NCBI RefSeq assembly: GCF_035599575.1
Contig: NZ_CP141179.1
Coordinates: forward strand, 1,116,001 to 1,180,000
Origin: Roseovarius sp. Pro17
GTDB taxonomy: Bacteria; Pseudomonadota; Alphaproteobacteria; Rhodobacterales; Rhodobacteraceae
DNA length: 64,000 nt
Direction: 5' to 3'
Shown one piece after another: positions 1 to 64,000 of the stretch (positions within the stretch are counted from its first letter, which is position 1; each line of letters starts with the position of its first letter). The position numbers were made by a program, and so were the translations under genes. A model generated the notes under the pieces. It was given only the letters and a program-made list of their open reading frames with translations, was not told the DNA's origin and made no database searches.

Positions 1-43
1 ATCGCCTAAGGGCGAAGTGGCGAACTGACTAACAATGCGAAAG

Positions 44-70
44 GCCCCGGATGAAAATTCGGGGCTTTTT
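44..70 (+). terminator. Rho-independent terminator of an upstream gene
   Basis: A GCCCCG stem pairs with CGGGGC across a short A-rich loop and is followed by five T residues. It ends transcription of a plus-strand gene that lies before the window. Confidence 0.75.
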
Positions 71-155
71 GCGATGGCAGGGCGTGTCTGCGCTTGAATT
101 GGCCGGTGTGAGGCGAACTTGACACTTATCGGCATAGGGACAAACATTTGTTCCA

Positions 156-188
156 CGACATGACAAAGCGATAGATCGCCGCATGTCG
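156..188. other. Nested hairpin with no gene assigned
   Basis: An outer 7-bp inverted repeat (CGACATG/CATGTCG) encloses a second perfect stem (GCGAT-ag-ATCGC). About 35 bases upstream is a TTGACA box at 119-124 and a small palindrome ACAAA-CA-TTTGT at 140-151. It may be an operator or the fold of a short transcript; no coding function is assigned. Confidence 0.3.
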
Positions 189-317
189 TTGGTATCCTTG
201 ATGCATTACAACTGCCAAATGTCAGCCTGCGGTGCGGCAATGGCCACCAGCCGCGGGCCGCACCGCGTCGCAAATCGTTCTATCAAGCATCGTCTGACCC
301 GCGCCCGGTCGCGCAAC

Positions 318-521
318 TCAGAGGGGGACGTTGTCGAACAACAAGTCCTCATCAGAATGCGATGGCATAAGCGTGGGTTTCTGCTGGGGCGTATATCTCT
401 GCTGGGTAGCGTCGATCAGATTATACAAATGGCGCGCAGCGCGCTTCTTTTCCACTGTGCTGGCCGTAGCGATCTGACGTTCCAGTTCGCTCAAATTATC
501 TTCAAGTGTAAGCGTTGTCAT
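318..521 (-). CDS. Small hypothetical protein, 67 aa
   Basis: No family is recognised. The reading frame has a GAGG ribosome-binding site five bases before its ATG, which favours it over the overlapping plus-strand frame. The protein is hydrophilic, with a likely helical first half (Leu/Glu/Lys/Arg rich, residues 5-40) and an acidic tail (SDEDLLFDN). There is no signal peptide or membrane segment. It stands alone, with a long hairpin just upstream of its start. Confidence 0.5.
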   Translation of the reverse strand: MTTLTLEDNLSELERQIATASTVEKKRAARHLYNLIDATQQRYTPQQKPTLMPSHSDEDLLFDNVPL

Positions 522-549
522 GGCAGCCTCGTTTCTACTAGCAGGTGAC

Positions 550-582
550 GTCAGGGACCCTTTCTAGGAAAGGTACCCTGAC
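550..582. other. Long inverted repeat upstream of the 67-aa gene
   Basis: GTCAGGG pairs with CCCTGAC and, inside that, CCTTTC pairs with GAAAGG around a very short loop. There is no clear T run, so it may be a regulatory stem or a poor bidirectional terminator rather than a standard terminator. Confidence 0.4.
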
Positions 583-965
583 GGAAAAACCGACGGCACT
601 CACGCTCAAAGCTGGTTGCAGACCTCAGTCCACACGCAGCTTTTCGCAGGAGCGCCGTCGAAAGACTTAGCGCGCGAGTCCCTCCCAAAGACTGATGCGC
701 ACGACTCAAATCTAGCTTCGGGAAAAGGGAACCGCATTGACGCACGTTAAGGTTGACCCTCTGCGGCGCGACATCGGCTGAAAGCTGCCGATCAGGATAG
801 TTCGAGATAGCGGAAGGTCTGGCCGGAATGTTCGCATCGCCTTGTGCGACACGGCGGCCCGCATAGATGGCAGCCCAGCTTCTGCGGCCTTATTCATCGC
901 TGGGAAGGGTCGGCCACTGTGTTCTCAGGACAGATCAAGGTAAGGCGTCTTAGCCATATCTCGGC
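583..965. other. Intergenic stretch without a supported gene
   Basis: About 380 bases between the hairpin and the MDR oxidoreductase stop. Only short frames without ribosome-binding sites or recognisable domains are present. Nothing else is supported here. Confidence 0.5.
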
Positions 966-1952
966 TTAAATCCGCAACAGCACAGCCCCAGCGCGCCCGG
1001 GTGTCATCACTGCGTCGTGCGCCTTGGCGCAGTCTTGCAGGCTGTAAACCGTATCGATTGCAGGCGTCAGCGCGCCTGCTGACAGGGCCGAATGGAGGCG
1101 CGCGATGATCGTCTCGCGCTGGGTATCTGGCAGAAGGTAAATCAACGTGATGTCGATCTTGAGCGCCTTGAACAAAAACGCGCCAAAAGGCAGCGTCGGC
1201 GTCATATCCTTGCCCGAGCCATAGGCGGCAATCGTGCCGAGGGGCGCCATGACCTCGCCCAGAAGGGGCGCGTTCTGGCCGAATTCGACCTCGACGGCGC
1301 GGTCGATGCCTTCGCCGCCAGAGGCTTCGGTGATTTTCGAGGCCAGATCCGGGTCCGCGTAGTCCAACACAGCGTCGGCGCCGGTGCTGCGCACCCGCTC
1401 CATTCCGCCTGCGCTGCACGTCGCGATGACGCGCGCGCCGCCCCATTTGGCCAGTTGCACAGCGTTATGGCCGACCGCACCCGCACCGCCGCTGATCAGC
1501 AGGGTCTGGCCGGTGACGTCACCACCGCCAAACACGGTTTGCGCCGCTGTCAGGCCGGGTATGCCCAGCACGGCGCCGATTTGCGGGTCAAGGCCACTCG
1601 GCATCGCCACGGCCTGCGCCGCGGGCAGGCAGATGTATTCAGCCGCCGTGCCGAACGCGCGGTGCCACGCGCCGTTCCAGATCCAGACGGGCTGACCCAG
1701 GCGGGCTTGGTCCACGCCATCGCCCAAGGCGTCGATAACGCCCGCGCCGTCGGAATGGGGGATCACCTGCGGATAGGGCGGTTTGGTCACGCCGGGACGG
1801 GTGCCACTGCGTGCCTTGGCATCAGATGGATTCACGCCCGAGAATTGCAGCTTGACGCGGACCTCACCGGGGGCGGGGTCAGGCGTGGCGATTTCGCCCA
1901 GCTCGATCACGTCGGCGGCGGGGCCAAAGCGGTTATATAACGCGGCGCGCAT
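966..1952 (-). CDS. NADPH:quinone oxidoreductase-like MDR protein
   Basis: A 328-aa member of the medium-chain dehydrogenase/reductase superfamily, quinone-reductase/zeta-crystallin branch, expected to be a cytosolic NAD(P)H-dependent reductase. The GroES-like N-terminal domain contains GVNPSDAKAR (about residues 39-48). The Rossmann domain has the nucleotide-binding motif SGGAGAVGHNAVQLAK (about 154-169). The cysteines and histidines of the zinc-dependent alcohol dehydrogenases are absent, so it should be zinc-free. Its ATG overlaps the irr stop (TGATG), so it is translationally coupled to that regulator. The substrate cannot be told from sequence. Confidence 0.85.
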   Translation of the reverse strand: MRAALYNRFGPAADVIELGEIATPDPAPGEVRVKLQFSGVNPSDAKARSGTRPGVTKPPYPQVIPHSDGAGVIDALGDGVDQARLGQPVWIWNGAWHRAFGTAAEYICLPAAQAVAMPSGLDPQIGAVLGIPGLTAAQTVFGGGDVTGQTLLISGGAGAVGHNAVQLAKWGGARVIATCSAGGMERVRSTGADAVLDYADPDLASKITEASGGEGIDRAVEVEFGQNAPLLGEVMAPLGTIAAYGSGKDMTPTLPFGAFLFKALKIDITLIYLLPDTQRETIIARLHSALSAGALTPAIDTVYSLQDCAKAHDAVMTPGRAGAVLLRI

Positions 1953-2383
1953 CAGCTGCGGCGGCGCAGGCGGATTACCACGTCGACTGACGCGATCTCG
2001 GCGCCTTCGGGGGCATCGGGCAGGCGTGTGATTTCCAACTGGTCGGCAGGCGCGTCGCTGAGCCGGTTTTCGTCCTCCCAGTAGAAATGGGGGTGGTCGT
2101 GGGTGTTGGTGTCGAAATAGGATTTCGTGCCGTCCACGAGAACCTCCTGCATCAGCCCCGCGTCACAAAACGCGCGCAGCGTATTGTAGACGGTGGCCAG
2201 CGAAACGCTTTCGCCACATTTCTGCACATCGGCAAACAGGCTCTCGGCGGTGACGTGACGATGCTGGCCGTCGCCGATCAGCAGGCTGGCAAGCGCCACA
2301 CGCTGGCGCGTCGGGCGCAGACCCGCGCCGGACAACCAATCGGTGCCGCGCTGTTCGGGGTGAGGGGATGCTGGGCGTGTCAT
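1952..2383 (-). CDS. irr: Iron response regulator, Fur family (Irr)
   Basis: A 143-aa Fur-superfamily regulator. The winged-helix half carries LRPTRQRVALASLL and the recognition-helix region SLATVYNTLRAF. The second half carries THDHPHFYWEDE, the HxH-type motif typical of alphaproteobacterial Irr, which senses iron through haem status. The classical Fur metal-binding cysteines are missing. In this lineage irr is usually found beside fabA-fabB, as here: fabA is divergent, separated by 229 bases that must hold both promoters. Whether Irr controls fabA is not shown by the sequence. The downstream MDR gene is coupled to it. Confidence 0.88.
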   Translation of the reverse strand: MTRPASPHPEQRGTDWLSGAGLRPTRQRVALASLLIGDGQHRHVTAESLFADVQKCGESVSLATVYNTLRAFCDAGLMQEVLVDGTKSYFDTNTHDHPHFYWEDENRLSDAPADQLEITRLPDAPEGAEIASVDVVIRLRRRS

Positions 2384-2612
2384 GTGCTACCTGCGACTTA
2401 CTCTCATTGAAACCATATAGGGCGCAATACCCCCGGAATTCAAACGAAAACGGGACAAATCATTCCAAATGCGCCCGCGCCTAGGCCGGGGCAATCCGCG
2501 CGGCCAGTCGGCGGGCTTGCAAGAACGCGCGCACGGATGCTAGAGGCATATGGCGCAATCGGGGCCCAAGACCAGTGCACCCCGCAACATCCTCTCGAAA
2601 GGGACCGCCTGA

Positions 2613-3122
2613 ATGGCCGACTATCCGACGCACTTCGCAAAAGAAGACCTGCTGAAATGCGCCCGTGGCGAGCTTTTTGGCCCCGGAAACGCCCAGTTGC
2701 CCGAGCCGCCGATGCTGATGATGGATCGGATCACGGATGTCTCCTCCGATGGCGGAGCGCATGGCAAAGGCCACATCACTGCCGAATTCGATATCACGCC
2801 CGACCTGTGGTTCTTTGACTGCCATTTTCCGGGCAACCCGATCATGCCCGGCTGTCTTGGCCTTGATGGCCTTTGGCAACTGACCGGCTTTAACCTTGGC
2901 TGGCGCGGCTGGCAGGGGCGCGGTTATGCGCTGGGCGTGGGCGAGGTCAAACTGACCGGCATGGTGCGCCCAGACCGCAAGATGCTGACCTATCACGTCG
3001 ATTTCACCAAGGCCGTGCAGAGCCGCCGCCTGACGATGGGCGTGGCCGATGGCCGGGTCGAAGCGGATGGTGAGGTGATCTACCTCGTCAAGGACATGAA
3101 GGTCGCGCTAAGCGAAAGCTGA
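2613..3122 (+). CDS. fabA: 3-hydroxydecanoyl-ACP dehydratase/isomerase FabA
   Basis: A 169-aa protein, normal for FabA. It dehydrates 3-hydroxydecanoyl-ACP and isomerises trans-2 to cis-3-decenoyl-ACP, the branch point of anaerobic unsaturated fatty acid synthesis in the cytosol. The active-site His lies in [16 protein letters not shown] and the catalytic Asp in LGLDGLWQ, as in the hotdog-fold FabA dimers. A purine-rich GAAAGGG box lies a little upstream of the ATG. It is followed by fabB and fabI in the same direction, the expected set for this pathway. Confidence 0.96.
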
Positions 3123-3202
3123 GGGCAGGGGCCATTTACAGCGTTGCATCCGCGTCGCTCGCGAGGCACGCGAACGGGTTGCATCCAAAGGCCCCGCTGC
3201 CC
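3123..3202 (+). repeat. Long-range inverted repeat between fabA and fabB
   Basis: GGGCAGGGGCC at 3123-3133 can pair with GGCCCCGCTGCCC at 3190-3202, enclosing two direct copies of GTTGCATCC. No T run follows. It starts at the fabA stop and ends about 35 bases before the fabB start, so it could attenuate or stabilise the transcript between the two genes. Confidence 0.4.
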
Positions 3203-3236
3203 TAAAGAGGATTGATAATATCCAAAGGAGTGCGCC

Positions 3237-4466
3237 ATGCGCCGCGTCGTGGTTACAGGGCTGGGGATCGTTTCATCCATTGGCAACAGTGCGGATGAGG
3301 TGCTGGCATCGCTAAAAGCAGGGCGATCCGGCATCACCGCGAACGAGGAAATGGCCGAGCATGGCTTTCGCAGCCGCGTGGCCGGGGCGATTGACCTGGA
3401 CGTAGCTGAGCATGTGGACAAGCGCACGCTGCGCTTTATGGGCCCAGGCGCCGCCTACGCACATATCGCGATGGAGCAGGCCATTGCCGATGCCGGGCTG
3501 GAGCCATCAGACGTGGTGAACCCCATGACCGGCCTTATTGCTGGATCTGGCGGCCCGTCGACCAGCGCGATGCTGATCGCGCATCAGACTGTGCTAAAGA
3601 CCGGCGCGACCAAGCGGATCGGGCCGTTCGCCGTACCCAAATGCATGTCGTCCACGGTCAGCGCGAACCTCGCTACCGCGCACCAGATCAAGGGCATGAA
3701 CTTCTCGATTACCTCGGCCTGCTCGACCTCGCTGCATTGCATCGGTATGGCGGCGCAGCAGATTGCGATAGGCAATCAAGACGTGATGTTTGGCGGCGGC
3801 GGCGAAGAGTTGGACTGGACACTGTCCTGCCTATTCGATGCGATGGGCGCGATGTCGTCGAAATATAACGACACGCCTGAGAAAGCCTCGCGTGCATTTG
3901 ACGCGGGCCGGGACGGGTTTGTCATTTCGGGCGGCGGCGCCATGCTGGTGCTGGAATCGCTGGACCATGCGCAGGCACGCGGCGCGAAGATCTACGCCGA
4001 AGTTACTGGTTTTGCTGCTACATCCGACGGCGCCGATATGGTCGCGCCCTCGGGTGAGGGTGGCGAGCGGGCGATGCGCGGCGCGCTGCGCACGCTGGGC
4101 GAGGACCGCAAGGTTAGCTATATCAATGCGCACGGCACCTCGACGCCGGTGGGCGACGTCGGCGAGGTCGAGGCAGTGCGCCGCGTCTTTGGCCAAGGGT
4201 CCACACCACCGATCAGCTCGACCAAGTCGATGACCGGCCACAGCCAGGGCGCGACCGGCGCACAGGAGGCGATCTATTGCCTGCTGGCACTTGAACATGA
4301 CTTTATAATCCCTTCGATTAACGTTGAAAACCTCGATCCGGCGCTCGATCCGGCCGAGGTGGCGACGGCGCGCGTCGATAACGCAAACCTCGATACGGTG
4401 ATGACGAATTCCTTTGGCTTCGGCGGCACCAACGGCTCGATGCTGCTCAGCAAATTTCACGGATAG
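3237..4466 (+). CDS. fabB: Beta-ketoacyl-ACP synthase I FabB
   Basis: A 409-aa condensing enzyme (KAS I) that elongates cis-3-decenoyl-ACP with malonyl-ACP. The catalytic Cys sits in [14 protein letters not shown]. The two active-site histidines lie in [12 protein letters not shown] and [14 protein letters not shown]. The glycine-rich C-terminal signature [13 protein letters not shown] is present. An AAAGGAG ribosome-binding site lies seven bases before the ATG. fabI begins six bases after its stop, so fabB and fabI form one transcription unit. Confidence 0.96.
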
Positions 4467-4472
4467 GCGCGC

Positions 4473-5294
4473 ATGACACAGACATCTTCGGACTTGCCGA
4501 CCGCCACCTTGCCGATGCAGGGCAAGCGCGGGCTTATCATGGGCGTCGCCAACGACCGCTCGATCGCGTGGGGCATCGCACGCGCGATGCACGCGGCGGG
4601 TGCCGAACTGGCCTTTAGTTATCAGGGCGAAGCGTTCGGTAAGCGGCTGGAGCCATTGGCGGCATCAGTTGGGTCCGATTTCATGGTCGATATGGACGTA
4701 ACCGACGATGCGTCACTCGACGCCGGTTTCGACGCGCTGGCAAAGCGCTGGCCGAAGATTGACTTCGTCGTGCATGCCATTGCTTTTTCAGATAAATCCG
4801 AGTTGACGGGCCGCATCCTGAATACCAGCCGCGCGAATTTCAAACACTCTCTCGATATCTCTTGCTATAGCTTTATCGACGTGGCGCGGCGTGCGCACCC
4901 GATGATGGTGGAAAATGGTGGCACCCTGCTGACGCTGACTTATCAGGGCAGCAACCGCGTCGTTCCCAGCTATAATGTGATGGGTGTGGCCAAGGCGGCG
5001 CTGGAGAGCGCGACGCGTTACCTTGCCAATGATCTCGGACCCGACGGGATCCGCGTCAATGCCATCTCGCCTGGTCCGATGAAGACACTGGCAGGCGCGG
5101 CCATCGGCGGTGCGCGGCGCACCTTCAAGCATACAGACATGAACGCGCCGCTGCGCGCCAATGCAACGCTGGAGGCGATTGGCGGCACGGCTGTATACCT
5201 CGCCTCGGATGCAGGCGCCTGTACGACAGGTGAAATTATCCGCGTCGATGGTGGCTATCACGTGCTGGGAATGCCGCAGGCCGACAACCTCTGA
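4473..5294 (+). CDS. fabI: Enoyl-ACP reductase FabI
   Basis: A 273-aa NADH-dependent enoyl-ACP reductase of the short-chain dehydrogenase fold, last step of each fatty acid elongation cycle and the usual triclosan target. The N-terminal cofactor motif is GKRGLIMGVANDRSIAWGIA and the catalytic Tyr-x6-Lys lies in YNVMGVAKAALE. The segment after it (NAISPGPMKTLAGAAIG) matches FabI substrate-loop sequences. It lies directly behind fabB. A Tn7-like element is inserted 66 bases after its stop codon. Confidence 0.95.
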   Translation: MTQTSSDLPTATLPMQGKRGLIMGVANDRSIAWGIARAMHAAGAELAFSYQGEAFGKRLEPLAASVGSDFMVDMDVTDDASLDAGFDALAKRWPKIDFVVHAIAFSDKSELTGRILNTSRANFKHSLDISCYSFIDVARRAHPMMVENGGTLLTLTYQGSNRVVPSYNVMGVAKAALESATRYLANDLGPDGIRVNAISPGPMKTLAGAAIGGARRTFKHTDMNAPLRANATLEAIGGTAVYLASDAGACTTGEIIRVDGGYHVLGMPQADNL

Positions 5295-5355
5295 AACCTG
5301 CGTTGCGCGGGGTGATCCGCGTCGTTGAGCCCGGTCAGGCGCTCAAGATGACACT

Positions 5356-5360
5356 TAACC
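5356..5360. repeat. Target site duplication, fabI-side copy (TAACC)
   Basis: Five bases directly flanking the 5'-TGTCA end of the element; an identical copy flanks the other end at 27650-27654. Five-base duplications are the rule for Tn7-type transposition. Confidence 0.9.
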
Positions 5361-5494
5361 TGTCATGTGCCACACAAACTTTCCGCAAAGAACTTTGAGA
5401 ACCCCTAATTGTTGAGTGAAATCAGCTACATGCAAAAGCTCTATTTTGTTTGACGCAGTAAATGGTCCGTGCTCGCCATAGAACATGTCCGCAA
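5361..5494 (+). repeat. Transposon end near tnsC with TnsB-type sites
   Basis: Terminal TGTCA followed by TCCGCAA at 5382-5388 and again at 5488-5494, the second within the 20-bp site GCCATAGAACATGTCCGCAA (5475-5494). A weaker copy (GGTCCGTGC) lies at 5464-5472. The arrangement of several short repeats per end is that of Tn7-family TnsB binding sites; binding itself is inferred. Confidence 0.8.
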
Positions 5495-5544
5495 AAAAAT
5501 GTTGAACAGAAACGCCATATTATAGGCAACCATCTGCTAGACAA

Positions 5545-5569
5545 CAAAAAACCCGACCTATTGGCCGGG
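5545..5569 (-). terminator. Terminator of the tns operon
   Basis: On the minus strand CCCGGCC pairs with GGTCGGG around a four-base loop and is followed by TTTTTTG. It lies about 100 bases after the tnsC stop, inside the transposon end, and would stop tns transcripts before they run into fabI antisense. Confidence 0.65.
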
Positions 5570-5665
5570 CTTTCTGAATTTGATCGAACAGTTTTTTGGC
5601 GGAGAAATGACTGGCAAAAGGGGCGGCTATCGGCACCGCCTTCTTACGCTACTGATCACATTGAA

Positions 5666-6706
5666 CTACCTTGCCTTTCCCAAGCGCGGACTCTTCTGAG
5701 TGACCAGTGTTTCATCTTGCATCTCATCAGGTTGCGCGAAAAGAACAGATGCATCGATGTTGTGCCAATCCTCCGACAGGAAAGGATTCATAGCGTCGTC
5801 GCATTCAGCAAGGTGGGTGAAGGTTCGCGCGAAATGGTGATCCAGAAGCGCAGGGTCTTCGGTCAATTTGGCCTGTTGGATGGCACCAATGATGAGGTCG
5901 ATCGCGATCCCGAGGCGGTTGCAACAGGCGACGAAGAAACGATCGATGAACTTGGAATCGTTTTCGATGAAGCCCTCCAGGTCGACCTCGGTTGTGAAGC
6001 TCTTGATCACTGTCCGGATCACTTTCGCATCTGTAGCCTTGGAGATGGGTCGCAGTTCGGTCGGTTTGATCCGGCGGCCGAGCTGCTGATCCTGATTGAG
6101 CATTTCCTTCAATTCCTCGGTGCCCGAGAGCACCAAGATGACCGGCCATTCCTTGTTCTGTGACAAGGACTTCAAGGTATTGATGACGGCCTTGCGTTGA
6201 GGCTTGTTTGCGTTGCCCCAGATATCCTGGGCCTCGTCGAAATGCAGGACAGTAACCTTCTGAGCTTTCAGTTGATAGTGAACCTTCTCCCATAGCACGG
6301 ACAGGGTGGCGTCGGTCATATTCCTGGTTGTCGTTGGATAACCGATTTCATCCATCACAGCCTCGGCGGCTGTTCGGAGCGTGGCAGGAGTGCGGACCCG
6401 AACGGACGCGATCTTTACAGGGTTGGGCCCACCGGGGCCTGTGCCAACGGAGAGTCGATCGAGTTCGGCGAACACCCATTCCAAGGTCCGGGTTTTCCCG
6501 GCACCTGTCGGTGCGACAAGTGCAAGACCATCTATCTTTCGCAGCGCTTTTAGAGATACTAGGCAATTCCTTTCTTCATGGAGGAGAAGGAGCTTGTTGA
6601 GGATGTCTGACTGCTGTTGGGTCTTCACAAATCGTTTCGAGAGGGTGGCCGCCGCAGACGCCGCCACTCTGATGTTTTCGATGGTGATCTTTTGTGCTCG
6701 TGTCAT
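5666..6706 (-). CDS. tnsC: TnsC/TniB-like AAA+ transposition regulator
   Basis: A 346-aa ATPase that in Tn7-type systems links the target-selecting TniQ/TnsD protein to the TnsAB transposase. Walker A is VAPTGAGKTRTLEW (about residues 69-82) and Walker B is VLHFDEAQDIWG. A sensor-like LVLSGTEEL follows. Its ATG overlaps the tnsB stop (TGATG), so the two are translationally coupled. It is the last gene before the terminator and the transposon end; the operon therefore reads outward, towards fabI. Confidence 0.88.
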   Translation of the reverse strand: MTRAQKITIENIRVAASAAATLSKRFVKTQQQSDILNKLLLLHEERNCLVSLKALRKIDGLALVAPTGAGKTRTLEWVFAELDRLSVGTGPGGPNPVKIASVRVRTPATLRTAAEAVMDEIGYPTTTRNMTDATLSVLWEKVHYQLKAQKVTVLHFDEAQDIWGNANKPQRKAVINTLKSLSQNKEWPVILVLSGTEELKEMLNQDQQLGRRIKPTELRPISKATDAKVIRTVIKSFTTEVDLEGFIENDSKFIDRFFVACCNRLGIAIDLIIGAIQQAKLTEDPALLDHHFARTFTHLAECDDAMNPFLSEDWHNIDASVLFAQPDEMQDETLVTQKSPRLGKAR

Positions 6707-8907
6707 CAGAATATCTCCGGCTCATCACCGCCTTCATTGTCGGCAATGGTTGCAATAGTTGTTATCTCTGCGGCTGCAGGGACTTGGCTCTTCGCGTCCA
6801 AGATCTGATCCGTGCGCTCATCGGAGAGGATGTCGACAATCTTGGTCACAGAACCTGTCACATCATCGCTGTCTTGCCCTATGATGTTCATGCCTCTGAA
6901 AAGCTGGTCACGATGGCGGTGGATTTCCGCATCTTTCAGACATGTGGGTCCAAGATCGAGCCGCTTGGCAGCCGCTGCCACCGTTGCACGGATGTCTTGA
7001 AGAGCAGTGCGGACCATTTCGCGATCCAAATCAGCATCTCCCCGGAAACGTTCACGCATGGCGCGCTCTGTGGCGACCCAGTCTGTCAGATGAACCTTGT
7101 CGAGAAAGCTCAGTTTCGCTTTCACAGGGTGCCACTTGTCGTCCCATCGTATGGCCACCCACCCAAGATCTTTCGGGTCGACGCGCACATCGACATCAGT
7201 TTTCCCTTTGGAAAGGAAGATGGTTTGCAAAAGCGGGCTGGCATATTCGATACCGAACAACGTGATACCTTGGTTCCCGATACGACGCTTGCCGGGCAGC
7301 CCGAATGCAGCGCGACGTGCGTAACCATCCGGCGGAAGATCCACGCCGTAGGTTGAGGTCAATCGATCCCAGGCGCGTGCCGGGGTTTCCCCGCCAAGCC
7401 CTGCATGCGGCAGGTTGTGATACACGTCGACTACGAAACGGGTCATGATACCTGTGATCTCGTCTGTGGTCAGACAGGCGTTGCCCTTGGCATCGTAATC
7501 GCCCTTCTCGATGAAATTGCCGAAGGTGCGTCCTGGAAGCTCTTCCATCATGGTTTTGCTCCATGTCCCGAAGACCCGCTCGACCGCGGCCCTGAGCATG
7601 GCAACGCCTGCGACCGTGTTGAGAAGACCGCATCCGATGTCGGTGACAGGGCCTTGGAATGCGCTGGAGATGAACCATTCGCCATTGTCAGAAGCTACTG
7701 TCCGCGCAAGGCCGCATTGGTTCCAAAGCCCCACAGCACCGTGGAAAGCCGCGTAGTCCGTCTTATCCATCGTTGTCATTTCCACGGCCCGAAGTGCAGA
7801 TTCGACCCCTGGATTTTGCGTAACTGTGAGGCCGACGATACATCGCGTGGCGCAATCGATCACGACGACGGCCCAGAGCCGCTGTTTTTTGAGAGCCTTC
7901 AATTGCTCCGGTGTCATGTCCTTGGCACGTCCACTTGCAATTGCGAGATTCATGACGTCCAGCTTCCATTCATCGATTTCGAGTCTTTCCATGGGAAACC
8001 TGACTTGAAGCCCAGACATGTTCAGCGCAAACTTTCGGTTGGCAACGCCAACACCTTCACGCTGGCATGTGACTGTGTAAGCATCCAGTGAATCTATCTG
8101 TCGATAAACGGTCCGCTCGCTGGGAGCGGTCAACGGCTCAAGCCCGTCCAGCGCCCGCTCCTCGTTGCGCACGTCGATCGCATCACGGACGTTGCTGGCA
8201 ATCTTGCGCTTGCTGGGACGGAGAGTGGTTGCATACTTAACGACCTCCTTTTGCAGGATGATCATAGCTTCCATGCTCAACCGACTCTGTGCCTTTCTTC
8301 CCTTCGCCTTGTGACAGGGAACGAAGGCGCGAGCGTCGAATCCGCACTGGACGCCGATCTTGATCAATTTTCGCCATGTCTTCACGGACGGAAGCTGGAA
8401 CTGTGTCACGATTTGTCGTGCATCCTTCCGCTTGTGAGCTTTGTCTTTCTGCGTTGTGCTGACGTTGCGGGTTTTGTCGCGAACCTTCTCTTCGATTTTC
8501 TGTTTTGCAGCCCAGACGGCCATATGCCCGGCCAGCTCAGGGTGCGCCGCCTCCATGCTAGCATCACTCAGGGTCATCTCACCCTTCAGGGTCAGGTTCT
8601 GGCCAAACCGGGCCAGTTCGCAGTCAGAGATGGCCTTGAGCCGCTTCTTTACCGGAAGATCGGCGAGAAATTCGGTATCAGAATTGCGGCGGACAGCAGC
8701 ACGGGACCGGCCAAAATGGCCACGCTCGATACGCACTTCTGGATTGTCGAGAAGGCTCAACATCTTTTCGTGCCGGATGGTAATAACCTGCTCAAGCTCA
8801 TCATCACTGGCGAAGCGGAATCCTTGCTCGGTTTGGTCGAGCCACCGGTAAGGCTGGTTATTGTAGATAAGCAGATCATGCTTGTCGAAATTGTAGTGGA
8901 AGGACAT
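6706..8907 (-). CDS. tnsB: TnsB/TniA-like DDE transposase
   Basis: A 733-aa transposase of the Mu/Tn7 TnsB retroviral-integrase family that binds the element ends and performs 3'-end strand transfer. The N-terminal part (about 170-290) is helical and basic, as expected for end-binding domains. The DDE catalytic residues are visible: Asp312 in LEIDEWKLD, Asp407 in VASDNGEWF and Glu443 in AAVERVFGTW. A beta-barrel region follows the core. An AAAGGAG box precedes the ATG. It lies between a tnsB-like fragment and tnsC, coupled on both sides by TGATG overlaps. Confidence 0.9.
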   Translation of the reverse strand: MSFHYNFDKHDLLIYNNQPYRWLDQTEQGFRFASDDELEQVITIRHEKMLSLLDNPEVRIERGHFGRSRAAVRRNSDTEFLADLPVKKRLKAISDCELARFGQNLTLKGEMTLSDASMEAAHPELAGHMAVWAAKQKIEEKVRDKTRNVSTTQKDKAHKRKDARQIVTQFQLPSVKTWRKLIKIGVQCGFDARAFVPCHKAKGRKAQSRLSMEAMIILQKEVVKYATTLRPSKRKIASNVRDAIDVRNEERALDGLEPLTAPSERTVYRQIDSLDAYTVTCQREGVGVANRKFALNMSGLQVRFPMERLEIDEWKLDVMNLAIASGRAKDMTPEQLKALKKQRLWAVVVIDCATRCIVGLTVTQNPGVESALRAVEMTTMDKTDYAAFHGAVGLWNQCGLARTVASDNGEWFISSAFQGPVTDIGCGLLNTVAGVAMLRAAVERVFGTWSKTMMEELPGRTFGNFIEKGDYDAKGNACLTTDEITGIMTRFVVDVYHNLPHAGLGGETPARAWDRLTSTYGVDLPPDGYARRAAFGLPGKRRIGNQGITLFGIEYASPLLQTIFLSKGKTDVDVRVDPKDLGWVAIRWDDKWHPVKAKLSFLDKVHLTDWVATERAMRERFRGDADLDREMVRTALQDIRATVAAAAKRLDLGPTCLKDAEIHRHRDQLFRGMNIIGQDSDDVTGSVTKIVDILSDERTDQILDAKSQVPAAAEITTIATIADNEGGDEPEIF

Positions 8908-9241
8908 CAGAGGTCTCCTTTGAGTGCGTGTTCATATCGGCGGAAGGCGGCGGTCAAATTTACGTTGTCCATTCTCGTCACGATCCTTTCACCGACGCGG
9001 GAAGCACGCTCGGTCTGCAATTTACAGTCACGCTGGTGACGCTGCGTGTTAGATTGTTGATGGAGATAGCGGAGCACAGACTCAGACTTCTGAGTGCCTC
9101 GACTTCGATTTTCGTCAGTCCTTTTGCCCATCCACACGAGGTCATGATGGCGTGCAAATTCACCGTCCATTCGTCGATCTCGACACGTTTCATCAACAAC
9201 ACGCGTTTGGGTTTGGGAAATTTTTTGTATCGGTGAGACAT
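8907..9241 (-). pseudogene. Frameshifted tnsB-like catalytic-core fragment
   Basis: Two overlapping frames together match tnsB residues about 303-395. The first (9241 to 8978) has KRVEIDEWTVNLHAIMTSCG, comparable to ERLEIDEW in TnsB, and keeps the first catalytic Asp. Homology then moves to a second frame (ERASRVGERIVTRMD, against ESALRAVEMTTMD), which stops at 8907. The second and third catalytic residues are missing. The fragment starts in a TAATG overlap with tnsA and its second frame ends in a TGATG overlap with tnsB, so operon coupling is preserved. It looks like a diverged partial duplication with one frameshift; programmed frameshifting is possible but unproven. Confidence 0.7.
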
Positions 9242-9933
9242 TAGAATTCTCCTTTGCGCACGGAAGCGTGCAAATCTATCAGGCCGGTGTTGGTGGGTCG
9301 CAAAACGCCGGTTCCGATCGCGCGGACAACAGCGCGAAAACCGCGACCGCCGAGGGGTGTGGCACCAATGAGACGGTCGATCCGGATGTCGCCGGTGAGT
9401 TGTTCCGCGAATTCGCGGACCACGTCATCAGCTACGGAATCTGGAGAATTTCTCGCCAGATGTAACAGCTCGGCATTCCGCACCTGAATAGGTGTAAAAT
9501 CCGCGTCCGTGATCACGATGAAACGGTCTGCGTGGGTCGGAATTGCATGTTGCTGCAGCGCAATTACCTGTTCGCGCATCTTTTCGGACTTGGCGTATTT
9601 CATTGGCTTCACCAAGATGCCGACACGGCCGCCATCCAGCATCAAGGCCAACAGATCCAGTGTGTGCGGGGTAAAACCCTCTGCACATGGCAGCATGATC
9701 CGCTGCTGCTCAACAACATCGAGAGCATCGGGGCGTGCCAACAAAAGATAGATTACCTTTTGTTCGAGACGGCTCTCGAAATGTATCCGTTTGCGGCGAC
9801 CGGGCTGTCCAGGAACGGGGACGACGACATAGCCGCGGTTGCTGATCGACGAGCGCGGGTGTATCCGGCGCATGGAAGCGGCGGCATCGGTCAGATGGAC
9901 AGGTGGTGGGAGGACGTTGTTCAATTCAGTCAT
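9241..9933 (-). CDS. tnsA: TnsA-like endonuclease (5'-strand cleavage)
   Basis: A 230-aa protein with the restriction-endonuclease-like fold of TnsA, which cuts the non-transferred strand so that the element moves by cut and paste. The family Glu is in HFESRLEQKV (about residue 53) and the catalytic Asp in PHTLDLLAL. The Lys is in GILVKPMKYA, but the residue two before it is Leu, where TnsA proteins normally have Gln or Glu. A GGAG ribosome-binding site precedes the ATG. It is the first gene of the outward-reading tns operon. Call is firm from context; full activity is uncertain. Confidence 0.8.
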   Translation of the reverse strand: MTELNNVLPPPVHLTDAAASMRRIHPRSSISNRGYVVVPVPGQPGRRKRIHFESRLEQKVIYLLLARPDALDVVEQQRIMLPCAEGFTPHTLDLLALMLDGGRVGILVKPMKYAKSEKMREQVIALQQHAIPTHADRFIVITDADFTPIQVRNAELLHLARNSPDSVADDVVREFAEQLTGDIRIDRLIGATPLGGRGFRAVVRAIGTGVLRPTNTGLIDLHASVRKGEF

Positions 9934-10270
9934 GATATCTCCGGTCCCGGAAGTCTGACCTCCGGGTTACGTGCAGGGGTTTTCTGGGATACGGCCACTG
10001 GGAAGAACGTTCCGAAGCGCATGGCTCCAACTGTTCTGCTGGTAGGCGGCCGCATGGCGTTTGCACCCGATTGGCATGTGTTGACCCACTGGATTTACCG
10101 GGGGACGTCACCCGTTTGGATTTGGGTGTGGACGTCGAAATTGATCCGGCTTGCACGTAAAGTGTAAGCTCAGGCAATTTATAGGACGCCGGCGAACGTC
10201 GGGTTTGTCATGTCTAAGGGGTTGAGCGGGGAACCCTTGCACTACTGATGGTGTTTGAGTAATGCTCGAA

Positions 10271-10342
10271 GTGTAGCTCGAGATGGGCTTTGCTCATTTC
10301 TACACGAACAGCGCTTCTCGTTGGCGCGAGATTTGCTGTTCG
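10271..10342. other. Tandem long hairpins, candidate structured RNA
   Basis: First hairpin 10271-10305: GTGTAG/CTACAC outside, with an inner stem GAGATGGGC against GCTCATTTC (G-U pairs allowed) around TTT. Second hairpin 10305-10342: CGAACAGC/GCTGTTCG outside and TCTCG/CGAGA inside. The two abut at one base. No T run follows, so they are not plain terminators. They could be an sRNA, a leader structure or a protein-binding site. Confidence 0.4.
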
Positions 10343-10991
10343 TTTCACTTGCTCGATCAGGTCATCATCTTTTCCTTTCACCGTTTTGTTTCTGAGCCCT
10401 CTGTTTCGGGGTTGGTTCGATTTTAGATGGTGGAAAAACGTATTTTCAAGCCCGAAAAATCACCTTAAGTCATTGATATTTTGCCATTTTTTTCGGTTAC
10501 GATCAGCGGGGCAAAAATAGCTCTCTCACGTTGGAGACCCGTATCTTGGGTGAACATCAGGTGTCACTGAATTCAGTCCACACAATATCAAGCGGTGATC
10601 CATAGCAAAAAGAAACCGTGATTTTGGAAACGTGAAAAGCGTTTAATTTCTCACGGGATTTTTCCGTAAGGAACGATCACACGCGCCATTTTTCAAAGTG
10701 ATAGGAGCTTGGTAAATAGTCATGATTTTGAGCTTTCTTGAACGATGTATTTGACAGGTTGCAAGGACCGATTCGGATCAACGGAAACGTCAAGATCAAG
10801 TATCGGATCTCCTCGCCTACGATTCCTGGACAGAGATCCTGATTGCTGAATGCCGAACAATGATTTCCGGATTAGCCCATCTATATTCTGGGAAGTTCAT
10901 TCCTGCTCCTTCGCCTCTTTATTGGCTGTCAATTTATAGCGCCAAGATAGGGAAAATACTGTCGACGGGCGAGTTCAGTTTGGCACGACGG

Positions 10992-11022
10992 ATAATATCT
11001 ATCATCTGCTGATAGATATTAT
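10992..11022. promoter_or_regulatory. Perfect 13-bp inverted repeat, candidate operator
   Basis: ATAATATCTATCA and its exact reverse complement are separated by five bases, 64 bases before the start of the HsdM/S-like gene. The A+T-rich symmetric design fits a dimeric regulator site. No controller-protein gene is evident next to it, so the binding partner is unknown. Confidence 0.5.
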
Positions 11023-11085
11023 TTCGGACAATCCTTAGCTTGATCTTTCATATCTTGATGACTTCGGACATGTCTTTAACGGCAC

Positions 11086-12885
11086 ATGCCACCGGAGTTC
11101 AGCGAAAAAATGGAAATGCCTTCGGAGATCGATATCAGCAGCTTCGAAGGTCTGACGCGGCTGTTTCGTTTCGCTGTTGGGCTGAGGGAAAACGACACTG
11201 GCCATGCTTCTCTTGCGCATCTTGAGAGCCGATTTGGCCTCGCACCTTATGTTCCAGCGTTCCGCGGTGCCCTCGAAGACTTTGCCCGGCAATTGGACGG
11301 GCTGGAACACAGCCAACGTTTCAAGACAGTTTGTGACTTAATCTTTGATGCGCTTCCCGATGCTGAAAAGCTTGACGATGAACTTGCCTCGGCACTTCTT
11401 GAAATCTGCTCCGATGCAGGGGTTGTGCGTTTTTCTTTTTCGTCGGCGATCCTCCCCTGCCTCTTGCACGCACAGAAAACGCAGCAATTTCAACAGAAAG
11501 CCGGTGCAGATTGTGAGGTCCGATATGCGGGAGTGGGGCTGGACAAAGAACTCATGGCATTTGCATCGCTCTTTCTGGATCTGGGGATTTACACCGAATC
11601 TAATCCTCCATGGGACCCGGACACGGTGTTCGACAATGGTGAGCCAAATTTTGAGACACCGGATCTCGAGATTGCATTTCCACCCGCAGATTTTAGATCG
11701 GATTCTGCGAGTCATCTCGATGCGAGCGTTCGAGCATCTCAGCTGCCCCGCGCAGTTGACCGCGGAAAATACGATCTTGAGAGCGTTATGCTTGCATATC
11801 TCTGTGAGGCCGAAGGGGCTGCTCTTGTTTTCACTTCAATGAATTTTCTCTCCTCCCCAAAACAATCACGGCTTTTGGCCCGCCAACATCTTCTTGACCT
11901 ATCGCGGGTTTCCCAAGTGACAGAACTAACAGTAAATGAGCGATGCCATTGCGCAATTGACCTAAGCAAAGCGGGTTATCCGAACGAGAACATTCGGATG
12001 GTGGTGACAAATATTCTGGAACATATCATCAGGCCGCCGCTGAGCCGGGGCCCCTTCCGCCCGAAGCTTGCGATGATATCAGTTGATGATATCCGGTCTG
12101 CCGGCGATGTTCTTAAACCTTCGCGCTATCTCGGATCCGGACCTACTGGCGGGCGCGATTTTACAGAAAAAATGAACAATATTTCACGATCAACGACACA
12201 TATCCTGGCTGACTATTTCGAAATTATCCGACCGAAAACAACGAAAAGAGATCCGGTTGGAACATTCCCCATTCAAGAAGTCCGTGCTGGCAATATCTCG
12301 GCGAATGGAGAAATGATGGGATCATTGCGCAAAATTAGCGTGCGTTCAACTTTGGCAGTCGGTTTGGAAGAACAGGTCATTAAAACAGGTGATATCTTGT
12401 TTGCACACCGAGGGCCCGTCGGCAAAGTTGCCTATGTGAATGACCCCAATATCCAAGACTCGAAAGTGTGGGCGGGTCAAACTCTCATGATTTTTCGTGC
12501 GCGTCGAAAGAGTTCGGCAGCACGGGCGACACTGTATTGCGACCCCAAAGTTCTGTTTATGTATATGCTCACACCAGATGTCCAAGCGAGCTGGAGCAGG
12601 GTCGCCACTGGTGATCGCAGTCCCGCTGTGCCGATAGGAATAATCGAGAGTTTTGGCTTGCCGGATAACCTCATACTTCCTCGAAAACCAAAGCGGAAAT
12701 CTTCGAGTGATAAGCTGGCTTCACCGAGCAGCTACACAGACATAATACTTTTGGAGTTTCAAAACAGGCAAAATGAGTTGGAAAGGCTTCGCGAAATTCA
12801 AATAGAGATGAATGATGGGTTGGATCGAGTTTCGAATGCGGCTTGGTCAAAAATGATCGGCCAAAGTGATCCCCCAAATGATTGA
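11086..12885 (+). CDS. Degenerate N6-methyltransferase fused to type I specificity domain
   Basis: A 599-aa protein. Residues about 100-310 follow the layout of HsdM-type N6-adenine methyltransferases, but the SAM-binding DPxCGSG motif is not visible and the NPPF motif is replaced by IAFPPADF, so catalysis is unlikely. Residues about 405-550 match HsdS target-recognition domains (IQEVRAGNIS, KTGDILFAHRGPVGKVAYV). A helical segment (QNRQNELERLREIQIEMND) follows, as in HsdS spacers. No hsdR is nearby. It lies between tnsA and tniQ, converging on tniQ. It may be a sequence-specific DNA-binding factor of the element or a defence gene. The start has no clear ribosome-binding site; ATG codons at 11110 and 11116 are alternatives. 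Confidence 0.55.
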   Translation: MPPEFSEKMEMPSEIDISSFEGLTRLFRFAVGLRENDTGHASLAHLESRFGLAPYVPAFRGALEDFARQLDGLEHSQRFKTVCDLIFDALPDAEKLDDELASALLEICSDAGVVRFSFSSAILPCLLHAQKTQQFQQKAGADCEVRYAGVGLDKELMAFASLFLDLGIYTESNPPWDPDTVFDNGEPNFETPDLEIAFPPADFRSDSASHLDASVRASQLPRAVDRGKYDLESVMLAYLCEAEGAALVFTSMNFLSSPKQSRLLARQHLLDLSRVSQVTELTVNERCHCAIDLSKAGYPNENIRMVVTNILEHIIRPPLSRGPFRPKLAMISVDDIRSAGDVLKPSRYLGSGPTGGRDFTEKMNNISRSTTHILADYFEIIRPKTTKRDPVGTFPIQEVRAGNISANGEMMGSLRKISVRSTLAVGLEEQVIKTGDILFAHRGPVGKVAYVNDPNIQDSKVWAGQTLMIFRARRKSSAARATLYCDPKVLFMYMLTPDVQASWSRVATGDRSPAVPIGIIESFGLPDNLILPRKPKRKSSSDKLASPSSYTDIILLEFQNRQNELERLREIQIEMNDGLDRVSNAAWSKMIGQSDPPND

Positions 12886-12989
12886 GACAGTTAATTTATT
12901 CGAACTGGCTTGGCGAAGCTGATATCCGTCCATTTTTTGCCTTAAATTTCGAACGCCTTCGTGTAGAGTCTGTCGATGTGGCACGAAAT

Positions 12990-14867
12990 TCAGTCTGGCA
13001 GCAAAAATGAAACACTACCTGTCCATTCGCTGACTGCCGGCCATGGTGCCAAGAACCGCTCGACAACAGTGGCACGTCGATAAATCGGCCCATAAGGCCG
13101 AGTGGCTCCTCCGAGAGGAAACACTTTCGCAGCAATCAGGATCTTCGTTGTGGCCGCCCTGCTTCTGCCTAAGCCGAGAGATATGCTTTTGAGGCCCACA
13201 TAGGTGTTGTTGAATTCAGAAAGGGCCGTATCTGTGACATAGAGCTGAGGCACTTTCTTAACCGGATTTTTTCCAAGAACGGTTATGAGTAGTCCTGCAT
13301 CAACCAACGCTTTGACATGCGAAAGGCGTAATCCAACCTCATCTCCAATCTGCGCAAGGGTGTGTCCGGCGACGACATCTTTCTGGATTAGCGGTCGGAG
13401 TTCTTTTATATCCACAATAATACCGAGATAACCTGATTTTGTCGCGTGCTTGCCCACACGATTGAGGTGTCCACCGCATAGAAGCTGAACAATGTCGCGC
13501 GCCGAGCAATTCAACTTACGGGCTGCGGTCGGAATGTCGGAGCACCCTGGTGGGGCCTGTCGCATCGGTGTTGCTCTTCTAAGGAGTTGTGCGATAAATG
13601 ACTGGATTTCGGACGGTTCGTAAGCTGGCCATGTGCCTTCACCAGATTGAACGGGGGCGAAGTATCCGGCGGCTTCCATCAAGTCGAATTGATCTCTTGG
13701 AAAATTGAAATGCTCGTGCGTCTGGCTTGGCCCCATTGCACGGACAATGGTTGCCAGAACTGGGGATGCACGCTCGGCATCGAAGACCTCCCAAACATCC
13801 GACGTTCTCGTTCCCTTCGGCTCCACGAGTCCGGCAGCAGCGAGAGCCTTCCGGAGACGTGTCGTGCCAATACCAGTTTCATTTGAAGCAGTGCGAACCG
13901 AATGAAGACGCCTTGTCTCCACTGGAACACCGAGCACTGTGTCACCAGGCCCGAGGGGCCACGTCTCTAAGATATGTTCGCGAAGTATGCTTCGGAAAGG
14001 TTCAAACTCAGGACCGTTCATATCCCGGGAAAATCGGTCGTGCAGAGGCCCAAAGCGCGCGTTCGGTCCATCTTGGGGGCTTCCGCGGCGTTTCTGAATC
14101 TCGACCAACATGCCCTTCACAAAGTCGATACCGCGTTGGCAAACATCGAAACCAATCTTTCCTGCTTCATGCCATCGCGTGTCGTCCATGCGATCTGCGC
14201 GCGGGAACCAATCTAGCATAACAGCGCGACCAACAAACTCGCAAAATACTGCAGCGGCGTAGAAGTCATGTTGGTCGAACCAGAGGGAACTTTCCCGATT
14301 GTTTAAGCGGGTGACAACCCATGCTTCAAATTCGGAATGTTCGCGTGACTCTGGATCAAGGTCGCCGACCTTGATGGGTATGACCACACTTCCCATACGG
14401 GTGGCACAATCAAAGCGAGTGTCAGCATTGCGGTCTGCCCAAAGTGTCACTAGCGGCAAGTTATGGATAGGGCAGGTTTTCAAAAATCGAATCTGCCAGT
14501 CTGCCCGTAGCGCCATTCCGATTTGTGTGAGCCTACCCATTCTAAGCGCATCCTCGCGCAGACAACCGATACAGGCTCGAACCTCTGGAGATTTTACTGC
14601 GTGCCGAGGGAGGGATAACCCGTTTCTGATATAGTTGCGAATATCCAGCCTTTGGTAACTCGCAGCGGAAAGAGCTTTTGGGTCGGCGTCACCGTATTGC
14701 GCGAGCAGGGCGATTGAAGACGGTTCACCATCAACAACCGATCGAATGGACAGTCCGAGATCGTAAGCGAGCTCGCGCGCGTTCAATCCGTTACGCAGAG
14801 CAAGCCGTGACAGAAACGAGACGGGCGTTTCGCCGGTAATGTGATCAATAAGCAAAGGGAGTGGCAT
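12990..14867 (-). CDS. tniQ: TniQ/TnsD-like target-selection protein
   Basis: A 625-aa protein of the TniQ family, which binds the attachment DNA and recruits TnsC. The N-terminus has the TniQ signature ITGETPVSFLSRLALRNGL. A zinc-finger pattern follows, CIGCLRED then CPIHNLPLVTL, about 50 residues apart (C-x2-C ... C-x2-H). The long C-terminal part with several helix-turn-helix-like segments (for example HTLAQIGDEVGLRLSHVKAL) resembles TnsD-type proteins that read a fixed chromosomal site. It is separated from tnsABC by the HsdM/S-like gene and a long non-coding stretch, so it has its own promoter. No second tniQ and no tnsE were seen. Confidence 0.85.
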   Translation of the reverse strand: MPLPLLIDHITGETPVSFLSRLALRNGLNARELAYDLGLSIRSVVDGEPSSIALLAQYGDADPKALSAASYQRLDIRNYIRNGLSLPRHAVKSPEVRACIGCLREDALRMGRLTQIGMALRADWQIRFLKTCPIHNLPLVTLWADRNADTRFDCATRMGSVVIPIKVGDLDPESREHSEFEAWVVTRLNNRESSLWFDQHDFYAAAVFCEFVGRAVMLDWFPRADRMDDTRWHEAGKIGFDVCQRGIDFVKGMLVEIQKRRGSPQDGPNARFGPLHDRFSRDMNGPEFEPFRSILREHILETWPLGPGDTVLGVPVETRRLHSVRTASNETGIGTTRLRKALAAAGLVEPKGTRTSDVWEVFDAERASPVLATIVRAMGPSQTHEHFNFPRDQFDLMEAAGYFAPVQSGEGTWPAYEPSEIQSFIAQLLRRATPMRQAPPGCSDIPTAARKLNCSARDIVQLLCGGHLNRVGKHATKSGYLGIIVDIKELRPLIQKDVVAGHTLAQIGDEVGLRLSHVKALVDAGLLITVLGKNPVKKVPQLYVTDTALSEFNNTYVGLKSISLGLGRSRAATTKILIAAKVFPLGGATRPYGPIYRRATVVERFLAPWPAVSEWTGSVSFLLPD

Positions 14868-15236
14868 ACGTCGACTGAATGTAAGGTGTGGGAGCCTCAG
14901 ATATCACGAGGTCGGGCAGATGTTGCAAGTCCAGAATTCAATATATGTCAGGCTTCATGAAGTAGCCGTTCGAGAAAAAATGAACGTGTTTTCTTATTTT
15001 TTTACAACGCGGTAGGTGGAGATTTGGAAATTGAAGGTGTTGACATGGTCGTCGATCATTGAGTATCAAATGGGCACTATGACATTTAGCATCCGGCATA
15101 TTCATCAGCGCACAATTCGCGCGATTTGAACCCCTATAGGGGGCCGGTCACTTCTGTCTATTCCAGCAGTAATGATGCCATAACGGACGAGCTTTAGCTC
15201 GCGGGTCCCTCGGTCTTTTCAACCAAGGAGGACACG
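14868..15236. promoter_or_regulatory. Divergent regulatory region, tniQ versus AAA+ gene
   Basis: About 370 bases with no gene. It holds a 12-bp palindrome CCCCTATAGGGG at 15131-15142 and a short CGAGC-TTTA-GCTCG stem at 15187-15201 ahead of the 33-aa upstream frame. Promoters for tniQ (minus) and the AAA+ gene (plus) must lie here; their boxes cannot be fixed by eye. Confidence 0.4.
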
Positions 15237-15338
15237 ATGTTCAACTCGATCAATTCATCACCCCACGCAATGGTCTCAGCCTTTGACGAGGACACACACC
15301 TTCTCTGTTTCTATCGTCAAGGGGATGGTCATGGTTAA
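15237..15338 (+). CDS. Upstream peptide, 33 aa, coupled to the AAA+ gene
   Basis: An ATG sits six bases after an excellent AAGGAGG box. The frame encodes 33 residues beginning MFNSINSSPHAM and stops at 15336-15338, across the start of the AAA+ reading frame at 15331. It therefore looks like a short coupled leader that sets translation of the ATPase. The peptide has no recognised domain and no run of one amino acid typical of attenuation leaders. Confidence 0.5.
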   Translation: MFNSINSSPHAMVSAFDEDTHLLCFYRQGDGHG

Positions 15339-16386
15339 GGTCACCTCCACTCGTGTTCGGGTTTTATCACCCAGCCTGATCGTGCCTCGTCTCGAGGAAA
15401 TTGAGCGCGATTTCATGGCTGCTTGGGTTCGCATGAAGCAGAACCTTCGGCCCGATTTTGCTAAGGCCGAATTCAGCTACCAGAGCGAAAAGAAGGCAAA
15501 GATGTTGGCGGCCAACGCACATCAGCGTCGGCTGACAGAGGCGGGACTCAGTGCGTTGGCGAAAGACCCGCTTGCGCAGATAACCGGTCTTGCTCGATCA
15601 GGTGCCATGTTGGCGGGTCCGGCGACCGCACACGACGTGCATAAACTGGCCGCTGATCTGCACGTCGAATCTCCTTGGATGCGGGATGTATCGACGTGGC
15701 TCATGACGCAGATGCTTTCGCGGGTCGCTAAAGGCGAAAGTGGCCTTGCTCTGCCGCCGGTGATACTCGCTGGTCCCCCAGGCGTGGGAAAATCACACTA
15801 TGCTCGGCGGCTTGCAGAACTGGCCACAGTTCCGTCTCGGCTAATTGATGTGGGATCCGGAACTGCTGGTTTCAGGATCACAGGCACCGAGCGCGGGTGG
15901 TCCAGCGCGCAAGCAGGTATTCCAGTGGAGACCGTCCTATCGACACGTGTTGCGAACCCGGTTCTGATTGTCGACGAGGTGGACAAAGCCGGCACGATAC
16001 ACAGCGTCAGTGGAAAACCATCCAGTCTGACCACCGCAATGCTTCCTTTGCTTGATCCCGGCACGTCGTGCCGTTTTGAGTGTCCGTTTTTCAGAGTCCC
16101 CATAGACATGTCGCATGCGGTATGGATCATGACAGCCAATGATCCGGATCGCATCCCCGCTCCGCTGCGGGATCGGGCACGTGTCTTTCATCTATCAGCG
16201 CTTACACCGAACGATGCTGTCGCCCATTTCGAGCGGCTGACTCTGGGCACCGAGGATCAACATGAGTGCGATCAGTGCAAAGTGTTCATTGAGCGCATGG
16301 CCAAGACGCCGAAAGGGATCAGCCTTCGTCAAATTGGACAGCTGGTGGATGCACTGAAAGCACCGATAGCACCCTCCGGTCATTAA
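15331..16386 (+). CDS. Lon-like AAA+ ATPase without protease domain
   Basis: A 351-aa ATPase. Walker A is LAGPPGVGKSHYARRLA, Walker B is PVLIVDEVDKAG, sensor 1 is VWIMTANDPDRIP and the arginine region is APLRDRARV. This pattern is closest to the AAA+ module of Lon, but no Ser-Lys protease domain follows. The frame could begin earlier at a TTG (15283) or at ATG 15325; ATG 15331 is chosen because AAGGGG lies six bases before it and it overlaps the stop of the 33-aa upstream frame. It lies between tniQ and the restriction-like operon, 224 bases from the methyltransferase, so membership of that operon is possible but not certain. Confidence 0.65.
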   Translation: MVKVTSTRVRVLSPSLIVPRLEEIERDFMAAWVRMKQNLRPDFAKAEFSYQSEKKAKMLAANAHQRRLTEAGLSALAKDPLAQITGLARSGAMLAGPATAHDVHKLAADLHVESPWMRDVSTWLMTQMLSRVAKGESGLALPPVILAGPPGVGKSHYARRLAELATVPSRLIDVGSGTAGFRITGTERGWSSAQAGIPVETVLSTRVANPVLIVDEVDKAGTIHSVSGKPSSLTTAMLPLLDPGTSCRFECPFFRVPIDMSHAVWIMTANDPDRIPAPLRDRARVFHLSALTPNDAVAHFERLTLGTEDQHECDQCKVFIERMAKTPKGISLRQIGQLVDALKAPIAPSGH

Positions 16387-16610
16387 GATATCGCTCGCCT
16401 CGTCTCGAGCTTGGTAGATCCAAGGTGGGGAGATGGTCGGTTTGCTTTTGATTGCGCATAATCCACAGAAAACCTTACGTTTACAGTTTCAGCATAGGTT
16501 TTGTGCCTGGACATTTTCGGATGCAGGGCCCAAAATCAATCCATGGTGCTTTGGCTGTCCGGCGGCACAATACTGTGAACCCTGCGCCGCTCGCGCTGAA
16601 GGAGCTTTTT

Positions 16611-17684
16611 ATGACTTCAAGTGGCCCTGCCTTCCGTTTTATTGACCTATTTGCTGGAATAGGCGGGTTGCGGATTGGTTTTGAGCGCGTTGGTGGGCGG
16701 TGTGTTTTTACCAGCGAATGGAACAAGTTTTCGCAGGAAACGTATCGCGCGAACTTCGAAGATGATCACTCCATCGATGGTGACATTACCGCGATAAATG
16801 AGGCGGATATCCCCGCCCATGATGTTCTTTTAGCGGGATTTCCCTGTCAGCCGTTCTCTATTGCGGGGGTGAGCAAGAAGAATTCCCTCGGCCGCGCTCA
16901 TGGTTTTGCAGATGAAACGCAGGGGACGCTGTTTTTCGACGTGGTCAGGATTCTGCGGCACCACCGACCGAAGGCTTTCTTGCTGGAGAATGTTAAGAAC
17001 CTGCTTTCCCATGACAAAGGAAATACTTTCAGGGTCATCCTTCATGCCCTTGATGAGCTGGGCTACGATGTCGATCACAAGGTCATAGATGCACGAAGCT
17101 GGGTCCCACAACATCGTGAGCGGATATTCATCACTGGTTTCCGTCGGGATTCCCCGACCCGGTTTTCACTGGATGATATTGTTGTCCCTCTTGGACCGAA
17201 CCCGCGTCTCTCCAGTATCCTGCACCCAGGGGACGGGACCGAGATCGCGGAGGAGCCGTTTACATGTGGGCCGCTGGCGTCTGTCGCATCTAAATATACC
17301 CTCACACCAAATCTGTGGAAGTATCTCCAAGCATATGCTGCGAAACACAAGGCTGCTGGAAATGGTTTCGGGTTCGGGCTCTGTGGTCCGGATGGCGTCG
17401 CGAGGACCTTGAGTGCGCGTTACTACAAGGATGGCAGTGAAATCCTGATCGCGCAGAGTGCGGGAATTCCGCGACGTTTAACGCCAAGGGAATGCGCAAG
17501 ATTGATGGGATTTGATCAGCCTGGCTCCAATCGCCCTTGGAGGATAACCGTGTCGGATACTCAGGCGTATAGGCAATTTGGAAATGCCGTTGCAGCGCCG
17601 GTCGCAATTGCAGTTGCCGAGGCGATGGCACCGTGGATCATCAATACGGTTGCCCTTCGTTCGAGGAGGGACATGATTGCCTGA
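16611..17684 (+). CDS. DNA (cytosine-5) methyltransferase
   Basis: A 357-aa C5 methyltransferase. Motif I is [13 protein letters not shown], the catalytic Cys79 is in [11 protein letters not shown], motif VI is LLENVKNL, motif VIII is [11 protein letters not shown], and motifs IX-X are [13 protein letters not shown] and [13 protein letters not shown]. The target-recognition stretch is between about 200 and 290. ATG 16611 is chosen because GAAGGAG lies just upstream; a longer frame adds 53 residues without family features. It opens the overlapping operon and would mark the host DNA against the downstream nucleases. The sequence specificity cannot be read, although EcoRII-N and Vsr homologues downstream hint at a Dcm/EcoRII-like context. 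Confidence 0.93.
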
Positions 17685-18156
17685 GCGGACGCCTCTGACC
17701 CGTTCCGAAATGATGTCGCGGATTGGAGCAAAGAATACCGCGCCGGAACTTAGAGTCAGGCTCGGACTTCATCGGCGAGGATTTCGGTATCGGCTTCACC
17801 GAAAGGATCTTCCAGGAAAGCCTGACATCGTCCTCCCAAGGCATAACGCAGTGATAATGGTGCATGGATGTTTCTGGCATGGGCATCAGAGGTGCAGATA
17901 TTTCAGACTCCCCCGTTCGAATGTTGAATTCTGGAAGGACAAAATTCAGAAAAATCGGAACCGGGATGACAGGCAGATAAACGAGCTTATTCGACTTGGC
18001 TGGCGGGTCTCGGTAGTCTGGGAATGTGCAACACGAAAGCTTCCGACCGAATTGCTGATTGATAAAATCGCAGTTTGGTTGTCTGGGAGCGAAATAGTAA
18101 ATGAGATCGCCGAACACACTGGTGCATCGGAAGAAGTGGAACTAAGAACGATATGA
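17677..18156 (+). CDS. vsr: Very short patch repair (Vsr)-like endonuclease
   Basis: A 159-aa protein with the Vsr fold. Catalytic Asp50 is in GKPDIVLP; His63 and the zinc ligands lie in [12 protein letters not shown]. Classical Vsr nicks T:G mismatches left by 5mC deamination. In restriction operons Vsr-like proteins may instead serve as the cutting subunit. A TTG start at 17677 overlaps the methyltransferase stop by eight bases. The next gene starts with ATGA overlap. Confidence 0.92.
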
Positions 18157-19784
18157 CCGACCTTATCAATAAACCAGATGCCTCCCGTCTCATTTTCGGG
18201 CTGCGCGATACCGGCTATAACGTAAAGACCGCAGCTGCCGATATCGTAGACAACTCGATTGCAGCCAAGGCCAGCGAGGTCAATATCCTCATTGTTCTTC
18301 ATGAGACAGGTCGGAAGGTCGTATACTTCGGTGACAACGGTGAGGGAATGGATGCCGCCGGGGTGCATGCCGCAATGCGCTATGGTGCCCCCGTTCGGGA
18401 GAATCCCGAAAGCCTCGGGAAATTTGGGCTCGGGCTGAAAACTGCCTCAAGTTCCGTATGCAAGAAATTCTCCCTTGTATCCCGGAATGCATCGGATCAG
18501 CCCTTGGCAAAACTGTCTTGGGACCTCGAACATGTGGAGCGTGTCAAAGAATGGGAGATGCTGAGCGAGCCGGTATCAACCGATGAGGAGGAGATGTTTG
18601 AGGAGCTGTGTGGCGAAACCGGGACTCTTGTAGTCTGGGAAAATTGCGATCGGATCCTGTCGAAGGATTTCGAGCCTGGCAGCACTAAGGAACAGGCAGC
18701 CATCAAGCGTCTTGCTGATACCCTTGGCCGACATCTTTCCCTGATTTTCCACCGCTTCACCGACAAGAATGATGACCGGGAGCGCAATGTTGAGATCATG
18801 GTCAATGACAGTCCTGTAGTCCCTTGGAATCCGTTCTATCCAAAACGTTCAGATCAGGTCCTTCCGGAGAAAAAGCAGAAGCTTGTGATTGAAATGCCGG
18901 ACGGGAGCGAGGAAACGGCATCGATCCGAGCGTGGATCCTCCCGCATCGTCGGGACATGTCCAAGGACGAGGAACGTGAGTTCGCGCGTATTTCGAACCG
19001 CGCCCAGGGTTTCTATGTCTATCGCGAAGGGCGTTTGATACAGGACGGTGGCTGGATGGATGTCTTTGGAACACCGGAGCCGCACACGTCACTGTTAAGG
19101 ATCGAGTTCGACTTCGGTCACGATTTGGACGATGCTTTCAGAGTGGATGTGAAAAAGTCCCGCATTCTTTTCCATCCGGATCTTGAGGATGGCCTGAAAT
19201 CCTTGCTGCAACCAATCTATCGCGAAGCCGGCAATAGATATCGTCGCACGAACCGTTCGACGGCAAATGATACTAAGATAGTAGACCACAGCAGCTCTAA
19301 TAAGAATATCGCATCGACTTCAAATGCCGCAACCGCAACTGTCAATTCTGCAGATGCTACCGACCAGACGGCAGAAGTGACCAATAACCTTGGTGCCAAG
19401 ATCCGCATCAAGGCACCTGTCCAGTCGAACGTAGAAGCCGGACACGTCCATGTCGACGCTGTCGAAACCATCCACAATGGCGATCTCTGGCAACCAGCGT
19501 TCCGAAGTGCCACAGAAGATGGTTTCGTGCCATCGGTCCTACTAAACAAGCACCATGATTTTTACCAAAAGATCTACCAGCGTGCTGCTGGGAACGGGTT
19601 TGCAGTCGAAGGGATGGATCTGCTCCTCTGGGCATTCGCAGTCGCCGAGCAGAACAATACAAACTCTGAACTTGAGCCTATCTTCGAGGATATCCGGTCA
19701 GAGATTTCAGGAAACCTGCGTAAGCTCCTTAGAAATCTTCCGGATCCGGAACCTGAAGAACTTTCAGAGGATGACGCCGGATAA
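18153..19784 (+). CDS. GHKL ATPase, MutL/MORC-like
   Basis: A 543-aa protein with an N-terminal GHKL ATP-binding domain. N box: AADIVDNSIAAKA with Asp30 and Asn34. G1: GDNGEGM (60-66). G2: GKFGLGLKTAS (89-99). There is no histidine-kinase phosphoacceptor or receiver domain, and a transducer-like middle region follows to about residue 350. A low-complexity Ser/Asn/Thr/Ala linker (about 365-415) leads to a C-terminal helical domain with an acidic tail. MutL/MORC-type GHKL proteins are a known recurring component of multi-gene restriction-modification operons, where they are thought to act as ATP-driven clamps. Starts in ATGA overlap with vsr. Confidence 0.85.
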   Translation: MTDLINKPDASRLIFGLRDTGYNVKTAAADIVDNSIAAKASEVNILIVLHETGRKVVYFGDNGEGMDAAGVHAAMRYGAPVRENPESLGKFGLGLKTASSSVCKKFSLVSRNASDQPLAKLSWDLEHVERVKEWEMLSEPVSTDEEEMFEELCGETGTLVVWENCDRILSKDFEPGSTKEQAAIKRLADTLGRHLSLIFHRFTDKNDDRERNVEIMVNDSPVVPWNPFYPKRSDQVLPEKKQKLVIEMPDGSEETASIRAWILPHRRDMSKDEEREFARISNRAQGFYVYREGRLIQDGGWMDVFGTPEPHTSLLRIEFDFGHDLDDAFRVDVKKSRILFHPDLEDGLKSLLQPIYREAGNRYRRTNRSTANDTKIVDHSSSNKNIASTSNAATATVNSADATDQTAEVTNNLGAKIRIKAPVQSNVEAGHVHVDAVETIHNGDLWQPAFRSATEDGFVPSVLLNKHHDFYQKIYQRAAGNGFAVEGMDLLLWAFAVAEQNNTNSELEPIFEDIRSEISGNLRKLLRNLPDPEPEELSEDDAG

Positions 19785-20608
19785 TGATCACGGCAAAACG
19801 TCAGCTTATTGCCGATGCTCTTCTGACCGGCACCGGTGCCGAGGTCGCGCTGGCCATCAATAACGATGGGCTCCGCTCCGGCATGCGGCTTTGGTTTGCC
19901 GACCTCGATGAGCGTCACGGGCCTATTGCAGAGATCAAACCCCACGGTCTGAAATCCCATCGCGTTCGGCTGACGTTCGGAAATTTCTCGGGTGCAGTAA
20001 TTCGTCAGATTGGAAAGGCTCCAATTGAGGATCAGCAATTGGCAAGGGCGTTGATATCTTCAATCAGTGCTGAGCATGAAGTGTCGATCCAAGGCCAAGA
20101 TCTGGAAGACTGGATCATCGCAGACGGTAGCTTTCACCTGCAGGCTATCGTGAGACATGTCACAGGGCCCGATACGGATGACGCGGTTCGGCGCACATGC
20201 CAAGAGGTAGTGGTTCCGGCCATGGCTGCGATGGCTGAATTGATTGGATATGATGTTGTGGATATTGACGCTGTCGAAGATATGACCGCTTTCGAAGGCG
20301 CGGTGCATCCTGCCTACGTAAAGCGCCGGGAGCGAAATCCACGAAATCGATTGCTCTGTATCCGGATCCACGGGGATAGGTGCGCGGCCTGCGGCATTGA
20401 ACCACGACTGACATATGGCGTCGAAATCGCGATAATGGAGGTTCACCATCTTGAGCCTCTCGCCAATTTGGTGGAACCTCGTCCCTACGATCCGGCAATC
20501 GATCTGATACCACTGTGCCCCAGCTGTCATCGCGCGGTCCACACCAGACGTCCGGTTCCACTCAGCATTGCCGAACTTCAAAAGCGCATGGAGGACGCAC
20601 GTGCCTGA
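19784..20608 (+). CDS. HNH endonuclease with N-terminal unknown domain
   Basis: A 274-aa protein. The C-terminal third is an HNH nuclease of the zinc-ribbon kind: CAAC (200-203), the catalytic MEVHHLEP (219-226), and CPSCHRAVH (245-253), resembling McrA-like nucleases. The first 180 residues are mixed alpha/beta and not recognised; they may bind DNA or the partner ATPase. The start overlaps the GHKL stop (TAATG), and its end overlaps the helicase start. With Vsr it gives this operon two candidate nucleases. Confidence 0.85.
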   Translation: MITAKRQLIADALLTGTGAEVALAINNDGLRSGMRLWFADLDERHGPIAEIKPHGLKSHRVRLTFGNFSGAVIRQIGKAPIEDQQLARALISSISAEHEVSIQGQDLEDWIIADGSFHLQAIVRHVTGPDTDDAVRRTCQEVVVPAMAAMAELIGYDVVDIDAVEDMTAFEGAVHPAYVKRRERNPRNRLLCIRIHGDRCAACGIEPRLTYGVEIAIMEVHHLEPLANLVEPRPYDPAIDLIPLCPSCHRAVHTRRPVPLSIAELQKRMEDARA

Positions 20609-22412
20609 TTACGTTTCCATGCCTGTCACATTTGAAGGGATGCGCAACCGGATACCTGCCGGTCACTCCCTATCCGAAAGACTACTCGAACCTGTCATTC
20701 TTCTTGATAGGAAAAATGGCCGCCTGTCTGCCAGCCTTGGCGGCGTCAGGGTCATCAGGGGGCAGCAACATGAATTAAAGGCACCGACTGCGGAACACTC
20801 ATGGGTTATTGATGGCACGGTCTTGCGACCGCTTCCAAAGGATTCGCCTAGCCTTTTCAGGACAATGGTGGGAGATCTGGATCCAGAGGATATTCCTTTC
20901 AGCGTCGCAATCAGGCTGTTGAGAACGCTCGATGAGCGGATTTCTACTTCTGCTTCTGAAGAAGTCCTAATTCCAGCGGGGAATGCCGCGGATCAAAAAA
21001 CCGATCCGGTAACACCAACAGGTCTCAATGCGGAGCTTTTTCCCTATCAATCCCGCGGCGTGCAATGGATGTGGGATTCCATTGCAGGGACCGGGGGTGT
21101 TATTCTTGCGGACGAGATGGGTTTGGGCAAAACGATTCAGATTATTGCGCTGCTCCTGATGGACATGCCTGATCCATCAAGCCCGGCGTTGATTGTCTGC
21201 CCGACGAGCTTGATTGCCAATTGGGTCCGGGAAATTGAGCGCTTTGGTCCCAGCCTCGACGTCATGGTGCATCGGGGTGCTCATCGAACCGGTATCTCCA
21301 GCGGCCTTCAGCAATCAAGGGTAGTGATTACGACCTATGATACCATGGTCAACGATATCTCTATTTTTTCTGGTCTCGAATGGTCTTGGGTGATTTGTGA
21401 CGAGGCTCAAGCCATCAAGAACCCTCTCTCCAATCGCCGTCAGGCCATCATTACCATACCGCGAAAGCGCTCCATTCCGATGACCGGCACTCCAGTAGAA
21501 AACACCCTTCTCGACCTGTGGTCGCTTGCTGACTTTGCGATACCAGGGCTGCTCGGAAGCCAAGATGAGTTCGAGGCGGAGTTCCCGGACAGTGTGGAAG
21601 CGGGTCAGCGGCTTGGCGGACTGACGGATCCGATAATACTGAAGAGACGGGTCGGGGATGTAGCGACGGACCTTCCAGAACGAATGGACATCGACATACC
21701 GCTCGAGCTCGATGATCGCCTCATCGATCACTACCGGGAAGTCAGGGATGCAACCCTCGCCAAATATCCTGTCGCGGGCGCCCTTGTGGCGACGCTTCAG
21801 CTTCAACTCCTCTGCGCACACCCCTGGCTCAGACAAAATGCTGACGAGGAAGAGGAAGCCGATATTGTTCCAGCGTCGAGTATGCCACTCATCACCCCGA
21901 AGATGGAACGCATTGTGGCCCTGCTCAGCGAGGCGTTTGCAAATGATCGGAAGGTTATTGTATTCGCATTGTTCAATCGTATCGGAGACCTACTGAAACA
22001 AGTATGTGCTGATATGCATGGTGTTCACTGGGGTGCAATCAATGGGTCTACGGCTCAGGAGGATCGGCAACAGATCGTTGATGTTTTTTCCGAGCATGAC
22101 GGGGCCGCCTGCCTCGTCCTTAATCCAAAAGCAGCCGGCGCTGGTCTCAATATTACGGCGGCTACTGTAGTGATCCACTTCACGCCAGTTTGGAACCCTG
22201 CTGTCGAGGCACAAGCAAGCGCTCGTGCGCACCGCCGCGGGCAGACAGAACCCGTTACCGTTTATCGCCTATTTTTCAAAGATACTGTGGAGGAGATTAT
22301 GATAGAACGATCGGCATGGAAAAGTGATCTTGCAAATGAGACTGTTCCTGTATCGACACGCGATGCTGATGACCTGAAGCGGGCGCTCTCAATCCTTCCG
22401 GTGAAATCATGA
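20601..22412 (+). CDS. SNF2-family helicase/translocase
   Basis: A 603-aa superfamily 2 Swi2/Snf2 ATPase. Motif I DEMGLGKTIQIIALLL, motif II VICDEAQAIKNP, motif III MTGTPVENTLLDLWSLAD, motif V LNPKAAGAGLNIT and motif VI SARAHRRGQTEPVTVYRL are all present. Such proteins move along double-stranded DNA without unwinding. GTG 20601 is chosen as start because GGAGG lies six bases before it and the reading frame overlaps the HNH stop by eight bases; a TTG at 20568 is a poorer option. In related operons the motor slot can be filled by other helicases. Confidence 0.88.
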   Translation: MPDYVSMPVTFEGMRNRIPAGHSLSERLLEPVILLDRKNGRLSASLGGVRVIRGQQHELKAPTAEHSWVIDGTVLRPLPKDSPSLFRTMVGDLDPEDIPFSVAIRLLRTLDERISTSASEEVLIPAGNAADQKTDPVTPTGLNAELFPYQSRGVQWMWDSIAGTGGVILADEMGLGKTIQIIALLLMDMPDPSSPALIVCPTSLIANWVREIERFGPSLDVMVHRGAHRTGISSGLQQSRVVITTYDTMVNDISIFSGLEWSWVICDEAQAIKNPLSNRRQAIITIPRKRSIPMTGTPVENTLLDLWSLADFAIPGLLGSQDEFEAEFPDSVEAGQRLGGLTDPIILKRRVGDVATDLPERMDIDIPLELDDRLIDHYREVRDATLAKYPVAGALVATLQLQLLCAHPWLRQNADEEEEADIVPASSMPLITPKMERIVALLSEAFANDRKVIVFALFNRIGDLLKQVCADMHGVHWGAINGSTAQEDRQQIVDVFSEHDGAACLVLNPKAAGAGLNITAATVVIHFTPVWNPAVEAQASARAHRRGQTEPVTVYRLFFKDTVEEIMIERSAWKSDLANETVPVSTRDADDLKRALSILPVKS

Positions 22413-22840
22413 CCGGCCATGTATTTAGTAAAATGCTGAGCGCCAATGATGTCGGCACGACTGGTGGACATCAAGCGGGTATTCTGGTTCCAAAAGGGGA
22501 AAAAGAATTACTCGCCATTTTACCGCAGCTCGACCCAGAAATCAAAAACCCGGATGCATGGTTGGAATGTGTCGACGACGCCGAACAAGCACTTCGTTTC
22601 CGTTTCGTCTACTATAACAACAAGTTACACGACGAGAATGGAACTCGAAACGAGTTCCGAGTGACCCATATGACCAAATGGTTTCGGGACAATGGCGCGC
22701 GCGCGGGCGACGAGTTCATGATATCCTTAATGCCGGACGAGAAACGCTATTCGATCCGCATCGTTCGTCCCGATTTAGATGACAAGAGCGACGAAGATGG
22801 CGTTCGTATCCGTCTGTCGGGTTGGCGGCGGGTCCACTGA
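22409..22840 (+). CDS. Stand-alone EcoRII N-terminal-like DNA recognition domain
   Basis: A 143-aa protein that resembles the effector-binding N-terminal domain of EcoRII, a B3-like pseudobarrel. The start region FSKMLSANDVGTTGGHQAGI carries the typical S-x-N-D-x-G-x-T-G-G-H-Q pattern. In EcoRII this domain binds a second copy of CCWGG and controls the catalytic domain. Here the nuclease domain is absent, so it should serve as the sequence reader for the nuclease and motor proteins of the same operon. ATGA overlap with the helicase; last gene of the operon, nine bases from the converging AIPR stop. Confidence 0.8.
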   Translation: MTGHVFSKMLSANDVGTTGGHQAGILVPKGEKELLAILPQLDPEIKNPDAWLECVDDAEQALRFRFVYYNNKLHDENGTRNEFRVTHMTKWFRDNGARAGDEFMISLMPDEKRYSIRIVRPDLDDKSDEDGVRIRLSGWRRVH

Positions 22841-22848
22841 CCAACGGA

Positions 22849-24963
22849 TCAATGTGGCCTTGAAATGGCTGATATCCTGATCCGGGGCGTATCAGCTTCA
22901 TCAATATAGCCCTCATCTCTCGCGCGCGACATGATCTGCTCTGCAATGACGGACTGTTTTCCTGAAGGTATGCGGCCGGGCAACATGCTACAGGTCCGGA
23001 GGATCCCGTCCTCTGTCGGGCTGAACATTCGGTTCAAACGCCCCCAATCTCTGAGGCGGGACCAGACTGGTGCCCCTGCTGCGATAACGTTCTGCTGCGC
23101 TGTAATTTCCGCATCCATTGAGGTGTTCCTGCGATCGTCGCGTTGTGTGGACCGGGCAACCTCTGGGGCGATGACGCAGTTGTCGAAGTCGTCTCCATAT
23201 TCGACCTCTGCTCGCTCAATTGTCGCCCAGCAAGCCTGTTTCTTTCCCCATTCAGTAATGTTGTTCACACCCGCCTCCGGCGCTGTGATCACCGCCGTCG
23301 CAGCTTCAGCCGCGATCAGAAGCGTATCGTTCAACGCCCTCGGGACAAATTGGGCTCGCCATACTGAATCAAGGTCGATCAGTTTCTCAGCTTCGTGGGC
23401 GTCAGACACAACTTTGGCAATCGCGTAGGTGATGATGTTGGCCCGGTATCCGCCGGGATACCAAGGTTGCTTCGGGACGACCTTCTCCAGGTGGCGGAAG
23501 ATGATTATTTTTGCCACCAGCCGCTTAAACCATGTCTCATCGAACTTGCTATCACTTCGGGACCATTCACTACCAACTGTCTGCGCAAACGTGCCGAAAT
23601 TCTTCTGTGCGCCTTTGCTGACTGTGTCCGGCTGCATCCTGAAGCTCATCTCGACCTTGGCAAGGTCGGTCTTCACAAAATACTGGGCTTTCGGATTCTC
23701 AAGATCGAAACGTCTTTTTTCTGCTGGTGATTTTTTGGCACGTTCAACTAAATACTGTCCTCGTGCGCGCTCATAGAACCACTTCGTTTCTTTGTTCGTG
23801 CCCTCTGCCGCAGGAGCGAGTAGACGGCGTGAAAACTGTTCCATTCGCATGTGGAATGGATGATTGGAAAAAAAGTCCGCCGCACTGACCTTGTTCTGGC
23901 TGTTAGCATATTTAGAAATGAAGGGAACGATTTCCTCGGAAACTTCGTCTGGAACGACCGTCAACTTCAATTGGACATGGACGTTATCAAGTGTTTCGGG
24001 CGACAGGGATAGCGCGTTATGCAGAGATGCAGTGGTTTGTCCCCCGTTCACAATTTGCAAATTCGTGGCCTTGACGATTTGCAGGCCGTTCTCGGACCTC
24101 ACCACCTCGACCTCATCTGCCGTAGCCGACAGTCCATTGTTGTAGCTGAAAAACATCTCGGGCTCTTCTTTGATCGTGTCCCGAATGCCTCTGTTCACGG
24201 CACCGCGCGCCTGAAGGAAGCTTCGAACGTTGGACTCGAGAAGTCGTGCCCCCCATTTATCATAAATTCTCGCAAGTTGAGCTCCACCCATAACGATCAA
24301 GTAGCTGTCGAGCCTGTCACCGCTCTTGGATGCGGCCAGCGCAGGAAGGGCCGCGCCGAAGTCATCTTGAAAATTTACGACGATCTTCTCACGGGCGTGC
24401 CCCGAGGTTTCAAAACGATGGAATCTCGACAGATCCCATACGTTGTATGTGACAGGAATATCCGCAATCTTCCCGGCAAGAACGGCGTCCGTTCTTGCGC
24501 TGTAGATGGCATTGGTCATCAGAATAAGTTTGACCTTAGTGATGGATGACCATGCGGATGTGATCATTGAAGCTGCGCCAGCCTCCGAAGATCCATCTAT
24601 CAATTCTGAGCGGAAAGCGGCACGGCGTGATGCGGCCACAAAATTGATCAGGCTTCCAAAGGATTTTTTAGCGTCCGCGGCGTTGATTTTTATAGGAGTG
24701 GCTTCGGGATGGAAATCACTGACGATCACACTCAATACGCCCTCGGACTCTCGCGGGTCGCCGCCAATTGCATCAATCCGGACCGGCTTTCCCGAACTTC
24801 TGTCCGAAAAGCCGACCCAGTCCGCAGTTACGATCTCGCCCTCCATTTCAAGGCGGTTCGCCATACGCTCGAAAAACGCCACCTCTGAAGGAACTGAGCT
24901 CTCATCGGAGATTTCTCTAAGTTCAGCTATAATCGCAGCATGATATTTGATTGTTTCTTCCAT
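22849..24963 (-). CDS. AIPR (abortive infection phage resistance) family protein
   Basis: A 704-aa protein with the AIPR core: FFSYNNGLSA (271-280), then TNLQIVNGGQTTASLHNAL (300-318), then KYANSQNKVSAADFF. Members were first noted in phage abortive infection and recur in restriction-type operons; the biochemical activity is not settled. The region before the core (1-260) has alternating strands and helices without a recognised domain. It is the last gene of a minus-strand set converging on the methyltransferase operon, 230 bases behind the PD-(D/E)XK gene. Confidence 0.82.
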   Translation of the reverse strand: MEETIKYHAAIIAELREISDESSVPSEVAFFERMANRLEMEGEIVTADWVGFSDRSSGKPVRIDAIGGDPRESEGVLSVIVSDFHPEATPIKINAADAKKSFGSLINFVAASRRAAFRSELIDGSSEAGAASMITSAWSSITKVKLILMTNAIYSARTDAVLAGKIADIPVTYNVWDLSRFHRFETSGHAREKIVVNFQDDFGAALPALAASKSGDRLDSYLIVMGGAQLARIYDKWGARLLESNVRSFLQARGAVNRGIRDTIKEEPEMFFSYNNGLSATADEVEVVRSENGLQIVKATNLQIVNGGQTTASLHNALSLSPETLDNVHVQLKLTVVPDEVSEEIVPFISKYANSQNKVSAADFFSNHPFHMRMEQFSRRLLAPAAEGTNKETKWFYERARGQYLVERAKKSPAEKRRFDLENPKAQYFVKTDLAKVEMSFRMQPDTVSKGAQKNFGTFAQTVGSEWSRSDSKFDETWFKRLVAKIIIFRHLEKVVPKQPWYPGGYRANIITYAIAKVVSDAHEAEKLIDLDSVWRAQFVPRALNDTLLIAAEAATAVITAPEAGVNNITEWGKKQACWATIERAEVEYGDDFDNCVIAPEVARSTQRDDRRNTSMDAEITAQQNVIAAGAPVWSRLRDWGRLNRMFSPTEDGILRTCSMLPGRIPSGKQSVIAEQIMSRARDEGYIDEADTPRIRISAISRPH

Positions 24964-25193
24964 AGAGGTTTTTCTCCTGAACCGCTCCGATACTCACGCA
25001 TTTTTCCGCGGTGGGCGCAATGCGATCTACCTTTAGTTGTTCCAAGAACTTGGGGTCAGTAGGACATATTCATGCAGGAAATAAGGCGACGTCGGACTTT
25101 GCCATACTCTAACGGGTGCAAAGGGATTCAGTAAGATATTAGCAGTCCGCGGGGGTGGTCCCACAACGCTCGCCCTACACTCTTCAGAACGAG

Positions 25194-25814
25194 CTACTTT
25201 TCGGGTTGGTGATATAGCGGGATAATCGTGTGACGCACATGAAAACCACAGCCCGAATTCTGGCAGGTGTGGGACGTCCGGAAAAAGAGTTGAGGCTTTT
25301 CGATGTCCTCAACCAACGTTATTTTCGGATCAGTTCCGAGAAGCCGTTTTTTCCATTCCTCCAATACATCGATAGCGTTGCCACCGCGATAATAGATGAT
25401 GAGTTCTCCATGATCTCGGCCAAGCATCGCCGTTCCGTAGCGAGTAGATAGCTGGCCAAAGCCATCCTGAAGCCACCCATAGCTTTTGTGGACTTTAGCT
25501 TCCCCCAGCCACATGAAGCCATGGTTCCCCTCTACAACGATGTCGCAGTGGCCGTTCACATCCTGCTCGTTCCGTGCGGCTATTCCGCCAAAGCTCAACA
25601 TCTGAGCGACCTGTTTGCTGAGCTGGTTTTCGTCCAGCTTAACATCAATTTTGCGCCCATCGACCAGTCGGCTATAGCATTCCGTCAGCGCCTCTTCGAG
25701 GATCTCGAGTCGGTCTTCATGTCCAGTTGCAAACTGCCAACGGAGCATCCGTCCGCCTGGTCCGTCTCCGAAGAACTTTAGATAGTCGCCAATCGATGTA
25801 TTTTCAGGATTCAT
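25194..25814 (-). CDS. PD-(D/E)XK nuclease-like protein
   Basis: A 206-aa protein with a restriction-endonuclease-like core: Glu62 in KLDENQLSKQ, Asp91 in NGHCDIVVEG, Glu105 and Lys107 in WLGEAKVHK, and Gln121 in DGFGQLSTRY. These fit the E...D...ExK...Q pattern. A longer frame begins 28 residues earlier, but ATG 25814 overlaps the preceding stop by 11 bases and is the expected coupled start. It lies between an unknown acidic protein and the AIPR gene, and is the likely nuclease of that module. Confidence 0.72.
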   Translation of the reverse strand: MNPENTSIGDYLKFFGDGPGGRMLRWQFATGHEDRLEILEEALTECYSRLVDGRKIDVKLDENQLSKQVAQMLSFGGIAARNEQDVNGHCDIVVEGNHGFMWLGEAKVHKSYGWLQDGFGQLSTRYGTAMLGRDHGELIIYYRGGNAIDVLEEWKKRLLGTDPKITLVEDIEKPQLFFRTSHTCQNSGCGFHVRHTIIPLYHQPEK

Positions 25815-26208
25815 CTGAGATGTCTTTCCTGACCGAATAGTAAAGATGGACGTGACGCATTGGATCCGAAACAAGGTTTCCAGACACGGGGTGCGCAAGC
25901 TTGCCTGTGTTTATCAGTTCTCGGAAAGATTCATCGTCAAGGTGAAGCTGCCCATTTTCAGGATCGTCGATGTAACCGTGGGCTTCCAAGACCGCTGCTT
26001 CAAAGGTGCTGAGGATACTCAACGCCGAGGGCAGTATTTGTTGCAGCTCATCATCTTTCAGGCATCCGAAAAAAAATGGGAGTGTAAGAAAATCCCCATC
26101 ATCGTCTGAAAGGGATTCTAGCGTTTCTATGATAGCCAGACAGGCGCCACGCATCTCTGCATCCAGAGATTTTGTAGCCAAAGCCTTTTTTGCCTGGTGA
26201 AATTCCAT
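25804..26208 (-). CDS. Unknown 134-aa protein of the AIPR module
   Basis: No family recognised. The protein is acidic and mostly helical (for example CLAIIETLESLSDDDGDFL), with a C-terminal part rich in His and Tyr. No membrane segment or signal peptide. It starts four bases after the stop of the 354-aa gene and overlaps the PD-(D/E)XK gene by 11 bases, so the three are one operon. It could be a small partner or inhibitor of the nuclease; this is only an idea from position. Confidence 0.6.
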   Translation of the reverse strand: MEFHQAKKALATKSLDAEMRGACLAIIETLESLSDDDGDFLTLPFFFGCLKDDELQQILPSALSILSTFEAAVLEAHGYIDDPENGQLHLDDESFRELINTGKLAHPVSGNLVSDPMRHVHLYYSVRKDISDES

Positions 26209-26212
26209 TTTT

Positions 26213-27277
26213 CTATTCTTGCACTGAATCTGACAGAAACTGTGCCTTTTTTCCCAATCGCTCGATCACAAACTCATAGTCTGTCGAGCGAACACAATCC
26301 CTTATAAGCGCGCCGGTAATAATGGGGTTGCCACCTTCGCCCTGCCCCGAAGGGCCCGATGCCGAGAGCGATATTGCTGGTTGATAGAACTGATTGTCCT
26401 CTGAGAAGCCCCATTCAACGGTGATTTTGTAGATTGCTATCGCCTCGACGGCGCCTTTGCCTGCGACGTGGTAGGGTTCATTGCGTTGATCGGCGTCCAA
26501 GCGGCGTCGGGGCATTTTTTCATCTTTAACTCCTCCGGTAGTGGTCTGGAATGTCATCTGTGTAACTGTCCCTTCCTTCGGATCGTCGTAGAATGGACGG
26601 ACCGCCGGGAACAAATTTACTGACTTGTCCAGATTGACGATGCCCCAGCTGTTCACGACACCTTTGAGAGCGGAGTGAATGCCATGCACATCTGCTTCCG
26701 GTATACCTTTTGGGTAATCCACCCGGATTTCCAAAAAGTCGCGGTGGTGTGGCACCCAGATGACGTGGAACATCTGGACCGGCTGACGAACCAGGCCGAC
26801 TACTTCTTCATACCGGCTTCGCATGTCCTTGGGATGTTCAAATTCCGTGAACGGGATTTCCTCACGAGTCTTTACCATGAGAACTGAACTTAAGACTACG
26901 CCAATGCCGTCTTCATTGCTTTCAACCTGCACCACATCAATGTCACCGGAGCCGGCCTGAAGGTCCTTGTCTTTCATCAGGTGGGGATATCGATGATAGG
27001 CTGGGATGTCCGCAGGTTCTTGCTCTTGGATTGCAGCCTGTAGAACGTCGCGGGCCGATGAATCGATTTTGTATAGCTTTGTGTATTTTTCGCCGCACAG
27101 AATATGTTCGATCAAGCCATCTTCAATCTTGCCGGTATCAAATTTCTGAGGTGATGCGTCGAGCTTTTTGAGTGTCCCGTCCCAACCGTGACTGGTTGAA
27201 ATTCCGGCTGAATTGAGCAGCTTCTTTGCATTTGTCCAACTCATACGGTGCCGGAGCGTGCGGAACATCTTCTTCAT
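26213..27277 (-). CDS. Unknown 354-aa protein, first gene of the AIPR module
   Basis: No domain is recognised. After a basic N-terminus (KKMFRTLRHR) comes a stretch resembling a small helical DNA- or protein-binding unit (SWTNAKKLLNSAGISTSHGW). The rest is mixed alpha/beta with several beta-rich segments (for example VVQVESNEDGIGVVLSSVLM). ATG 27277 follows an AAAAGG box; a TTG three bases earlier is the alternative. It heads the minus-strand operon beside the cargo end of the transposon. Its constant company with AIPR and nuclease genes could be tested in other genomes. Confidence 0.6.
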   Translation of the reverse strand: MKKMFRTLRHRMSWTNAKKLLNSAGISTSHGWDGTLKKLDASPQKFDTGKIEDGLIEHILCGEKYTKLYKIDSSARDVLQAAIQEQEPADIPAYHRYPHLMKDKDLQAGSGDIDVVQVESNEDGIGVVLSSVLMVKTREEIPFTEFEHPKDMRSRYEEVVGLVRQPVQMFHVIWVPHHRDFLEIRVDYPKGIPEADVHGIHSALKGVVNSWGIVNLDKSVNLFPAVRPFYDDPKEGTVTQMTFQTTTGGVKDEKMPRRRLDADQRNEPYHVAGKGAVEAIAIYKITVEWGFSEDNQFYQPAISLSASGPSGQGEGGNPIITGALIRDCVRSTDYEFVIERLGKKAQFLSDSVQE

Positions 27278-27579
27278 CAATAAACCTTTTTGACATAAAC
27301 CTCAGGTTGATACCCTGCCGGGTTTTCAATGCGTGCGAAAGCAGAAAGTAGGTCCGCCCTTTCCGTCTCGATGGGTGCTGCAAACAATGTGACGAACCAT
27401 ATGGTTTTGCGCTGAACGAAAATGCCTGGCACTTTAAAGCGTCATAGGTGCGAGCACCGCTTTTTGAGTTGAGATCCTTTTATTCGCTGCGGATCTGTGG
27501 GCCAGTTCCTGCGCCATCAGCTGAGAACCCCTTAAAGAGCGCACCAACGCGAGAACTCAATTCATCAGGGAAACCCCGA

Positions 27580-27649
27580 TTGCGGACGCGTTCTATGGCA
27601 ATTGCGGACCAAAACCTGTCAATTGCGGCAAATTTGCATGCATCTGACA
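27580..27649 (-). repeat. Transposon end on the cargo side with TnsB-type sites
   Basis: Read inward on the minus strand: TGTCAGATGC, then GCCGCAA at 27623-27629, TCCGCAA at 27602-27608 and TCCGCAA at 27580-27586. The 20-bp site at 27580-27599 (minus strand GCCATAGAACGCGTCCGCAA) matches the site at 5475-5494 at 18 of 20 positions. Nothing else is seen in the roughly 300 bases between here and the start of the 354-aa gene. Confidence 0.8.
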
Positions 27650-27654
27650 TAACC
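27650..27654. repeat. Target site duplication, second copy (TAACC)
   Basis: Identical to 5356-5360 and directly adjacent to the transposon end. The insertion point is 15 bases from the stop codon of the glycosyltransferase-like gene. Confidence 0.9.
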
Positions 27655-27669
27655 CCTTGAACAGTCGTC

Positions 27670-28542
27670 TTAAAACCACTGACCGGGCTCCATCAGACCC
27701 AGATCCAGCAACTGGCGCGAATGCCACTCGAACTGCGCTGAGTTGTGCCATTTGAATGTCGGGATATCGAAGGTCGAGCCGGGATTTCTCTTGAGCGCCT
27801 TGGCTGTACGGAACGACGCGATGGCTGCGGTCAGGTTGTTATGCCAGGGGCAGGCATACGTGTTGTACTCTTCGTCCGAGAACGTGTGGCCCTCACGTAG
27901 GGTCAGGCCCGGTTTGCTGCGGAACAGCGCGATGCGGTCGATGTTGCGGCGAGGGGCCGGGATATGCTCTTCGTAACGCCAGCGCAGACCGCCGAAGAAG
28001 TCCAACTGACGCTCTTTGGGGTGATGTTGATTGTTTGGATCGGGTCGCGCCAGCGCATAGTAACCGGACCGGTCCAGCCATGCATCCTCCAGCGACACCG
28101 CGTCCTTGTGGCGATCCAGATCGCCTGCATAGACGTCGACGACATAGGTCAGCATCGCATCGCGGCGCTCTTCGGTGTGATAATGCAATAACTCGCCGAT
28201 GCTGCGCGTTTCGCAGAATGGGTAGAAAAGATATTCGGCGTTAAAGCAGTAATACATCCAACTTCCAGCAGGGACAGCGGCGATCAACGCATTGACCGCG
28301 CTGATATGCCCATCCACGCCCGCCGTATCATGATCGACGCGCACTACCTCGGCCGCGATATCACCCGGCAGGTCAAACGTGGCTGGCATCAGCGCAACGA
28401 CTTTGGCAAAGTTGAGCGCGATGTGGTGGCGCAAGGTGCTGTCCAGTTCGACGTCGTCCTCAGCAAAGATCAGCGCGATCGGTCCCTTGGCCAGATGCGC
28501 GGCGCCATTGGCACAAAGATTTCGGACAGATGTGTAATGCAT
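27670..28542 (-). CDS. Putative glycosyltransferase-like protein, 290 aa
   Basis: Family assignment is weak. The early segment PIALIFAEDDVELDSTLRHH has a DD-x-E-type acidic cluster after a strand, as in GT-A nucleotide-sugar enzymes. Many aromatic and His residues follow, and the C-terminus is rich in Trp and His. No membrane helix or signal. ATG 28542 is chosen; a TTG 27 bases upstream is possible. It is divergent from miaB and converges on fabI, whose intergenic space now holds the transposon; its stop lies 15 bases from the insertion. Confidence 0.55.
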   Translation of the reverse strand: MHYTSVRNLCANGAAHLAKGPIALIFAEDDVELDSTLRHHIALNFAKVVALMPATFDLPGDIAAEVVRVDHDTAGVDGHISAVNALIAAVPAGSWMYYCFNAEYLFYPFCETRSIGELLHYHTEERRDAMLTYVVDVYAGDLDRHKDAVSLEDAWLDRSGYYALARPDPNNQHHPKERQLDFFGGLRWRYEEHIPAPRRNIDRIALFRSKPGLTLREGHTFSDEEYNTYACPWHNNLTAAIASFRTAKALKRNPGSTFDIPTFKWHNSAQFEWHSRQLLDLGLMEPGQWF

Positions 28543-28654
28543 ACCGCTCTTTTCGATTTTTCGCGCCAAGGTCGGTCAAATCGCCGCGCATTGCAAGATG
28601 GGGCGGCTGTGATATAGGCACGAGTCACCCACGCGCATACACCGGAGGCCCGAC

Positions 28655-29977
28655 ATGGCCGAGCCCAAGAAGCTCTACATCAAGACATATGGATGTCAGA
28701 TGAACGTCTACGATTCCGAGCGTATGGCCGAGGCGATGGGCGGCGCGGGCTATACCGAGGTCGCGAGCGCCGATGAGGCGGACATGATCCTCTTGAACAC
28801 CTGCCACATCCGCGAGAAGGCCGCCGAGAAGGTCTATTCCGAGCTTGGACGGTTTCGTGACCTCAAGGACGCCAAGCCCGGTCTGAAGATTGGCGTCGCA
28901 GGCTGCGTTGCGCAGGCCGAAGGCGCCGAGATCATGCGCCGCCAGCCCTTGGTGGATCTGGTCGTCGGTCCGCAAAGCTATCATCGCCTGCCCGAGATGG
29001 AGGCGAAAGTGCAGCAGGGTGGCACCGCGCTGGACACTGATTTTCCCGAAGAGGACAAATTCGAAAAGCTGGCCCGACGTCCCAAGGCTAGGCGCGGCCC
29101 GACCGCGTTCCTGACCGTGCAGGAGGGCTGTGACAAGTTTTGCGCCTTTTGCGTCGTGCCTTATACGCGCGGCTCCGAGGTTAGCCGCCCGGCTATGCGC
29201 GTCATCGACGAGGCCAAGGATCTGGTCGAACGGGGCGTGCGTGAAATCACCCTACTGGGCCAGAACGTCAACGCCTATCACGGGGCAGGGCCCAAGGGCG
29301 ACGACTGGACGCTGGCCCAGTTGATCTGGGCGCTGGCCGAGGTCGACGGGCTGGAGCGTATCCGATTTACCACCAGCCATCCCAACGACATGGGCGACGA
29401 TCTGATCGAGGCGCATGGCAATTGCGCCAAGCTGATGCCGTATCTGCATCTGCCGGTCCAATCTGGCAGCGATCGGATTCTCAAGCGCATGAACCGCAGC
29501 CATACCGCCGACAGCTACATTCGCCTGATCGAGCGTATCCGCCAAGCGCGGCCCGACATGCTGCTGTCGGGCGATTTCATCGTCGGATTTCCCGAAGAGA
29601 CCGAAGAAGATTTTCGCGCGACGCTGCAATTGATCGAAGAGGTCCGCTATGGTCAGGCCTATTCGTTCAAATATTCGACCCGACCCGGCACCCCCGCCGC
29701 CGAGCGTGCGCAGGTGGACGGCGATGCGGCGAGCGAACGTCTGCACCGGCTGCAAACTCTTTTGACCCGCCAGCAGCGCGAAATTCAGGAGGGCATGGTT
29801 GGCCGTGAGGTTGACGTGCTCTTTGAGCGGGCAGGGCGGCAGCCGGGCCAGATGGTGGGCAAGTCGCAATATCTGCATGCGGTGCATGTCACCGCACCAG
29901 ACGCTGCGCCCGGTGATATGGCGCGTGTGAGGGTCGTGGAAACGAGCACGAATTCGTTGGGCGGCGCGCTGATCTGA
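28655..29977 (+). CDS. miaB: tRNA-2-methylthio-N6-dimethylallyladenosine synthase MiaB
   Basis: A 440-aa radical-SAM methylthiotransferase that adds the 2-methylthio group to i6A37 of tRNAs. The N-terminal cluster ligands lie in [22 protein letters not shown] and [10 protein letters not shown]. The radical-SAM cluster motif is [21 protein letters not shown] domain is at the C-terminus ([18 protein letters not shown]). Length is normal. It is transcribed away from the glycosyltransferase-like gene from an 112-base gap. Confidence 0.95.
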
Positions 29978-30201
29978 TTACTTCGTCGGCGCATCGGCTG
30001 TTTTCAGATGCAGGGCGCGACCCCCCGCATGTGGTGCGCTTGCGTGCCAAACCAACGATACCTTGCCTCATCACTCTGAACTTGCGCGTGTTTATGCTTC
30101 ACAATGTCGGCATAACTGCTAGGGTTCGTGCGCAATATTGTGTCTGGTTGATGCTAATTTCTGGCATTTTTCAGATGGGGGAACAGTAAAGGGGTTTGGT
30201 A

Positions 30202-30792
30202 GTGACAGAAAGACTTTCAAGGTCGGTGCGCAAGGTCATGGGAGCATGTGCTGCCATCGCCTTGGGCGGGGCTGTCGCGGTAACGGGTATGATGTCGGGC
30301 GGGGCCGCATTGGCCCAGCAGGTTACGGTGATCGGCGAAACCTATATCCCGACGATCTGGGTCGATCCGGACGGCTGCGAACATTGGGTCATGGATGACG
30401 GCTGGGAGGGCTATATGTCGCCCCACACCAACCGTCAGGGCATTCCGGTTTGCCGCCGGGGCAATGTCTGCGGCGTGATAAACTCTGACCAATACTTTCG
30501 CACCGACAGCGCGAATATCAGCGCGCGGGGACGTCAGCATCTGGTCAATTTCTTTCGCCAGACCGGCGCTGTGTCCTATATCATCACCGGTCACACCGAT
30601 AGCCGTGCCTCGGATGAATACAATATGAACCTGTCGCTGCGTCGTGCCAATTCGGTCGCGCGTCTCGCTCAGCAAAGCGGTGTGCGCATTGCCGACGTGC
30701 GCGGTTACGGTGAGCGGATGCCAAAGGCGTCCAACAACACGGCCGCCGGGATGCAGCAGAACCGCCGCGTCGAAATCATCTGTATCCGCTGA
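30202..30792 (+). CDS. OmpA-family protein with W-DP-GC-HW domain
   Basis: A 196-aa exported protein. A signal peptide covers about residues 1-40 (AAIALGGAVAVTGMMSGGAALAQ). A short domain follows with WVDPDGCEHWVMDDGWEGYM. The C-terminal OmpA-like peptidoglycan-binding domain has VSYIITGHTDSRASDEYNM and ends NRRVEIICIR. GTG 30202 is chosen because AAAGGGG lies seven bases before it. The gene after it encodes a lipoprotein with the same middle motif, 12 bases on, so they form an operon acting in the cell envelope. Confidence 0.85.
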   Translation: MTERLSRSVRKVMGACAAIALGGAVAVTGMMSGGAALAQQVTVIGETYIPTIWVDPDGCEHWVMDDGWEGYMSPHTNRQGIPVCRRGNVCGVINSDQYFRTDSANISARGRQHLVNFFRQTGAVSYIITGHTDSRASDEYNMNLSLRRANSVARLAQQSGVRIADVRGYGERMPKASNNTAAGMQQNRRVEIICIR

Positions 30793-30804
30793 GGAGGGCG
30801 TTCA

Positions 30805-31098
30805 ATGAAAAGCGTTAAAATCGTGGCTCTTCTTTGTGCGGCAGTTGCATTGGCTGCATGCGAGCAAACAGCGAGTGACAAGACCGTCGACCGCGGCTTT
30901 GATTCCAAACACCTGAGCCAGCTGAAGGCCGGTGTCTGGATTGATCCCAACGGCTGCGATCACTGGATCATCGACGATGGCGTCGAAGGATATTTGTCGG
31001 CGCGACTCGACAAATACGGCAAGCCGGTCTGTTCGGGCTCTGCCCCGCCCAACACGGCGACCGGGCCATTCAAGAGCGGCTCGGCCCTCTCGGGATGA
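30805..31098 (+). CDS. Small lipoprotein sharing the W-DP-GC-HW motif
   Basis: A 97-aa lipoprotein. The lipobox is LAAC at residues 16-19 (VALAACEQTA). The mature part carries WIDPNGCDHWIIDDGVEGYL, the same pattern as in the OmpA-family protein upstream, so the two are partial paralogues. The C-terminus is short and rich in Ser, Pro and Gly. GAGGAGGG-like bases (gaggagggcgttca) precede the ATG. Function is unknown; outer-membrane anchoring is expected. Confidence 0.8.
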   Translation: MKSVKIVALLCAAVALAACEQTASDKTVDRGFDSKHLSQLKAGVWIDPNGCDHWIIDDGVEGYLSARLDKYGKPVCSGSAPPNTATGPFKSGSALSG

Positions 31099-31241
31099 AT
31101 TTGAGCGGTTCGCCGTTTCACGAGGATGCCTGACGGAGCGGCGTTTTTGCGCTTTGCAGTCGGTTGGCGCTTGTCTTTGGCGTTCCTTCTTGAAACCATG
31201 ACCCAGAAATCATTTTTGACGAACGCGAGGCGGAAACACGA

Positions 31242-32249
31242 TTGGCCAGCACAACAAAGCCCGGCGCACCCGAAGTCAATGATCTGCATCATCAGACCAT
31301 CGAATTCCCCGACAACTTTCTGCTGATTGACCTCTGCGGTGAACATGACCGCAATCTGGCCGAGATCGAGAATACGCTGGACGTTCAGATCCTGCGGCGC
31401 GGAAACCATCTGGCCGTGCATGGCGAGGAGGGGCAGGTAGCCGAGGCCGTCCAGGTGCTTGAGGCGCTCTATCAGCGGCTGGAGACCGGCAAAGAGGTCG
31501 CCCATGGCGATATCGACCGCGAGCTGCGCATGGGCGGCAGCGAGGCGTCAATCCCCCCCGATCCGAACTATCAGCTAGAGATGTTCAAAGGCGGCCGAGT
31601 CGAGATCAAGACCCGCAAAAAGCTGGTCGAACCACGCACCGAGGCCCAGAAGGCCTATGTGCGCAGCCTCTTTGAAAAGGAACTGGCCTTTGGTATCGGC
31701 CCCGCCGGCACGGGCAAGACTTATCTGGCCGTCGCAGTGGGCGTGTCGATGTTCATCGAGGGGCACGTGGATCGAATCATCCTGTCGCGCCCTGCCGTCG
31801 AGGCGGGCGAGAAACTGGGCTATCTGCCCGGCGACATGAAGGACAAGGTCGATCCCTACATGCAGCCGCTCTATGACGCGCTGAATGATTTTCTGCCGGG
31901 CAAGCAACTGGCCAAGCTGATCGAGGACAAAAAGATCGAGATCGCGCCGCTGGCTTTCATGCGAGGCCGCACGCTATCGCGTGCCTACGTGGTGCTGGAC
32001 GAGGCGCAGAACGCAACCACGATGCAGATGAAGATGTTCCTGACGCGCCTCGGCGAAGGCAGCCGTATGGTGGTGACGGGGGATCGCACTCAGATCGACC
32101 TGCCGCGCGGTGTGGCATCGGGCCTGCATGACGCAGAGCGCCTGCTTAATTCGATCCCCAAGATCGGCTTTAACTACTTTACCGCCAAGGACGTCGTGCG
32201 CCACCCGCTGGTCGCCGCAATCATCGAGGCATATGAGGCGGATGGCTAA
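31242..32249 (+). CDS. phoH: PhoH-like ATPase
   Basis: A 335-aa cytosolic P-loop ATPase of the PhoH/YbeZ family, linked to RNA metabolism together with YbeY. Walker A is GIGPAGTGKTYLAVAV; Walker B is YVVLDEAQNATTMQMK. A KH-like N-terminal part precedes it. TTG 31242 is the best start: no in-frame ATG lies nearby and GAGGCGG lies upstream. It is followed by ybeY, corC and lnt, the standard order in proteobacteria. Confidence 0.92.
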   Translation: MASTTKPGAPEVNDLHHQTIEFPDNFLLIDLCGEHDRNLAEIENTLDVQILRRGNHLAVHGEEGQVAEAVQVLEALYQRLETGKEVAHGDIDRELRMGGSEASIPPDPNYQLEMFKGGRVEIKTRKKLVEPRTEAQKAYVRSLFEKELAFGIGPAGTGKTYLAVAVGVSMFIEGHVDRIILSRPAVEAGEKLGYLPGDMKDKVDPYMQPLYDALNDFLPGKQLAKLIEDKKIEIAPLAFMRGRTLSRAYVVLDEAQNATTMQMKMFLTRLGEGSRMVVTGDRTQIDLPRGVASGLHDAERLLNSIPKIGFNYFTAKDVVRHPLVAAIIEAYEADG

Positions 32250-32318
32250 ACACCCGAAAACCGTGCGGAAAATGGATATTTTCCGTGTCGGACTGTGGGC
32301 GCAGTCCGGAACCGCGCC

Positions 32319-32813
32319 ATGCTGATCGACGTCATGACAGAGGACCGCCGCTGGCGCGCTCTGGACCTCAATGCGCTGGCCGACCGTGCGGCAGAGGCAA
32401 CGCTGACGCATCTGGGGCTGAATGCGGACGATTTCGAAATTAGCCTGCTGGCCTGCAACGATACCCGCATTGCCGTGCTCAACGAGGATTTTCGGGGCAG
32501 GCCGCAGCCGACCAACGTGCTTAGCTGGCCCAGCGTCGAGCGCGGTGCGGATCGCCCCGGCGGCGTGCCTGACCTGCCACGTCCCGGCCCTGATGCAGAA
32601 CTGGGCGACATTGCCATTGCCTATGAGACCTGCGCCGCCGAGGCCGAGGCGGGCGGCAAACCGCTGAGCGATCATACGACGCATCTGATCGTCCATGCGG
32701 TCCTGCATCTATTGGGTTATGATCACATTCGTGACGAAGATGCCACGTTGATGGAGACCTGTGAGGTTGCCATCCTTGGCAAACTGGGCATACCTGACCC
32801 ATATAGACCGTGA
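32319..32813 (+). CDS. ybeY: Endoribonuclease YbeY
   Basis: A 164-aa metal-dependent RNase needed for 16S rRNA 3'-end maturation and ribosome quality control. The zinc motif H-x3-H-x5-H is in HAVLHLLGYDH. RPQPTNVLSWP is the conserved preceding strand. ATG 32319 is preferred over an upstream GTG at 32295, which adds non-conserved residues. Lies between phoH and corC. Confidence 0.93.
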   Translation: MLIDVMTEDRRWRALDLNALADRAAEATLTHLGLNADDFEISLLACNDTRIAVLNEDFRGRPQPTNVLSWPSVERGADRPGGVPDLPRPGPDAELGDIAIAYETCAAEAEAGGKPLSDHTTHLIVHAVLHLLGYDHIRDEDATLMETCEVAILGKLGIPDPYRP

Positions 32814-32865
32814 TGGGCGGGCGCTGAGGCGCACCCGCTTCTACAAGCATTTGGATGAAAGACGC

Positions 32866-33765
32866 ATGGGCGACAGTACCGACAGTTCCTCTAGCGCAGC
32901 GCATGGCGCGCTGCCCGAGAGGCCAGTAGTGGACGACGACGAAAGTAACGGATTTTTCAAGCGCATATTCGGCGCTTTCAGCCCGTCCGACACCGATTCC
33001 GGCACGGATGACGGCAGCAACGAGACCGCCGAGCGTCACGGGCAGGGCCTGATCAACCTGCGCGACAAGGTGGTCGAGGATGTCGCTATCCCAAAGGCCG
33101 ACATCGTATCAATCCCCGCCACAATCACGCAGGGCGAACTGGTTCATGTGTTCCGCGACAGTGGCATGACCCGCTTGCCGGTCTATGAGGGCACGCTGGA
33201 TTCGCCCATCGGCTTTGTCCACCTCAAGGATTTCGCGCTGCGCCACGGCTTTAACGGGGACGCCGAGGATGCGTTTTCGCTGGCCGACATGCTGCGCCCG
33301 CTACTTTATGTGCCGCCGTCGATGCGGATCGGCATTCTGCTGCAAAAGATGCAGAGCGACCGGCGACACATGGCGTTGGTTATTGATGAATATGGCGGCG
33401 TCGATGGCCTCGTCACCATCGAGGATCTGATCGAGCAGGTGCTGGGCGAGATCGAGGACGAACATGACATCGGCGAGGACGACTACTGGACCGAGGAAAA
33501 GCCGGGCTGCTACATCGCGCTGGCCAAGACCCCGCTGGAAGAGTTCGAGGCGCAGATCGGCCAGTCGCTGACTGATGTCGACATCGTGGACGAGGAAGAG
33601 ATCGACACGCTGGGCGGTCTGGTCTTTATGCTGCTAGGCCGCGTGCCGGTGCGCGGCGAGGTGGTCGAGCATCCCAGCGGCATCGTTTTCGAGGTGGTCG
33701 AGGCCGATCCACGCCGGATCAAGCGTTTGCGCGTGCGCGTGCCTTATGCGGGCAGCCATGCCTGA
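32866..33765 (+). CDS. corC: CorC/HlyC-family CBS protein
   Basis: A 299-aa cytosolic protein with an acidic Ser-rich N-terminus, a pair of CBS domains (about 65-195, including SGMTRLPVYEGT and LVIDEYGGVDGLVTIEDLIE) and a C-terminal transporter-associated domain (about 215-295). It lacks the DUF21 membrane domain found in the full-length relatives. Linked in other bacteria to magnesium/cobalt efflux. ATG 32866 fits the family start; the upstream extension overlaps ybeY. Its stop overlaps the lnt start. Confidence 0.88.
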   Translation: MGDSTDSSSSAAHGALPERPVVDDDESNGFFKRIFGAFSPSDTDSGTDDGSNETAERHGQGLINLRDKVVEDVAIPKADIVSIPATITQGELVHVFRDSGMTRLPVYEGTLDSPIGFVHLKDFALRHGFNGDAEDAFSLADMLRPLLYVPPSMRIGILLQKMQSDRRHMALVIDEYGGVDGLVTIEDLIEQVLGEIEDEHDIGEDDYWTEEKPGCYIALAKTPLEEFEAQIGQSLTDVDIVDEEEIDTLGGLVFMLLGRVPVRGEVVEHPSGIVFEVVEADPRRIKRLRVRVPYAGSHA

Positions 33766-35269
33766 CATGGCGTCGTGGCTGGGCGCGCGATCGCCTCGCA
33801 TCTTGGCGGTGATCGCCTTCATTCTGGGCGCAGTGGCTGCGCTGGGACAGGCGCCGTGGTCGCTTTGGCCGCTTTCGATTCTGGCCTTTGGGGGGCTGTT
33901 CGGCTGTTTTACCGCGGCGCGCACTGTCCGCCGCGCGGCGTGGACAGGTCTTGCAGGCGGGGCCGGGTATTTTGCTGTCGCGCTCAGCTGGATCGTCGAG
34001 CCATTTCTGGTCGATGTGGCGCGCCACGGATGGATGGCGCCATTCGCGCTGGTCCTTATTTCGGTTGGGTTTGCCCTGTTCTGGGCGGGGGCGCAGGCCA
34101 TCGCGCGCGCCTTGGGTGGCGGTGCATGGGTCTGGACCAGTGTCCTGACACTTTCCGAGGCGTTGCGCGGTTGGCTCTGGACCGGATTTCCATGGGCGCA
34201 GCCGGGGCATGTGTGGATTTCGACACCCATGCTACGCTGGAGTGCATATGGCGGTGCGTTGCCTCTGACCTTTCTGCTTCTTATCACCGGGGCTGCGATC
34301 TGGCATTGTGCGCAGGGGCGCTGGCGCTCTGGCGCAATAGGCCTGGGTGTGACCATTGCACTGCTGATCGGCGGCGGCATGATGCCCGGTGCGCCCCGGC
34401 CCACTGCGGACGCGCCCGTTGTGCGCCTCGTACAACCCAACGTGCCACAGGATGAGAAATGGGATCCTGACCGGATGGGGTTTTACTTCGACCGGCAGAT
34501 GGCCTTTACCGCTGCGGGTGCCGTGCCCGATCTGATCGTCTGGCCCGAAACCGCGCTGCCTGTGCTGCTGAACCGCGCGGACGGGGTAATCGCGCAGATC
34601 GCACAGACCGCTCGCGGCGCGCCGGTTGTTCTGGGTGTGCAGCGGGCCGAGGACGCGCGTTACTACAATTCGCTTTTGCTGCTGGATGGGCAGGGTCGGC
34701 AGGCGGCACTTTATGACAAGCATCATCTGGTGCCGTTCGGGGAATACATGCCGCTGGGCAATTTCATGGCCCGGTTCGGTATACGCGGCCTCGCACAGCA
34801 GAGCGGCTATGGCTATTCGGCAGGGCCGGGTCCGCAGCTGATCGATATGGGCGCGCTGGGCAGCGCGCTGCCGCTGATCTGCTACGAGGGTGTGTTCGCG
34901 CGCGACGTGGCGGGCGCGCCGGGAAGGGCCGATTTCCTGCTGCTGATAACCAATGACGCATGGTTCGGGAAGCTGTCAGGCCCTTACCAGCACTTGGCGC
35001 AGGCCCGCCTGCGCAGTGTCGAGCAAGGGTTACCGATGATCCGCGCCGCCAATACCGGCGTCTCGGCGATGATTGACGCCGCCGGGCAAATCATCGCACA
35101 GATCCCGCTGGGCGAGGCGGGGTATCTGGACACGCCTCTACCTCCGACGGGGGCGCCTACGCTCTATTCGCGCACGGGCGATTTGCCGTCCTTGCTGCTG
35201 CTGTTCCTATTCGCCGCCGCGCCTGCCGGGCTGCATAGGCGCAGAATTGCACGTGCTGCGCGCGGATAG
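33758..35269 (+). CDS. lnt: Apolipoprotein N-acyltransferase
   Basis: A 503-aa inner-membrane enzyme that adds the third acyl chain to lipoproteins. Several hydrophobic helices span about 15-210. A nitrilase-like periplasmic domain follows, with catalytic Glu in VWPETALPVL, Lys in LYDKHHLVPFGEY and Cys in LPLICYEGVF. A last helix (LLLLFLFAAAPAG) ends the protein. ATG 33758 overlaps the corC stop; an in-frame ATG at 33746 is possible. Confidence 0.93.
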   Translation: MPDMASWLGARSPRILAVIAFILGAVAALGQAPWSLWPLSILAFGGLFGCFTAARTVRRAAWTGLAGGAGYFAVALSWIVEPFLVDVARHGWMAPFALVLISVGFALFWAGAQAIARALGGGAWVWTSVLTLSEALRGWLWTGFPWAQPGHVWISTPMLRWSAYGGALPLTFLLLITGAAIWHCAQGRWRSGAIGLGVTIALLIGGGMMPGAPRPTADAPVVRLVQPNVPQDEKWDPDRMGFYFDRQMAFTAAGAVPDLIVWPETALPVLLNRADGVIAQIAQTARGAPVVLGVQRAEDARYYNSLLLLDGQGRQAALYDKHHLVPFGEYMPLGNFMARFGIRGLAQQSGYGYSAGPGPQLIDMGALGSALPLICYEGVFARDVAGAPGRADFLLLITNDAWFGKLSGPYQHLAQARLRSVEQGLPMIRAANTGVSAMIDAAGQIIAQIPLGEAGYLDTPLPPTGAPTLYSRTGDLPSLLLLFLFAAAPAGLHRRRIARAARG

Positions 35270-35310
35270 CGATTGACCTTTGCCGAGAGCACGGTCTACC
35301 CAAAGAGGCA

Positions 35311-35357
35311 CCCGTCGCAACGGCTTCCTGGCGCGACGGGATATCACAATGGAGCGA
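35311..35357 (+). promoter_or_regulatory. SAM/SAH riboswitch controlling metK
   Basis: The stem CCCGTCGC/GCGACGGG (35311-35318 with 35333-35340) closes the loop AACGGCTTCCTGGC, and GGAGCG at 35351-35356 can pair with the loop GCTTCC as a pseudoknot. This is the layout of the compact SAM/SAH class known upstream of metK in Rhodobacterales. The pseudoknot covers the metK ribosome-binding site, so ligand binding should block translation. Confidence 0.85.
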
Positions 35358-35362
35358 CCTCA

Positions 35363-36565
35363 ATGGCACGACAGAATTACACGCTGACCTCCGAGTCCGT
35401 CTCGGAAGGGCATCCCGACAAGGTGTGCGACCGCATATCCGACGCAATCCTCGACGCATTCCTGACCGAAGAGCCGGAGGCGCGCGTCGCCGCCGAAGCC
35501 TTTGCCACCACCAACCGGGTGATAATTGGCGGTGAAGTGCGCCTGTCCGACGAAGACAAGCTGATCAAGCTGCGCGATAGCATGGCCGGTGTCGTGCGCG
35601 AGTGCGTCAAGGATATCGGCTATGAGCAGGACAAGTTTAACTGGAAAACACTGGAGGTGACGAACCTTTTGCATGCGCAGTCCAAGGATATCGCGCAAGG
35701 CGTCGACGCATCGGGCAACAAGGATGAGGGCGCAGGCGATCAGGGTATCATGTTCGGTTACGCCACGACCGAGACCAGCGATCTTATGCCCGCACCGATC
35801 CAGTATAGCCACGCGATCCTGCGCCGGCTGGCCGAGGTGCGCAAAGACGGCACCGAGCCGCTGTTGCTGCCTGACGCCAAGAGCCAGCTGTCGGTCGTTT
35901 ATGAGAACGGAAAACCGTCGCATATCAGCTCGGTCGTGCTGAGCACCCAGCACGAGCAGTTTGCCAACAAATCCGATGGCAAGGAATTGACCCCAAGAGA
36001 CGTGCGCGACATCGTGGAGCCCTACATTCACCTAGTCTTGCCCGACGGCTGGCTGCGCGATGATACCGTATGGCACGTCAATCCGACCGGTGTTTTTGTC
36101 ATCGGAGGCCCCGACGGCGATGCTGGCCTTACGGGTCGCAAGATCATCGTCGATACCTATGGCGGCGCGGCCCCGCATGGCGGCGGCGCGTTTTCGGGTA
36201 AGGATCCGACCAAGGTCGACCGCTCGGCCGCCTATGCCGCGCGCTATCTCGCCAAGAACGTCGTGGCCGCAGGTCTGGCCGAGAAATGCACGATCCAGTT
36301 GAGCTATGCGATCGGGGTGTCCGAACCGCTGTCGATCTATGCCGACACGCATGGCACCGGCGAGGTCGATCCGGCCGCGATCGAAAAGGCAATCCGCGAG
36401 TGCATGGACCTCAGCCCGCGCGGCATCCGCCAGCATCTATCGCTGAATCAGGCGATTTATCAGCGCACCGCCGCATACGGTCATTTCGGTCGCGCACCCG
36501 AAAGCGATGGCGGCTTCAGTTGGGAGCGCACCAATCTGGTGGACAAGCTGCTGTCTTGCCTCTGA
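35363..36565 (+). CDS. metK: S-adenosylmethionine synthetase
   Basis: A 400-aa enzyme that makes SAM from ATP and methionine. Visible motifs are [20 protein letters not shown] near the start, [12 protein letters not shown] (ATP/methionine binding) and the P-loop-like [22 protein letters not shown] 35363 starts directly after the riboswitch; a longer upstream frame would run through the riboswitch and is not accepted. Expression should be lowered when SAM or SAH is high. Confidence 0.96.
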
Positions 36566-36610
36566 GTTCGGCTTAACAGGAATGCGCTGGCGGATACGTC
36601 GGCCTTTTTC

Positions 36611-36647
36611 CACGCGGCGGCCCTGACCAGGCCGCCGTGTTGCGTTT
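36611..36647 (+). terminator. Probable terminator after metK
   Basis: GGCGGCC pairs with GGCCGCC around CTGACCA, with AC/GT closing pairs, then TTGCGTTT. The T run is broken, so efficiency is uncertain. Confidence 0.5.
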
Positions 36648-36728
36648 GGCTGGTGCCTGCGCGAATGTCCGGTGGGGCGCTATTGGCGATCTTGCGCGTC
36701 CGGGCTGGCCGGGATAGAGCCTGCGGCC

Positions 36729-37442
36729 ATGATCAAGGACAGGCATCCATCGGGCGCGCCATGGCGCAATTTTTACGGACGGTTCAAGGGCAAGGCCCTG
36801 CGCCGGACTCAGGAAATTCTGCTGGAGGAGGATCTGGATGCACTGTCGCCCGGTCCGGTCGGCTGGGACGTCAATCCGGATCGCGAAAATCTGGATCTGA
36901 ACGCGCTGTTTAGCGGGCGGGATCTATGGCTTGAGATCGGCTTTGGCGGTGGTGAGCATCTGGCGCATACGGCTGTTTCGGAGCCTGATGTTGGGTTCAT
37001 CGGATGCGAGCCCTATCTGAACGGCGTCGCCATGCTGCTGGCCAAGCTTCGCCGCGTGGACACGCCGAATGTGCGGGTGCATCCGGGGGATGCACGCGAC
37101 GTCTTTGACGTATTGCCGGAAGGGTCGGTGGGGCGGGCCTATCTCCTCTATCCCGACCCTTGGCCCAAAGCGCGCCATCATCGACGCCGCTTTGTCACCA
37201 AAGAGCATTTGGCCCCGCTGGCGCGTGCGATGCGCCCCGGAGCGGAACTGCGTGTGGCGACCGACATCGAGGATTACGTGCGCCAGGCCCTAGAAGAAGT
37301 GCCGCGCTGCGGGTTCGAATGGCTGGCCGAAGGGCCGGATGACTGGCGCCGCCCTTGGGATGGCTGGATTTCGACGCGGTACGAGCAAAAGGCGCTGCGT
37401 GAGGGGCGTGTGCCGCATTACCTGCGGTTCAAGCGTCAATAG
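36729..37442 (+). CDS. trmB: tRNA (guanine-N7-)-methyltransferase TrmB
   Basis: A 237-aa SAM-dependent enzyme that methylates G46 of tRNAs. The SAM-binding motif LWLEIGFGGGEHLAH and the family signature LLYPDPWPKARHHRRRFV are present. ATG 36729 gives the usual family N-terminus with RNFYGRFKGK. Its end overlaps the convergent argE stop by a few bases. It lies downstream of metK, whose product is its cofactor. Confidence 0.94.
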   Translation: MIKDRHPSGAPWRNFYGRFKGKALRRTQEILLEEDLDALSPGPVGWDVNPDRENLDLNALFSGRDLWLEIGFGGGEHLAHTAVSEPDVGFIGCEPYLNGVAMLLAKLRRVDTPNVRVHPGDARDVFDVLPEGSVGRAYLLYPDPWPKARHHRRRFVTKEHLAPLARAMRPGAELRVATDIEDYVRQALEEVPRCGFEWLAEGPDDWRRPWDGWISTRYEQKALREGRVPHYLRFKRQ

Positions 37443-38602
37443 CCCGCCAGTTTCTGGCTGAGCCGCTCCAGCATCTCAAGACATTGGACCATCTGGTCCA
37501 TAGCGACGAATTCATCCGCCTTGTGCGCCTGCTCGATCGAGCCGGGCCCGCAAAGTATGGCAGACATGCCGAGCGACTGAAATATGCCCGCCTCGGTGCC
37601 GAACGGCACGACGTCGGCGCCGTTCGCGCCGGTCAGCTCCATCATGATGTCGCGCGCCTCCGAGACTTCGGCAGGGATCAAGCCCTCGACCTCACCGATG
37701 GTTTCGGTGCGGATATCGGCCTGCGGATAGACGGCGCGCATGGCGGGCAGCAGGATGTCGGTGCAGTAGTGATGCAGATCCTGCTTGACCAGTGCGAAAT
37801 CCGACTGTTGCACGGGTCGCATTTCCCAGTCGACCTGCGCGGTCGAGGGGATCACGTTATGCGCAACGCCTCCGATCAGAGCGCCGGTATTGATCGTGGT
37901 CCAAGGCGGATCAAAGCGGCTATCCTTCGGGGCGCGGGCGCGCAGCGTGTCCTTGAGCGCCAGCAGGCGCGCGACAAAGCGGGCAGCGTATTCGACCGCG
38001 TTCACGCCCATATCGGGCCCCGATCCGTGGCCTGCCAATCCGGTGAAATGCGTGCTGTATTCGCAGCAGCCCTTGTGGCCCTCAATTACGCGCATCATCG
38101 TTGGCTCGCCGATCAGGGCTACGCCGGGGCGCAAGCCGCGCGCTGTCAGTGCCTCGGCCAGCGCGCGGGCGCCAACGCAGCCGGTTTCCTCGTCGTAGGT
38201 GAACGAAAAATGGAGCGGGCGCGCCCCGATCCGCTGCGCAAAGATGGGTGCCATAGCAACGGCGGCAGCGATAAAGCCCTTCATGTCGCAGGTACCGCGC
38301 CCATAAAGGAGGCCATCGGCCTCATGCAGTGCAAACGGATCGGTCGCCCAGACCTGATCGGCCACCGGCACCACGTCACTATGGCCCGATAGAACGATAC
38401 CGCCATCCCCCTCGGGACCTATGGTTGCAAAGAGGTTTGCTTTTTTTCCGGCAGCGTCCTGCATCACCTCGACCCGCGCGCCTGATGCCTCAAGACGGGC
38501 GGCGAGGTAGTCGATGATATCAAGATTACTGTCCTGCGAGACAGTGGGAAACGCGATCAGCGAGCGCAAAAGAAAGAGCGTGTCATCGATGGGCAGGGAC
38601 AA
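37436..38602 (-). CDS. argE: Acetylornithine deacetylase
   Basis: A 388-aa M20 metallopeptidase-family enzyme, cytosolic, releasing ornithine from N-acetylornithine in arginine synthesis. Metal-binding motifs: LSGHSDVVPVADQ, YGRGTCDMKGFIAA and TYDEETGCVGARAL. The dimerisation domain lies about 180-295. The start is read as TTG 38602, 10 bases after AGGAG, since no in-frame ATG fits. Another M20 amidohydrolase function cannot be excluded, but the motif set and length match argE. Confidence 0.85.
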   Translation of the reverse strand: MSLPIDDTLFLLRSLIAFPTVSQDSNLDIIDYLAARLEASGARVEVMQDAAGKKANLFATIGPEGDGGIVLSGHSDVVPVADQVWATDPFALHEADGLLYGRGTCDMKGFIAAAVAMAPIFAQRIGARPLHFSFTYDEETGCVGARALAEALTARGLRPGVALIGEPTMMRVIEGHKGCCEYSTHFTGLAGHGSGPDMGVNAVEYAARFVARLLALKDTLRARAPKDSRFDPPWTTINTGALIGGVAHNVIPSTAQVDWEMRPVQQSDFALVKQDLHHYCTDILLPAMRAVYPQADIRTETIGEVEGLIPAEVSEARDIMMELTGANGADVVPFGTEAGIFQSLGMSAILCGPGSIEQAHKADEFVAMDQMVQCLEMLERLSQKLAGY

Positions 38603-38895
38603 GGGCTGGCGGCTCCTGTTGCTGAGTTCCGGCGCGCGGGGCGAGGTGGGTGCGCGCGCCTGATATCAGTCTTGGCATGCGCGAGGGGCTGTGCCAAGTA
38701 TTGAGCGAAAATCGCAGCTTATCTTTGCTGGGCCGCGATTGCGGCCCTCTCGCGCCCCGGATTGACGAAGATCTATTCGTGGAGTTGAAATTTTTCCGTG
38801 GTCGGCAGGAAGGCTCTGACAATTGGGGGCTGAAGAAAGGTCGTCAGCCGGAATTGATCGTATCAATGAGGCCTCTTAAAACCTCTTGGCTCTGC

Positions 38896-39333
38896 TCAGA
38901 CATCCAGCCAAATCGTCACTGGGCCGTCATTGGTCAGCGCGACCTGCATCGACGCACCAAAGCGTCCCGTTTCGCATGGCACACCATGGCTGCGCAGATT
39001 CTGCGCGAAGCTTTCGTAGAGGCGCTTGCCCTCGTCTGGCGGTGCGGCGCTTGAAAAGCCGGGTCGATTGCCGCTGCGCGTGTCAGCGGCCAGTGTGAAC
39101 TGGCTGACCACCAATGCGCCGCCACCGATGTCGCGCAATGATCGGTTCATCTTGCCCGCATCGTCCGGAAAAATCCGCAGCTTGGCGATCTTGGCGGCTA
39201 GTGTTTCGGCCTTACCCTCGTCGTCGCCCAGCATGGCGCAAACGAGGATCAAAAGCCCCGGTCCGGTCTGGCCGACGACCTCGCCCTTCACCGTGACGCT
39301 GGCATGTGTGACGCGTTGGATGAGGGCGCGCAT
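38896..39333 (-). CDS. dtd: D-aminoacyl-tRNA deacylase
   Basis: A 145-aa cytosolic hydrolase that frees tRNAs charged with D-amino acids or glycine on tRNA-Ala. The active-site motifs are [18 protein letters not shown] and, near the end, [12 protein letters not shown] (the cross-subunit Gly-Pro motif). Length is standard. Roughly 290 bases before the argE start contain no supported gene. Confidence 0.94.
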
Positions 39334-39381
39334 GGGGTTTTCCTTTTGGCTTTCGGGCAGGGTGTGCCGGTTTTGCGTCGA

Positions 39382-40503
39382 TCAAAGCGCGCCCTGTTGC
39401 ACCGCGAACGCGAAACCTACCGCCCCGGCGACCAAAAGGCCCAGCAAGATAGCAAAACCAATTTTCCACGCCGACCACGGCCGCTCGCCTTGAACGCGAC
39501 CGGTGCGCCCATTGACGACAAAGCGGTAGCTGGTCCCGCGGTACTTGTAGGCGGCCATCCAGACGGGCAGCAGAATATGCTTGAACGAGGCGCCGTCGAT
39601 CTGGGTCTCGATGCCATGGATCCGCTGTCGGTCGCCGCCGATGTCGAATTTGACATCGCGCGCGATCACGCCGTCCATATGAGCGCGTGCCTCGACATAT
39701 CCATCCTCGATCTGAACCGTATAAGCCTCGGCCGAGAAACCGGCGAGGAATTCGGGGCTGTAAGGCTCGAGCGCCGCCAGATCCCATGGAGGTAATCCAT
39801 CGGTGTAGCGCTTGGGCAGGGCGTGCGAGGCCAGAACCAGAATATCATCAAAGGCGCGCGCAACGCGGCCCGAGACGCTGCGCCAGCGTACTTTGGCCAC
39901 GCGAATGGTCTGCCGCTTGCCGTCGCGCATGACGGTGCGCGTCTCATAATAGACGGTGCCGCGCTCGCCGCGATAGGACGACCGGGTGGCGGCGTCGAAC
40001 GTCCAGTAGGGCACGTAGATGCCCTGCATCTTGCGACCCTTGCGCGCGTAGTCCTTGAGGCCCGAGGGCGCGAACCACAACTGGCCCAGCCAGTCATTCA
40101 TCGCGGCGCGCGCCGTGCGCTCGTCCAGACCAAAAGGCAACACGCCGCGCGGTTTGAACCGCCGCTGCGTGCCGGTGCCGGTCACCATGGGCGTCGCGCA
40201 GAATGGGCATTCGCCCGCATGGGCATCGCCAACCAGCGTGACCTCTGCGCCGCAATTGGGGCATTTCATCAGCGGCGTACGCTGGGTCTCCTCGGCGGGC
40301 AACTGCGCAGCGAGGGCGGCGGCAAGGTCAAGCTCGCTCAGGGCGTTTTCCCATGGACCGTCGCCTGAAATCTCTTGGCGATTGCCGCAATGATCGCAGA
40401 TCAGCGCGCCGTCGCCGGGCGCATAGCGCATGTCGGCGCCGCAAGTGTCACACGGAAAGCGGTGCTGGGTCGCGGCGGGGGCGTCACGGTTGGGCGAAGG
40501 CAT
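39382..40503 (-). CDS. Zinc-ribbon membrane protein next to SPFH protein
   Basis: A 373-aa protein. Two N-terminal zinc ribbons: CDTCGAD ... CDHCGNR and CPNCGAE ... CPFCATP. The middle is beta-rich, with paired Tyr/Trp (YVPYWTFDAATRSSY). A single C-terminal membrane helix (IGFAILLGLLVAGAVGFAF) anchors it, so the ribbons face the cytosol. It follows the SPFH gene by about 50 bases in the same direction. Function not established; the pairing suggests a shared membrane-stress role. Confidence 0.75.
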   Translation of the reverse strand: MPSPNRDAPAATQHRFPCDTCGADMRYAPGDGALICDHCGNRQEISGDGPWENALSELDLAAALAAQLPAEETQRTPLMKCPNCGAEVTLVGDAHAGECPFCATPMVTGTGTQRRFKPRGVLPFGLDERTARAAMNDWLGQLWFAPSGLKDYARKGRKMQGIYVPYWTFDAATRSSYRGERGTVYYETRTVMRDGKRQTIRVAKVRWRSVSGRVARAFDDILVLASHALPKRYTDGLPPWDLAALEPYSPEFLAGFSAEAYTVQIEDGYVEARAHMDGVIARDVKFDIGGDRQRIHGIETQIDGASFKHILLPVWMAAYKYRGTSYRFVVNGRTGRVQGERPWSAWKIGFAILLGLLVAGAVGFAFAVQQGAL

Positions 40504-40554
40504 GAGGTGGCCCATTTGATCTGAGTATTTGCAAGAACGATGAAGCGGGGGCGC

Positions 40555-41670
40555 TTATGCCGGGGGTGGAGGCGGTGGCATGACGGTAAAGAGCTGGGCC
40601 AGGTCCGGCACGTCCTCGGCCTTTAGCCAGCCGTCCTGACCTGCGGTCCAGACCATGGCGCCGCGCGCCAGATCACCGGATGCGGCCATGCGGCCCAATG
40701 CGGCGCGCGAGAAAGGTCCGCGCGTCTCGCCATTTTCGGCGATATGCCAGACACGTTCGGGCTGAGGCGGCGGTGGTGGCGATTGTGGAGCTTGCGCGGG
40801 GCGCGCGCCCCATGGGCCGGACTGGCCGCTCATTTGTTGGGCCATCGCCATACCCATCCCCATGCCGAGACCAGCACCCATGCCACCGCCGGAGGGGTTT
40901 TTCGCCGCGTCGGTCATCGCCTCGGCGGCGGAATACTGCGTATAGGCGCCCAGATCGCCTGCGAGCCCCATGGACGTGCGTTTGTCCAGTGCCTTTTCCA
41001 CGGCGGGGGGCAGCGAAATGTTCTCGATATAAAGTTCGGGGATGGTCAGGCCGTAATTTGCCACCGTCTGGCTGATCGCGTCTGCCACCAGCTTGCCCAG
41101 ATCGGCGGTGTTGGCTGCCATGTCGAGCACGGGGATGCCCGAGACGGCGATGGCGCGGGAAAACTCCTGCACGATGATGTTGCGGATCTGAAAGCTGATC
41201 TCGTCCTGGGTGAATTCGCCGTCGGTACCGACAATCTCGCGCAGGAAAACAGCGGGATCGGCGACGCGCACAGTATAGGTGCCGAAGGCGCGCAGGCGGG
41301 TAGGGCCGAATTCCGGATCGCGCATCATGATCGGGTTTTTGGTGCCCCATTTCAAATCGTTAAAGCGGGTCGTGTTGACGAAGTAGATCTCGGACTTGAA
41401 CGGGCTTTTGAAGCCGTGATCCCAATGCTGGAGGGTCGTCATCACCGGCATGTTGTTGGTTTCGAGCATGTAGAGGCCGGGGGTGAAGACATCCGCCAAC
41501 TGTCCCTCGTGGACGAAAACGGCGGCCTGCCCCTCGCGCACGGTCAGCTTGGCTCCATACTTGATCTCGTGGCCCTCGCGCTGGAACCGCCAGACCATCG
41601 TGTCGCGAGTGTCGTCGGTCCAGTGAATGACGTCGATGAATTCGCCGGTCAGAAAGTCGAAGATACCCAT
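40555..41670 (-). CDS. SPFH-domain protein with C-terminal GYF-like domain
   Basis: A 371-aa protein of the YdjI/virion-core-like SPFH family. The start MGIFDFLTGEFIDVIHW is typical, and ATG 41670 is chosen on that basis. The SPFH domain covers about 20-240. A Gly/Met-rich stretch (about 250-290) follows, then a Pro-rich linker and a GYF_2-like domain (RVWHIAENGETRGPFS), ending in a Pro run. It belongs to a minus-strand cluster with the zinc-ribbon protein and, further upstream, TelA and XpaC homologues. Confidence 0.82.
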   Translation of the reverse strand: MGIFDFLTGEFIDVIHWTDDTRDTMVWRFQREGHEIKYGAKLTVREGQAAVFVHEGQLADVFTPGLYMLETNNMPVMTTLQHWDHGFKSPFKSEIYFVNTTRFNDLKWGTKNPIMMRDPEFGPTRLRAFGTYTVRVADPAVFLREIVGTDGEFTQDEISFQIRNIIVQEFSRAIAVSGIPVLDMAANTADLGKLVADAISQTVANYGLTIPELYIENISLPPAVEKALDKRTSMGLAGDLGAYTQYSAAEAMTDAAKNPSGGGMGAGLGMGMGMAMAQQMSGQSGPWGARPAQAPQSPPPPPQPERVWHIAENGETRGPFSRAALGRMAASGDLARGAMVWTAGQDGWLKAEDVPDLAQLFTVMPPPPPPA

Positions 41671-42124
41671 GGCGCGGTGCCCCTCAGTCGCTCTTGTTCG
41701 CGCGGGAGTGAAGCATGTTTGTCCGGCGGTGCCAAGCATTTGCCTGCAGGGCGTGTCGCCAGCATCTTGCGTGCGGCAGCCGCGCCGAAGAACGGGCGGG
41801 TGGCCTCGGTCCGCAAGGGGCCCGGCGGGGTGGCCCTCGCGCGGCGCAGACCGGGCATCCCGCCCCAATGCGCCTAAATCTGCCAGCCAGAGATATCCAT
41901 GAAGCTGCCCGAATCGTTGATGAATGAAACGAACTGGTCCTCCTGCGTGGCGGTGCCGTCGCCGACGCTGTCGAGTTCCGGTCCGTCGGAATTGTCGGTG
42001 TAGGCCCGATCAAACTGCACGCCGCCTAGATTTGCCGCAACCGCATCCCTGATTGAGGCCGAATATGCGGGTCGCGACGGTCGGATTAGGCGATAGGTGC
42101 AAATATACCGTTGTCGGGGATGCG
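41671..42124. other. Intergenic stretch holding a lamin-tail-like remnant
   Basis: About 450 bases between the SPFH start and the DUF2927 stop. Apart from the remnant at 41874-42061 no gene is supported. Confidence 0.5.
41874..42061 (-). pseudogene. Possible lamin-tail-domain fragment
   Basis: A frame ending at a TAG (41874-41876) reads FDRAYTDNSDGPELDSVGDG followed by QEDQFVSFINDSGSFMDISG. This resembles the first half of a lamin-tail domain (DEFVEIxNxSGxxxDLSGW). There is no ATG in frame, and the domain stops right after the conserved Trp. It is best seen as a broken remnant; a short gene with a GTG start near 42030 is less likely. Confidence 0.35.
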
Positions 42125-43087
42125 TTAGCTGGACCCGCCGCGTCGCTCGGCGATCAGTTGGGTCAGGATGGGGCGCGCGATGTCAAAACTCATCCCCGGT
42201 TTCAGGCGCGGCGAATAGAGCAGGCGCAGCAGCTCTTCGTCATGGGTGGTCAGCAGCGCGAATTCATCATCGTCGTTAAAGATTGAGGGCCGCGCGCGCG
42301 GGCTGTCATTGGCAAGGCCCAGACCCTGCGCCAGTTCCTCATGCACGCAGGAGCGGCGCAGCAGGTCAGGGTGCTCGGATCGGATGAAGGCGATGGCGCG
42401 CCGATAGGTGTAGTCGTTGTTATTGCCCGAAAATGCCACGACCAGACAATGGATTGAGCGCGGCAGATTGTTGAATAGATCCAGTGAGGCGGGGCTGATG
42501 TTTGGCACCAGAGTGCGAATGCGTTCAACTGCTTGCCCTCTGTCGTCCTCGCCCATGAACAGGACGTGGAAATTGGCGTTCGAACCGGCATTCGCACTGA
42601 TCGGATGGCCAGTGACGCGGGCGAGGCGCGCGGCGTAATCGGAGACCATCGCGCGATCGGTGTCGCGCTGTGCGCGTGGCACTGAGGTGCCGAATTCGAC
42701 GTTCATGCGCACAGGCTCGGTCCATTTGCGCAGACCGCCCGCGCGCCCGTCTGCCGGGGTCAGGCCGCGGTCGCGCGCATATTCGTCGTGAAAGACGATG
42801 GCCTCGAAATTGCGCATAAGGTCGGTGTCGGTATAGGGCGTGTCGACCCCCCCACCGCCGGTGCGCAAGAGGCCCTGTGCAATCAGCCCGGACTCGACGC
42901 GCGCATAATGCGCGGCGAGGATCTGGCTGCGCTCGGACGGGCCCGCGTCAGGCGGGGTGGCAGGGGGTTTCAAACCGGCCGGACGGGCCTGCGGTGTCGT
43001 GGAGGGCGACGGCATATCGGTGCAAGCGGCGATCGCCGCGAGGCCCGCCGCGCCGCAAAGCGCCCTGAGGATACCGCCTGACCGCAT
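42125..43087 (-). CDS. DUF2927 lipoprotein
   Basis: A 320-aa predicted lipoprotein: signal peptide with lipobox LAAIAAC at about 16-22. A Pro/Ser/Thr-rich linker (25-50) follows, then a globular domain of the DUF2927 type, with ARVTGHPISANAGSNANFHV and SCVHEELAQGLGLANDSPRA. The HEELAQGLG stretch looks like the HExxx-type helix of a metallopeptidase-like fold, though the second His of HExxH is missing. It ends the telA-xpaC gene set with a six-base gap. Confidence 0.78.
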   Translation of the reverse strand: MRSGGILRALCGAAGLAAIAACTDMPSPSTTPQARPAGLKPPATPPDAGPSERSQILAAHYARVESGLIAQGLLRTGGGGVDTPYTDTDLMRNFEAIVFHDEYARDRGLTPADGRAGGLRKWTEPVRMNVEFGTSVPRAQRDTDRAMVSDYAARLARVTGHPISANAGSNANFHVLFMGEDDRGQAVERIRTLVPNISPASLDLFNNLPRSIHCLVVAFSGNNNDYTYRRAIAFIRSEHPDLLRRSCVHEELAQGLGLANDSPRARPSIFNDDDEFALLTTHDEELLRLLYSPRLKPGMSFDIARPILTQLIAERRGGSS

Positions 43088-43093
43088 GACCGA

Positions 43094-44290
43094 TTAGCCC
43101 TTTGTCGCCGTGCCGACCGTTTCGCCAAGGCCGGTCTTGCGTGCCTTGGCAGAGGCGAGGGTGTCGCGCAGCTCGCTCTCCATCTTTTTCAGATCCTCCT
43201 CGGCGGCGGCGCGGCGGGCCTTGCCCTCGTCCGCGATCTGGAGGCTCTCTTGAATGGTGCCGATAAGGTCGGCGTTGGCCTTTTTCACAGCCTCGATATC
43301 AAAGACGCCGCGCTCCATCTCTTGGCGGATGACCTTGTTGCTCTGGCGCAGGTTGGCGGCGTTGGACGTGAGCAATTCGTTAGTCAGGTCATTGGCGCCG
43401 CGTACGGCATCAGCGGCCTCGGCGCTGCGCTGGATGGTGACGGCTTGGGCCAGCTGCGTCTCCCACAATGGCACGGTGTTGACGAGGGTCGAATTGATCT
43501 TGGTGACCAGAGATTTGTCGTTTTCCTGAACGAGGCGGATCGACGGCAGCGATTGCATCGTCACCTGCCGTGTCAGTTTCAGGTCGTGCACGCGCCGTTC
43601 CAGATCGTCGCGGGCGGCGCGCAGGTCGCGCAGTTCCTGCGCCTTCATGACCTGATCGTCCTCGGGGGCCTTTTTGACCTCGGCCTCCTTGGCGGGAATG
43701 GTCTTGGTGTCCAGCAGACGGATCTTTTCCTCGCCGGCGGCGATATAAAGGGCCAGTTCGTCGTAGAATGTCAGCGTGCGGTCATAGAGCATGTCGAGCG
43801 ATTTGATGTCTTTCAGCAGCACGTGTTCGTGGCGCAGCAGATCATCCGTCACCTTGTCGATCTGACCCTGCACCTCTTCGAAACGGGCGGTGAACTTGGC
43901 AAATGGGGCGGCGCGACCCAGCAGCTTTTCCCACCATGACCGCTCGCGGCGCACGTCCAGCTCCGAAACGGAAAAGCCGCGAATGGTGGTGACTATCCCG
44001 CGCAGGGAGTCTCCGGCGGGGCCGACATCCTTGTTGCGCACGCCTTGCAGCATGGCTTGCGATATTTCCTGCAATTCCGCCTGCGCAGCCGATCCAAAGG
44101 ACACGATGGATTGCGTGTCTTCGATGTCGATCTCGGCCATGCGACGCTTGATTTCGGCGCTGGCGGGCTTGTCTGCGTCTTTCAGCGGCACGATGGCGTT
44201 CGCGTCCTGCGGCGCGGGCAGGATGCGCTGGCTGACTTCGGTGACTTCGGCAAGGCTGGCTTCGGCTTTTTGGCGCACGGATTGGGGCAT
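43094..44290 (-). CDS. TelA/KlaA-like toxic anion resistance protein
   Basis: A 398-aa, nearly all-helical cytosolic protein of the TelA family. Characteristic segments are GDSLRGIVTTIRGFSVSELD and the long coiled regions around LRDLRAARDDLERRVHDLKL and LTRQVTMQSLPSIRLVQEND. The family was named from tellurite resistance plasmids, but chromosomal members seem to act in envelope stress. It starts at the last base of the xpaC stop codon region, so the two are translationally coupled. Confidence 0.88.
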   Translation of the reverse strand: MPQSVRQKAEASLAEVTEVSQRILPAPQDANAIVPLKDADKPASAEIKRRMAEIDIEDTQSIVSFGSAAQAELQEISQAMLQGVRNKDVGPAGDSLRGIVTTIRGFSVSELDVRRERSWWEKLLGRAAPFAKFTARFEEVQGQIDKVTDDLLRHEHVLLKDIKSLDMLYDRTLTFYDELALYIAAGEEKIRLLDTKTIPAKEAEVKKAPEDDQVMKAQELRDLRAARDDLERRVHDLKLTRQVTMQSLPSIRLVQENDKSLVTKINSTLVNTVPLWETQLAQAVTIQRSAEAADAVRGANDLTNELLTSNAANLRQSNKVIRQEMERGVFDIEAVKKANADLIGTIQESLQIADEGKARRAAAEEDLKKMESELRDTLASAKARKTGLGETVGTATKG

Positions 44291-45195
44291 TATAGATCCT
44301 CTTGGGTGGTAGTTGTTCGGGGCAGATGAACGCCTTCGCGCTCCAGCCGGTCGCGTAGTACGGTGATCTCGACCTCAAGCTCGCCCTGATTATTCTGTAG
44401 CAGTTTTTGCGTCTTGGCGGCGAAATTCTCTTCTAGATCGTCAAGCAGCGCGAGATAGTCGGACCGCGCAGTCGTGTCCTGCTTGCGAGTATAGACATCG
44501 GCGAACTTGATCGTCGCGTCGCGTGCTCCCATCAAATAAACGCCAGTATAACGGCGCGCAGCGCTCAGGTCGCGCGGGTCTTCTTCCAGCGTGCGCAACA
44601 TTTCGCGCACCGTGGTTTGAAAACGTGCGACGCGGTCCTCCAGCCTGCGGTCGCGGGCGCGCAGGATGGCATCCGACATCTGCGCCAGCAGCGCCTCGGC
44701 CTGCTCGACGGTGCGCGCAACGCGGTCCTGCTGAAAGGTGTCGACGCCCTCCATTCCCTTGTCGCGTAGCGGGTCGACGCCAAAGGCGGCGATATGCAGG
44801 CCGGTGGTGACTGCGCCATAGAGGATTGCGGCGATCACGCTGCCATCGCCCGACAGGGCCGCCAGCGCGATCCCGATACCGGCGAGCGCCGACGAAAATA
44901 TCTTGCGCGGGATGCCGGGGCGGCGGGCCACTTTGCGCTCGGCGTAGGCCGCTTCGGCGCGCAGGCCGCCACGCAAAAGCCACGCCGACAGCGCCAAAAC
45001 GGCGGCCGAAGTCGCGCCCAGTGCCAGTCCCGCCGCCCCGGCAGCGAGAGAGGTGAACAGCACGACAGCGGCAGGCACGAACATGAGGTTCGCGCGCGCG
45101 CCCGCAGGATCTACGCGGTGGCGCTGCGCTACGGGCGCCTTGGTGTCGTTGTCGTTCCCATCCGGGCTGAATTTGCCGCCGAACCGCTGCGCCAT
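44290..45195 (-). CDS. XpaC-like 5-bromo-4-chloroindolyl phosphate hydrolysis family protein
   Basis: A 301-aa membrane protein. Two hydrophobic hairpins lie at about 38-75 (FVPAAVVLFTSLAAGAAGLA) and 95-135. A helical cytosolic domain (150-290) follows, with the XpaC-like region VDTFQQDRVARTVEQAEALL. Despite the family name no phosphatase motif is visible. XpaC and TelA homologues commonly pair, as here. Confidence 0.82.
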   Translation of the reverse strand: MAQRFGGKFSPDGNDNDTKAPVAQRHRVDPAGARANLMFVPAAVVLFTSLAAGAAGLALGATSAAVLALSAWLLRGGLRAEAAYAERKVARRPGIPRKIFSSALAGIGIALAALSGDGSVIAAILYGAVTTGLHIAAFGVDPLRDKGMEGVDTFQQDRVARTVEQAEALLAQMSDAILRARDRRLEDRVARFQTTVREMLRTLEEDPRDLSAARRYTGVYLMGARDATIKFADVYTRKQDTTARSDYLALLDDLEENFAAKTQKLLQNNQGELEVEITVLRDRLEREGVHLPRTTTTQEDL

Positions 45196-45199
45196 GGGA

Positions 45200-45412
45200 T
45201 CAAAGTCCCCCCAAGAGGCCGCTGGTTACACCCAGCATCAGCAGGATCAGCGCTGCATAACTTATCCGTTCCATACCGCTTCCTCCGGTCGACGTCAGAT
45301 CGCGCGCCAGTGTTTGGCCCTCGCGCGCGGCGCGGGTCCATGCCGCAGCCGCCGCTCCGATCAGCGCCACGATGGCGCAGAGCAGAAGGATCAATAGCAA
45401 AAGCCGTGCCAT
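45200..45412 (-). CDS. Small membrane protein, 70 aa
   Basis: Two hydrophobic segments (ARLLLLILLLCAIVALIGAA and ALILLMLGVTSGLLGGL) with a short polar turn. It starts the xpaC-telA-DUF2927 operon, four bases before xpaC. No family recognised; a membrane partner of XpaC is a reasonable guess. Confidence 0.65.
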   Translation of the reverse strand: MARLLLLILLLCAIVALIGAAAAAWTRAAREGQTLARDLTSTGGSGMERISYAALILLMLGVTSGLLGGL

Positions 45413-45508
45413 GCCGTGTTACCGCTCCTTTACACGCATTTATGCGCAAGGGGAAAGTAGGGGATGCGCCGCGCCGTTACCAGAGGCAACCGCGCAGCCA
45501 AGTTTGGC

Positions 45509-46327
45509 TCAGTGCCGGGCCGCAGTGCGGCGCTGCGCGTTCAGCTTGCGGGTATAGCCCGACTGAAGCACCTCGACCGCGACCAGAACAACGACGCTGA
45601 AATAGAACGTCGTCTTGGACATCGGGATCAGTTCATAACCAAACAGGTGCAGCGCCATCGTGTCGTCATGCATCGCATGTGCCGCCGCCTGTCCCGCCTC
45701 GCCCAACAGGACGACGCCGACGATTAGCAGGATAAAGAGGCCCAGCACCTCATACATCCGGTTCTTTTTCAGGAACTCGGTGACGGTATCGGCCAGCAGC
45801 AGCATGGCCACGCCCGACAGGATGATCGCGGTCGCGAGGATGGCGAAAACATCGGTAATCGCCAGCGCCGACAGCACCGAATCGAATGAGAACACGAGGT
45901 TCATCATCACGATCAGCATGACGACCCGCACGGCAGACTTGCCCGATTTGGCGCTGATATCGTCGCCCAGATGCTCGATCGTCAGCATGTGACCGATTTC
46001 TTTGACGGCGGTATACATGATGAAGATGCCGCCGATGATGAACACGCAGGTGGCGAAATTCACCGCGCCCTCGATGACGCCCGTCCATGCAAAGATATAG
46101 AACGGCTCGGCCAGCAGGTCGATCAGATGAACCATGATAAACAGCAGCACGACCCGCAGCACCACGGCGATGATGATACCCCAAAACCGGACCGAGCGTT
46201 GATGAGCCACTGGCGCGCGCTGCGATTCAATAGAGATGTAGAGTAGGTTGTCAAAGCCGAGGACCGCTTGCAGAAAACATAGCATTATGAGGTTGCCCAG
46301 ATTTTCGATGGTCAGCAGGTCGGCCAT
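45509..46327 (-). CDS. TerC-family integral membrane protein
   Basis: A 272-aa protein with about seven membrane helices. TerC features are LQAVLGFDNLLYISIES and, later, MMNLVFSFDSVLSALAIT, each with the conserved Asp in the membrane. Family members move or buffer metal ions such as manganese. ATG 46327 is chosen (MADLLTIEN). It stands close to the telA/xpaC set, another tellurite-associated family, which hints at a shared stress response. Confidence 0.88.
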   Translation of the reverse strand: MADLLTIENLGNLIMLCFLQAVLGFDNLLYISIESQRAPVAHQRSVRFWGIIIAVVLRVVLLFIMVHLIDLLAEPFYIFAWTGVIEGAVNFATCVFIIGGIFIMYTAVKEIGHMLTIEHLGDDISAKSGKSAVRVVMLIVMMNLVFSFDSVLSALAITDVFAILATAIILSGVAMLLLADTVTEFLKKNRMYEVLGLFILLIVGVVLLGEAGQAAAHAMHDDTMALHLFGYELIPMSKTTFYFSVVVLVAVEVLQSGYTRKLNAQRRTAARH

Positions 46328-46442
46328 TATGCGCTCCGTCATCAGGAAAAGGTATGGTGGTCTGTAATTTACGGCTCAGGCGGGCAGGCAAACTGCGCTG
46401 CGCGCCGATAACAAAGCGATCCGGCAGGGAATGGTTCCCACG

Positions 46443-47528
46443 TTAATCCCGATTGCGGCGGCGTATGGTTGGTTTGCGCGGGGTGGGTTTGCCCCCCTTT
46501 GGGCCGGGCTTGCCGCCTTCGGCCGGCTTGGCATTGCGGCCCGCGCCTGGCTTGGCACCATGAGCAGGTTTAGCTGAGCGGCCAGCACCCGGTTTGTTGA
46601 CATGATCCGGCTTTGCAGACCGCGCCCCGCCTGATTTGCCGCCCTTGGGCGCACCGGGTCGGGCAGGGCTGGGCCGGGAAGGGTCGGGTTGTGCCGGGCC
46701 GGGCTTGCCTGCCAGCGACGAACCCGTGCGGCGGGGGCGCGGCTTGGGCTTGAGGGCTGGCTGCGCCTCGGTTTCGGGGTCCAGCCCCAGTTGGTCGCGC
46801 AGCACGCGCGCGCGGATTTCCTCGACGGCTCCGGGCTTTAGCTGGCCTAGCTGAAAGGGGCCATAGCTGACGCGGATCAGGCGGTTGACGGTCAGACCGA
46901 CGGCCTCCATCGCGCGTCGCACCTCGCGGTTGCGGCCCTCGCGAATGGCGCAGGTGATCCATGCGTTCGCGCCCTGCTGGCGGTCCAGCGACACGGCCAT
47001 CGGTTGAAACCGCTCACCATCCAGCACCAGACCCTCGCGCAGCGGCGCAAAGGTGGCGTCGGTCGGGCGGCCATTCACGCGCACGCGGTACTTGCGCAGC
47101 CAGCCGGTGCTGGGCAATTCCAGCTTGCGCTTGATGCCGCCGTCGTTGGTCAGCAGCAGCAGTCCCTCGGATGTGATATCCAGTCGGCCCACTGTCATTA
47201 CGCGCGGCAGATCGTCGGGCAGCTCGTCGAATATGGTGACGCGGCCCTGCTCATCACTGTTGGTTGTCACGAGGCCAGAGGGCTTGTGATAAAGCCAGAG
47301 GCGCGCAGGCTCGGGCGCGCCCAGCGTTTTGCCATTCACGGTGACGCGGTCCTGAGGCGTCACGTTCAGCGCAGCGCGGTCGATGACCTTGCCGTTGACG
47401 GTAACGCAACCGGTTTCGATCAGGCGCTCTGCCTCGCGGCGGCTGGCGATGCCAGCGCGCGCGATAACTTTGGCGATGCGTTCGCCGGGGGGCGGGGTCG
47501 TGCCGGGGGAAGGGGCGTCTTTGCTCAT
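46443..47528 (-). CDS. RluB-like rRNA pseudouridine synthase
   Basis: A 361-aa RsuA/RluB-family enzyme. N-terminal S4 domain: [20 protein letters not shown]. Catalytic Asp: [17 protein letters not shown]. The last ~120 residues are a repetitive Lys/Pro/Gly/Ala tail ([24 protein letters not shown] repeats), basic and probably RNA-binding or disordered. ATG 47528 follows better than the upstream ATG at 47546. It is divergent from tadA. Confidence 0.88.
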
Positions 47529-47591
47529 GAGCGCGGCATAGCCCATATGCGGGCCTTGCGAAAGCGTCTATCGCGGGGCAACAAAGGGTGC

Positions 47592-48044
47592 ATGAGCTTT
47601 ACCAGTCATATGGACGCCGCGCTTGCCGAGGCCCGCGCCGCCGCCGCCCGCGGCGAGGTGCCGGTGGGCGCCGTGATGCTGGACAGCGCAGGCAATATCG
47701 TCGCGCGCGGCAGCAACCGCACCCGCGAACTGAGCGATCCGACCGCCCACGCCGAGATTCTGGCTATTCGCGCCGCCTGCGCCGCTGCGGGGAGCGAGCG
47801 TTTGATGGGTCACACCCTCTACGTCACGCTTGAGCCTTGCGCGATGTGCGCCGCCGCCATAGCCGCCGCCCGCCTGAAGGCAGTCTATTTCGGTGCGATC
47901 GATCCGAAATCGGGCGGCGTTTTGCATGGCGCACGGGTATTCAGCCACCCGCAAGCGCACCACAAGCCTGAGGTTTACGACGGGATTGCTGCGGAGGAAA
48001 GCGAGGCTTTGCTAAAGGCATTTTTTGCCTCAAAGCGCGAGTGA
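47592..48044 (+). CDS. tadA: tRNA-specific adenosine deaminase TadA
   Basis: A 150-aa zinc deaminase that makes inosine at wobble position 34 of tRNA-Arg. The zinc site is TAHAEILAI and LEPCAMCAAAI. ATG 47592 is preceded by AAAGGG; longer upstream frames are antisense to the pseudouridine synthase and are not accepted. Sits head-to-head with rluB-like, a frequent neighbour. Confidence 0.94.
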   Translation: MSFTSHMDAALAEARAAAARGEVPVGAVMLDSAGNIVARGSNRTRELSDPTAHAEILAIRAACAAAGSERLMGHTLYVTLEPCAMCAAAIAAARLKAVYFGAIDPKSGGVLHGARVFSHPQAHHKPEVYDGIAAEESEALLKAFFASKRE

Positions 48045-48070
48045 TGGTTTGAAAATTCCAAATCCCGACC

Positions 48071-48763
48071 TCAGAGGTCAATTGCCTCCATGACTTGTGG
48101 CTCGATCACGTTCACGCCGGGCAGGGCGGTCACCAATGCCTCGGCTGACTGTTCTAGCGCGTCGAAGGTGCGGTAGTGGCAAGGGATTACCGTCTTGAAA
48201 TCAAAGAAGGTCTTGGCGGCATAGGCTGCGCGGCGCATGTCCATGGTGAAATGCCCGCCTGCGCAGAGGATACCGACCTCGGGCCGATGCAGCGCCTGAA
48301 AGACGCCCATGTCGGCCATAACGTCGGTGTCGCCGCTAACATAGATTGTGCGCCCGTCGTGTTCGATCATAAAGCCGCACTCACTGCCTGCCACATGAGG
48401 GCCATTCGGCCCGGCAAAGCTGCTGGAGTGGGTCGCGTGGACCATCGTGACGCGCACGCCGCCCAGATCGACCGTGCCACCCTTGTTAAATCCGACCGTC
48501 TCGATGTTTTCATGCTCGGCCCAGTGACTCATCAGGTCGAACTGCCCGACGACCGGGATTTTCAGCTTGCGGGCGAGGTCCAGAGTATCTGACGCATGGT
48601 CGAAATGCGCATGGGTCAGCAGGATATGCGTGGCGCCCTTGGTCGCCTCGTCGTGACGTGCCTCAGGCAGCATCGGATTGCCGTTCAGCCACGGGTCGAT
48701 CAGCAGGGTCTGCCCGCCCCATTCGATACGAAATGAACTGTGTCCAAGCCAGATGATCTTCAT
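48071..48763 (-). CDS. UPF0173 metal-dependent hydrolase
   Basis: A 230-aa metallo-beta-lactamase-fold protein. Motifs: IIWLGHSSFRIEW, the metal-binding HILLTHAHFDHASD, and VSGDTDVMADMG. AAAGGAG precedes ATG 48763. Substrate unknown. A long palindromic repeat lies just upstream. Confidence 0.88.
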   Translation of the reverse strand: MKIIWLGHSSFRIEWGGQTLLIDPWLNGNPMLPEARHDEATKGATHILLTHAHFDHASDTLDLARKLKIPVVGQFDLMSHWAEHENIETVGFNKGGTVDLGGVRVTMVHATHSSSFAGPNGPHVAGSECGFMIEHDGRTIYVSGDTDVMADMGVFQALHRPEVGILCAGGHFTMDMRRAAYAAKTFFDFKTVIPCHYRTFDALEQSAEALVTALPGVNVIEPQVMEAIDL

Positions 48764-48794
48764 GACATTCTCCTTTGGCGCTGTTGTGGTCATG

Positions 48795-48911
48795 TTAAAG
48801 CGTTTCGCGACAAACCTGAATCACAGATTTTCGCGAAACGCGCGCGACATATCAACGTTGCGCGCGTTTCGCCTTAGCTGAGTGCCTCAGGTCAAAGGCG
48901 AAACGCTTTAG
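48795..48911. repeat. Long palindromic intergenic repeat
   Basis: Terminal inverted repeats TTAAAGCGTTTCGC (48795-48808) and GCGAAACGCTTTAG (48898-48911) match at 13 of 14 positions. Inside are two further copies of the core: GCGAAACGC near 48833 and GCGTTTCGC near 48864. The whole can fold into one large cruciform or two stacked hairpins. It looks like a dispersed REP/MITE-type element between the hydrolase and gatC. Confidence 0.7.
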
Positions 48912-49012
48912 CACAGCGCATAGTGCGCGGCATGGGTTCCGTGCGGATACTTGCACACGAACCGGGCGGGCGCTAAACGCGGGGCAACGCCCAATTGCGA
49001 AGGATCGTCCCC

Positions 49013-49300
49013 ATGTCGATTGACACAAGCACCGCCGCCCGTGTGGCCAAGCTGGCCCGTATTCGCGTCGAAGAGGATGCGCTGCCTGCGCTGGTGGATG
49101 ATTTCAACACTATCCTCGGCTTTATCGAGCAACTGGGCGAGGTGGATGTTGAGGGCGTTGAGCCGATGACCTCCGTCACGCCCATGCGCCTGCCGCGTCG
49201 CGCCGACACTGTGACAGATGGCGATCAGCAAAAGAAAGTGCTGTCGAATGCGCCTGATGCGCGCGAGGGGTTCTTTGCTGTGCCGAAAGTGGTGGAATGA
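49013..49300 (+). CDS. gatC: Asp/Glu-tRNA amidotransferase subunit C
   Basis: A 95-aa helical protein that stabilises GatA in the GatCAB complex. Family features: [20 protein letters not shown] and [20 protein letters not shown]. Its stop overlaps the gatA start (ATGA), so the subunits are made together. Confidence 0.95.
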
Positions 49301-50787
49301 TGTCTGATCTGAACAAGCTGACGATTGCCGAAGCCCGCGATGCGCTGCGCAAGGGTGACGTCACCAGTGCCGAGCTGACCGAGGCGTGCCTGACTGAAAT
49401 CGAGGGTGCGCGCGCACTGAACGCGTTCGTGCATGAGACGCCCGATCTGGCGCGCGAGATGGCCGCTGCCGCCGACACGCGACTAAAGCGCGGTGATGCG
49501 CCCGCGATGTGCGGCATCCCGCTGGGGATAAAGGATTTGTTTTGCACCAAAGGCGTGCCGAGCCAAGCGGGCAGTGGCATCCTGGAGGGGTTCACGCCCG
49601 AATACGAATCGACTGTAACGCAGAATCTGTTTGATGCAGGCGCGGTCATGCTGGGCAAGTTGAACATGGACGAATTCGCCATGGGCTCGTCCAACGAGAC
49701 CAGCGTTTACGGTAACGTCGTGAATCCTTGGCGGCGCGGAAACGACGATGCTCAGCTAACACCCGGCGGCTCGTCCGGTGGCTCGGCTGCCGCTGTCGCC
49801 GCCGATCTGTGCCTCGGCGCGACCGGCACCGATACGGGCGGCTCGATCCGCCAGCCAGCGGCCTTTACCGGCATAACCGGGATCAAGCCGACCTACGGGC
49901 GCTGCTCGCGCTGGGGGGTCGTCGCCTTTGCCTCTAGCCTCGATCAGGCCGGACCCATGACGAAAACAGTGCGCGATTCGGCGATCATGCTGGGCGCGAT
50001 GTGCAGCTACGACGCCAAGGACAGCACCAGCGCCGACATCCCGGTGCCGGATTTCGAGGCGGCGCTGTCGGGCGATGTTCGCGGCAAAGTGATCGGCATC
50101 CCCAAAGAGTACCGCATGGACGGGATGCCTGCCGAGATCGAAAAACTATGGGCCGATGGCACGGCAATGCTAAAGGACGCAGGTGCCGAAGTGCGCGACA
50201 TTTCCCTGCCGCACACCAAATATGCGCTGCCTGCCTACTACGTCATTGCGCCCGCCGAGGCATCCAGCAACCTCGCTCGCTATGATGGCGTGCGCTACGG
50301 TCACCGGGCCAAGCTGGCGCCGGGCGATGGCATTACCGAGATGTATGAGAAAACCCGCGCAGAAGGGTTCGGCGCCGAGGTGCAGCGCCGTGTGATGATT
50401 GGTACCTATGTTCTCTCCGCAGGCTTTTACGACGCTTATTACAATCGCGCGCGCAAAGTGCGCACACTGATCAAGCGCGATTTTGAGCAGGTATTCGAGG
50501 CCGGCGTCGATGCGATTCTGACGCCAGCGACCCCCAGCGCCGCGTTCGGCCTCGGTGAAATGGCCAGCGCCGATCCTGTTCAGATGTATCTGAACGACGT
50601 TTTTACTGTTACGGTGAACCTTGCCGGCCTTCCGGGCGTTACAGTTCCAGCGGGGCAGGACGCGCAGGGGCTTCCCTTGGGGCTGCAACTGATCGGGCGT
50701 CCGTGGGAAGAAGGCGATCTGCTGAATTGCGCCTACGCGCTGGAGCGGGCCGCCGGATTTGTAGCCAAGCCGCAAAAATGGTGGTAG
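49297..50787 (+). CDS. gatA: Asp/Glu-tRNA amidotransferase subunit A
   Basis: A 496-aa amidase-signature enzyme that releases ammonia from glutamine for Gln-tRNA and Asn-tRNA formation. The Ser-cisSer-Lys triad is visible: Lys in [10 protein letters not shown], Ser residues in [16 protein letters not shown] and [15 protein letters not shown] 49297 and 49300 are adjacent options. gatB is not in the window. Confidence 0.96.
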
Positions 50788-50815
50788 GTCCCGCCGATAC
50801 CTGAGCGAGGCGAAC

Positions 50816-51544
50816 GTGAACATGCGACTTCTGACGACGAGTGTGGCCCTTTTGGCGCTGGCCGCCTGCGGAACCTCTATCCCTGATAGCGCGCCGGACA
50901 GCGGCGCGGGCGTCGGGTTTGGCAACTATGCCGAATATCAGACCAAGCGCGATGCGCAGTTGGCGGGCAGGGCGCTGCCTGCGCCTGACGCCGTCACGTC
51001 GACGCCCATTGGCGGCGGAAGCGATTCTGATGATCTGGTGGCGCAGACCCGTGCAGCGCTGGGCACCAACCCCCAGAGTCTGGCGGGCAATTCAGGCAAG
51101 CCCATCGTGCAGGCGGGGGCAGCAAATCCCGCATCGCAGATCACCAACAGTCCCGGTATTTCGGTCGAGAACAACTTTGACGCGGTTAGTGGAACCCGCT
51201 CAATCGAGGATGATGCCGCGCGCGTTGCGGCGGCGCGTCAGCAATACGAAGTCGCATCGGTTGAGGCGCTGCCCAGTCGCAGTGGCGGCGAGGCGCCGAA
51301 TATCGTGGCCTACGCCCTCAGCAGTAAACATGCGCCCGGCACGCAAATTTATCGGCGCGTAGGGCTGAACAAACAGGTTAAGTCCGAGCGCAATTGCGCG
51401 GCCTATTCCGGTCCGGATCTGGCGCAGATTGAGTTTCTGTCCAAAGGCGGGCCAGAGCGGGACCGCCTCGGACTGGACCCCGATGGCGACGGTTTTGCCT
51501 GTTCGTGGGATCCGCGCCCCTTTCGCAAGGCCGCAGGCGGTTGA
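50816..51544 (+). CDS. Lipoprotein with excalibur-like motif
   Basis: A 242-aa predicted lipoprotein: lipobox LALAACG near residue 18. The middle is low-complexity, rich in Ala, Ser and Gly. The C-terminus has ERNCAAYSGPDLAQIEFLSK and LDPDGDGFACSWDPRPFR, the DPDGDGxAC pattern of calcium-binding excalibur domains. GTG 50816 follows GAGG; ATG 50822 is possible. It lies seven bases before an amidase gene, so a cell-wall role is plausible. Confidence 0.75.
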   Translation: MNMRLLTTSVALLALAACGTSIPDSAPDSGAGVGFGNYAEYQTKRDAQLAGRALPAPDAVTSTPIGGGSDSDDLVAQTRAALGTNPQSLAGNSGKPIVQAGAANPASQITNSPGISVENNFDAVSGTRSIEDDAARVAAARQQYEVASVEALPSRSGGEAPNIVAYALSSKHAPGTQIYRRVGLNKQVKSERNCAAYSGPDLAQIEFLSKGGPERDRLGLDPDGDGFACSWDPRPFRKAAGG

Positions 51545-51550
51545 TCGGGC

Positions 51551-52261
51551 GTGAGCCCTCGCATTGACGCGGACTTGCCGGATGTCGTCTGGCAGCCGTC
51601 GCCCAACGTGGGGGCGCGGCGCGGCGGGGTCGAGCCCGATATCATCGTGGTCCATTTCACCAATATGCAGAGCGCCGACGCGGCGGTCGCGCGACTGTGC
51701 GATCCGGACGCGCAGGTATCCTGTCACTACGTCATCAGCGAGGATGGCAGGCTGTGGCAGCTGGTGGATGAGGCCGCGCGCGCCTGGCACGCGGGGCAGG
51801 GCCGCTGGGGTGCGGTAAGCGACGTCAACTCCCGCTCGATCGGGATTGAGCTGGCCAGTCGCGGCAACCATCCGTTTCCCGAGCCTCAGATGCATATGCT
51901 GGAGCGGTTGTTGCCGGGCATCATGGCGCGCTGGCATATTCCGCCCGAGCGGGTCATCGGTCATTCCGACATAGCGCCGGATCGCAAGGACGATCCCGGC
52001 CCGCATTTCGACTGGCGTCGGCTGGCCATGCAGGGATTGGCGATATGGCCGCAGGCCGGTGCCGCAGCGGATCTATCCCGGTTCCGCGATCTGAGTGCGC
52101 AAGTGGGCTATGGTGCCGAGTTCAGCGACGAGGCGGTGCTGACTGCGCTGCGCCTGCGCTGGCGGCCTTGGGCGCGTGGGCCACTGGACGCTGGCGACAT
52201 GGCCGTGCTGGCCAATATAACTGCGCGCTTTCCCGTTGACCGGGGCGGGCAGGGTGCTTAA
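51551..52261 (+). CDS. N-acetylmuramoyl-L-alanine amidase, AmpD/AmiD type
   Basis: A 236-aa amidase_2-domain protein. Zinc ligands: His in IIVVHFTNM, His in RVIGHSDIAPDRKDDPG and the final residue of that motif. The recycling-type signature SIGIELASRGNHPF is present. A C-terminal peptidoglycan-binding-like domain follows (about 175-230). No signal peptide is seen, so a cytosolic muropeptide-recycling role is favoured. GTG start. Confidence 0.87.
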   Translation: MSPRIDADLPDVVWQPSPNVGARRGGVEPDIIVVHFTNMQSADAAVARLCDPDAQVSCHYVISEDGRLWQLVDEAARAWHAGQGRWGAVSDVNSRSIGIELASRGNHPFPEPQMHMLERLLPGIMARWHIPPERVIGHSDIAPDRKDDPGPHFDWRRLAMQGLAIWPQAGAAADLSRFRDLSAQVGYGAEFSDEAVLTALRLRWRPWARGPLDAGDMAVLANITARFPVDRGGQGA

Positions 52262-52267
52262 CTGCGA

Positions 52268-52696
52268 ATTGCGCGGAGGGCCGGATGGCCGCTTATGGGG
52301 AAACCGCAAGGTTTCACCGTGGGAGGAAAGTCCGGACTCCACAAGACAACGGTGCCGGGTAACGCCCGGCCGGGGTAACCCGAGGGAAAGCGCCACAGAA
52401 AAGAAACCGCCTGCACTTCGCCACGGCGAAGCACGCGGGTAAGGGTGAAACGGTGGGGTAAGAGCCCACCGCGGGGCTGGCAACAGCACTGGCACGGCAA
52501 GCCCCACCGGGAGCAATGCCAAATAGGGACCGCGCGCGGGGCAGGTCGGCCTAGGTCGATACCGCCCGCAGGCACGTCTTGGCCCGGCGGTCCGGGTTGG
52601 CAGCCAAAGGGGCGGTGGTAACATCGTCTTTAGATGAATGGTCATCCAAGGGCAGGTTACGGCTTGCTCTGGACAGAATCCGGCTTATAGGCCCTC
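52268..52696 (+). ncRNA. rnpB: RNase P RNA, class A
   Basis: Conserved blocks are in the right order: GGAGGAAAGTCCGGACTCC (P4/J3-4 region), GGGAAAGCGCCACAGAAA, AAGGGTGAAACGGTGGGGTA, GGAGCAATGCCAAATAGG, and at the end GGACAGAATCCGGCTTATAG. It is the catalytic subunit of tRNA 5' processing. The exact ends are estimated from the outer conserved blocks. Confidence 0.96.
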
Positions 52697-52926
52697 CGCG
52701 CATTTTCGGGGCTGGATGCAGAAAGCGCCGGGGATTTTCCCGGCCCACGATGTCACGGGTAACGCGCACGCAGGCGATTGCGGGGTTGGGCTATTTGACC
52801 CAAGAAAATACCAGGGCCTTCGTCCACGGGAATGTCGCAATGGTGGTTGACTCGGGGGGCGGCGGCGTTAAAAGGCAGTCAAACGTATTTACCGGCAGCC
52901 CGGCTGCCCGTCGCAGGAGATGAAAC

Positions 52927-53094
52927 ATGGCGAAGCCGACCACAATCAAGATCCGCCTGAATTCGACCGCGGGCACGGGCCACTTCTATGTGACCAAGAA
53001 AAACGCGCGCACGATGACCGAAAAGATGGCACTCAAGAAATATGATCCCGTCGTGCGCAAGCATGTCGAGTACAAGGAAGGCAAGATCAAGTAA
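52927..53094 (+). CDS. rpmG: Ribosomal protein bL33
   Basis: A 55-aa protein beginning [18 protein letters not shown] and containing [15 protein letters not shown], the L33 signature. The CxxC zinc motifs of some L33 forms are absent, as usual in alphaproteobacteria. AGGAG lies eight bases before the ATG. A terminator follows. Confidence 0.96.
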
Positions 53095-53118
53095 GATCTG
53101 CCTGAGCTATGTATTTTG

Positions 53119-53148
53119 AAAGGTCGCGCTAGATGAGCGCGGCCTTTT
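53119..53148 (+). terminator. Terminator after rpmG
   Basis: AAAGGTCGCGC pairs with GCGCGGCCTTT around TAGATGA and ends in TTTT. Confidence 0.75.
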
Positions 53149-53186
53149 GCGTTGGAACGGACAGTGCTGCGCAGGAGTGGTCACAG

Positions 53187-53810
53187 ATGATGGCGGGAAG
53201 ATCCGCAGATGTGGATTGGAGCGATATTTTGGCTCCCGGAGAGCGGCTGTATTGGACAGGACGTCCAGTCTATGGTGCCCGAACTTGGCAATTGGTCGGG
53301 CACGAACCGGTCTGGTACGCGGCATTCGGTGCCGGGATCGCCATCATGTGGATCAGCGTGCCATTCATCCCGGCGGACGGATCCTTCGGCGCGTGGGAGG
53401 CGGCCTGGGTCTATGGGGCTGTCACGCTCTGTTTCGTCCTCTATGCGTACTACATGATCAGCACCCGCGCGTATGTGCTGGGCAGTTTGGACTACGCTGT
53501 GACGGACCGGCGCGCCATTGTGTGCAGGCACGGGCGCGATCCGCTGCTGCGCCGGCGGCGATACTTTGTCTCTTGCCCGCTGCATCCCGAATGGAGTTTT
53601 CCCATCGTAAAGCTGTGGCCGCTGGAAGCGGTCCAGGTGGGATCGGCCCTGTCGGGGGAGGCTGTTCAGCCGTTGGGGTGGGGTCTCATTCATCCCGGCT
53701 GGCCGGTCCTTTTGGGACGTTTGACCGTTCCAGTCCTCTTCGAGAATATCCCGGATGCGGGCGCTGTGCGTGATATCCTAGTCACGGCTGCGCGAAATGC
53801 CGGCCCGTAA
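53187..53810 (+). CDS. Membrane protein, PH-like fold, 207 aa
   Basis: Not firmly assigned. The start region DVDWSDILAPGERLYWTGRP resembles bacterial PH-domain (bPH2-like) membrane proteins. Two membrane helices follow, about residues 45-65 and 75-95. A beta-rich domain (YAVTDRRAIVCRHG ... PLEAVQVGS) comes after. ATG 53187 is chosen since AGGAG lies nine bases upstream; an earlier ATG at 53133 falls inside the rpmG terminator. Confidence 0.65.
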   Translation: MMAGRSADVDWSDILAPGERLYWTGRPVYGARTWQLVGHEPVWYAAFGAGIAIMWISVPFIPADGSFGAWEAAWVYGAVTLCFVLYAYYMISTRAYVLGSLDYAVTDRRAIVCRHGRDPLLRRRRYFVSCPLHPEWSFPIVKLWPLEAVQVGSALSGEAVQPLGWGLIHPGWPVLLGRLTVPVLFENIPDAGAVRDILVTAARNAGP

Positions 53811-53827
53811 TAGACGCATCCTCGACG

Positions 53828-53858
53828 AAAAAGGCCGACCCTGCGGGCCGGCCTTCCC
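53828..53858 (-). terminator. Terminator of the Bax-inhibitor-1 gene
   Basis: On the minus strand AAGGCCGGCC pairs with GTCGGCCTT around a GC-rich loop and is followed by a run of T. It lies 23 bases past the stop of the BI-1 gene. Confidence 0.65.
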
Positions 53859-53880
53859 AATAGATCTAATTCAAGGCTGC

Positions 53881-54600
53881 TTACTCGCGGTTGCCCATCA
53901 ACTGCAGCAGGAACATGAACATGTTGATGAAGTCGAGGTAGAGGCGCAGTGCGCCCATGATTGCCGACTTGCCCAGCCATTCGCTGTCGCCATTGTGCGC
54001 GTGGGCCAGATACTCATTCTTGATCGACTGCGTGTCGTAGGCAGTGAGGCCCGCAAAGATCAACACTCCGATGATCGAGATCGCGAACATGACCGCCGGC
54101 GAGCCGAGGAAGATGTTGATGACCATTGCCACGACCAAGCCGATCAGGCCCATGATCAGGAAGCTGCCCCAGCCCGAGATGTCCTTTTTGGTCGTGTAAC
54201 CCCAGAGGGACAGACCGGCAAAGGCGATTGCGGTCGTCAGAAAGACCTGAGCGATCGAGAAATCGGTGAAGATGATAAAGATGTAGCTGATCGAGACGCC
54301 CATGACGGCGGCAAAGGCATAGAAAAACAACTGCGCGGCGGCTGCCGACAGCTTGTTGATGACAGCGCCAAACGCGAAAACCATGATCAGCGGTGCGAAC
54401 ATCACGATATAGCGGGTGAAGCCGGTGAACAGCGTCTCCATCATGTAGGCGTTGTTGCCGACGGCCCAAGCGGTCAAGAAGGTCAGCAACATGCCGACCG
54501 ACATCGTGCTGTAGACCTTATTCATATGGGCGCGCAGGCCCTGATCGATCGCGGCTGTGCGGGTCCCACCTGCCGTCCGGATCGTGTTGTATTCAGCCAT
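53881..54600 (-). CDS. Bax inhibitor-1/YccA family membrane protein
   Basis: A 239-aa protein with seven hydrophobic helices. The family pattern near the start is HMNKVYSTMSVGMLLTFLTA, and the C-terminal stretch AYDTQSIKNEYL contains the conserved Asp of the pH-sensing pair. Family members are inner-membrane proteins linked to calcium leak or to regulation of FtsH. Monocistronic with its own terminator. Confidence 0.9.
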   Translation of the reverse strand: MAEYNTIRTAGGTRTAAIDQGLRAHMNKVYSTMSVGMLLTFLTAWAVGNNAYMMETLFTGFTRYIVMFAPLIMVFAFGAVINKLSAAAAQLFFYAFAAVMGVSISYIFIIFTDFSIAQVFLTTAIAFAGLSLWGYTTKKDISGWGSFLIMGLIGLVVAMVINIFLGSPAVMFAISIIGVLIFAGLTAYDTQSIKNEYLAHAHNGDSEWLGKSAIMGALRLYLDFINMFMFLLQLMGNRE

Positions 54601-54743
54601 CTGTGCCTCCGATTTGATAAAGCTGGGTCCCGTTGTGGACCTTTGCGTACAATATCGGGGGGCTGGCGCGTTAATTCAAGGCTTTTCGCTCGTGGTTTTG
54701 CGCCTATTGCAGGGCGCATCGCTGCTTTCTGACATTGTCAGTG

Positions 54744-54953
54744 TCAGCAGCGGGTGGGCCGCCACGCGCGGGGCATATCCCAGAAGGAGCGGCGCGCCTC
54801 TATCCGGGCCTCGGCAGCGGTCAGGCCGACATCCGCCAGCGCATCCGCATCCAGCCCGGCCAAGGCCCGACGCGAGCGGTAAAGCGCGATCATCGACCCA
54901 AGCGGCAGCTTGCGCGCGGTGGTGTCGGTGCGGGTGTGGACGAGCATGGTCAT
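54744..54953 (-). CDS. DUF1127 protein, 69 aa
   Basis: A small basic protein ending in the DUF1127 motif: LAGLDADALADVGLTAAEAR then RRSFWD. GAAGGA lies upstream of ATG 54953. Small DUF1127 proteins are common in alphaproteobacteria and are linked to RNA turnover and stress or phosphate response. Divergent from the LysR gene, which may control it. Confidence 0.8.
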   Translation of the reverse strand: MTMLVHTRTDTTARKLPLGSMIALYRSRRALAGLDADALADVGLTAAEARIEARRSFWDMPRAWRPTRC

Positions 54954-55079
54954 GGCGGGAATCCTTCTGTTTTCGTGATGCATTGTGTGAGAAGCATTTG
55001 ATCTGTTGATATATGTGGCAGAGTATGATGGATATTGGAAATGAATGTTCATGGACCCAAGCATCAAGGATGGTGATGA

Positions 55080-55949
55080 ATGAGAAATCTTGACATGACG
55101 ACGTTGCGCTCATTTGTGGCGGTGGCTGATCAGGGGGGCGTCACCCGCGCCGCCGCAATGCTGAACCTGACGCAATCGGCGGTCTCGATGCAGCTCAAGC
55201 GGTTGGAGGATCTGCTGGGTCTTGGCCTGCTGGATCGCACCGGCAGGCGCATCGCGCTGACACCCTCGGGCGAGCAGATGCTGGGATATGCGCGCCGTCT
55301 GGTCGCGCTGAACGACGAGGTTGTCGGGCGTCTCACTGATCAGGTTTGGGAGGGAGAAGTGACGTTCGGCGTGCCGCATGACATCATCCATCCGGTGATT
55401 CCCCGCGTTCTAAAGCAGTTCAACGCCGCATTTCCGCGCGTGCGTGTGCACCTTAGTTCGCTATTTACCAGTCTACTGCTGGAGTCGCATGGCAAGGGCG
55501 AGATCGACTTGATCCTTACGACCGAAACCATGGTTGGTCCCGGCGGCGAGACGCTGACCGAGGTGCCACTTCGCTTTTACGGCGCGAAGGGCGGAACGGC
55601 GTGGAAGCAGCGCCCGCTGCGCATCGCTACCTGCCGCAACTGCCTGTTTCGCCCCAAGGCCATCCGGCTTCTGGACGACGCCAATATCGATTGGGAAAGT
55701 GCGATCGACTCGGCTTCGGACGGTGCGATCGAGGCGACCGTCAGCGCCGATTTGGCGGTGACGGCGATGCTGGAAGGGACAGCGTCGCACCATCTGGAAC
55801 CGGTTCCGCAACACGCGGGCCTGCCTGATCTGGGAGAGCAAAAGATCAATATGTATGGCGCCGCCACCCCGCAGAGCGAACTGGTGACGCAGTTGGCGGC
55901 CGTTGTGCGGCAGCGCTTTGGTGCTTCTGCGCTGGCGGTGGCGTCCTGA
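55080..55949 (+). CDS. LysR-family transcriptional regulator
   Basis: A 289-aa regulator. N-terminal winged helix: TTLRSFVAVADQGGVTRAAA and LTQSAVSMQLKRLE. The effector domain begins near residue 90 (VTFGVPHDIIHPV). It lies head-to-head with the DUF1127 gene across about 125 bases, the normal arrangement for a LysR protein and its target, and is followed on the opposite strand by an MDR reductase. The inducer is unknown. Confidence 0.9.
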   Translation: MRNLDMTTLRSFVAVADQGGVTRAAAMLNLTQSAVSMQLKRLEDLLGLGLLDRTGRRIALTPSGEQMLGYARRLVALNDEVVGRLTDQVWEGEVTFGVPHDIIHPVIPRVLKQFNAAFPRVRVHLSSLFTSLLLESHGKGEIDLILTTETMVGPGGETLTEVPLRFYGAKGGTAWKQRPLRIATCRNCLFRPKAIRLLDDANIDWESAIDSASDGAIEATVSADLAVTAMLEGTASHHLEPVPQHAGLPDLGEQKINMYGAATPQSELVTQLAAVVRQRFGASALAVAS

Positions 55950-55959
55950 GCGACGCGGA

Positions 55960-56928
55960 TTAGCCCATCGTCACCACGACCTTGCCGGTGGATTTGCGCG
56001 CGCGTAGCAGCTCCAGCCCCTCCGCAGCGCGCTCTAACGGGTAGGTGTGATGTGCGCGCGGTGCGATGCGCCCCTCGGCGGCCCAATTGAGCAGCGTGGC
56101 GAGGGATCCAGTCAGCAATTCGGGTGCAAAGGTCAGATACCCACCCCAATAAAGGCCCATCACGGTCAGGTTCTTGACCAGCAGGTGGTTGGCTGGGATC
56201 GTTGGCACCTCGCCACTGGCAAAACCGATGGTGAGGATGCGCGCCTCGGGGCGGCAGGCGCGAAAGGCGGCAGTGAACTGATCGCCACCGACCGGATCAT
56301 AGACCACATCGGCGCCACCCAGATCCTTGCAGATCGCGCGGATATCGTCCGTCTCGCTGTCGATCAGATGATGCGCGCCTGCTGCGCGCGCCGCCTCCAG
56401 CTTGTCCTTGCCACGTGCGCAAGCGATGACGCGCGCGCCCATCGCGCGCCCGATTTCCACCGCAGTCAGGCCAACGCCGCCAGCTGCGCCCAGCACCAAC
56501 AGCGTCTCGCCGGGCAGCAATCGCGCGCGGTGCGCCAGCGCAAGATGGGACGTGCCGTAAGCGATTTGAAAGGCGGCGGCGGCCTCGTAGCTCATCGCGT
56601 CCGGCAGCGCCAAGGCGCGAGCGGCGTCAAAGCAGCCGTAGTCGGCCAGCCCGCCCTGACCACCATAGACGGCCACCCGCGTGCCGGGGGCGGGCCCATC
56701 CACGCCGTCGCCGAGCGCATCAACCACGCCCGAGACCTCCATCCCGAGGGTGAAAGGCAGGGCTGGCGTGTCCTGATAGCGCCCTTTGATCATAAGTAGA
56801 TCGGCAAAGTTAAGTCCGCAGGCATGGATGCGCAGGCGCAGTTGGCCGGGCCCGGGCTGAGGCAGATCGCAGCTAACGAGCGCGGGAGGCGCATCGTGCG
56901 ATTTTACTATAAAAGCGTTCATTGTCAT
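55960..56928 (-). CDS. NADPH:quinone oxidoreductase-like MDR protein
   Basis: A 322-aa MDR reductase. Motifs: RIHACGLNFADLLMIKGRYQ (family pattern GLNFxDxxxRxG) and the nucleotide motif LVLGAAGGVGLTAVEIGRAM. No structural zinc cysteines. ATG 56928 follows AGAGG; six bases on is a second ATG. Converges on the LysR gene. Cytosolic quinone or enone reductase; substrate unknown. Confidence 0.88.
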   Translation of the reverse strand: MTMNAFIVKSHDAPPALVSCDLPQPGPGQLRLRIHACGLNFADLLMIKGRYQDTPALPFTLGMEVSGVVDALGDGVDGPAPGTRVAVYGGQGGLADYGCFDAARALALPDAMSYEAAAAFQIAYGTSHLALAHRARLLPGETLLVLGAAGGVGLTAVEIGRAMGARVIACARGKDKLEAARAAGAHHLIDSETDDIRAICKDLGGADVVYDPVGGDQFTAAFRACRPEARILTIGFASGEVPTIPANHLLVKNLTVMGLYWGGYLTFAPELLTGSLATLLNWAAEGRIAPRAHHTYPLERAAEGLELLRARKSTGKVVVTMG

Positions 56929-57236
56929 GTGTTTAGACCTCTCTTCATGACGCTCCGCGTCTTGGCGCCGCACCGGACCACTGCATGCCCTAGTGGATAT
57001 CAGGCGGCGCTGTCAAACGGCATCGGGTCGTTTGGAGCGGGTTAGTGCTACACGTTATAATTGATTAAATTTTAACCAATCACCTTATCGCTTAGAAAAT
57101 TTCTTGTAATGTGAGCTTTGGATGTTAATATTTCGCTGGTATCCCACTTCATGATTTTGGCGGGAATGCGTATCCGCATCTCAGTGCCCGACGACAGGGT
57201 AAACACACGCCACTTGGTTAAAAAAAGGATTATTCG
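56929..57236. promoter_or_regulatory. Divergent promoter region, MDR versus XRE gene
   Basis: About 310 bases without a gene. An A+T-rich imperfect palindrome (TGATT ... AATCA, 57062-57082) lies in the middle and could bind a dimeric regulator such as the XRE protein itself. Other boxes cannot be fixed by eye. Confidence 0.35.
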
Positions 57237-57617
57237 ATGCCCCATGATGTTGACGTCCATGTCGGGAAGCGTATCAGACACCGCCGTTGGCTGGTCGGTA
57301 TGACACAGCAGCAGCTTGCCGAGAGCGTCGGCATCAAGTTCCAGCAGATCCAGAAGTACGAGACGGGCGCGAACCGCGTCAGCGCATCGCGGCTTTGGGA
57401 TATTGCGGGCTCGATGCAGGTTGATGTCGGCTTCTTCTTTGAAGGGATTGAGGCGGCGCAGGCGTCTGCCACATCTCAGGAAAAGACGCGCGGCGGTCCT
57501 GCTGACTTGCTGGGTGACAAAGAGGCGCTGGACCTCGTGCGCTCTTACTATGCCATTCCGGAAAATCAGCGGCGACGCTTGTTCGATCTTGCGCGCGTGC
57601 TTAGCGACGTCGCCTGA
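57237..57617 (+). CDS. XRE-family helix-turn-helix regulator
   Basis: A 126-aa protein. The Cro/C1-type HTH is at 10-65: RIRHRRWLVGMTQQQLAESV, then IKFQQIQKYETGANRVSASR. The C-terminal ~50 residues hold a short helical region typical of the small regulators common in Rhodobacteraceae. AAAAAGG precedes the ATG. No partner toxin gene is adjacent. Confidence 0.88.
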   Translation: MPHDVDVHVGKRIRHRRWLVGMTQQQLAESVGIKFQQIQKYETGANRVSASRLWDIAGSMQVDVGFFFEGIEAAQASATSQEKTRGGPADLLGDKEALDLVRSYYAIPENQRRRLFDLARVLSDVA

Positions 57618-57704
57618 ACAGGTCGTTTGCCCGACGGGCGTGTCATGACGGCCTTGTGATACGCTCCGTGCGGGCCTATTCACGCTGCATTCCAGTGGCA
57701 TGAG

Positions 57705-58532
57705 GTGTCTGCGTTGCGCAGTCAGGACGACATTGAGCAAATCATCGGCGCCGCTCATGCGGCGGCCGATGCGGCACGTGGTGCAATCCTGCCGTATTTT
57801 CGTTTGGATGGCCTCGCCGCCGAAAACAAACATGTGCCCGGCGCGCGAACCGAAAGCGATTTTGATCCCGTGACAGCCGCCGATCAAGCTGCTGAACGCG
57901 CGATGAGGGACGTCCTGTCGACCTTGCGTCCGCACGACGCCATCCTCGGAGAGGAGTTCGGCGCAAGCCCCGGCACCAGCGGGCTGACTTGGGTGCTGGA
58001 CCCAATTGACGGCACGCGAGGCTTTCTGGCCGGTACGCCCACGTGGGGCGTTCTGATCGCGGTGACGGATGAGGCTGGCCCGATTTACGGCATGATAGAT
58101 CAGCCCTACATGGCCGAACGATTCGAAGGCGGATTGGATCGCAGCACCATGTCCGGCCCTATGGGAATGCGCGCCTTGCGCGCTCGCGGCGATCGTCCCT
58201 TGGCGGAGGCAACGGTGATGACCACCTTTCCTACTGTGGGCACACCGCAGGAGGGCGCGGCCTTCGCGCGTGTGGCGGACGGTGCGCGAATGGTGCGCTA
58301 TGGGTGTGATTGCTACGCCTACGCGCTGCTGGCGATGGGCCAAATCGACCTCGTGATCGAGGCGGGGCTGAATCCTTACGACATATGCGCACCCATCGCA
58401 GTTATAGAGGCGGCGGGCGGCATCGTCACCGACTGGCAGGGCGGCCCGGCACATGAGGGCGGGCGCGTCGTCGCTGCCGCAGCCGCGGTGCAGCACGCGG
58501 CGGCACTGGCGATCCTGTCGGACGTCCTTTGA
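57705..58532 (+). CDS. hisN: Inositol monophosphatase family, histidinol-phosphatase-like
   Basis: A 275-aa Mg-dependent phosphatase. Metal-binding motifs: ILGEEFG, WVLDPIDGTRGFLAG, and near the end NPYDICAPIAVIEAAGGIV. The extended GTRGF pattern is typical of HisN-type histidinol phosphatases rather than SuhB. GTG 57705 is the likely start; no strong ribosome-binding site is seen. Overlaps nothing; a CAP-domain gene follows. Confidence 0.8.
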   Translation: MSALRSQDDIEQIIGAAHAAADAARGAILPYFRLDGLAAENKHVPGARTESDFDPVTAADQAAERAMRDVLSTLRPHDAILGEEFGASPGTSGLTWVLDPIDGTRGFLAGTPTWGVLIAVTDEAGPIYGMIDQPYMAERFEGGLDRSTMSGPMGMRALRARGDRPLAEATVMTTFPTVGTPQEGAAFARVADGARMVRYGCDCYAYALLAMGQIDLVIEAGLNPYDICAPIAVIEAAGGIVTDWQGGPAHEGGRVVAAAAAVQHAAALAILSDVL

Positions 58533-58645
58533 ACTGGCGCCTTGTGATACAACGTTTCGTTGCGTGTGGGCGACTCTGGGGTGGCGGGCTGTGCGCGCTA
58601 CGACTAACCTTGGCCCCAAGGTCCATCTTCGCCGGAGTCCCATTC

Positions 58646-59089
58646 ATGCGCCTCATTATCGCCATCTGCCTTGCACTAATTGTTGCACCTTCCGCACAGG
58701 CGCAAAACGTAGAGGACATAAGCGCCGCCACCAGCGCCCAATTGGCCAATATTCGCGCGCGCTATAGCCTGCCCCCTCTGACAGTCAGTTCGGCGTTGAC
58801 ACAGGCCGCTGCCGCCCACGCGCGCGACATGCAGGCCAACGGATTTTTCAGTCATACCGGTTCGGACGGGTCCGGCATTGGGGATCGTGCCCATGCTGCC
58901 GGATATGGCTTTTGCTTTATCGCCGAGAATATCGCGCAGGGGCAGGGCAGCCTCGATAAAGTGATGGAAGGGTGGATGGCCTCGACGGGTCATCGCCGCA
59001 ATATCCTGAGCGACGGGGCGCGCGAATTTGCTATGGTGCGCACCGGGGGCAACATCTGGGTCATGGTACTGGGTCGCTCCGGCTGCTGA
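58646..59089 (+). CDS. Secreted CAP-domain protein
   Basis: A 147-aa exported protein. Signal peptide 1-20 (IAICLALIVAPSAQAQ). The SCP/CAP domain has LTQAAAAHARDMQANGFFSH, AENIAQGQ and MASTGHRRNIL, the standard motif set. Extracytoplasmic; function of bacterial members is mostly open. ATG 58646 is chosen over an upstream frame because it yields a clean signal peptide. Confidence 0.88.
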   Translation: MRLIIAICLALIVAPSAQAQNVEDISAATSAQLANIRARYSLPPLTVSSALTQAAAAHARDMQANGFFSHTGSDGSGIGDRAHAAGYGFCFIAENIAQGQGSLDKVMEGWMASTGHRRNILSDGAREFAMVRTGGNIWVMVLGRSGC

Positions 59090-59095
59090 TCCGTT

Positions 59096-59344
59096 TCAAC
59101 CGCCAAAAAACTTGGGCTTGAGCCTCAGCAGCGTTTCGCAAATCTGCGAGGTCAGGCTCTGCGCCAGACTAAGCGCCTCATTGTGCGCTCCGCGCCCTGT
59201 TGCGACGGCCGCCTCTATGGTCGACGATTGTACCATGGCAGCTACCAGCTCGGGGTGGCGGGCGGCGTAGCCTTCGCCGAACTCGGTATCTATCGCCACA
59301 ATGGCAGCGCTCAGATGGCGGGCGGCGGCGGGGGTGTCCTGCAT
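59096..59344 (-). CDS. Hypothetical 82-aa protein
   Basis: No family recognised. GGAGG lies six bases before ATG 59344, giving a good start. The protein is helical and alanine-rich (HLSAAIVAIDTEFGEGYAAR) and ends LKPKFFGG. No signal or membrane segment. Divergent from mgtE. Confidence 0.65.
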   Translation of the reverse strand: MQDTPAAARHLSAAIVAIDTEFGEGYAARHPELVAAMVQSSTIEAAVATGRGAHNEALSLAQSLTSQICETLLRLKPKFFGG

Positions 59345-59530
59345 CAGAATCCTCCTTATTGGAGACGCCACTTAGCGCGGTTTTGCCATTTTGCGAGTGG
59401 TGACGGCGGGTGCGATTATTTTGTAAGATCCAGCGCGTTTCCGACACGTCACGCCGCTACGGCGCATTGTTTCTCGCGCGCCTTGCGCGTAATGCTGCGC
59501 GAACCAAACGCAGCCGCATGAGAGGGATAG

Positions 59531-60931
59531 ATGAGCCAGGACGACATGACCCCGGATGCGCCCAGTGAGGACGAGCGCGGCGACGACGCCTACGAGCTGG
59601 ACCGCAATGCCGTTGCGCGGATCGTCCACGCCGTAGACAATAATGACCGCCCGCAGCTGATCCAAGAAATGGAGCCGCTGCACGCCGCCGACATCGCCGA
59701 CCTTCTGGAGCAGATCAGCGCGTTCGACCGGCGCCGTGTAATCGAACTTTACGGCGATGAATTCGACGGCAGCATCCTGTCGGAACTGGACGAATCAATC
59801 CGTGAGGAGGTGCTGGGGTATCTCAGCCCCGAAGTGCTGGCCGACGCCGTGCGCGAGTTGGACAGCGACGATGTGGTCGATCTGGTCGAGGATCTGGAGG
59901 ATCATCAGCAGAACGCCATCCTCGAGGTTCTGGAGGATAGCGACCGCATCGCGGTGCGCCAGTCGCTGAACTACCCCGAATACTCTGCCGGCCGCCTGAT
60001 GCAGCGCGAATTCGTGATGGCCCCAGAACATTGGAACGTTGGCGAAGCCATTGATTTCATGCGAAACCAGCAGGAACTGCCCGAACAGTTCTATCACATC
60101 ATCCTCGTCGATCCCAAGCTGCACCCGATTGGCAACGTGACACTGGGCAAGCTGATGTCATCGCGCCGCGAGGTCATGCTGACCAGTCTTGTCGAAGAGA
60201 CGTTTCACGTGATCCCCGTGACGCAGGACGAGGGCGATGTCGCCTATGCGTTCAACCAATATCACCTGATCTCGGCGCCCGTCGTGGATGAAAACGACCG
60301 GCTTGTCGGCGTCATCACCATCGACGACGCGATGGCCGTGTTGGATGACGAGCACGAGGAAGACATCCTGCGCCTCGCCGGCGTGGACGAAGAAAGCTCG
60401 CTGTCGGACTCCGTGGCCGCGACGGCGCGGCGGCGACTGCCTTGGCTGGCGGTCAATCTGGTCACCGCGAACCTGGCTGCGCTGGTCATTTCGCAGTTCG
60501 AGGCGACAATTGCGCAATACGTCGCAGTAGCGGTCCTCATGCCAATCGTTGCGTCGATGGGCGGCAATGCTGGCACACAGGTGCTGACTGTGTCTGTTCG
60601 CGCGCTGGCGGCGCGCGATCTGACCTCTTCGAACGCGATGCGCGTGATACGGCGTGAGGCCCTCGTGGGTTTCCTGAATGGCTTGGTGTTTGCGGTGCTT
60701 ATGGGCACGATGGGGCTGTGGTGGTTCGGCTCGCCTATACTGGGCTACGTGATCGCGGCGGCGATGGTCATCAATCTGACGGTCGCGGGGCTGGCAGGAA
60801 CGCTGGTACCGCTGACGTTAGACAGGTTCGGCATCGATCCAGCGCTGGCATCCGGCACGTTCGTGACGACGATGACCGACGTCGTCGGCTTTCTGGCGTT
60901 CCTCGGGCTTGCCACGATATTCCTGCTGTGA
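59531..60931 (+). CDS. mgtE: Magnesium transporter MgtE
   Basis: A 466-aa Mg2+ channel. N domain about 20-145, with EPLHAADIADLLEQISAFDR. Two CBS domains about 150-275, with HLISAPVVDENDRLVGVITI. Five membrane helices from about 300 to the end, including the pore region PIVASMGGNAGTQVLTVSVR. The cytosolic domains sense magnesium and close the channel. The stop overlaps the start of the cyclo-ligase gene. Confidence 0.94.
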   Translation: MSQDDMTPDAPSEDERGDDAYELDRNAVARIVHAVDNNDRPQLIQEMEPLHAADIADLLEQISAFDRRRVIELYGDEFDGSILSELDESIREEVLGYLSPEVLADAVRELDSDDVVDLVEDLEDHQQNAILEVLEDSDRIAVRQSLNYPEYSAGRLMQREFVMAPEHWNVGEAIDFMRNQQELPEQFYHIILVDPKLHPIGNVTLGKLMSSRREVMLTSLVEETFHVIPVTQDEGDVAYAFNQYHLISAPVVDENDRLVGVITIDDAMAVLDDEHEEDILRLAGVDEESSLSDSVAATARRRLPWLAVNLVTANLAALVISQFEATIAQYVAVAVLMPIVASMGGNAGTQVLTVSVRALAARDLTSSNAMRVIRREALVGFLNGLVFAVLMGTMGLWWFGSPILGYVIAAAMVINLTVAGLAGTLVPLTLDRFGIDPALASGTFVTTMTDVVGFLAFLGLATIFLL

Positions 60932-61494
60932 GCGATCTGGCACAGATCAAGGCGGCGGCGCGCAAGGCCGCCTTCGCCCGGCGCAAGGCGGCGCATGAGG
61001 CACGCGGCGCGGCGCCCGCCGGGCGGCTGTCTGAGGTGCTCGCCGGCTATCGCGGCGTTGCGCTTGCCGGTTATATGCCCATCCGGACCGAGATCGACCC
61101 GCTGCCCGCCATGGCAGAGGCGGCGGCGCATGGCCCCGTCTGCGTACCGGTGATCGAAGGCGAAGGGATGCCGTTGATCTTCTCGCGCTGGGCGCCGGGT
61201 TGCACAATGAAGGACGGTCCCTTTGGCGCGCGTGTCCCCGAGGTGGACGACTTTATCACGCCCCAGATTCTGATCGTGCCACTGGTCGCATTCGATCGCG
61301 CAGGCGGACGGCTGGGCTATGGCGGCGGCTTTTACGACCGCACGCTTGAGCGATTGCGCGCCCGCGGCGCGGTTCTCGCCATCGGATATGCATACGGCGC
61401 CCAAGAGGCAGCGGATCTACCGTTGGAGCCCACCGATCAACCCCTCGACATGATCGTCACCGAAGATGAAGTGATCGAGTTTCCACCGCGCTAG
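60928..61494 (+). CDS. 5-formyltetrahydrofolate cyclo-ligase
   Basis: A 188-aa enzyme that converts 5-formyl-THF to methenyl-THF using ATP. Motifs: GYMPIRTEIDPLPAM and the signature GGRLGYGGGFYDRTLERL. GTG 60928 overlaps the mgtE stop (GTGA), so the two genes are translationally coupled. In other bacteria this gene often lies beside ssrS (6S RNA) or zapA; neither was identified here. Confidence 0.92.
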   Translation: MSDLAQIKAAARKAAFARRKAAHEARGAAPAGRLSEVLAGYRGVALAGYMPIRTEIDPLPAMAEAAAHGPVCVPVIEGEGMPLIFSRWAPGCTMKDGPFGARVPEVDDFITPQILIVPLVAFDRAGGRLGYGGGFYDRTLERLRARGAVLAIGYAYGAQEAADLPLEPTDQPLDMIVTEDEVIEFPPR

Positions 61495-61683
61495 GCACGG
61501 CTGCACGACCCCGGTGCCGCTGAATCCCGATGCCTCCCGCCGGGCTATTTTCAGGCAGAAGATGCAGCAAAGCCTCAGACTTTCACTGTTCTCCAAATAC
61601 TCGAATCCCGCCCTTGGCTCCGCAGCGCATCACATGCCTCTGGGCTCTTGCACGTGGCATCTGCGCGCCCTAACAGTTGGGGC

Positions 61684-62496
61684 ATGAAATTACTTTTTCT
61701 TGGCGATGTGATGGGACGCGGCGGACGGCGGGCGATTGCGGAAACGCTGCCGCGACTGCGCGCTGATTGGGGCCTCGATTTTGTCGTGGTGAACGGCGAG
61801 AACGCGACCGGCGGCATGGGTCTGAGCGGTGAGCACGCCAAGGGCATTCTGGATGCTGGCGCCGATTGCGTCACGCTGGGCGATCATGCGTTCGATCAAA
61901 AAGACATGCTGCGCGCCATCGAAGGCGAGCCGCGCATCATCCGGCCCATCAATTTTGCCAAGGGCGCGCCGGGGCGCGGCCACCGGGTGTTCACCGACGC
62001 GCGCGGGCGCAAGGTTCTGGTGGCGCAGGTGCTGGGGCAGGTGTTCATGAAGCGGGCCTTCGACGATCCCTTCTCGGCGCTGGACGCGGTGCTGCGCGCG
62101 CACGTTCTGGGCGGGGCCGTGCAGGCGGCGATCATTGATATCCATTGCGAGGCGACCAGCGAAAAGACGGGCGTGGGCTATTTTTGCGACGGGCGCGCGT
62201 CGCTGGTGGTCGGCACGCATACGCATATCCCCACTGCCGATGCGCAGGTTCTGCCGGGCGGCACCGCATATCTCAGCGATGCGGGTATGTGCGGCGACTA
62301 CAACAGTGTCATCGGCATGGAAAAGGAAGAGCCGCTGCGCCGCTTTGTCACCGGGATGCCCAAGGGCCGCTTTCAGCCTGCAATGGGTGAGGCGACGCTG
62401 TCGGGCGTCTATGTCGAGACGGACGACAAAACAGGGCGCGCCACCCGGATCGAGATGGTCCGTCAGGGCGGGCGCCTCGCGCAGGCGGGGCCATGA
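61684..62496 (+). CDS. YmdB-like metallophosphoesterase (TIGR00282 type)
   Basis: A 270-aa calcineurin-like phosphoesterase. Metal ligands lie in LLFLGDVMGRGGRRA, VVNGENATGGMGL, VTLGDHAFDQKDML and IIDIHCEATSEK. Relatives (YmdB) cleave 2',3'-cyclic nucleotides. Its stop overlaps the start of the EamA gene. Often next to the cyclo-ligase gene in alphaproteobacteria. Confidence 0.9.
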   Translation: MKLLFLGDVMGRGGRRAIAETLPRLRADWGLDFVVVNGENATGGMGLSGEHAKGILDAGADCVTLGDHAFDQKDMLRAIEGEPRIIRPINFAKGAPGRGHRVFTDARGRKVLVAQVLGQVFMKRAFDDPFSALDAVLRAHVLGGAVQAAIIDIHCEATSEKTGVGYFCDGRASLVVGTHTHIPTADAQVLPGGTAYLSDAGMCGDYNSVIGMEKEEPLRRFVTGMPKGRFQPAMGEATLSGVYVETDDKTGRATRIEMVRQGGRLAQAGP

Positions 62497-63428
62497 ATAC
62501 ACGCGATCTGGGCCCTTATGCCGTGCTACTGGCGATGGGCGCGGGCTGGGGGCTGAGCGTGCCGCTGGCCAAGATCGCGGTCAGTACCGGCCATCAGCCG
62601 CTGGGCCTGATATTCTGGCAGGAGGTGGTCGTTGTGACCCTGCTGGGGGCAATCTGTGCCCTGCGTCGCAAACGGCTGGAGCTGGGGCAGCGCTATTGGC
62701 GGCTCTATCTCATGATCGCGTTGTGCGGCGCGGTGCTGCCCGATATCTTTTTTTACCTTGCTGCGGCCAAGCTGCCGGGCGGGATCATGGCCATCGTCAT
62801 CGCCAGCGTGCCGCTCTTTTCATTACCCATCGCGCTGGCACTGGGAAACGAGACGTTCGCATGGCGCCGTGTGCTGGGCCTCAGCTTTGGCATTGTTGGG
62901 ATATTGCTGCTGATCGGCCCCGAGGCAAGCCTGCCCGAAAGGGCCATGGCCGCGTTCATCCCCATCGCGCTGATGGCGCCGCTGCTCTACGCGACCGAGG
63001 GGAATCTGGTGGCCAAATGGGGCACGCAGGGCCTTGATCCGATGCAGGTTATTCTGGGCGCGTCGCTGCTGGGCATGGTTATTTCACTGCCGCTGGCGGT
63101 AGTCACCGGGCAGTGGATAAATCCGGCGGACAGTTTTGGCGCGCCCGAACTGGCGCTGGTGGCGTCGGCGGCGATCCATGGGCTGGTCTATGCCGTCTAT
63201 GTCTGGCTGGTCGGGCGCGCGGGGTCGGTTTTTGCCGCGCAGGCCAGCTATCTGGTGACGGGCTGCGGCGTGCTGTGGTCTATGCTGCTGCTGCACGAGC
63301 GCTATGCATTCTGGGTTTGGCTGGCGCTGGGAATCATGACAATCGGCATCGCGCTGGTCCAGCCGCGCCGCCATGCCACGCCGCTTGCACCTGTCACGCG
63401 CATCGGCGAAAATGCTCGCAATTCATAG
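62493..63428 (+). CDS. EamA/DMT-family transporter
   Basis: A 311-aa protein with ten predicted membrane helices in two EamA repeats (about 8-140 and 150-290). The first helix region (YAVLLAMGAGWGLSVPLAKI) and IMAIVIASVPLFSLPIALAL are typical. Starts in ATGA overlap with the phosphoesterase. Substrate unknown; metabolite export is usual for the family. Confidence 0.88.
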   Translation: MNTRDLGPYAVLLAMGAGWGLSVPLAKIAVSTGHQPLGLIFWQEVVVVTLLGAICALRRKRLELGQRYWRLYLMIALCGAVLPDIFFYLAAAKLPGGIMAIVIASVPLFSLPIALALGNETFAWRRVLGLSFGIVGILLLIGPEASLPERAMAAFIPIALMAPLLYATEGNLVAKWGTQGLDPMQVILGASLLGMVISLPLAVVTGQWINPADSFGAPELALVASAAIHGLVYAVYVWLVGRAGSVFAAQASYLVTGCGVLWSMLLLHERYAFWVWLALGIMTIGIALVQPRRHATPLAPVTRIGENARNS

Positions 63429-63443
63429 GAAGCAGGTCCAGAA

Positions 63444-64000
63444 GTGATCGCATATCTCGATTTGTCGCAGACCGCGCAGGCGCTGATGACGCTGGGCGTC
63501 GTTGCCGTGATGTTCGTGTTTTTCGTGCGCGAGGTTTATCCGACCGAGGTGGTCGCGCTGGCGGGTGCCGCCGCCATGCTGGCCTTGGGCCTTTTGCCCT
63601 ACGATGCGGCGCTGGATGTGTTGTCGAACCCGGCACCTTGGACCATCGCGGTGATGTTCGTCATCATGGGCGCGCTGGTGCGCACTGGCGCGCTTGAGGC
63701 GTTTACGTCGCTTGCGGACCGGCAGGCGCGCACCAATCCCAAGCTGGCCATTGCGATGCTGATGGTGCTTGTCATATTTGGCTCGGCGGTGATGAACAAC
63801 ACGCCGGTGGTGGTGGTGATGATCCCCGTCTTTGTCCAGCTGGCACGTACGATGAAAATCCCTGCTTCGCGCCTGCTTATTCCGCTGAGTTATGCGGCGA
63901 TCCTTGGCGGTATGCTGACGTTGATCGGCACGTCGACGAACCTGCTGGTCGATGGTGTGGCTCGCGCGCGCGGACTGGAGCCGTTCGGCATTTTTGAGGT
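63444..64000 (+). CDS. SLC13-type anion permease, truncated by the window end
   Basis: The first ~185 residues are present. Helices begin at ALMTLGVVAVMFVFFVREVY. The family signature region SAVMNNTPVVVVMIPVFVQL and the Ser-rich loop TLIGTSTNLLVDG are seen, as in DASS/SLC13 transporters with internal TrkA-C domains. Substrate is probably a dicarboxylate or sulfate, not decidable here. GTG 63444 start. Confidence 0.85.
   Translation, partial: MIAYLDLSQTAQALMTLGVVAVMFVFFVREVYPTEVVALAGAAAMLALGLLPYDAALDVLSNPAPWTIAVMFVIMGALVRTGALEAFTSLADRQARTNPKLAIAMLMVLVIFGSAVMNNTPVVVVMIPVFVQLARTMKIPASRLLIPLSYAAILGGMLTLIGTSTNLLVDGVARARGLEPFGIFE

Follow-up and report, generated by a model that had tools for sequence, protein, structure and literature searches.

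What is the function of a restriction-type gene that lies beside the transposase genes of a Tn7-like element and is read away from them? The question is raised by a 64,000-nucleotide stretch of DNA (the window) from Roseovarius sp. Pro17, a marine bacterium and the host of the element. With moderate confidence, and on the basis of sequence comparison, we propose that a captured, enzymatically dead restriction-modification (R-M) protein may serve as a self-regulated local regulator beside tnsA.

The segment 5361-27649 is a complete-looking Tn7-like (TnsABC + TniQ) transposon (Table 1). The preliminary description had claimed such an element of 22,289 bp with readable ends, a TAACC duplication, an 18/20 matching pair of inverted 20-bp sites, and genes for tnsA, tnsB, tnsC and a tniQ/tnsD-like protein, and all of this is borne out. 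Its further remark that the element looks recently mobile is a presumption. The left terminus is TGTCATGTGCCA, starting at 5361, and the right terminus is ATGCATCTGACA, with its last base at 27649. The inverted sites, GCCATAGAACATGTCCGCAA and GCCATAGAACGCGTCCGCAA, were found again. The four genes are present together as open frames, with Pfam support from PF05621, PF09299 and PF06527. TnsA, which has no Pfam match of its own, was assigned by homology only: it is 24-31% identical to the TnsA-position proteins of L116, L117 and L120, and these match PF08722 (TnsA) weakly, below the cut-off. No TnsE domain was found among the scanned ORFs of the element.

Table 1. Positions of the transposon, its genes and its putative sites in the window
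Feature	Position	Strand	Remarks
Whole Tn7-like element	5361-27649	none	22,289 bp; termini TGTCA/TGACA
Target-site duplication TAACC, left copy	5356-5360	none	Read directly
Target-site duplication TAACC, right copy	27650-27654	none	Read directly
Left end	5361-5494	+	Putative TnsB sites CCGCAA at 5383-5388 and 5489-5494; homologous left end in G346/L105
Right end	27580-27649	-	Three CCGCAA: 27623-27628, 27602-27607, 27580-27585; homologous sites in G346/L105
tnsC (TniB AAA ATPase), 346 aa	5666-6706	-	PF05621, E 2.8e-17
tnsB transposase, 733 aa	6706-8907	-	PF09299; 33-38% to best long matches in relatives
Degenerate tnsB fragment between tnsA and tnsB	8978-9241	-	32% to TnsB of the same element
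tnsA-like endonuclease, 230 aa	9241-9933	-	Homology to neighbours with sub-threshold PF08722
Putative operator palindrome	10992-11022	none	13-bp arms, ATAATATCTATCA-TCTGC-TGATAGATATTAT; core CTATCA-N5-TGATAG at 10999-11015
Dead HsdM-HsdS fusion (apparent), 599 aa	11086-12885	+	Likely start 11110 (591 aa), as in database entry P0006
tniQ/tnsD-like, 625 aa	12990-14867	-	PF06527, E 9e-16
Lon-like AAA ATPase, cargo	15283-16386	+	
Dcm-like cytosine methyltransferase, cargo	16452-17684	+	
Vsr endonuclease, cargo	17677-18156	+	
GHKL (MzaB-like) ATPase, cargo	18153-19784	+	
HNH nuclease, cargo	19784-20608	+	
SNF2 helicase, cargo	20568-22412	+	
EcoRII N-terminal domain protein, cargo	22409-22840	+	
AIPR protein (MzaE/AbiU-like), cargo	22849-24963	-	
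Three cargo ORFs annotated without function	25194-27280	-	25194-25898, 25804-26208, 26213-27280; no Pfam/NCBIfam match

It is necessary to compare these ends with chance. The window contains 61 TGTCA and 57 TGACA, which form 1,600 pairs with a spacing above 3 kb, and 3 of these pairs are flanked by matching outside 5-mers where about 1.6 are expected. A terminus together with a duplication is thus no proof by itself. Within 150 nt of the termini, however, the claimed pair has two CCGCAA on the left and three on the right, while the other two pairs have none at either end, against a background of about 0.07 per 150 nt and strand. The CCGCAA repeated at both ends can be described as putative TnsB sites. 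Independent support comes from the relative G346 (TnsC 78% identical), where both end sequences, which the preliminary description had suggested looking for elsewhere, are present. Its left end is homologous, with 68.6% identity over 220 bp, and directly adjoins the homologue of the right-end CCGCAA sites.

The element lies 66 bp beyond the stop codon of fabI. In relatives from the genus, fabI and the glycosyltransferase gene are adjacent and carry no insert; in one of them (G011) the matches end 55 nt apart. The predicted empty site is ACTTAACCCCTTGAAC, and the corresponding spacers of these relatives have diverged and contain no recognisable TAACC. On the question of whether such elements share fabI as their attachment gene, 38 loci from the surroundings of fabI or of the glycosyltransferase gene, a good many of them with a flank of only 1.5 kb, showed no homologue of a Tns protein, and the other long loci compared contained no homologue of either gene. 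As regards CRISPR guidance, an Rfam scan at the gathering level gave RNase P and a SAM-SAH riboswitch and nothing else, neither of them within the element; the repeat search covered the ends.

The gene next to tnsA codes for a protein in which HsdM-like and HsdS-like folds are both present. The S-adenosylmethionine (SAM) motif I, [DE]PxxGxG, occurs in 0 of 43 sequences of alignment A1 and 0 of 53 of A2, while all four HsdM controls are positive. Motif IV, [NDS]PP[FYW], is absent after the fourth strand, where the residue before PP is Phe in 37 of the 43 sequences, Ala in two, and Tyr, Ser, Leu and Cys in one each. The same string occurs elsewhere in 24 of the 43 rows (residues 173-176 of P0001). 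In the structure model it follows strand 3, and is read as distinct from motif IV. The protein is a type I restriction methylase-specificity (M-S) fusion that has apparently lost its enzyme activity. By sequence, the link to type I R-M systems runs via the P0053 family. The fusion resembles type I HsdM/HsdS, and the M-S fusions that precede hsdM, in its HsdM fold and S-subunit fold. It differs from type I R-M systems in three respects: the SAM motif is missing, its neighbours in the window include no partner subunits, and the region of the target-recognition domain (TRD) is conserved across the family. A search of PDB sequences with the A1 profile gave no match. Matches of the fusion to CamA, M.TaqI and type IIG enzymes were rejected as reflecting only shared methylase folds. 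No further family member was found in plasmids or IMG/VR; in IMG/VR the alignment of the other family gave one weak match (25%). Among 121 additionally drawn genomes there were three matches to the fusion family, all of them R-M-type loci already known from the earlier set.

In all seven loci with context (the window and L116-L121), the fusion gene is beside tnsA and divergent from it, although the cargo is otherwise different and the TnsB identity falls to 25%. The gene is probably not ordinary cargo. Its family has about 40 further members, for example in Yoonia sp. MH D7 and Sulfitobacter donghicola. The tns core of G182 (L167) is 80% identical to that of L119 over 6.35 kb, a stretch that takes in about 420 nt upstream of tnsA, and has neither the fusion gene nor the palindrome at that place. 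The gene is thus dispensable, and a separate promoter probably serves tnsABC.

The region upstream of the fusion gene contains the palindrome CTATCA-N5-TGATAG in 7 of 7 loci, with one mismatch in one locus; the motif was discovered in the very seven regions in which it is counted. Each of six host genomes has one exact copy, inside the element. No comparable palindrome was found upstream of the distant R-M-linked M-S fusions, and a promoter scan of 9700-11300 gave nothing beyond chance. The idea that a long ncRNA is conserved in the stretch from tnsA to the fusion gene was rejected, since comparison of the seven intergenic regions by blastn gave short matches only. Hairpins upstream of tnsA have the loop TTGGCG in common, which shows no enrichment when a strict hairpin stem of 6 bp is required.

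In the proposed mechanism the fusion protein would bind the palindrome in dimeric form, by means of its one TRD and the C-terminal helix, without methylating it, by analogy with half-HsdS proteins that recognise split palindromes. The bound protein would regulate its own promoter and perhaps also the divergent tns operon. When the element entered a cell that lacks the protein, expression would come in a burst and then cease. The choice of target would fall to TniQ, which is TnsD-like, and the target is plausibly the 3' end of fabI. We infer both the binding and any control of tnsABC, and the distance of 553-1065 nt between the palindrome and tnsA among the seven loci counts against the latter. 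Against the proposal as a whole stand the G182 core, the R-M-linked fusions with no comparable palindrome, the discovery of the motif in the regions used to count it and the chance-level promoter scan. A wider proposal, which we consider evenly balanced between true and false, is that Tn7-like transposons took up the catalytically dead M-S protein as a dedicated, self-regulated part beside tnsA and have traded it with its operator between lineages.

It is rather unlikely, in our estimate, that the dead M-S protein instead serves as cargo or in counter-defence, say as a dominant-negative that disturbs the host's type I restriction, or as an ordinary component of defence, and that its place beside tnsA is no more than a favoured first cargo slot. 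Such a role would agree with the nearest relatives outside transposons, which lie upstream of type I hsdM and hsdS/hsdR in all four loci whose neighbours were scanned, and with G318, where a type I hsdM and hsdS/hsdR operon lies beside tnsA. The related G182 core that does without the gene, the conflict between the tree of the fusion protein and that of TnsB, and a methylase-like ORF about 8 kb further along in L120 also point this way. However, the constant divergent position and common palindrome amid differing cargo argue against it, as does the conserved TRD region. In addition, the gene is followed by tniQ, and not by hsdM, hsdS or hsdR, in the window, L116, L118 and L121.

It is improbable that the M-S protein is a target selector like TnsF or TnsE, bringing TnsC/TniQ to a DNA site. 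In favour are the conserved position of the gene next to the tns genes and the precedent of TnsF of Tn6022, an inactivated enzyme reused as selector and kept next to TniQ/TnsABC (PMC10293859). TnsF comes from a tyrosine recombinase, and its target is comM. We do not prefer target selection, since the insertion site does not contain the palindrome: if this is the recognised site, the single exact copy in each genome is found within the element. TniQ is already of TnsD size (625 aa), elements with TnsB only 25% identical have exchanged the gene, and the M-S protein, unlike TnsF, gives no sign of target selection. We give equally little credence to the palindrome being the operator of another regulator, of host or element, with the M-S protein in an unrelated role: binding by the M-S protein is indeed only presumed, but for a host regulon one would expect more than one site per genome, and this protein is the only candidate sequence-specific DNA-binding protein among the shared genes outside the transposition machinery.

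The reading as a local regulator can be compared with known systems. Like Tn7 and its relatives, the element has tnsABC, a long TniQ, TGTCA termini, a 5-bp duplication, several TnsB-type end sites and an insertion past the 3' end of a conserved gene; it differs from Tn7 in its fabI-adjacent site and in the extra dead HsdM-HsdS gene divergent from tnsA. In V-K CASTs the regulator gene is reversed next to cas12k and its product, the MerR-type CvkR, binds a conserved palindrome (PMC9938897; PMC11406308). CvkR, and RtaC/RtbC (Xre) of I-F3 CASTs, are co-opted regulators in Tn7-like elements, as is proposed here; they are ordinary HTH-type regulators of CRISPR-carrying elements, whereas the present candidate would be restriction-derived and its role is presumed. 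With such regulators the fusion gene shares a conserved position beside core genes, in 7 of 7 loci, but the related G182 core lacks the gene. Against the reading as a regulator, an HTH match was absent in 12 of 15 scanned neighbour genes of other elements.

Transposase silencing in non-CRISPR Tn7-like transposons is little described in the literature covered. If the proposal is true, there would be a class of transposon regulators built from restriction enzymes and not from HTH proteins. It would also be a natural case in which a specificity module of type I has been turned into a regulator that has a single site in the genome, which bears on the evolution of target-recognition domains. A restriction-derived protein and a defined candidate operator in seven elements make this directly testable.

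The cargo had been described as almost entirely defence-like. This holds for most of the recognisable cargo, since 7 of the 11 ORFs match restriction or defence-type families; the HsdS-like gene has to be set apart, as argued above. The MzaB and MzaE matches fall below the NCBIfam cut-offs for the MZA defence system, with 179.5 of 850 and 339.3 of 1050 bits, respectively, and in this the element differs from MZA. The combination of a GHKL ATPase with an SNF2 helicase, HNH, EcoRII-type, cytosine methylase, Vsr and AIPR proteins is shared with MZA and with the MORC/paraMORC R-M operons (Iyer et al. 2008, PMC2292703).

The gene divergent from tnsA in the window codes for a 599-residue HsdM-HsdS fusion (the M-S protein), which has no SAM motif and is hence considered dead. 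Its match to Pfam Methylase_S is below threshold, and it has zero NCBIfam matches. A protein search in which 7,998 candidates were scored found 47 proteins of 563-623 residues at E <= 0.001, the top one being the window's own. A scan of genome contigs with an alignment of this family (A1, 43 sequences) gave six further loci, L116 to L121. In the window and all six of these loci the M-S gene adjoins tnsA in the opposite orientation, with small ORFs (100-113 residues) in the gap between the two genes in L117 and L119. When the seven loci were compared all against all, with DNA up to 10 kb on each side, the only window genes with homologues in the other six were tnsA, tnsB, tnsC, tniQ and the M-S gene. 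The tniQ gene comes after the M-S gene in the window, L116, L118 and L121, adjoins tnsC in L117 and L119, and was not found in L120 within the DNA compared (up to 10 kb each side). Dead HsdM-HsdS fusions are also located upstream of type I hsdM and hsdS/hsdR genes in the scanned loci L104, L149, L150 and L151, and, judged by gene sizes only, in L124, L125 and L148; a small conserved ORF (MNQRG...) precedes these R-M-linked fusions. L152 (genome G455) has a small piece of the tail of an M-S family member, a possible remnant, some 3 kb upstream of a tnsA gene.

The M-S genes of the window and L116 are 57% identical and their TnsB proteins 25%, while for L116 and L121 these values are 49% and 68%. 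The TnsB tree places L116, L118, L120 and L121 in one clade (100/100), which the M-S gene tree rejects (p-AU 0.003). In the latter, the window and L116 group together (91/91, not starred), a pairing rejected in turn by the TnsB tree (p-AU 6e-50), although one long branch in each tree (L117 and L120) weakens the exact placements. Given the contrast in identities and the conflict between the trees, the M-S gene has most likely moved among transposon lineages with its position retained.

A k-mer comparison of the seven regions between tnsA and the M-S gene gave one common palindrome, CTATCA-N5-TGATAG, which is exact in six regions, has one mismatch in L121, and retains a spacer of 5 throughout. 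Its distance is 52-98 nt to the assigned start of the M-S ORF and 553-1065 nt to tnsA. Across 500 dinucleotide shuffles no palindrome was common to more than 2 regions, a level reached in 2 shuffles; the motif itself is derived from the same seven regions in which it is counted. Searches of whole genomes are a partly independent check. Five other host genomes of the M-S gene have one exact palindrome each, at that gene, and the window's host genome has one exact site and one one-mismatch site elsewhere. Of the control genomes, G318 has no exact site and G182 has one, away from its tns locus. No palindrome within one mismatch was found in the other loci above 5 kb searched; L118 has a second copy, with one mismatch, within the M-S gene. 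A split palindrome with a 5-bp spacer is the expected target of dimeric single-TRD specificity proteins of type I enzymes. The palindrome thus fits putative recognition by an M-S protein dimer through its single TRD.

On the best reading, the enzymatically dead M-S protein is a putative regulator, which would act on the promoter in front of its own gene and possibly also on the divergent tns operon. The tns core of G182 (locus L167) is 80% identical to that of L119 over 6.35 kb, a stretch that takes in some 420 nt before tnsA. There the M-S gene is absent, as is the palindrome, for which L167 was the one locus searched beyond the set above; in their stead a type I hsdM gene lies some 1.7 kb upstream of tnsA. 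This counts against control by the M-S protein beyond its own promoter. From these comparisons, tnsABC probably has its own promoter, and the M-S gene and palindrome behave as a module. Among 15 scanned neighbours of loci without the M-S gene, where several other ORFs look spurious and L111 was anchored on TnsB, three have an HTH match beside tnsA: that in L110 is above the Pfam cut-off, and those in L108 and L115, whose proteins are 37% identical to one another, are below it. Several of the seven elements also have terminator-like hairpins with a common TTGGCG loop, some 120-390 nt upstream of tnsA.

Selectors of Tn7-like elements, including TnsE, TnsF and Cas-based ones, are described by Faure et al. 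2023 (PMC10293859), and the words methyltransferase, restriction and HsdS are absent from the main text as available. Specificity subunits are named among restriction-modification cargo in PMC8649781, and CAST regulators are treated in PMC9938897 and PMC11406308. A limited literature search, mainly outside subscription journals, turned up no restriction-derived protein described as a core gene of Tn7-like elements.

Coordinates of features in the window and compared loci
Feature	Locus	Position	Strand
Element	window	5361-27649	
M-S gene	window	11086-12885	+
Palindrome core	window	10999-11015	
Degenerate tnsB fragment	window	8978-9241	-
Apparent cargo operon	window	16452-22840	
SAM-SAH riboswitch	window	35309-35356	
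RNase P RNA	window	52273-52703	
HTH-type protein divergent from tnsA, no M-S gene	L108	14809-15267	
HTH-type protein divergent from tnsA, no M-S gene	L115	11418-11963	
HTH-type protein divergent from tnsA, no M-S gene	L110	8292-8948	
TTGGCG-loop hairpin	window	10316-10331	
TTGGCG-loop hairpin	L116	9336	
TTGGCG-loop hairpin	L118	3853	
TTGGCG-loop hairpin	L121	4661	
Left end abutting right-end sites	L105 (G346:C6)	1582-1860	
Second tnsC fragment	L105	3557-3919	
M-S family tail fragment	L152 (G455)	8126-8332	
TniQ-like gene	G000:C1 (host)	near 2059809 (L111)	
TniQ-like gene	G000:C1	near 2131379	
TniQ-like gene	G000:C1	near 274716	

The preliminary description assigned tnsA, tnsB, tnsC and a tniQ-like gene to the element. 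The last three have Pfam matches for TnsB, TnsC and TniQ; the tnsA product has no Pfam match and aligns with the proteins in the TnsA position of relatives; three of these proteins have PF08722 matches under its cut-off. Between tnsA and tnsB lies a degenerate tnsB fragment, an 87-residue ORF 32% identical to the element's own TnsB. Relatives of TniQ and TnsB were found in 58 and 71 of 295 family genomes, respectively, own genome included. Among long matches elsewhere, the best are 35% identical for TniQ and 33-38% for TnsB, with shorter pieces reaching 52% over 99 residues (TniQ, G110) and 49% over 102 residues (TnsB, G346, at a contig edge). The host genome has three further TniQ-like genes; the match of the one in L111, which adjoins tnsB and tnsC, contains two stops.

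The first description of the termini, of the TAACC duplication and of the 22,289-bp length holds. By themselves the terminus and duplication are weak evidence for an element, because among 1,600 TGTCA/TGACA pairs in the window 3 are flanked by matching 5-mers, against about 1.6 expected. CCGCAA sites accompany the claimed pair only (two left, three right); the other two matching pairs have none. The genome G346, with a TnsC 78% identical to the element's, contains a left end homologous to that of the window element (68.6% over 220 bp). This left end runs into a copy of the right-end sites that is slightly shortened. Therefore both end sequences, for which a search elsewhere had been proposed, exist outside the window. 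In L105, the locus of this genome, the related left end abuts the right-end sites directly, as a remnant or as abutting elements, and a second tnsC fragment is present.

The left neighbour of the element is fabI, whose top NCBIfam matches are FabI models, under their cut-offs; it is preceded by a beta-ketoacyl-ACP synthase gene, and the element begins 66 bp downstream of the fabI stop. A glycosyltransferase-like gene flanks the element on the right. Strong matches to the fabI end and to this gene were found in 34 and 33, respectively, of 35 other same-genus genomes drawn. The two matches end 55 nt apart in G011, with a wider gap in other genomes, and the spacers between them have diverged. The 38 loci inspected around these flanking genes, many with just 1.5 kb of flank, gave no Tns homologue.

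The cargo consists of AAA, Dcm-like methylase, Vsr, GHKL ATPase, HNH, SNF2 helicase and EcoRII-N genes, a convergent AIPR gene and three ORFs of no assigned function. All of the first group except AAA form one apparent operon. The cargo is similar in gene content to the MORC R-M operons predicted in PMC2292703, with SWI2/SNF2, HNH or EcoRII-like nucleases, cytosine methylase and Vsr. Matches of the cargo to MzaB and MzaE of MZA are far under cut-off. Dcm and EcoRII have CCWGG in common, which suggests a single recognition site for the system. Outside the element, the window also contains a SAM-SAH riboswitch and an RNase P RNA.
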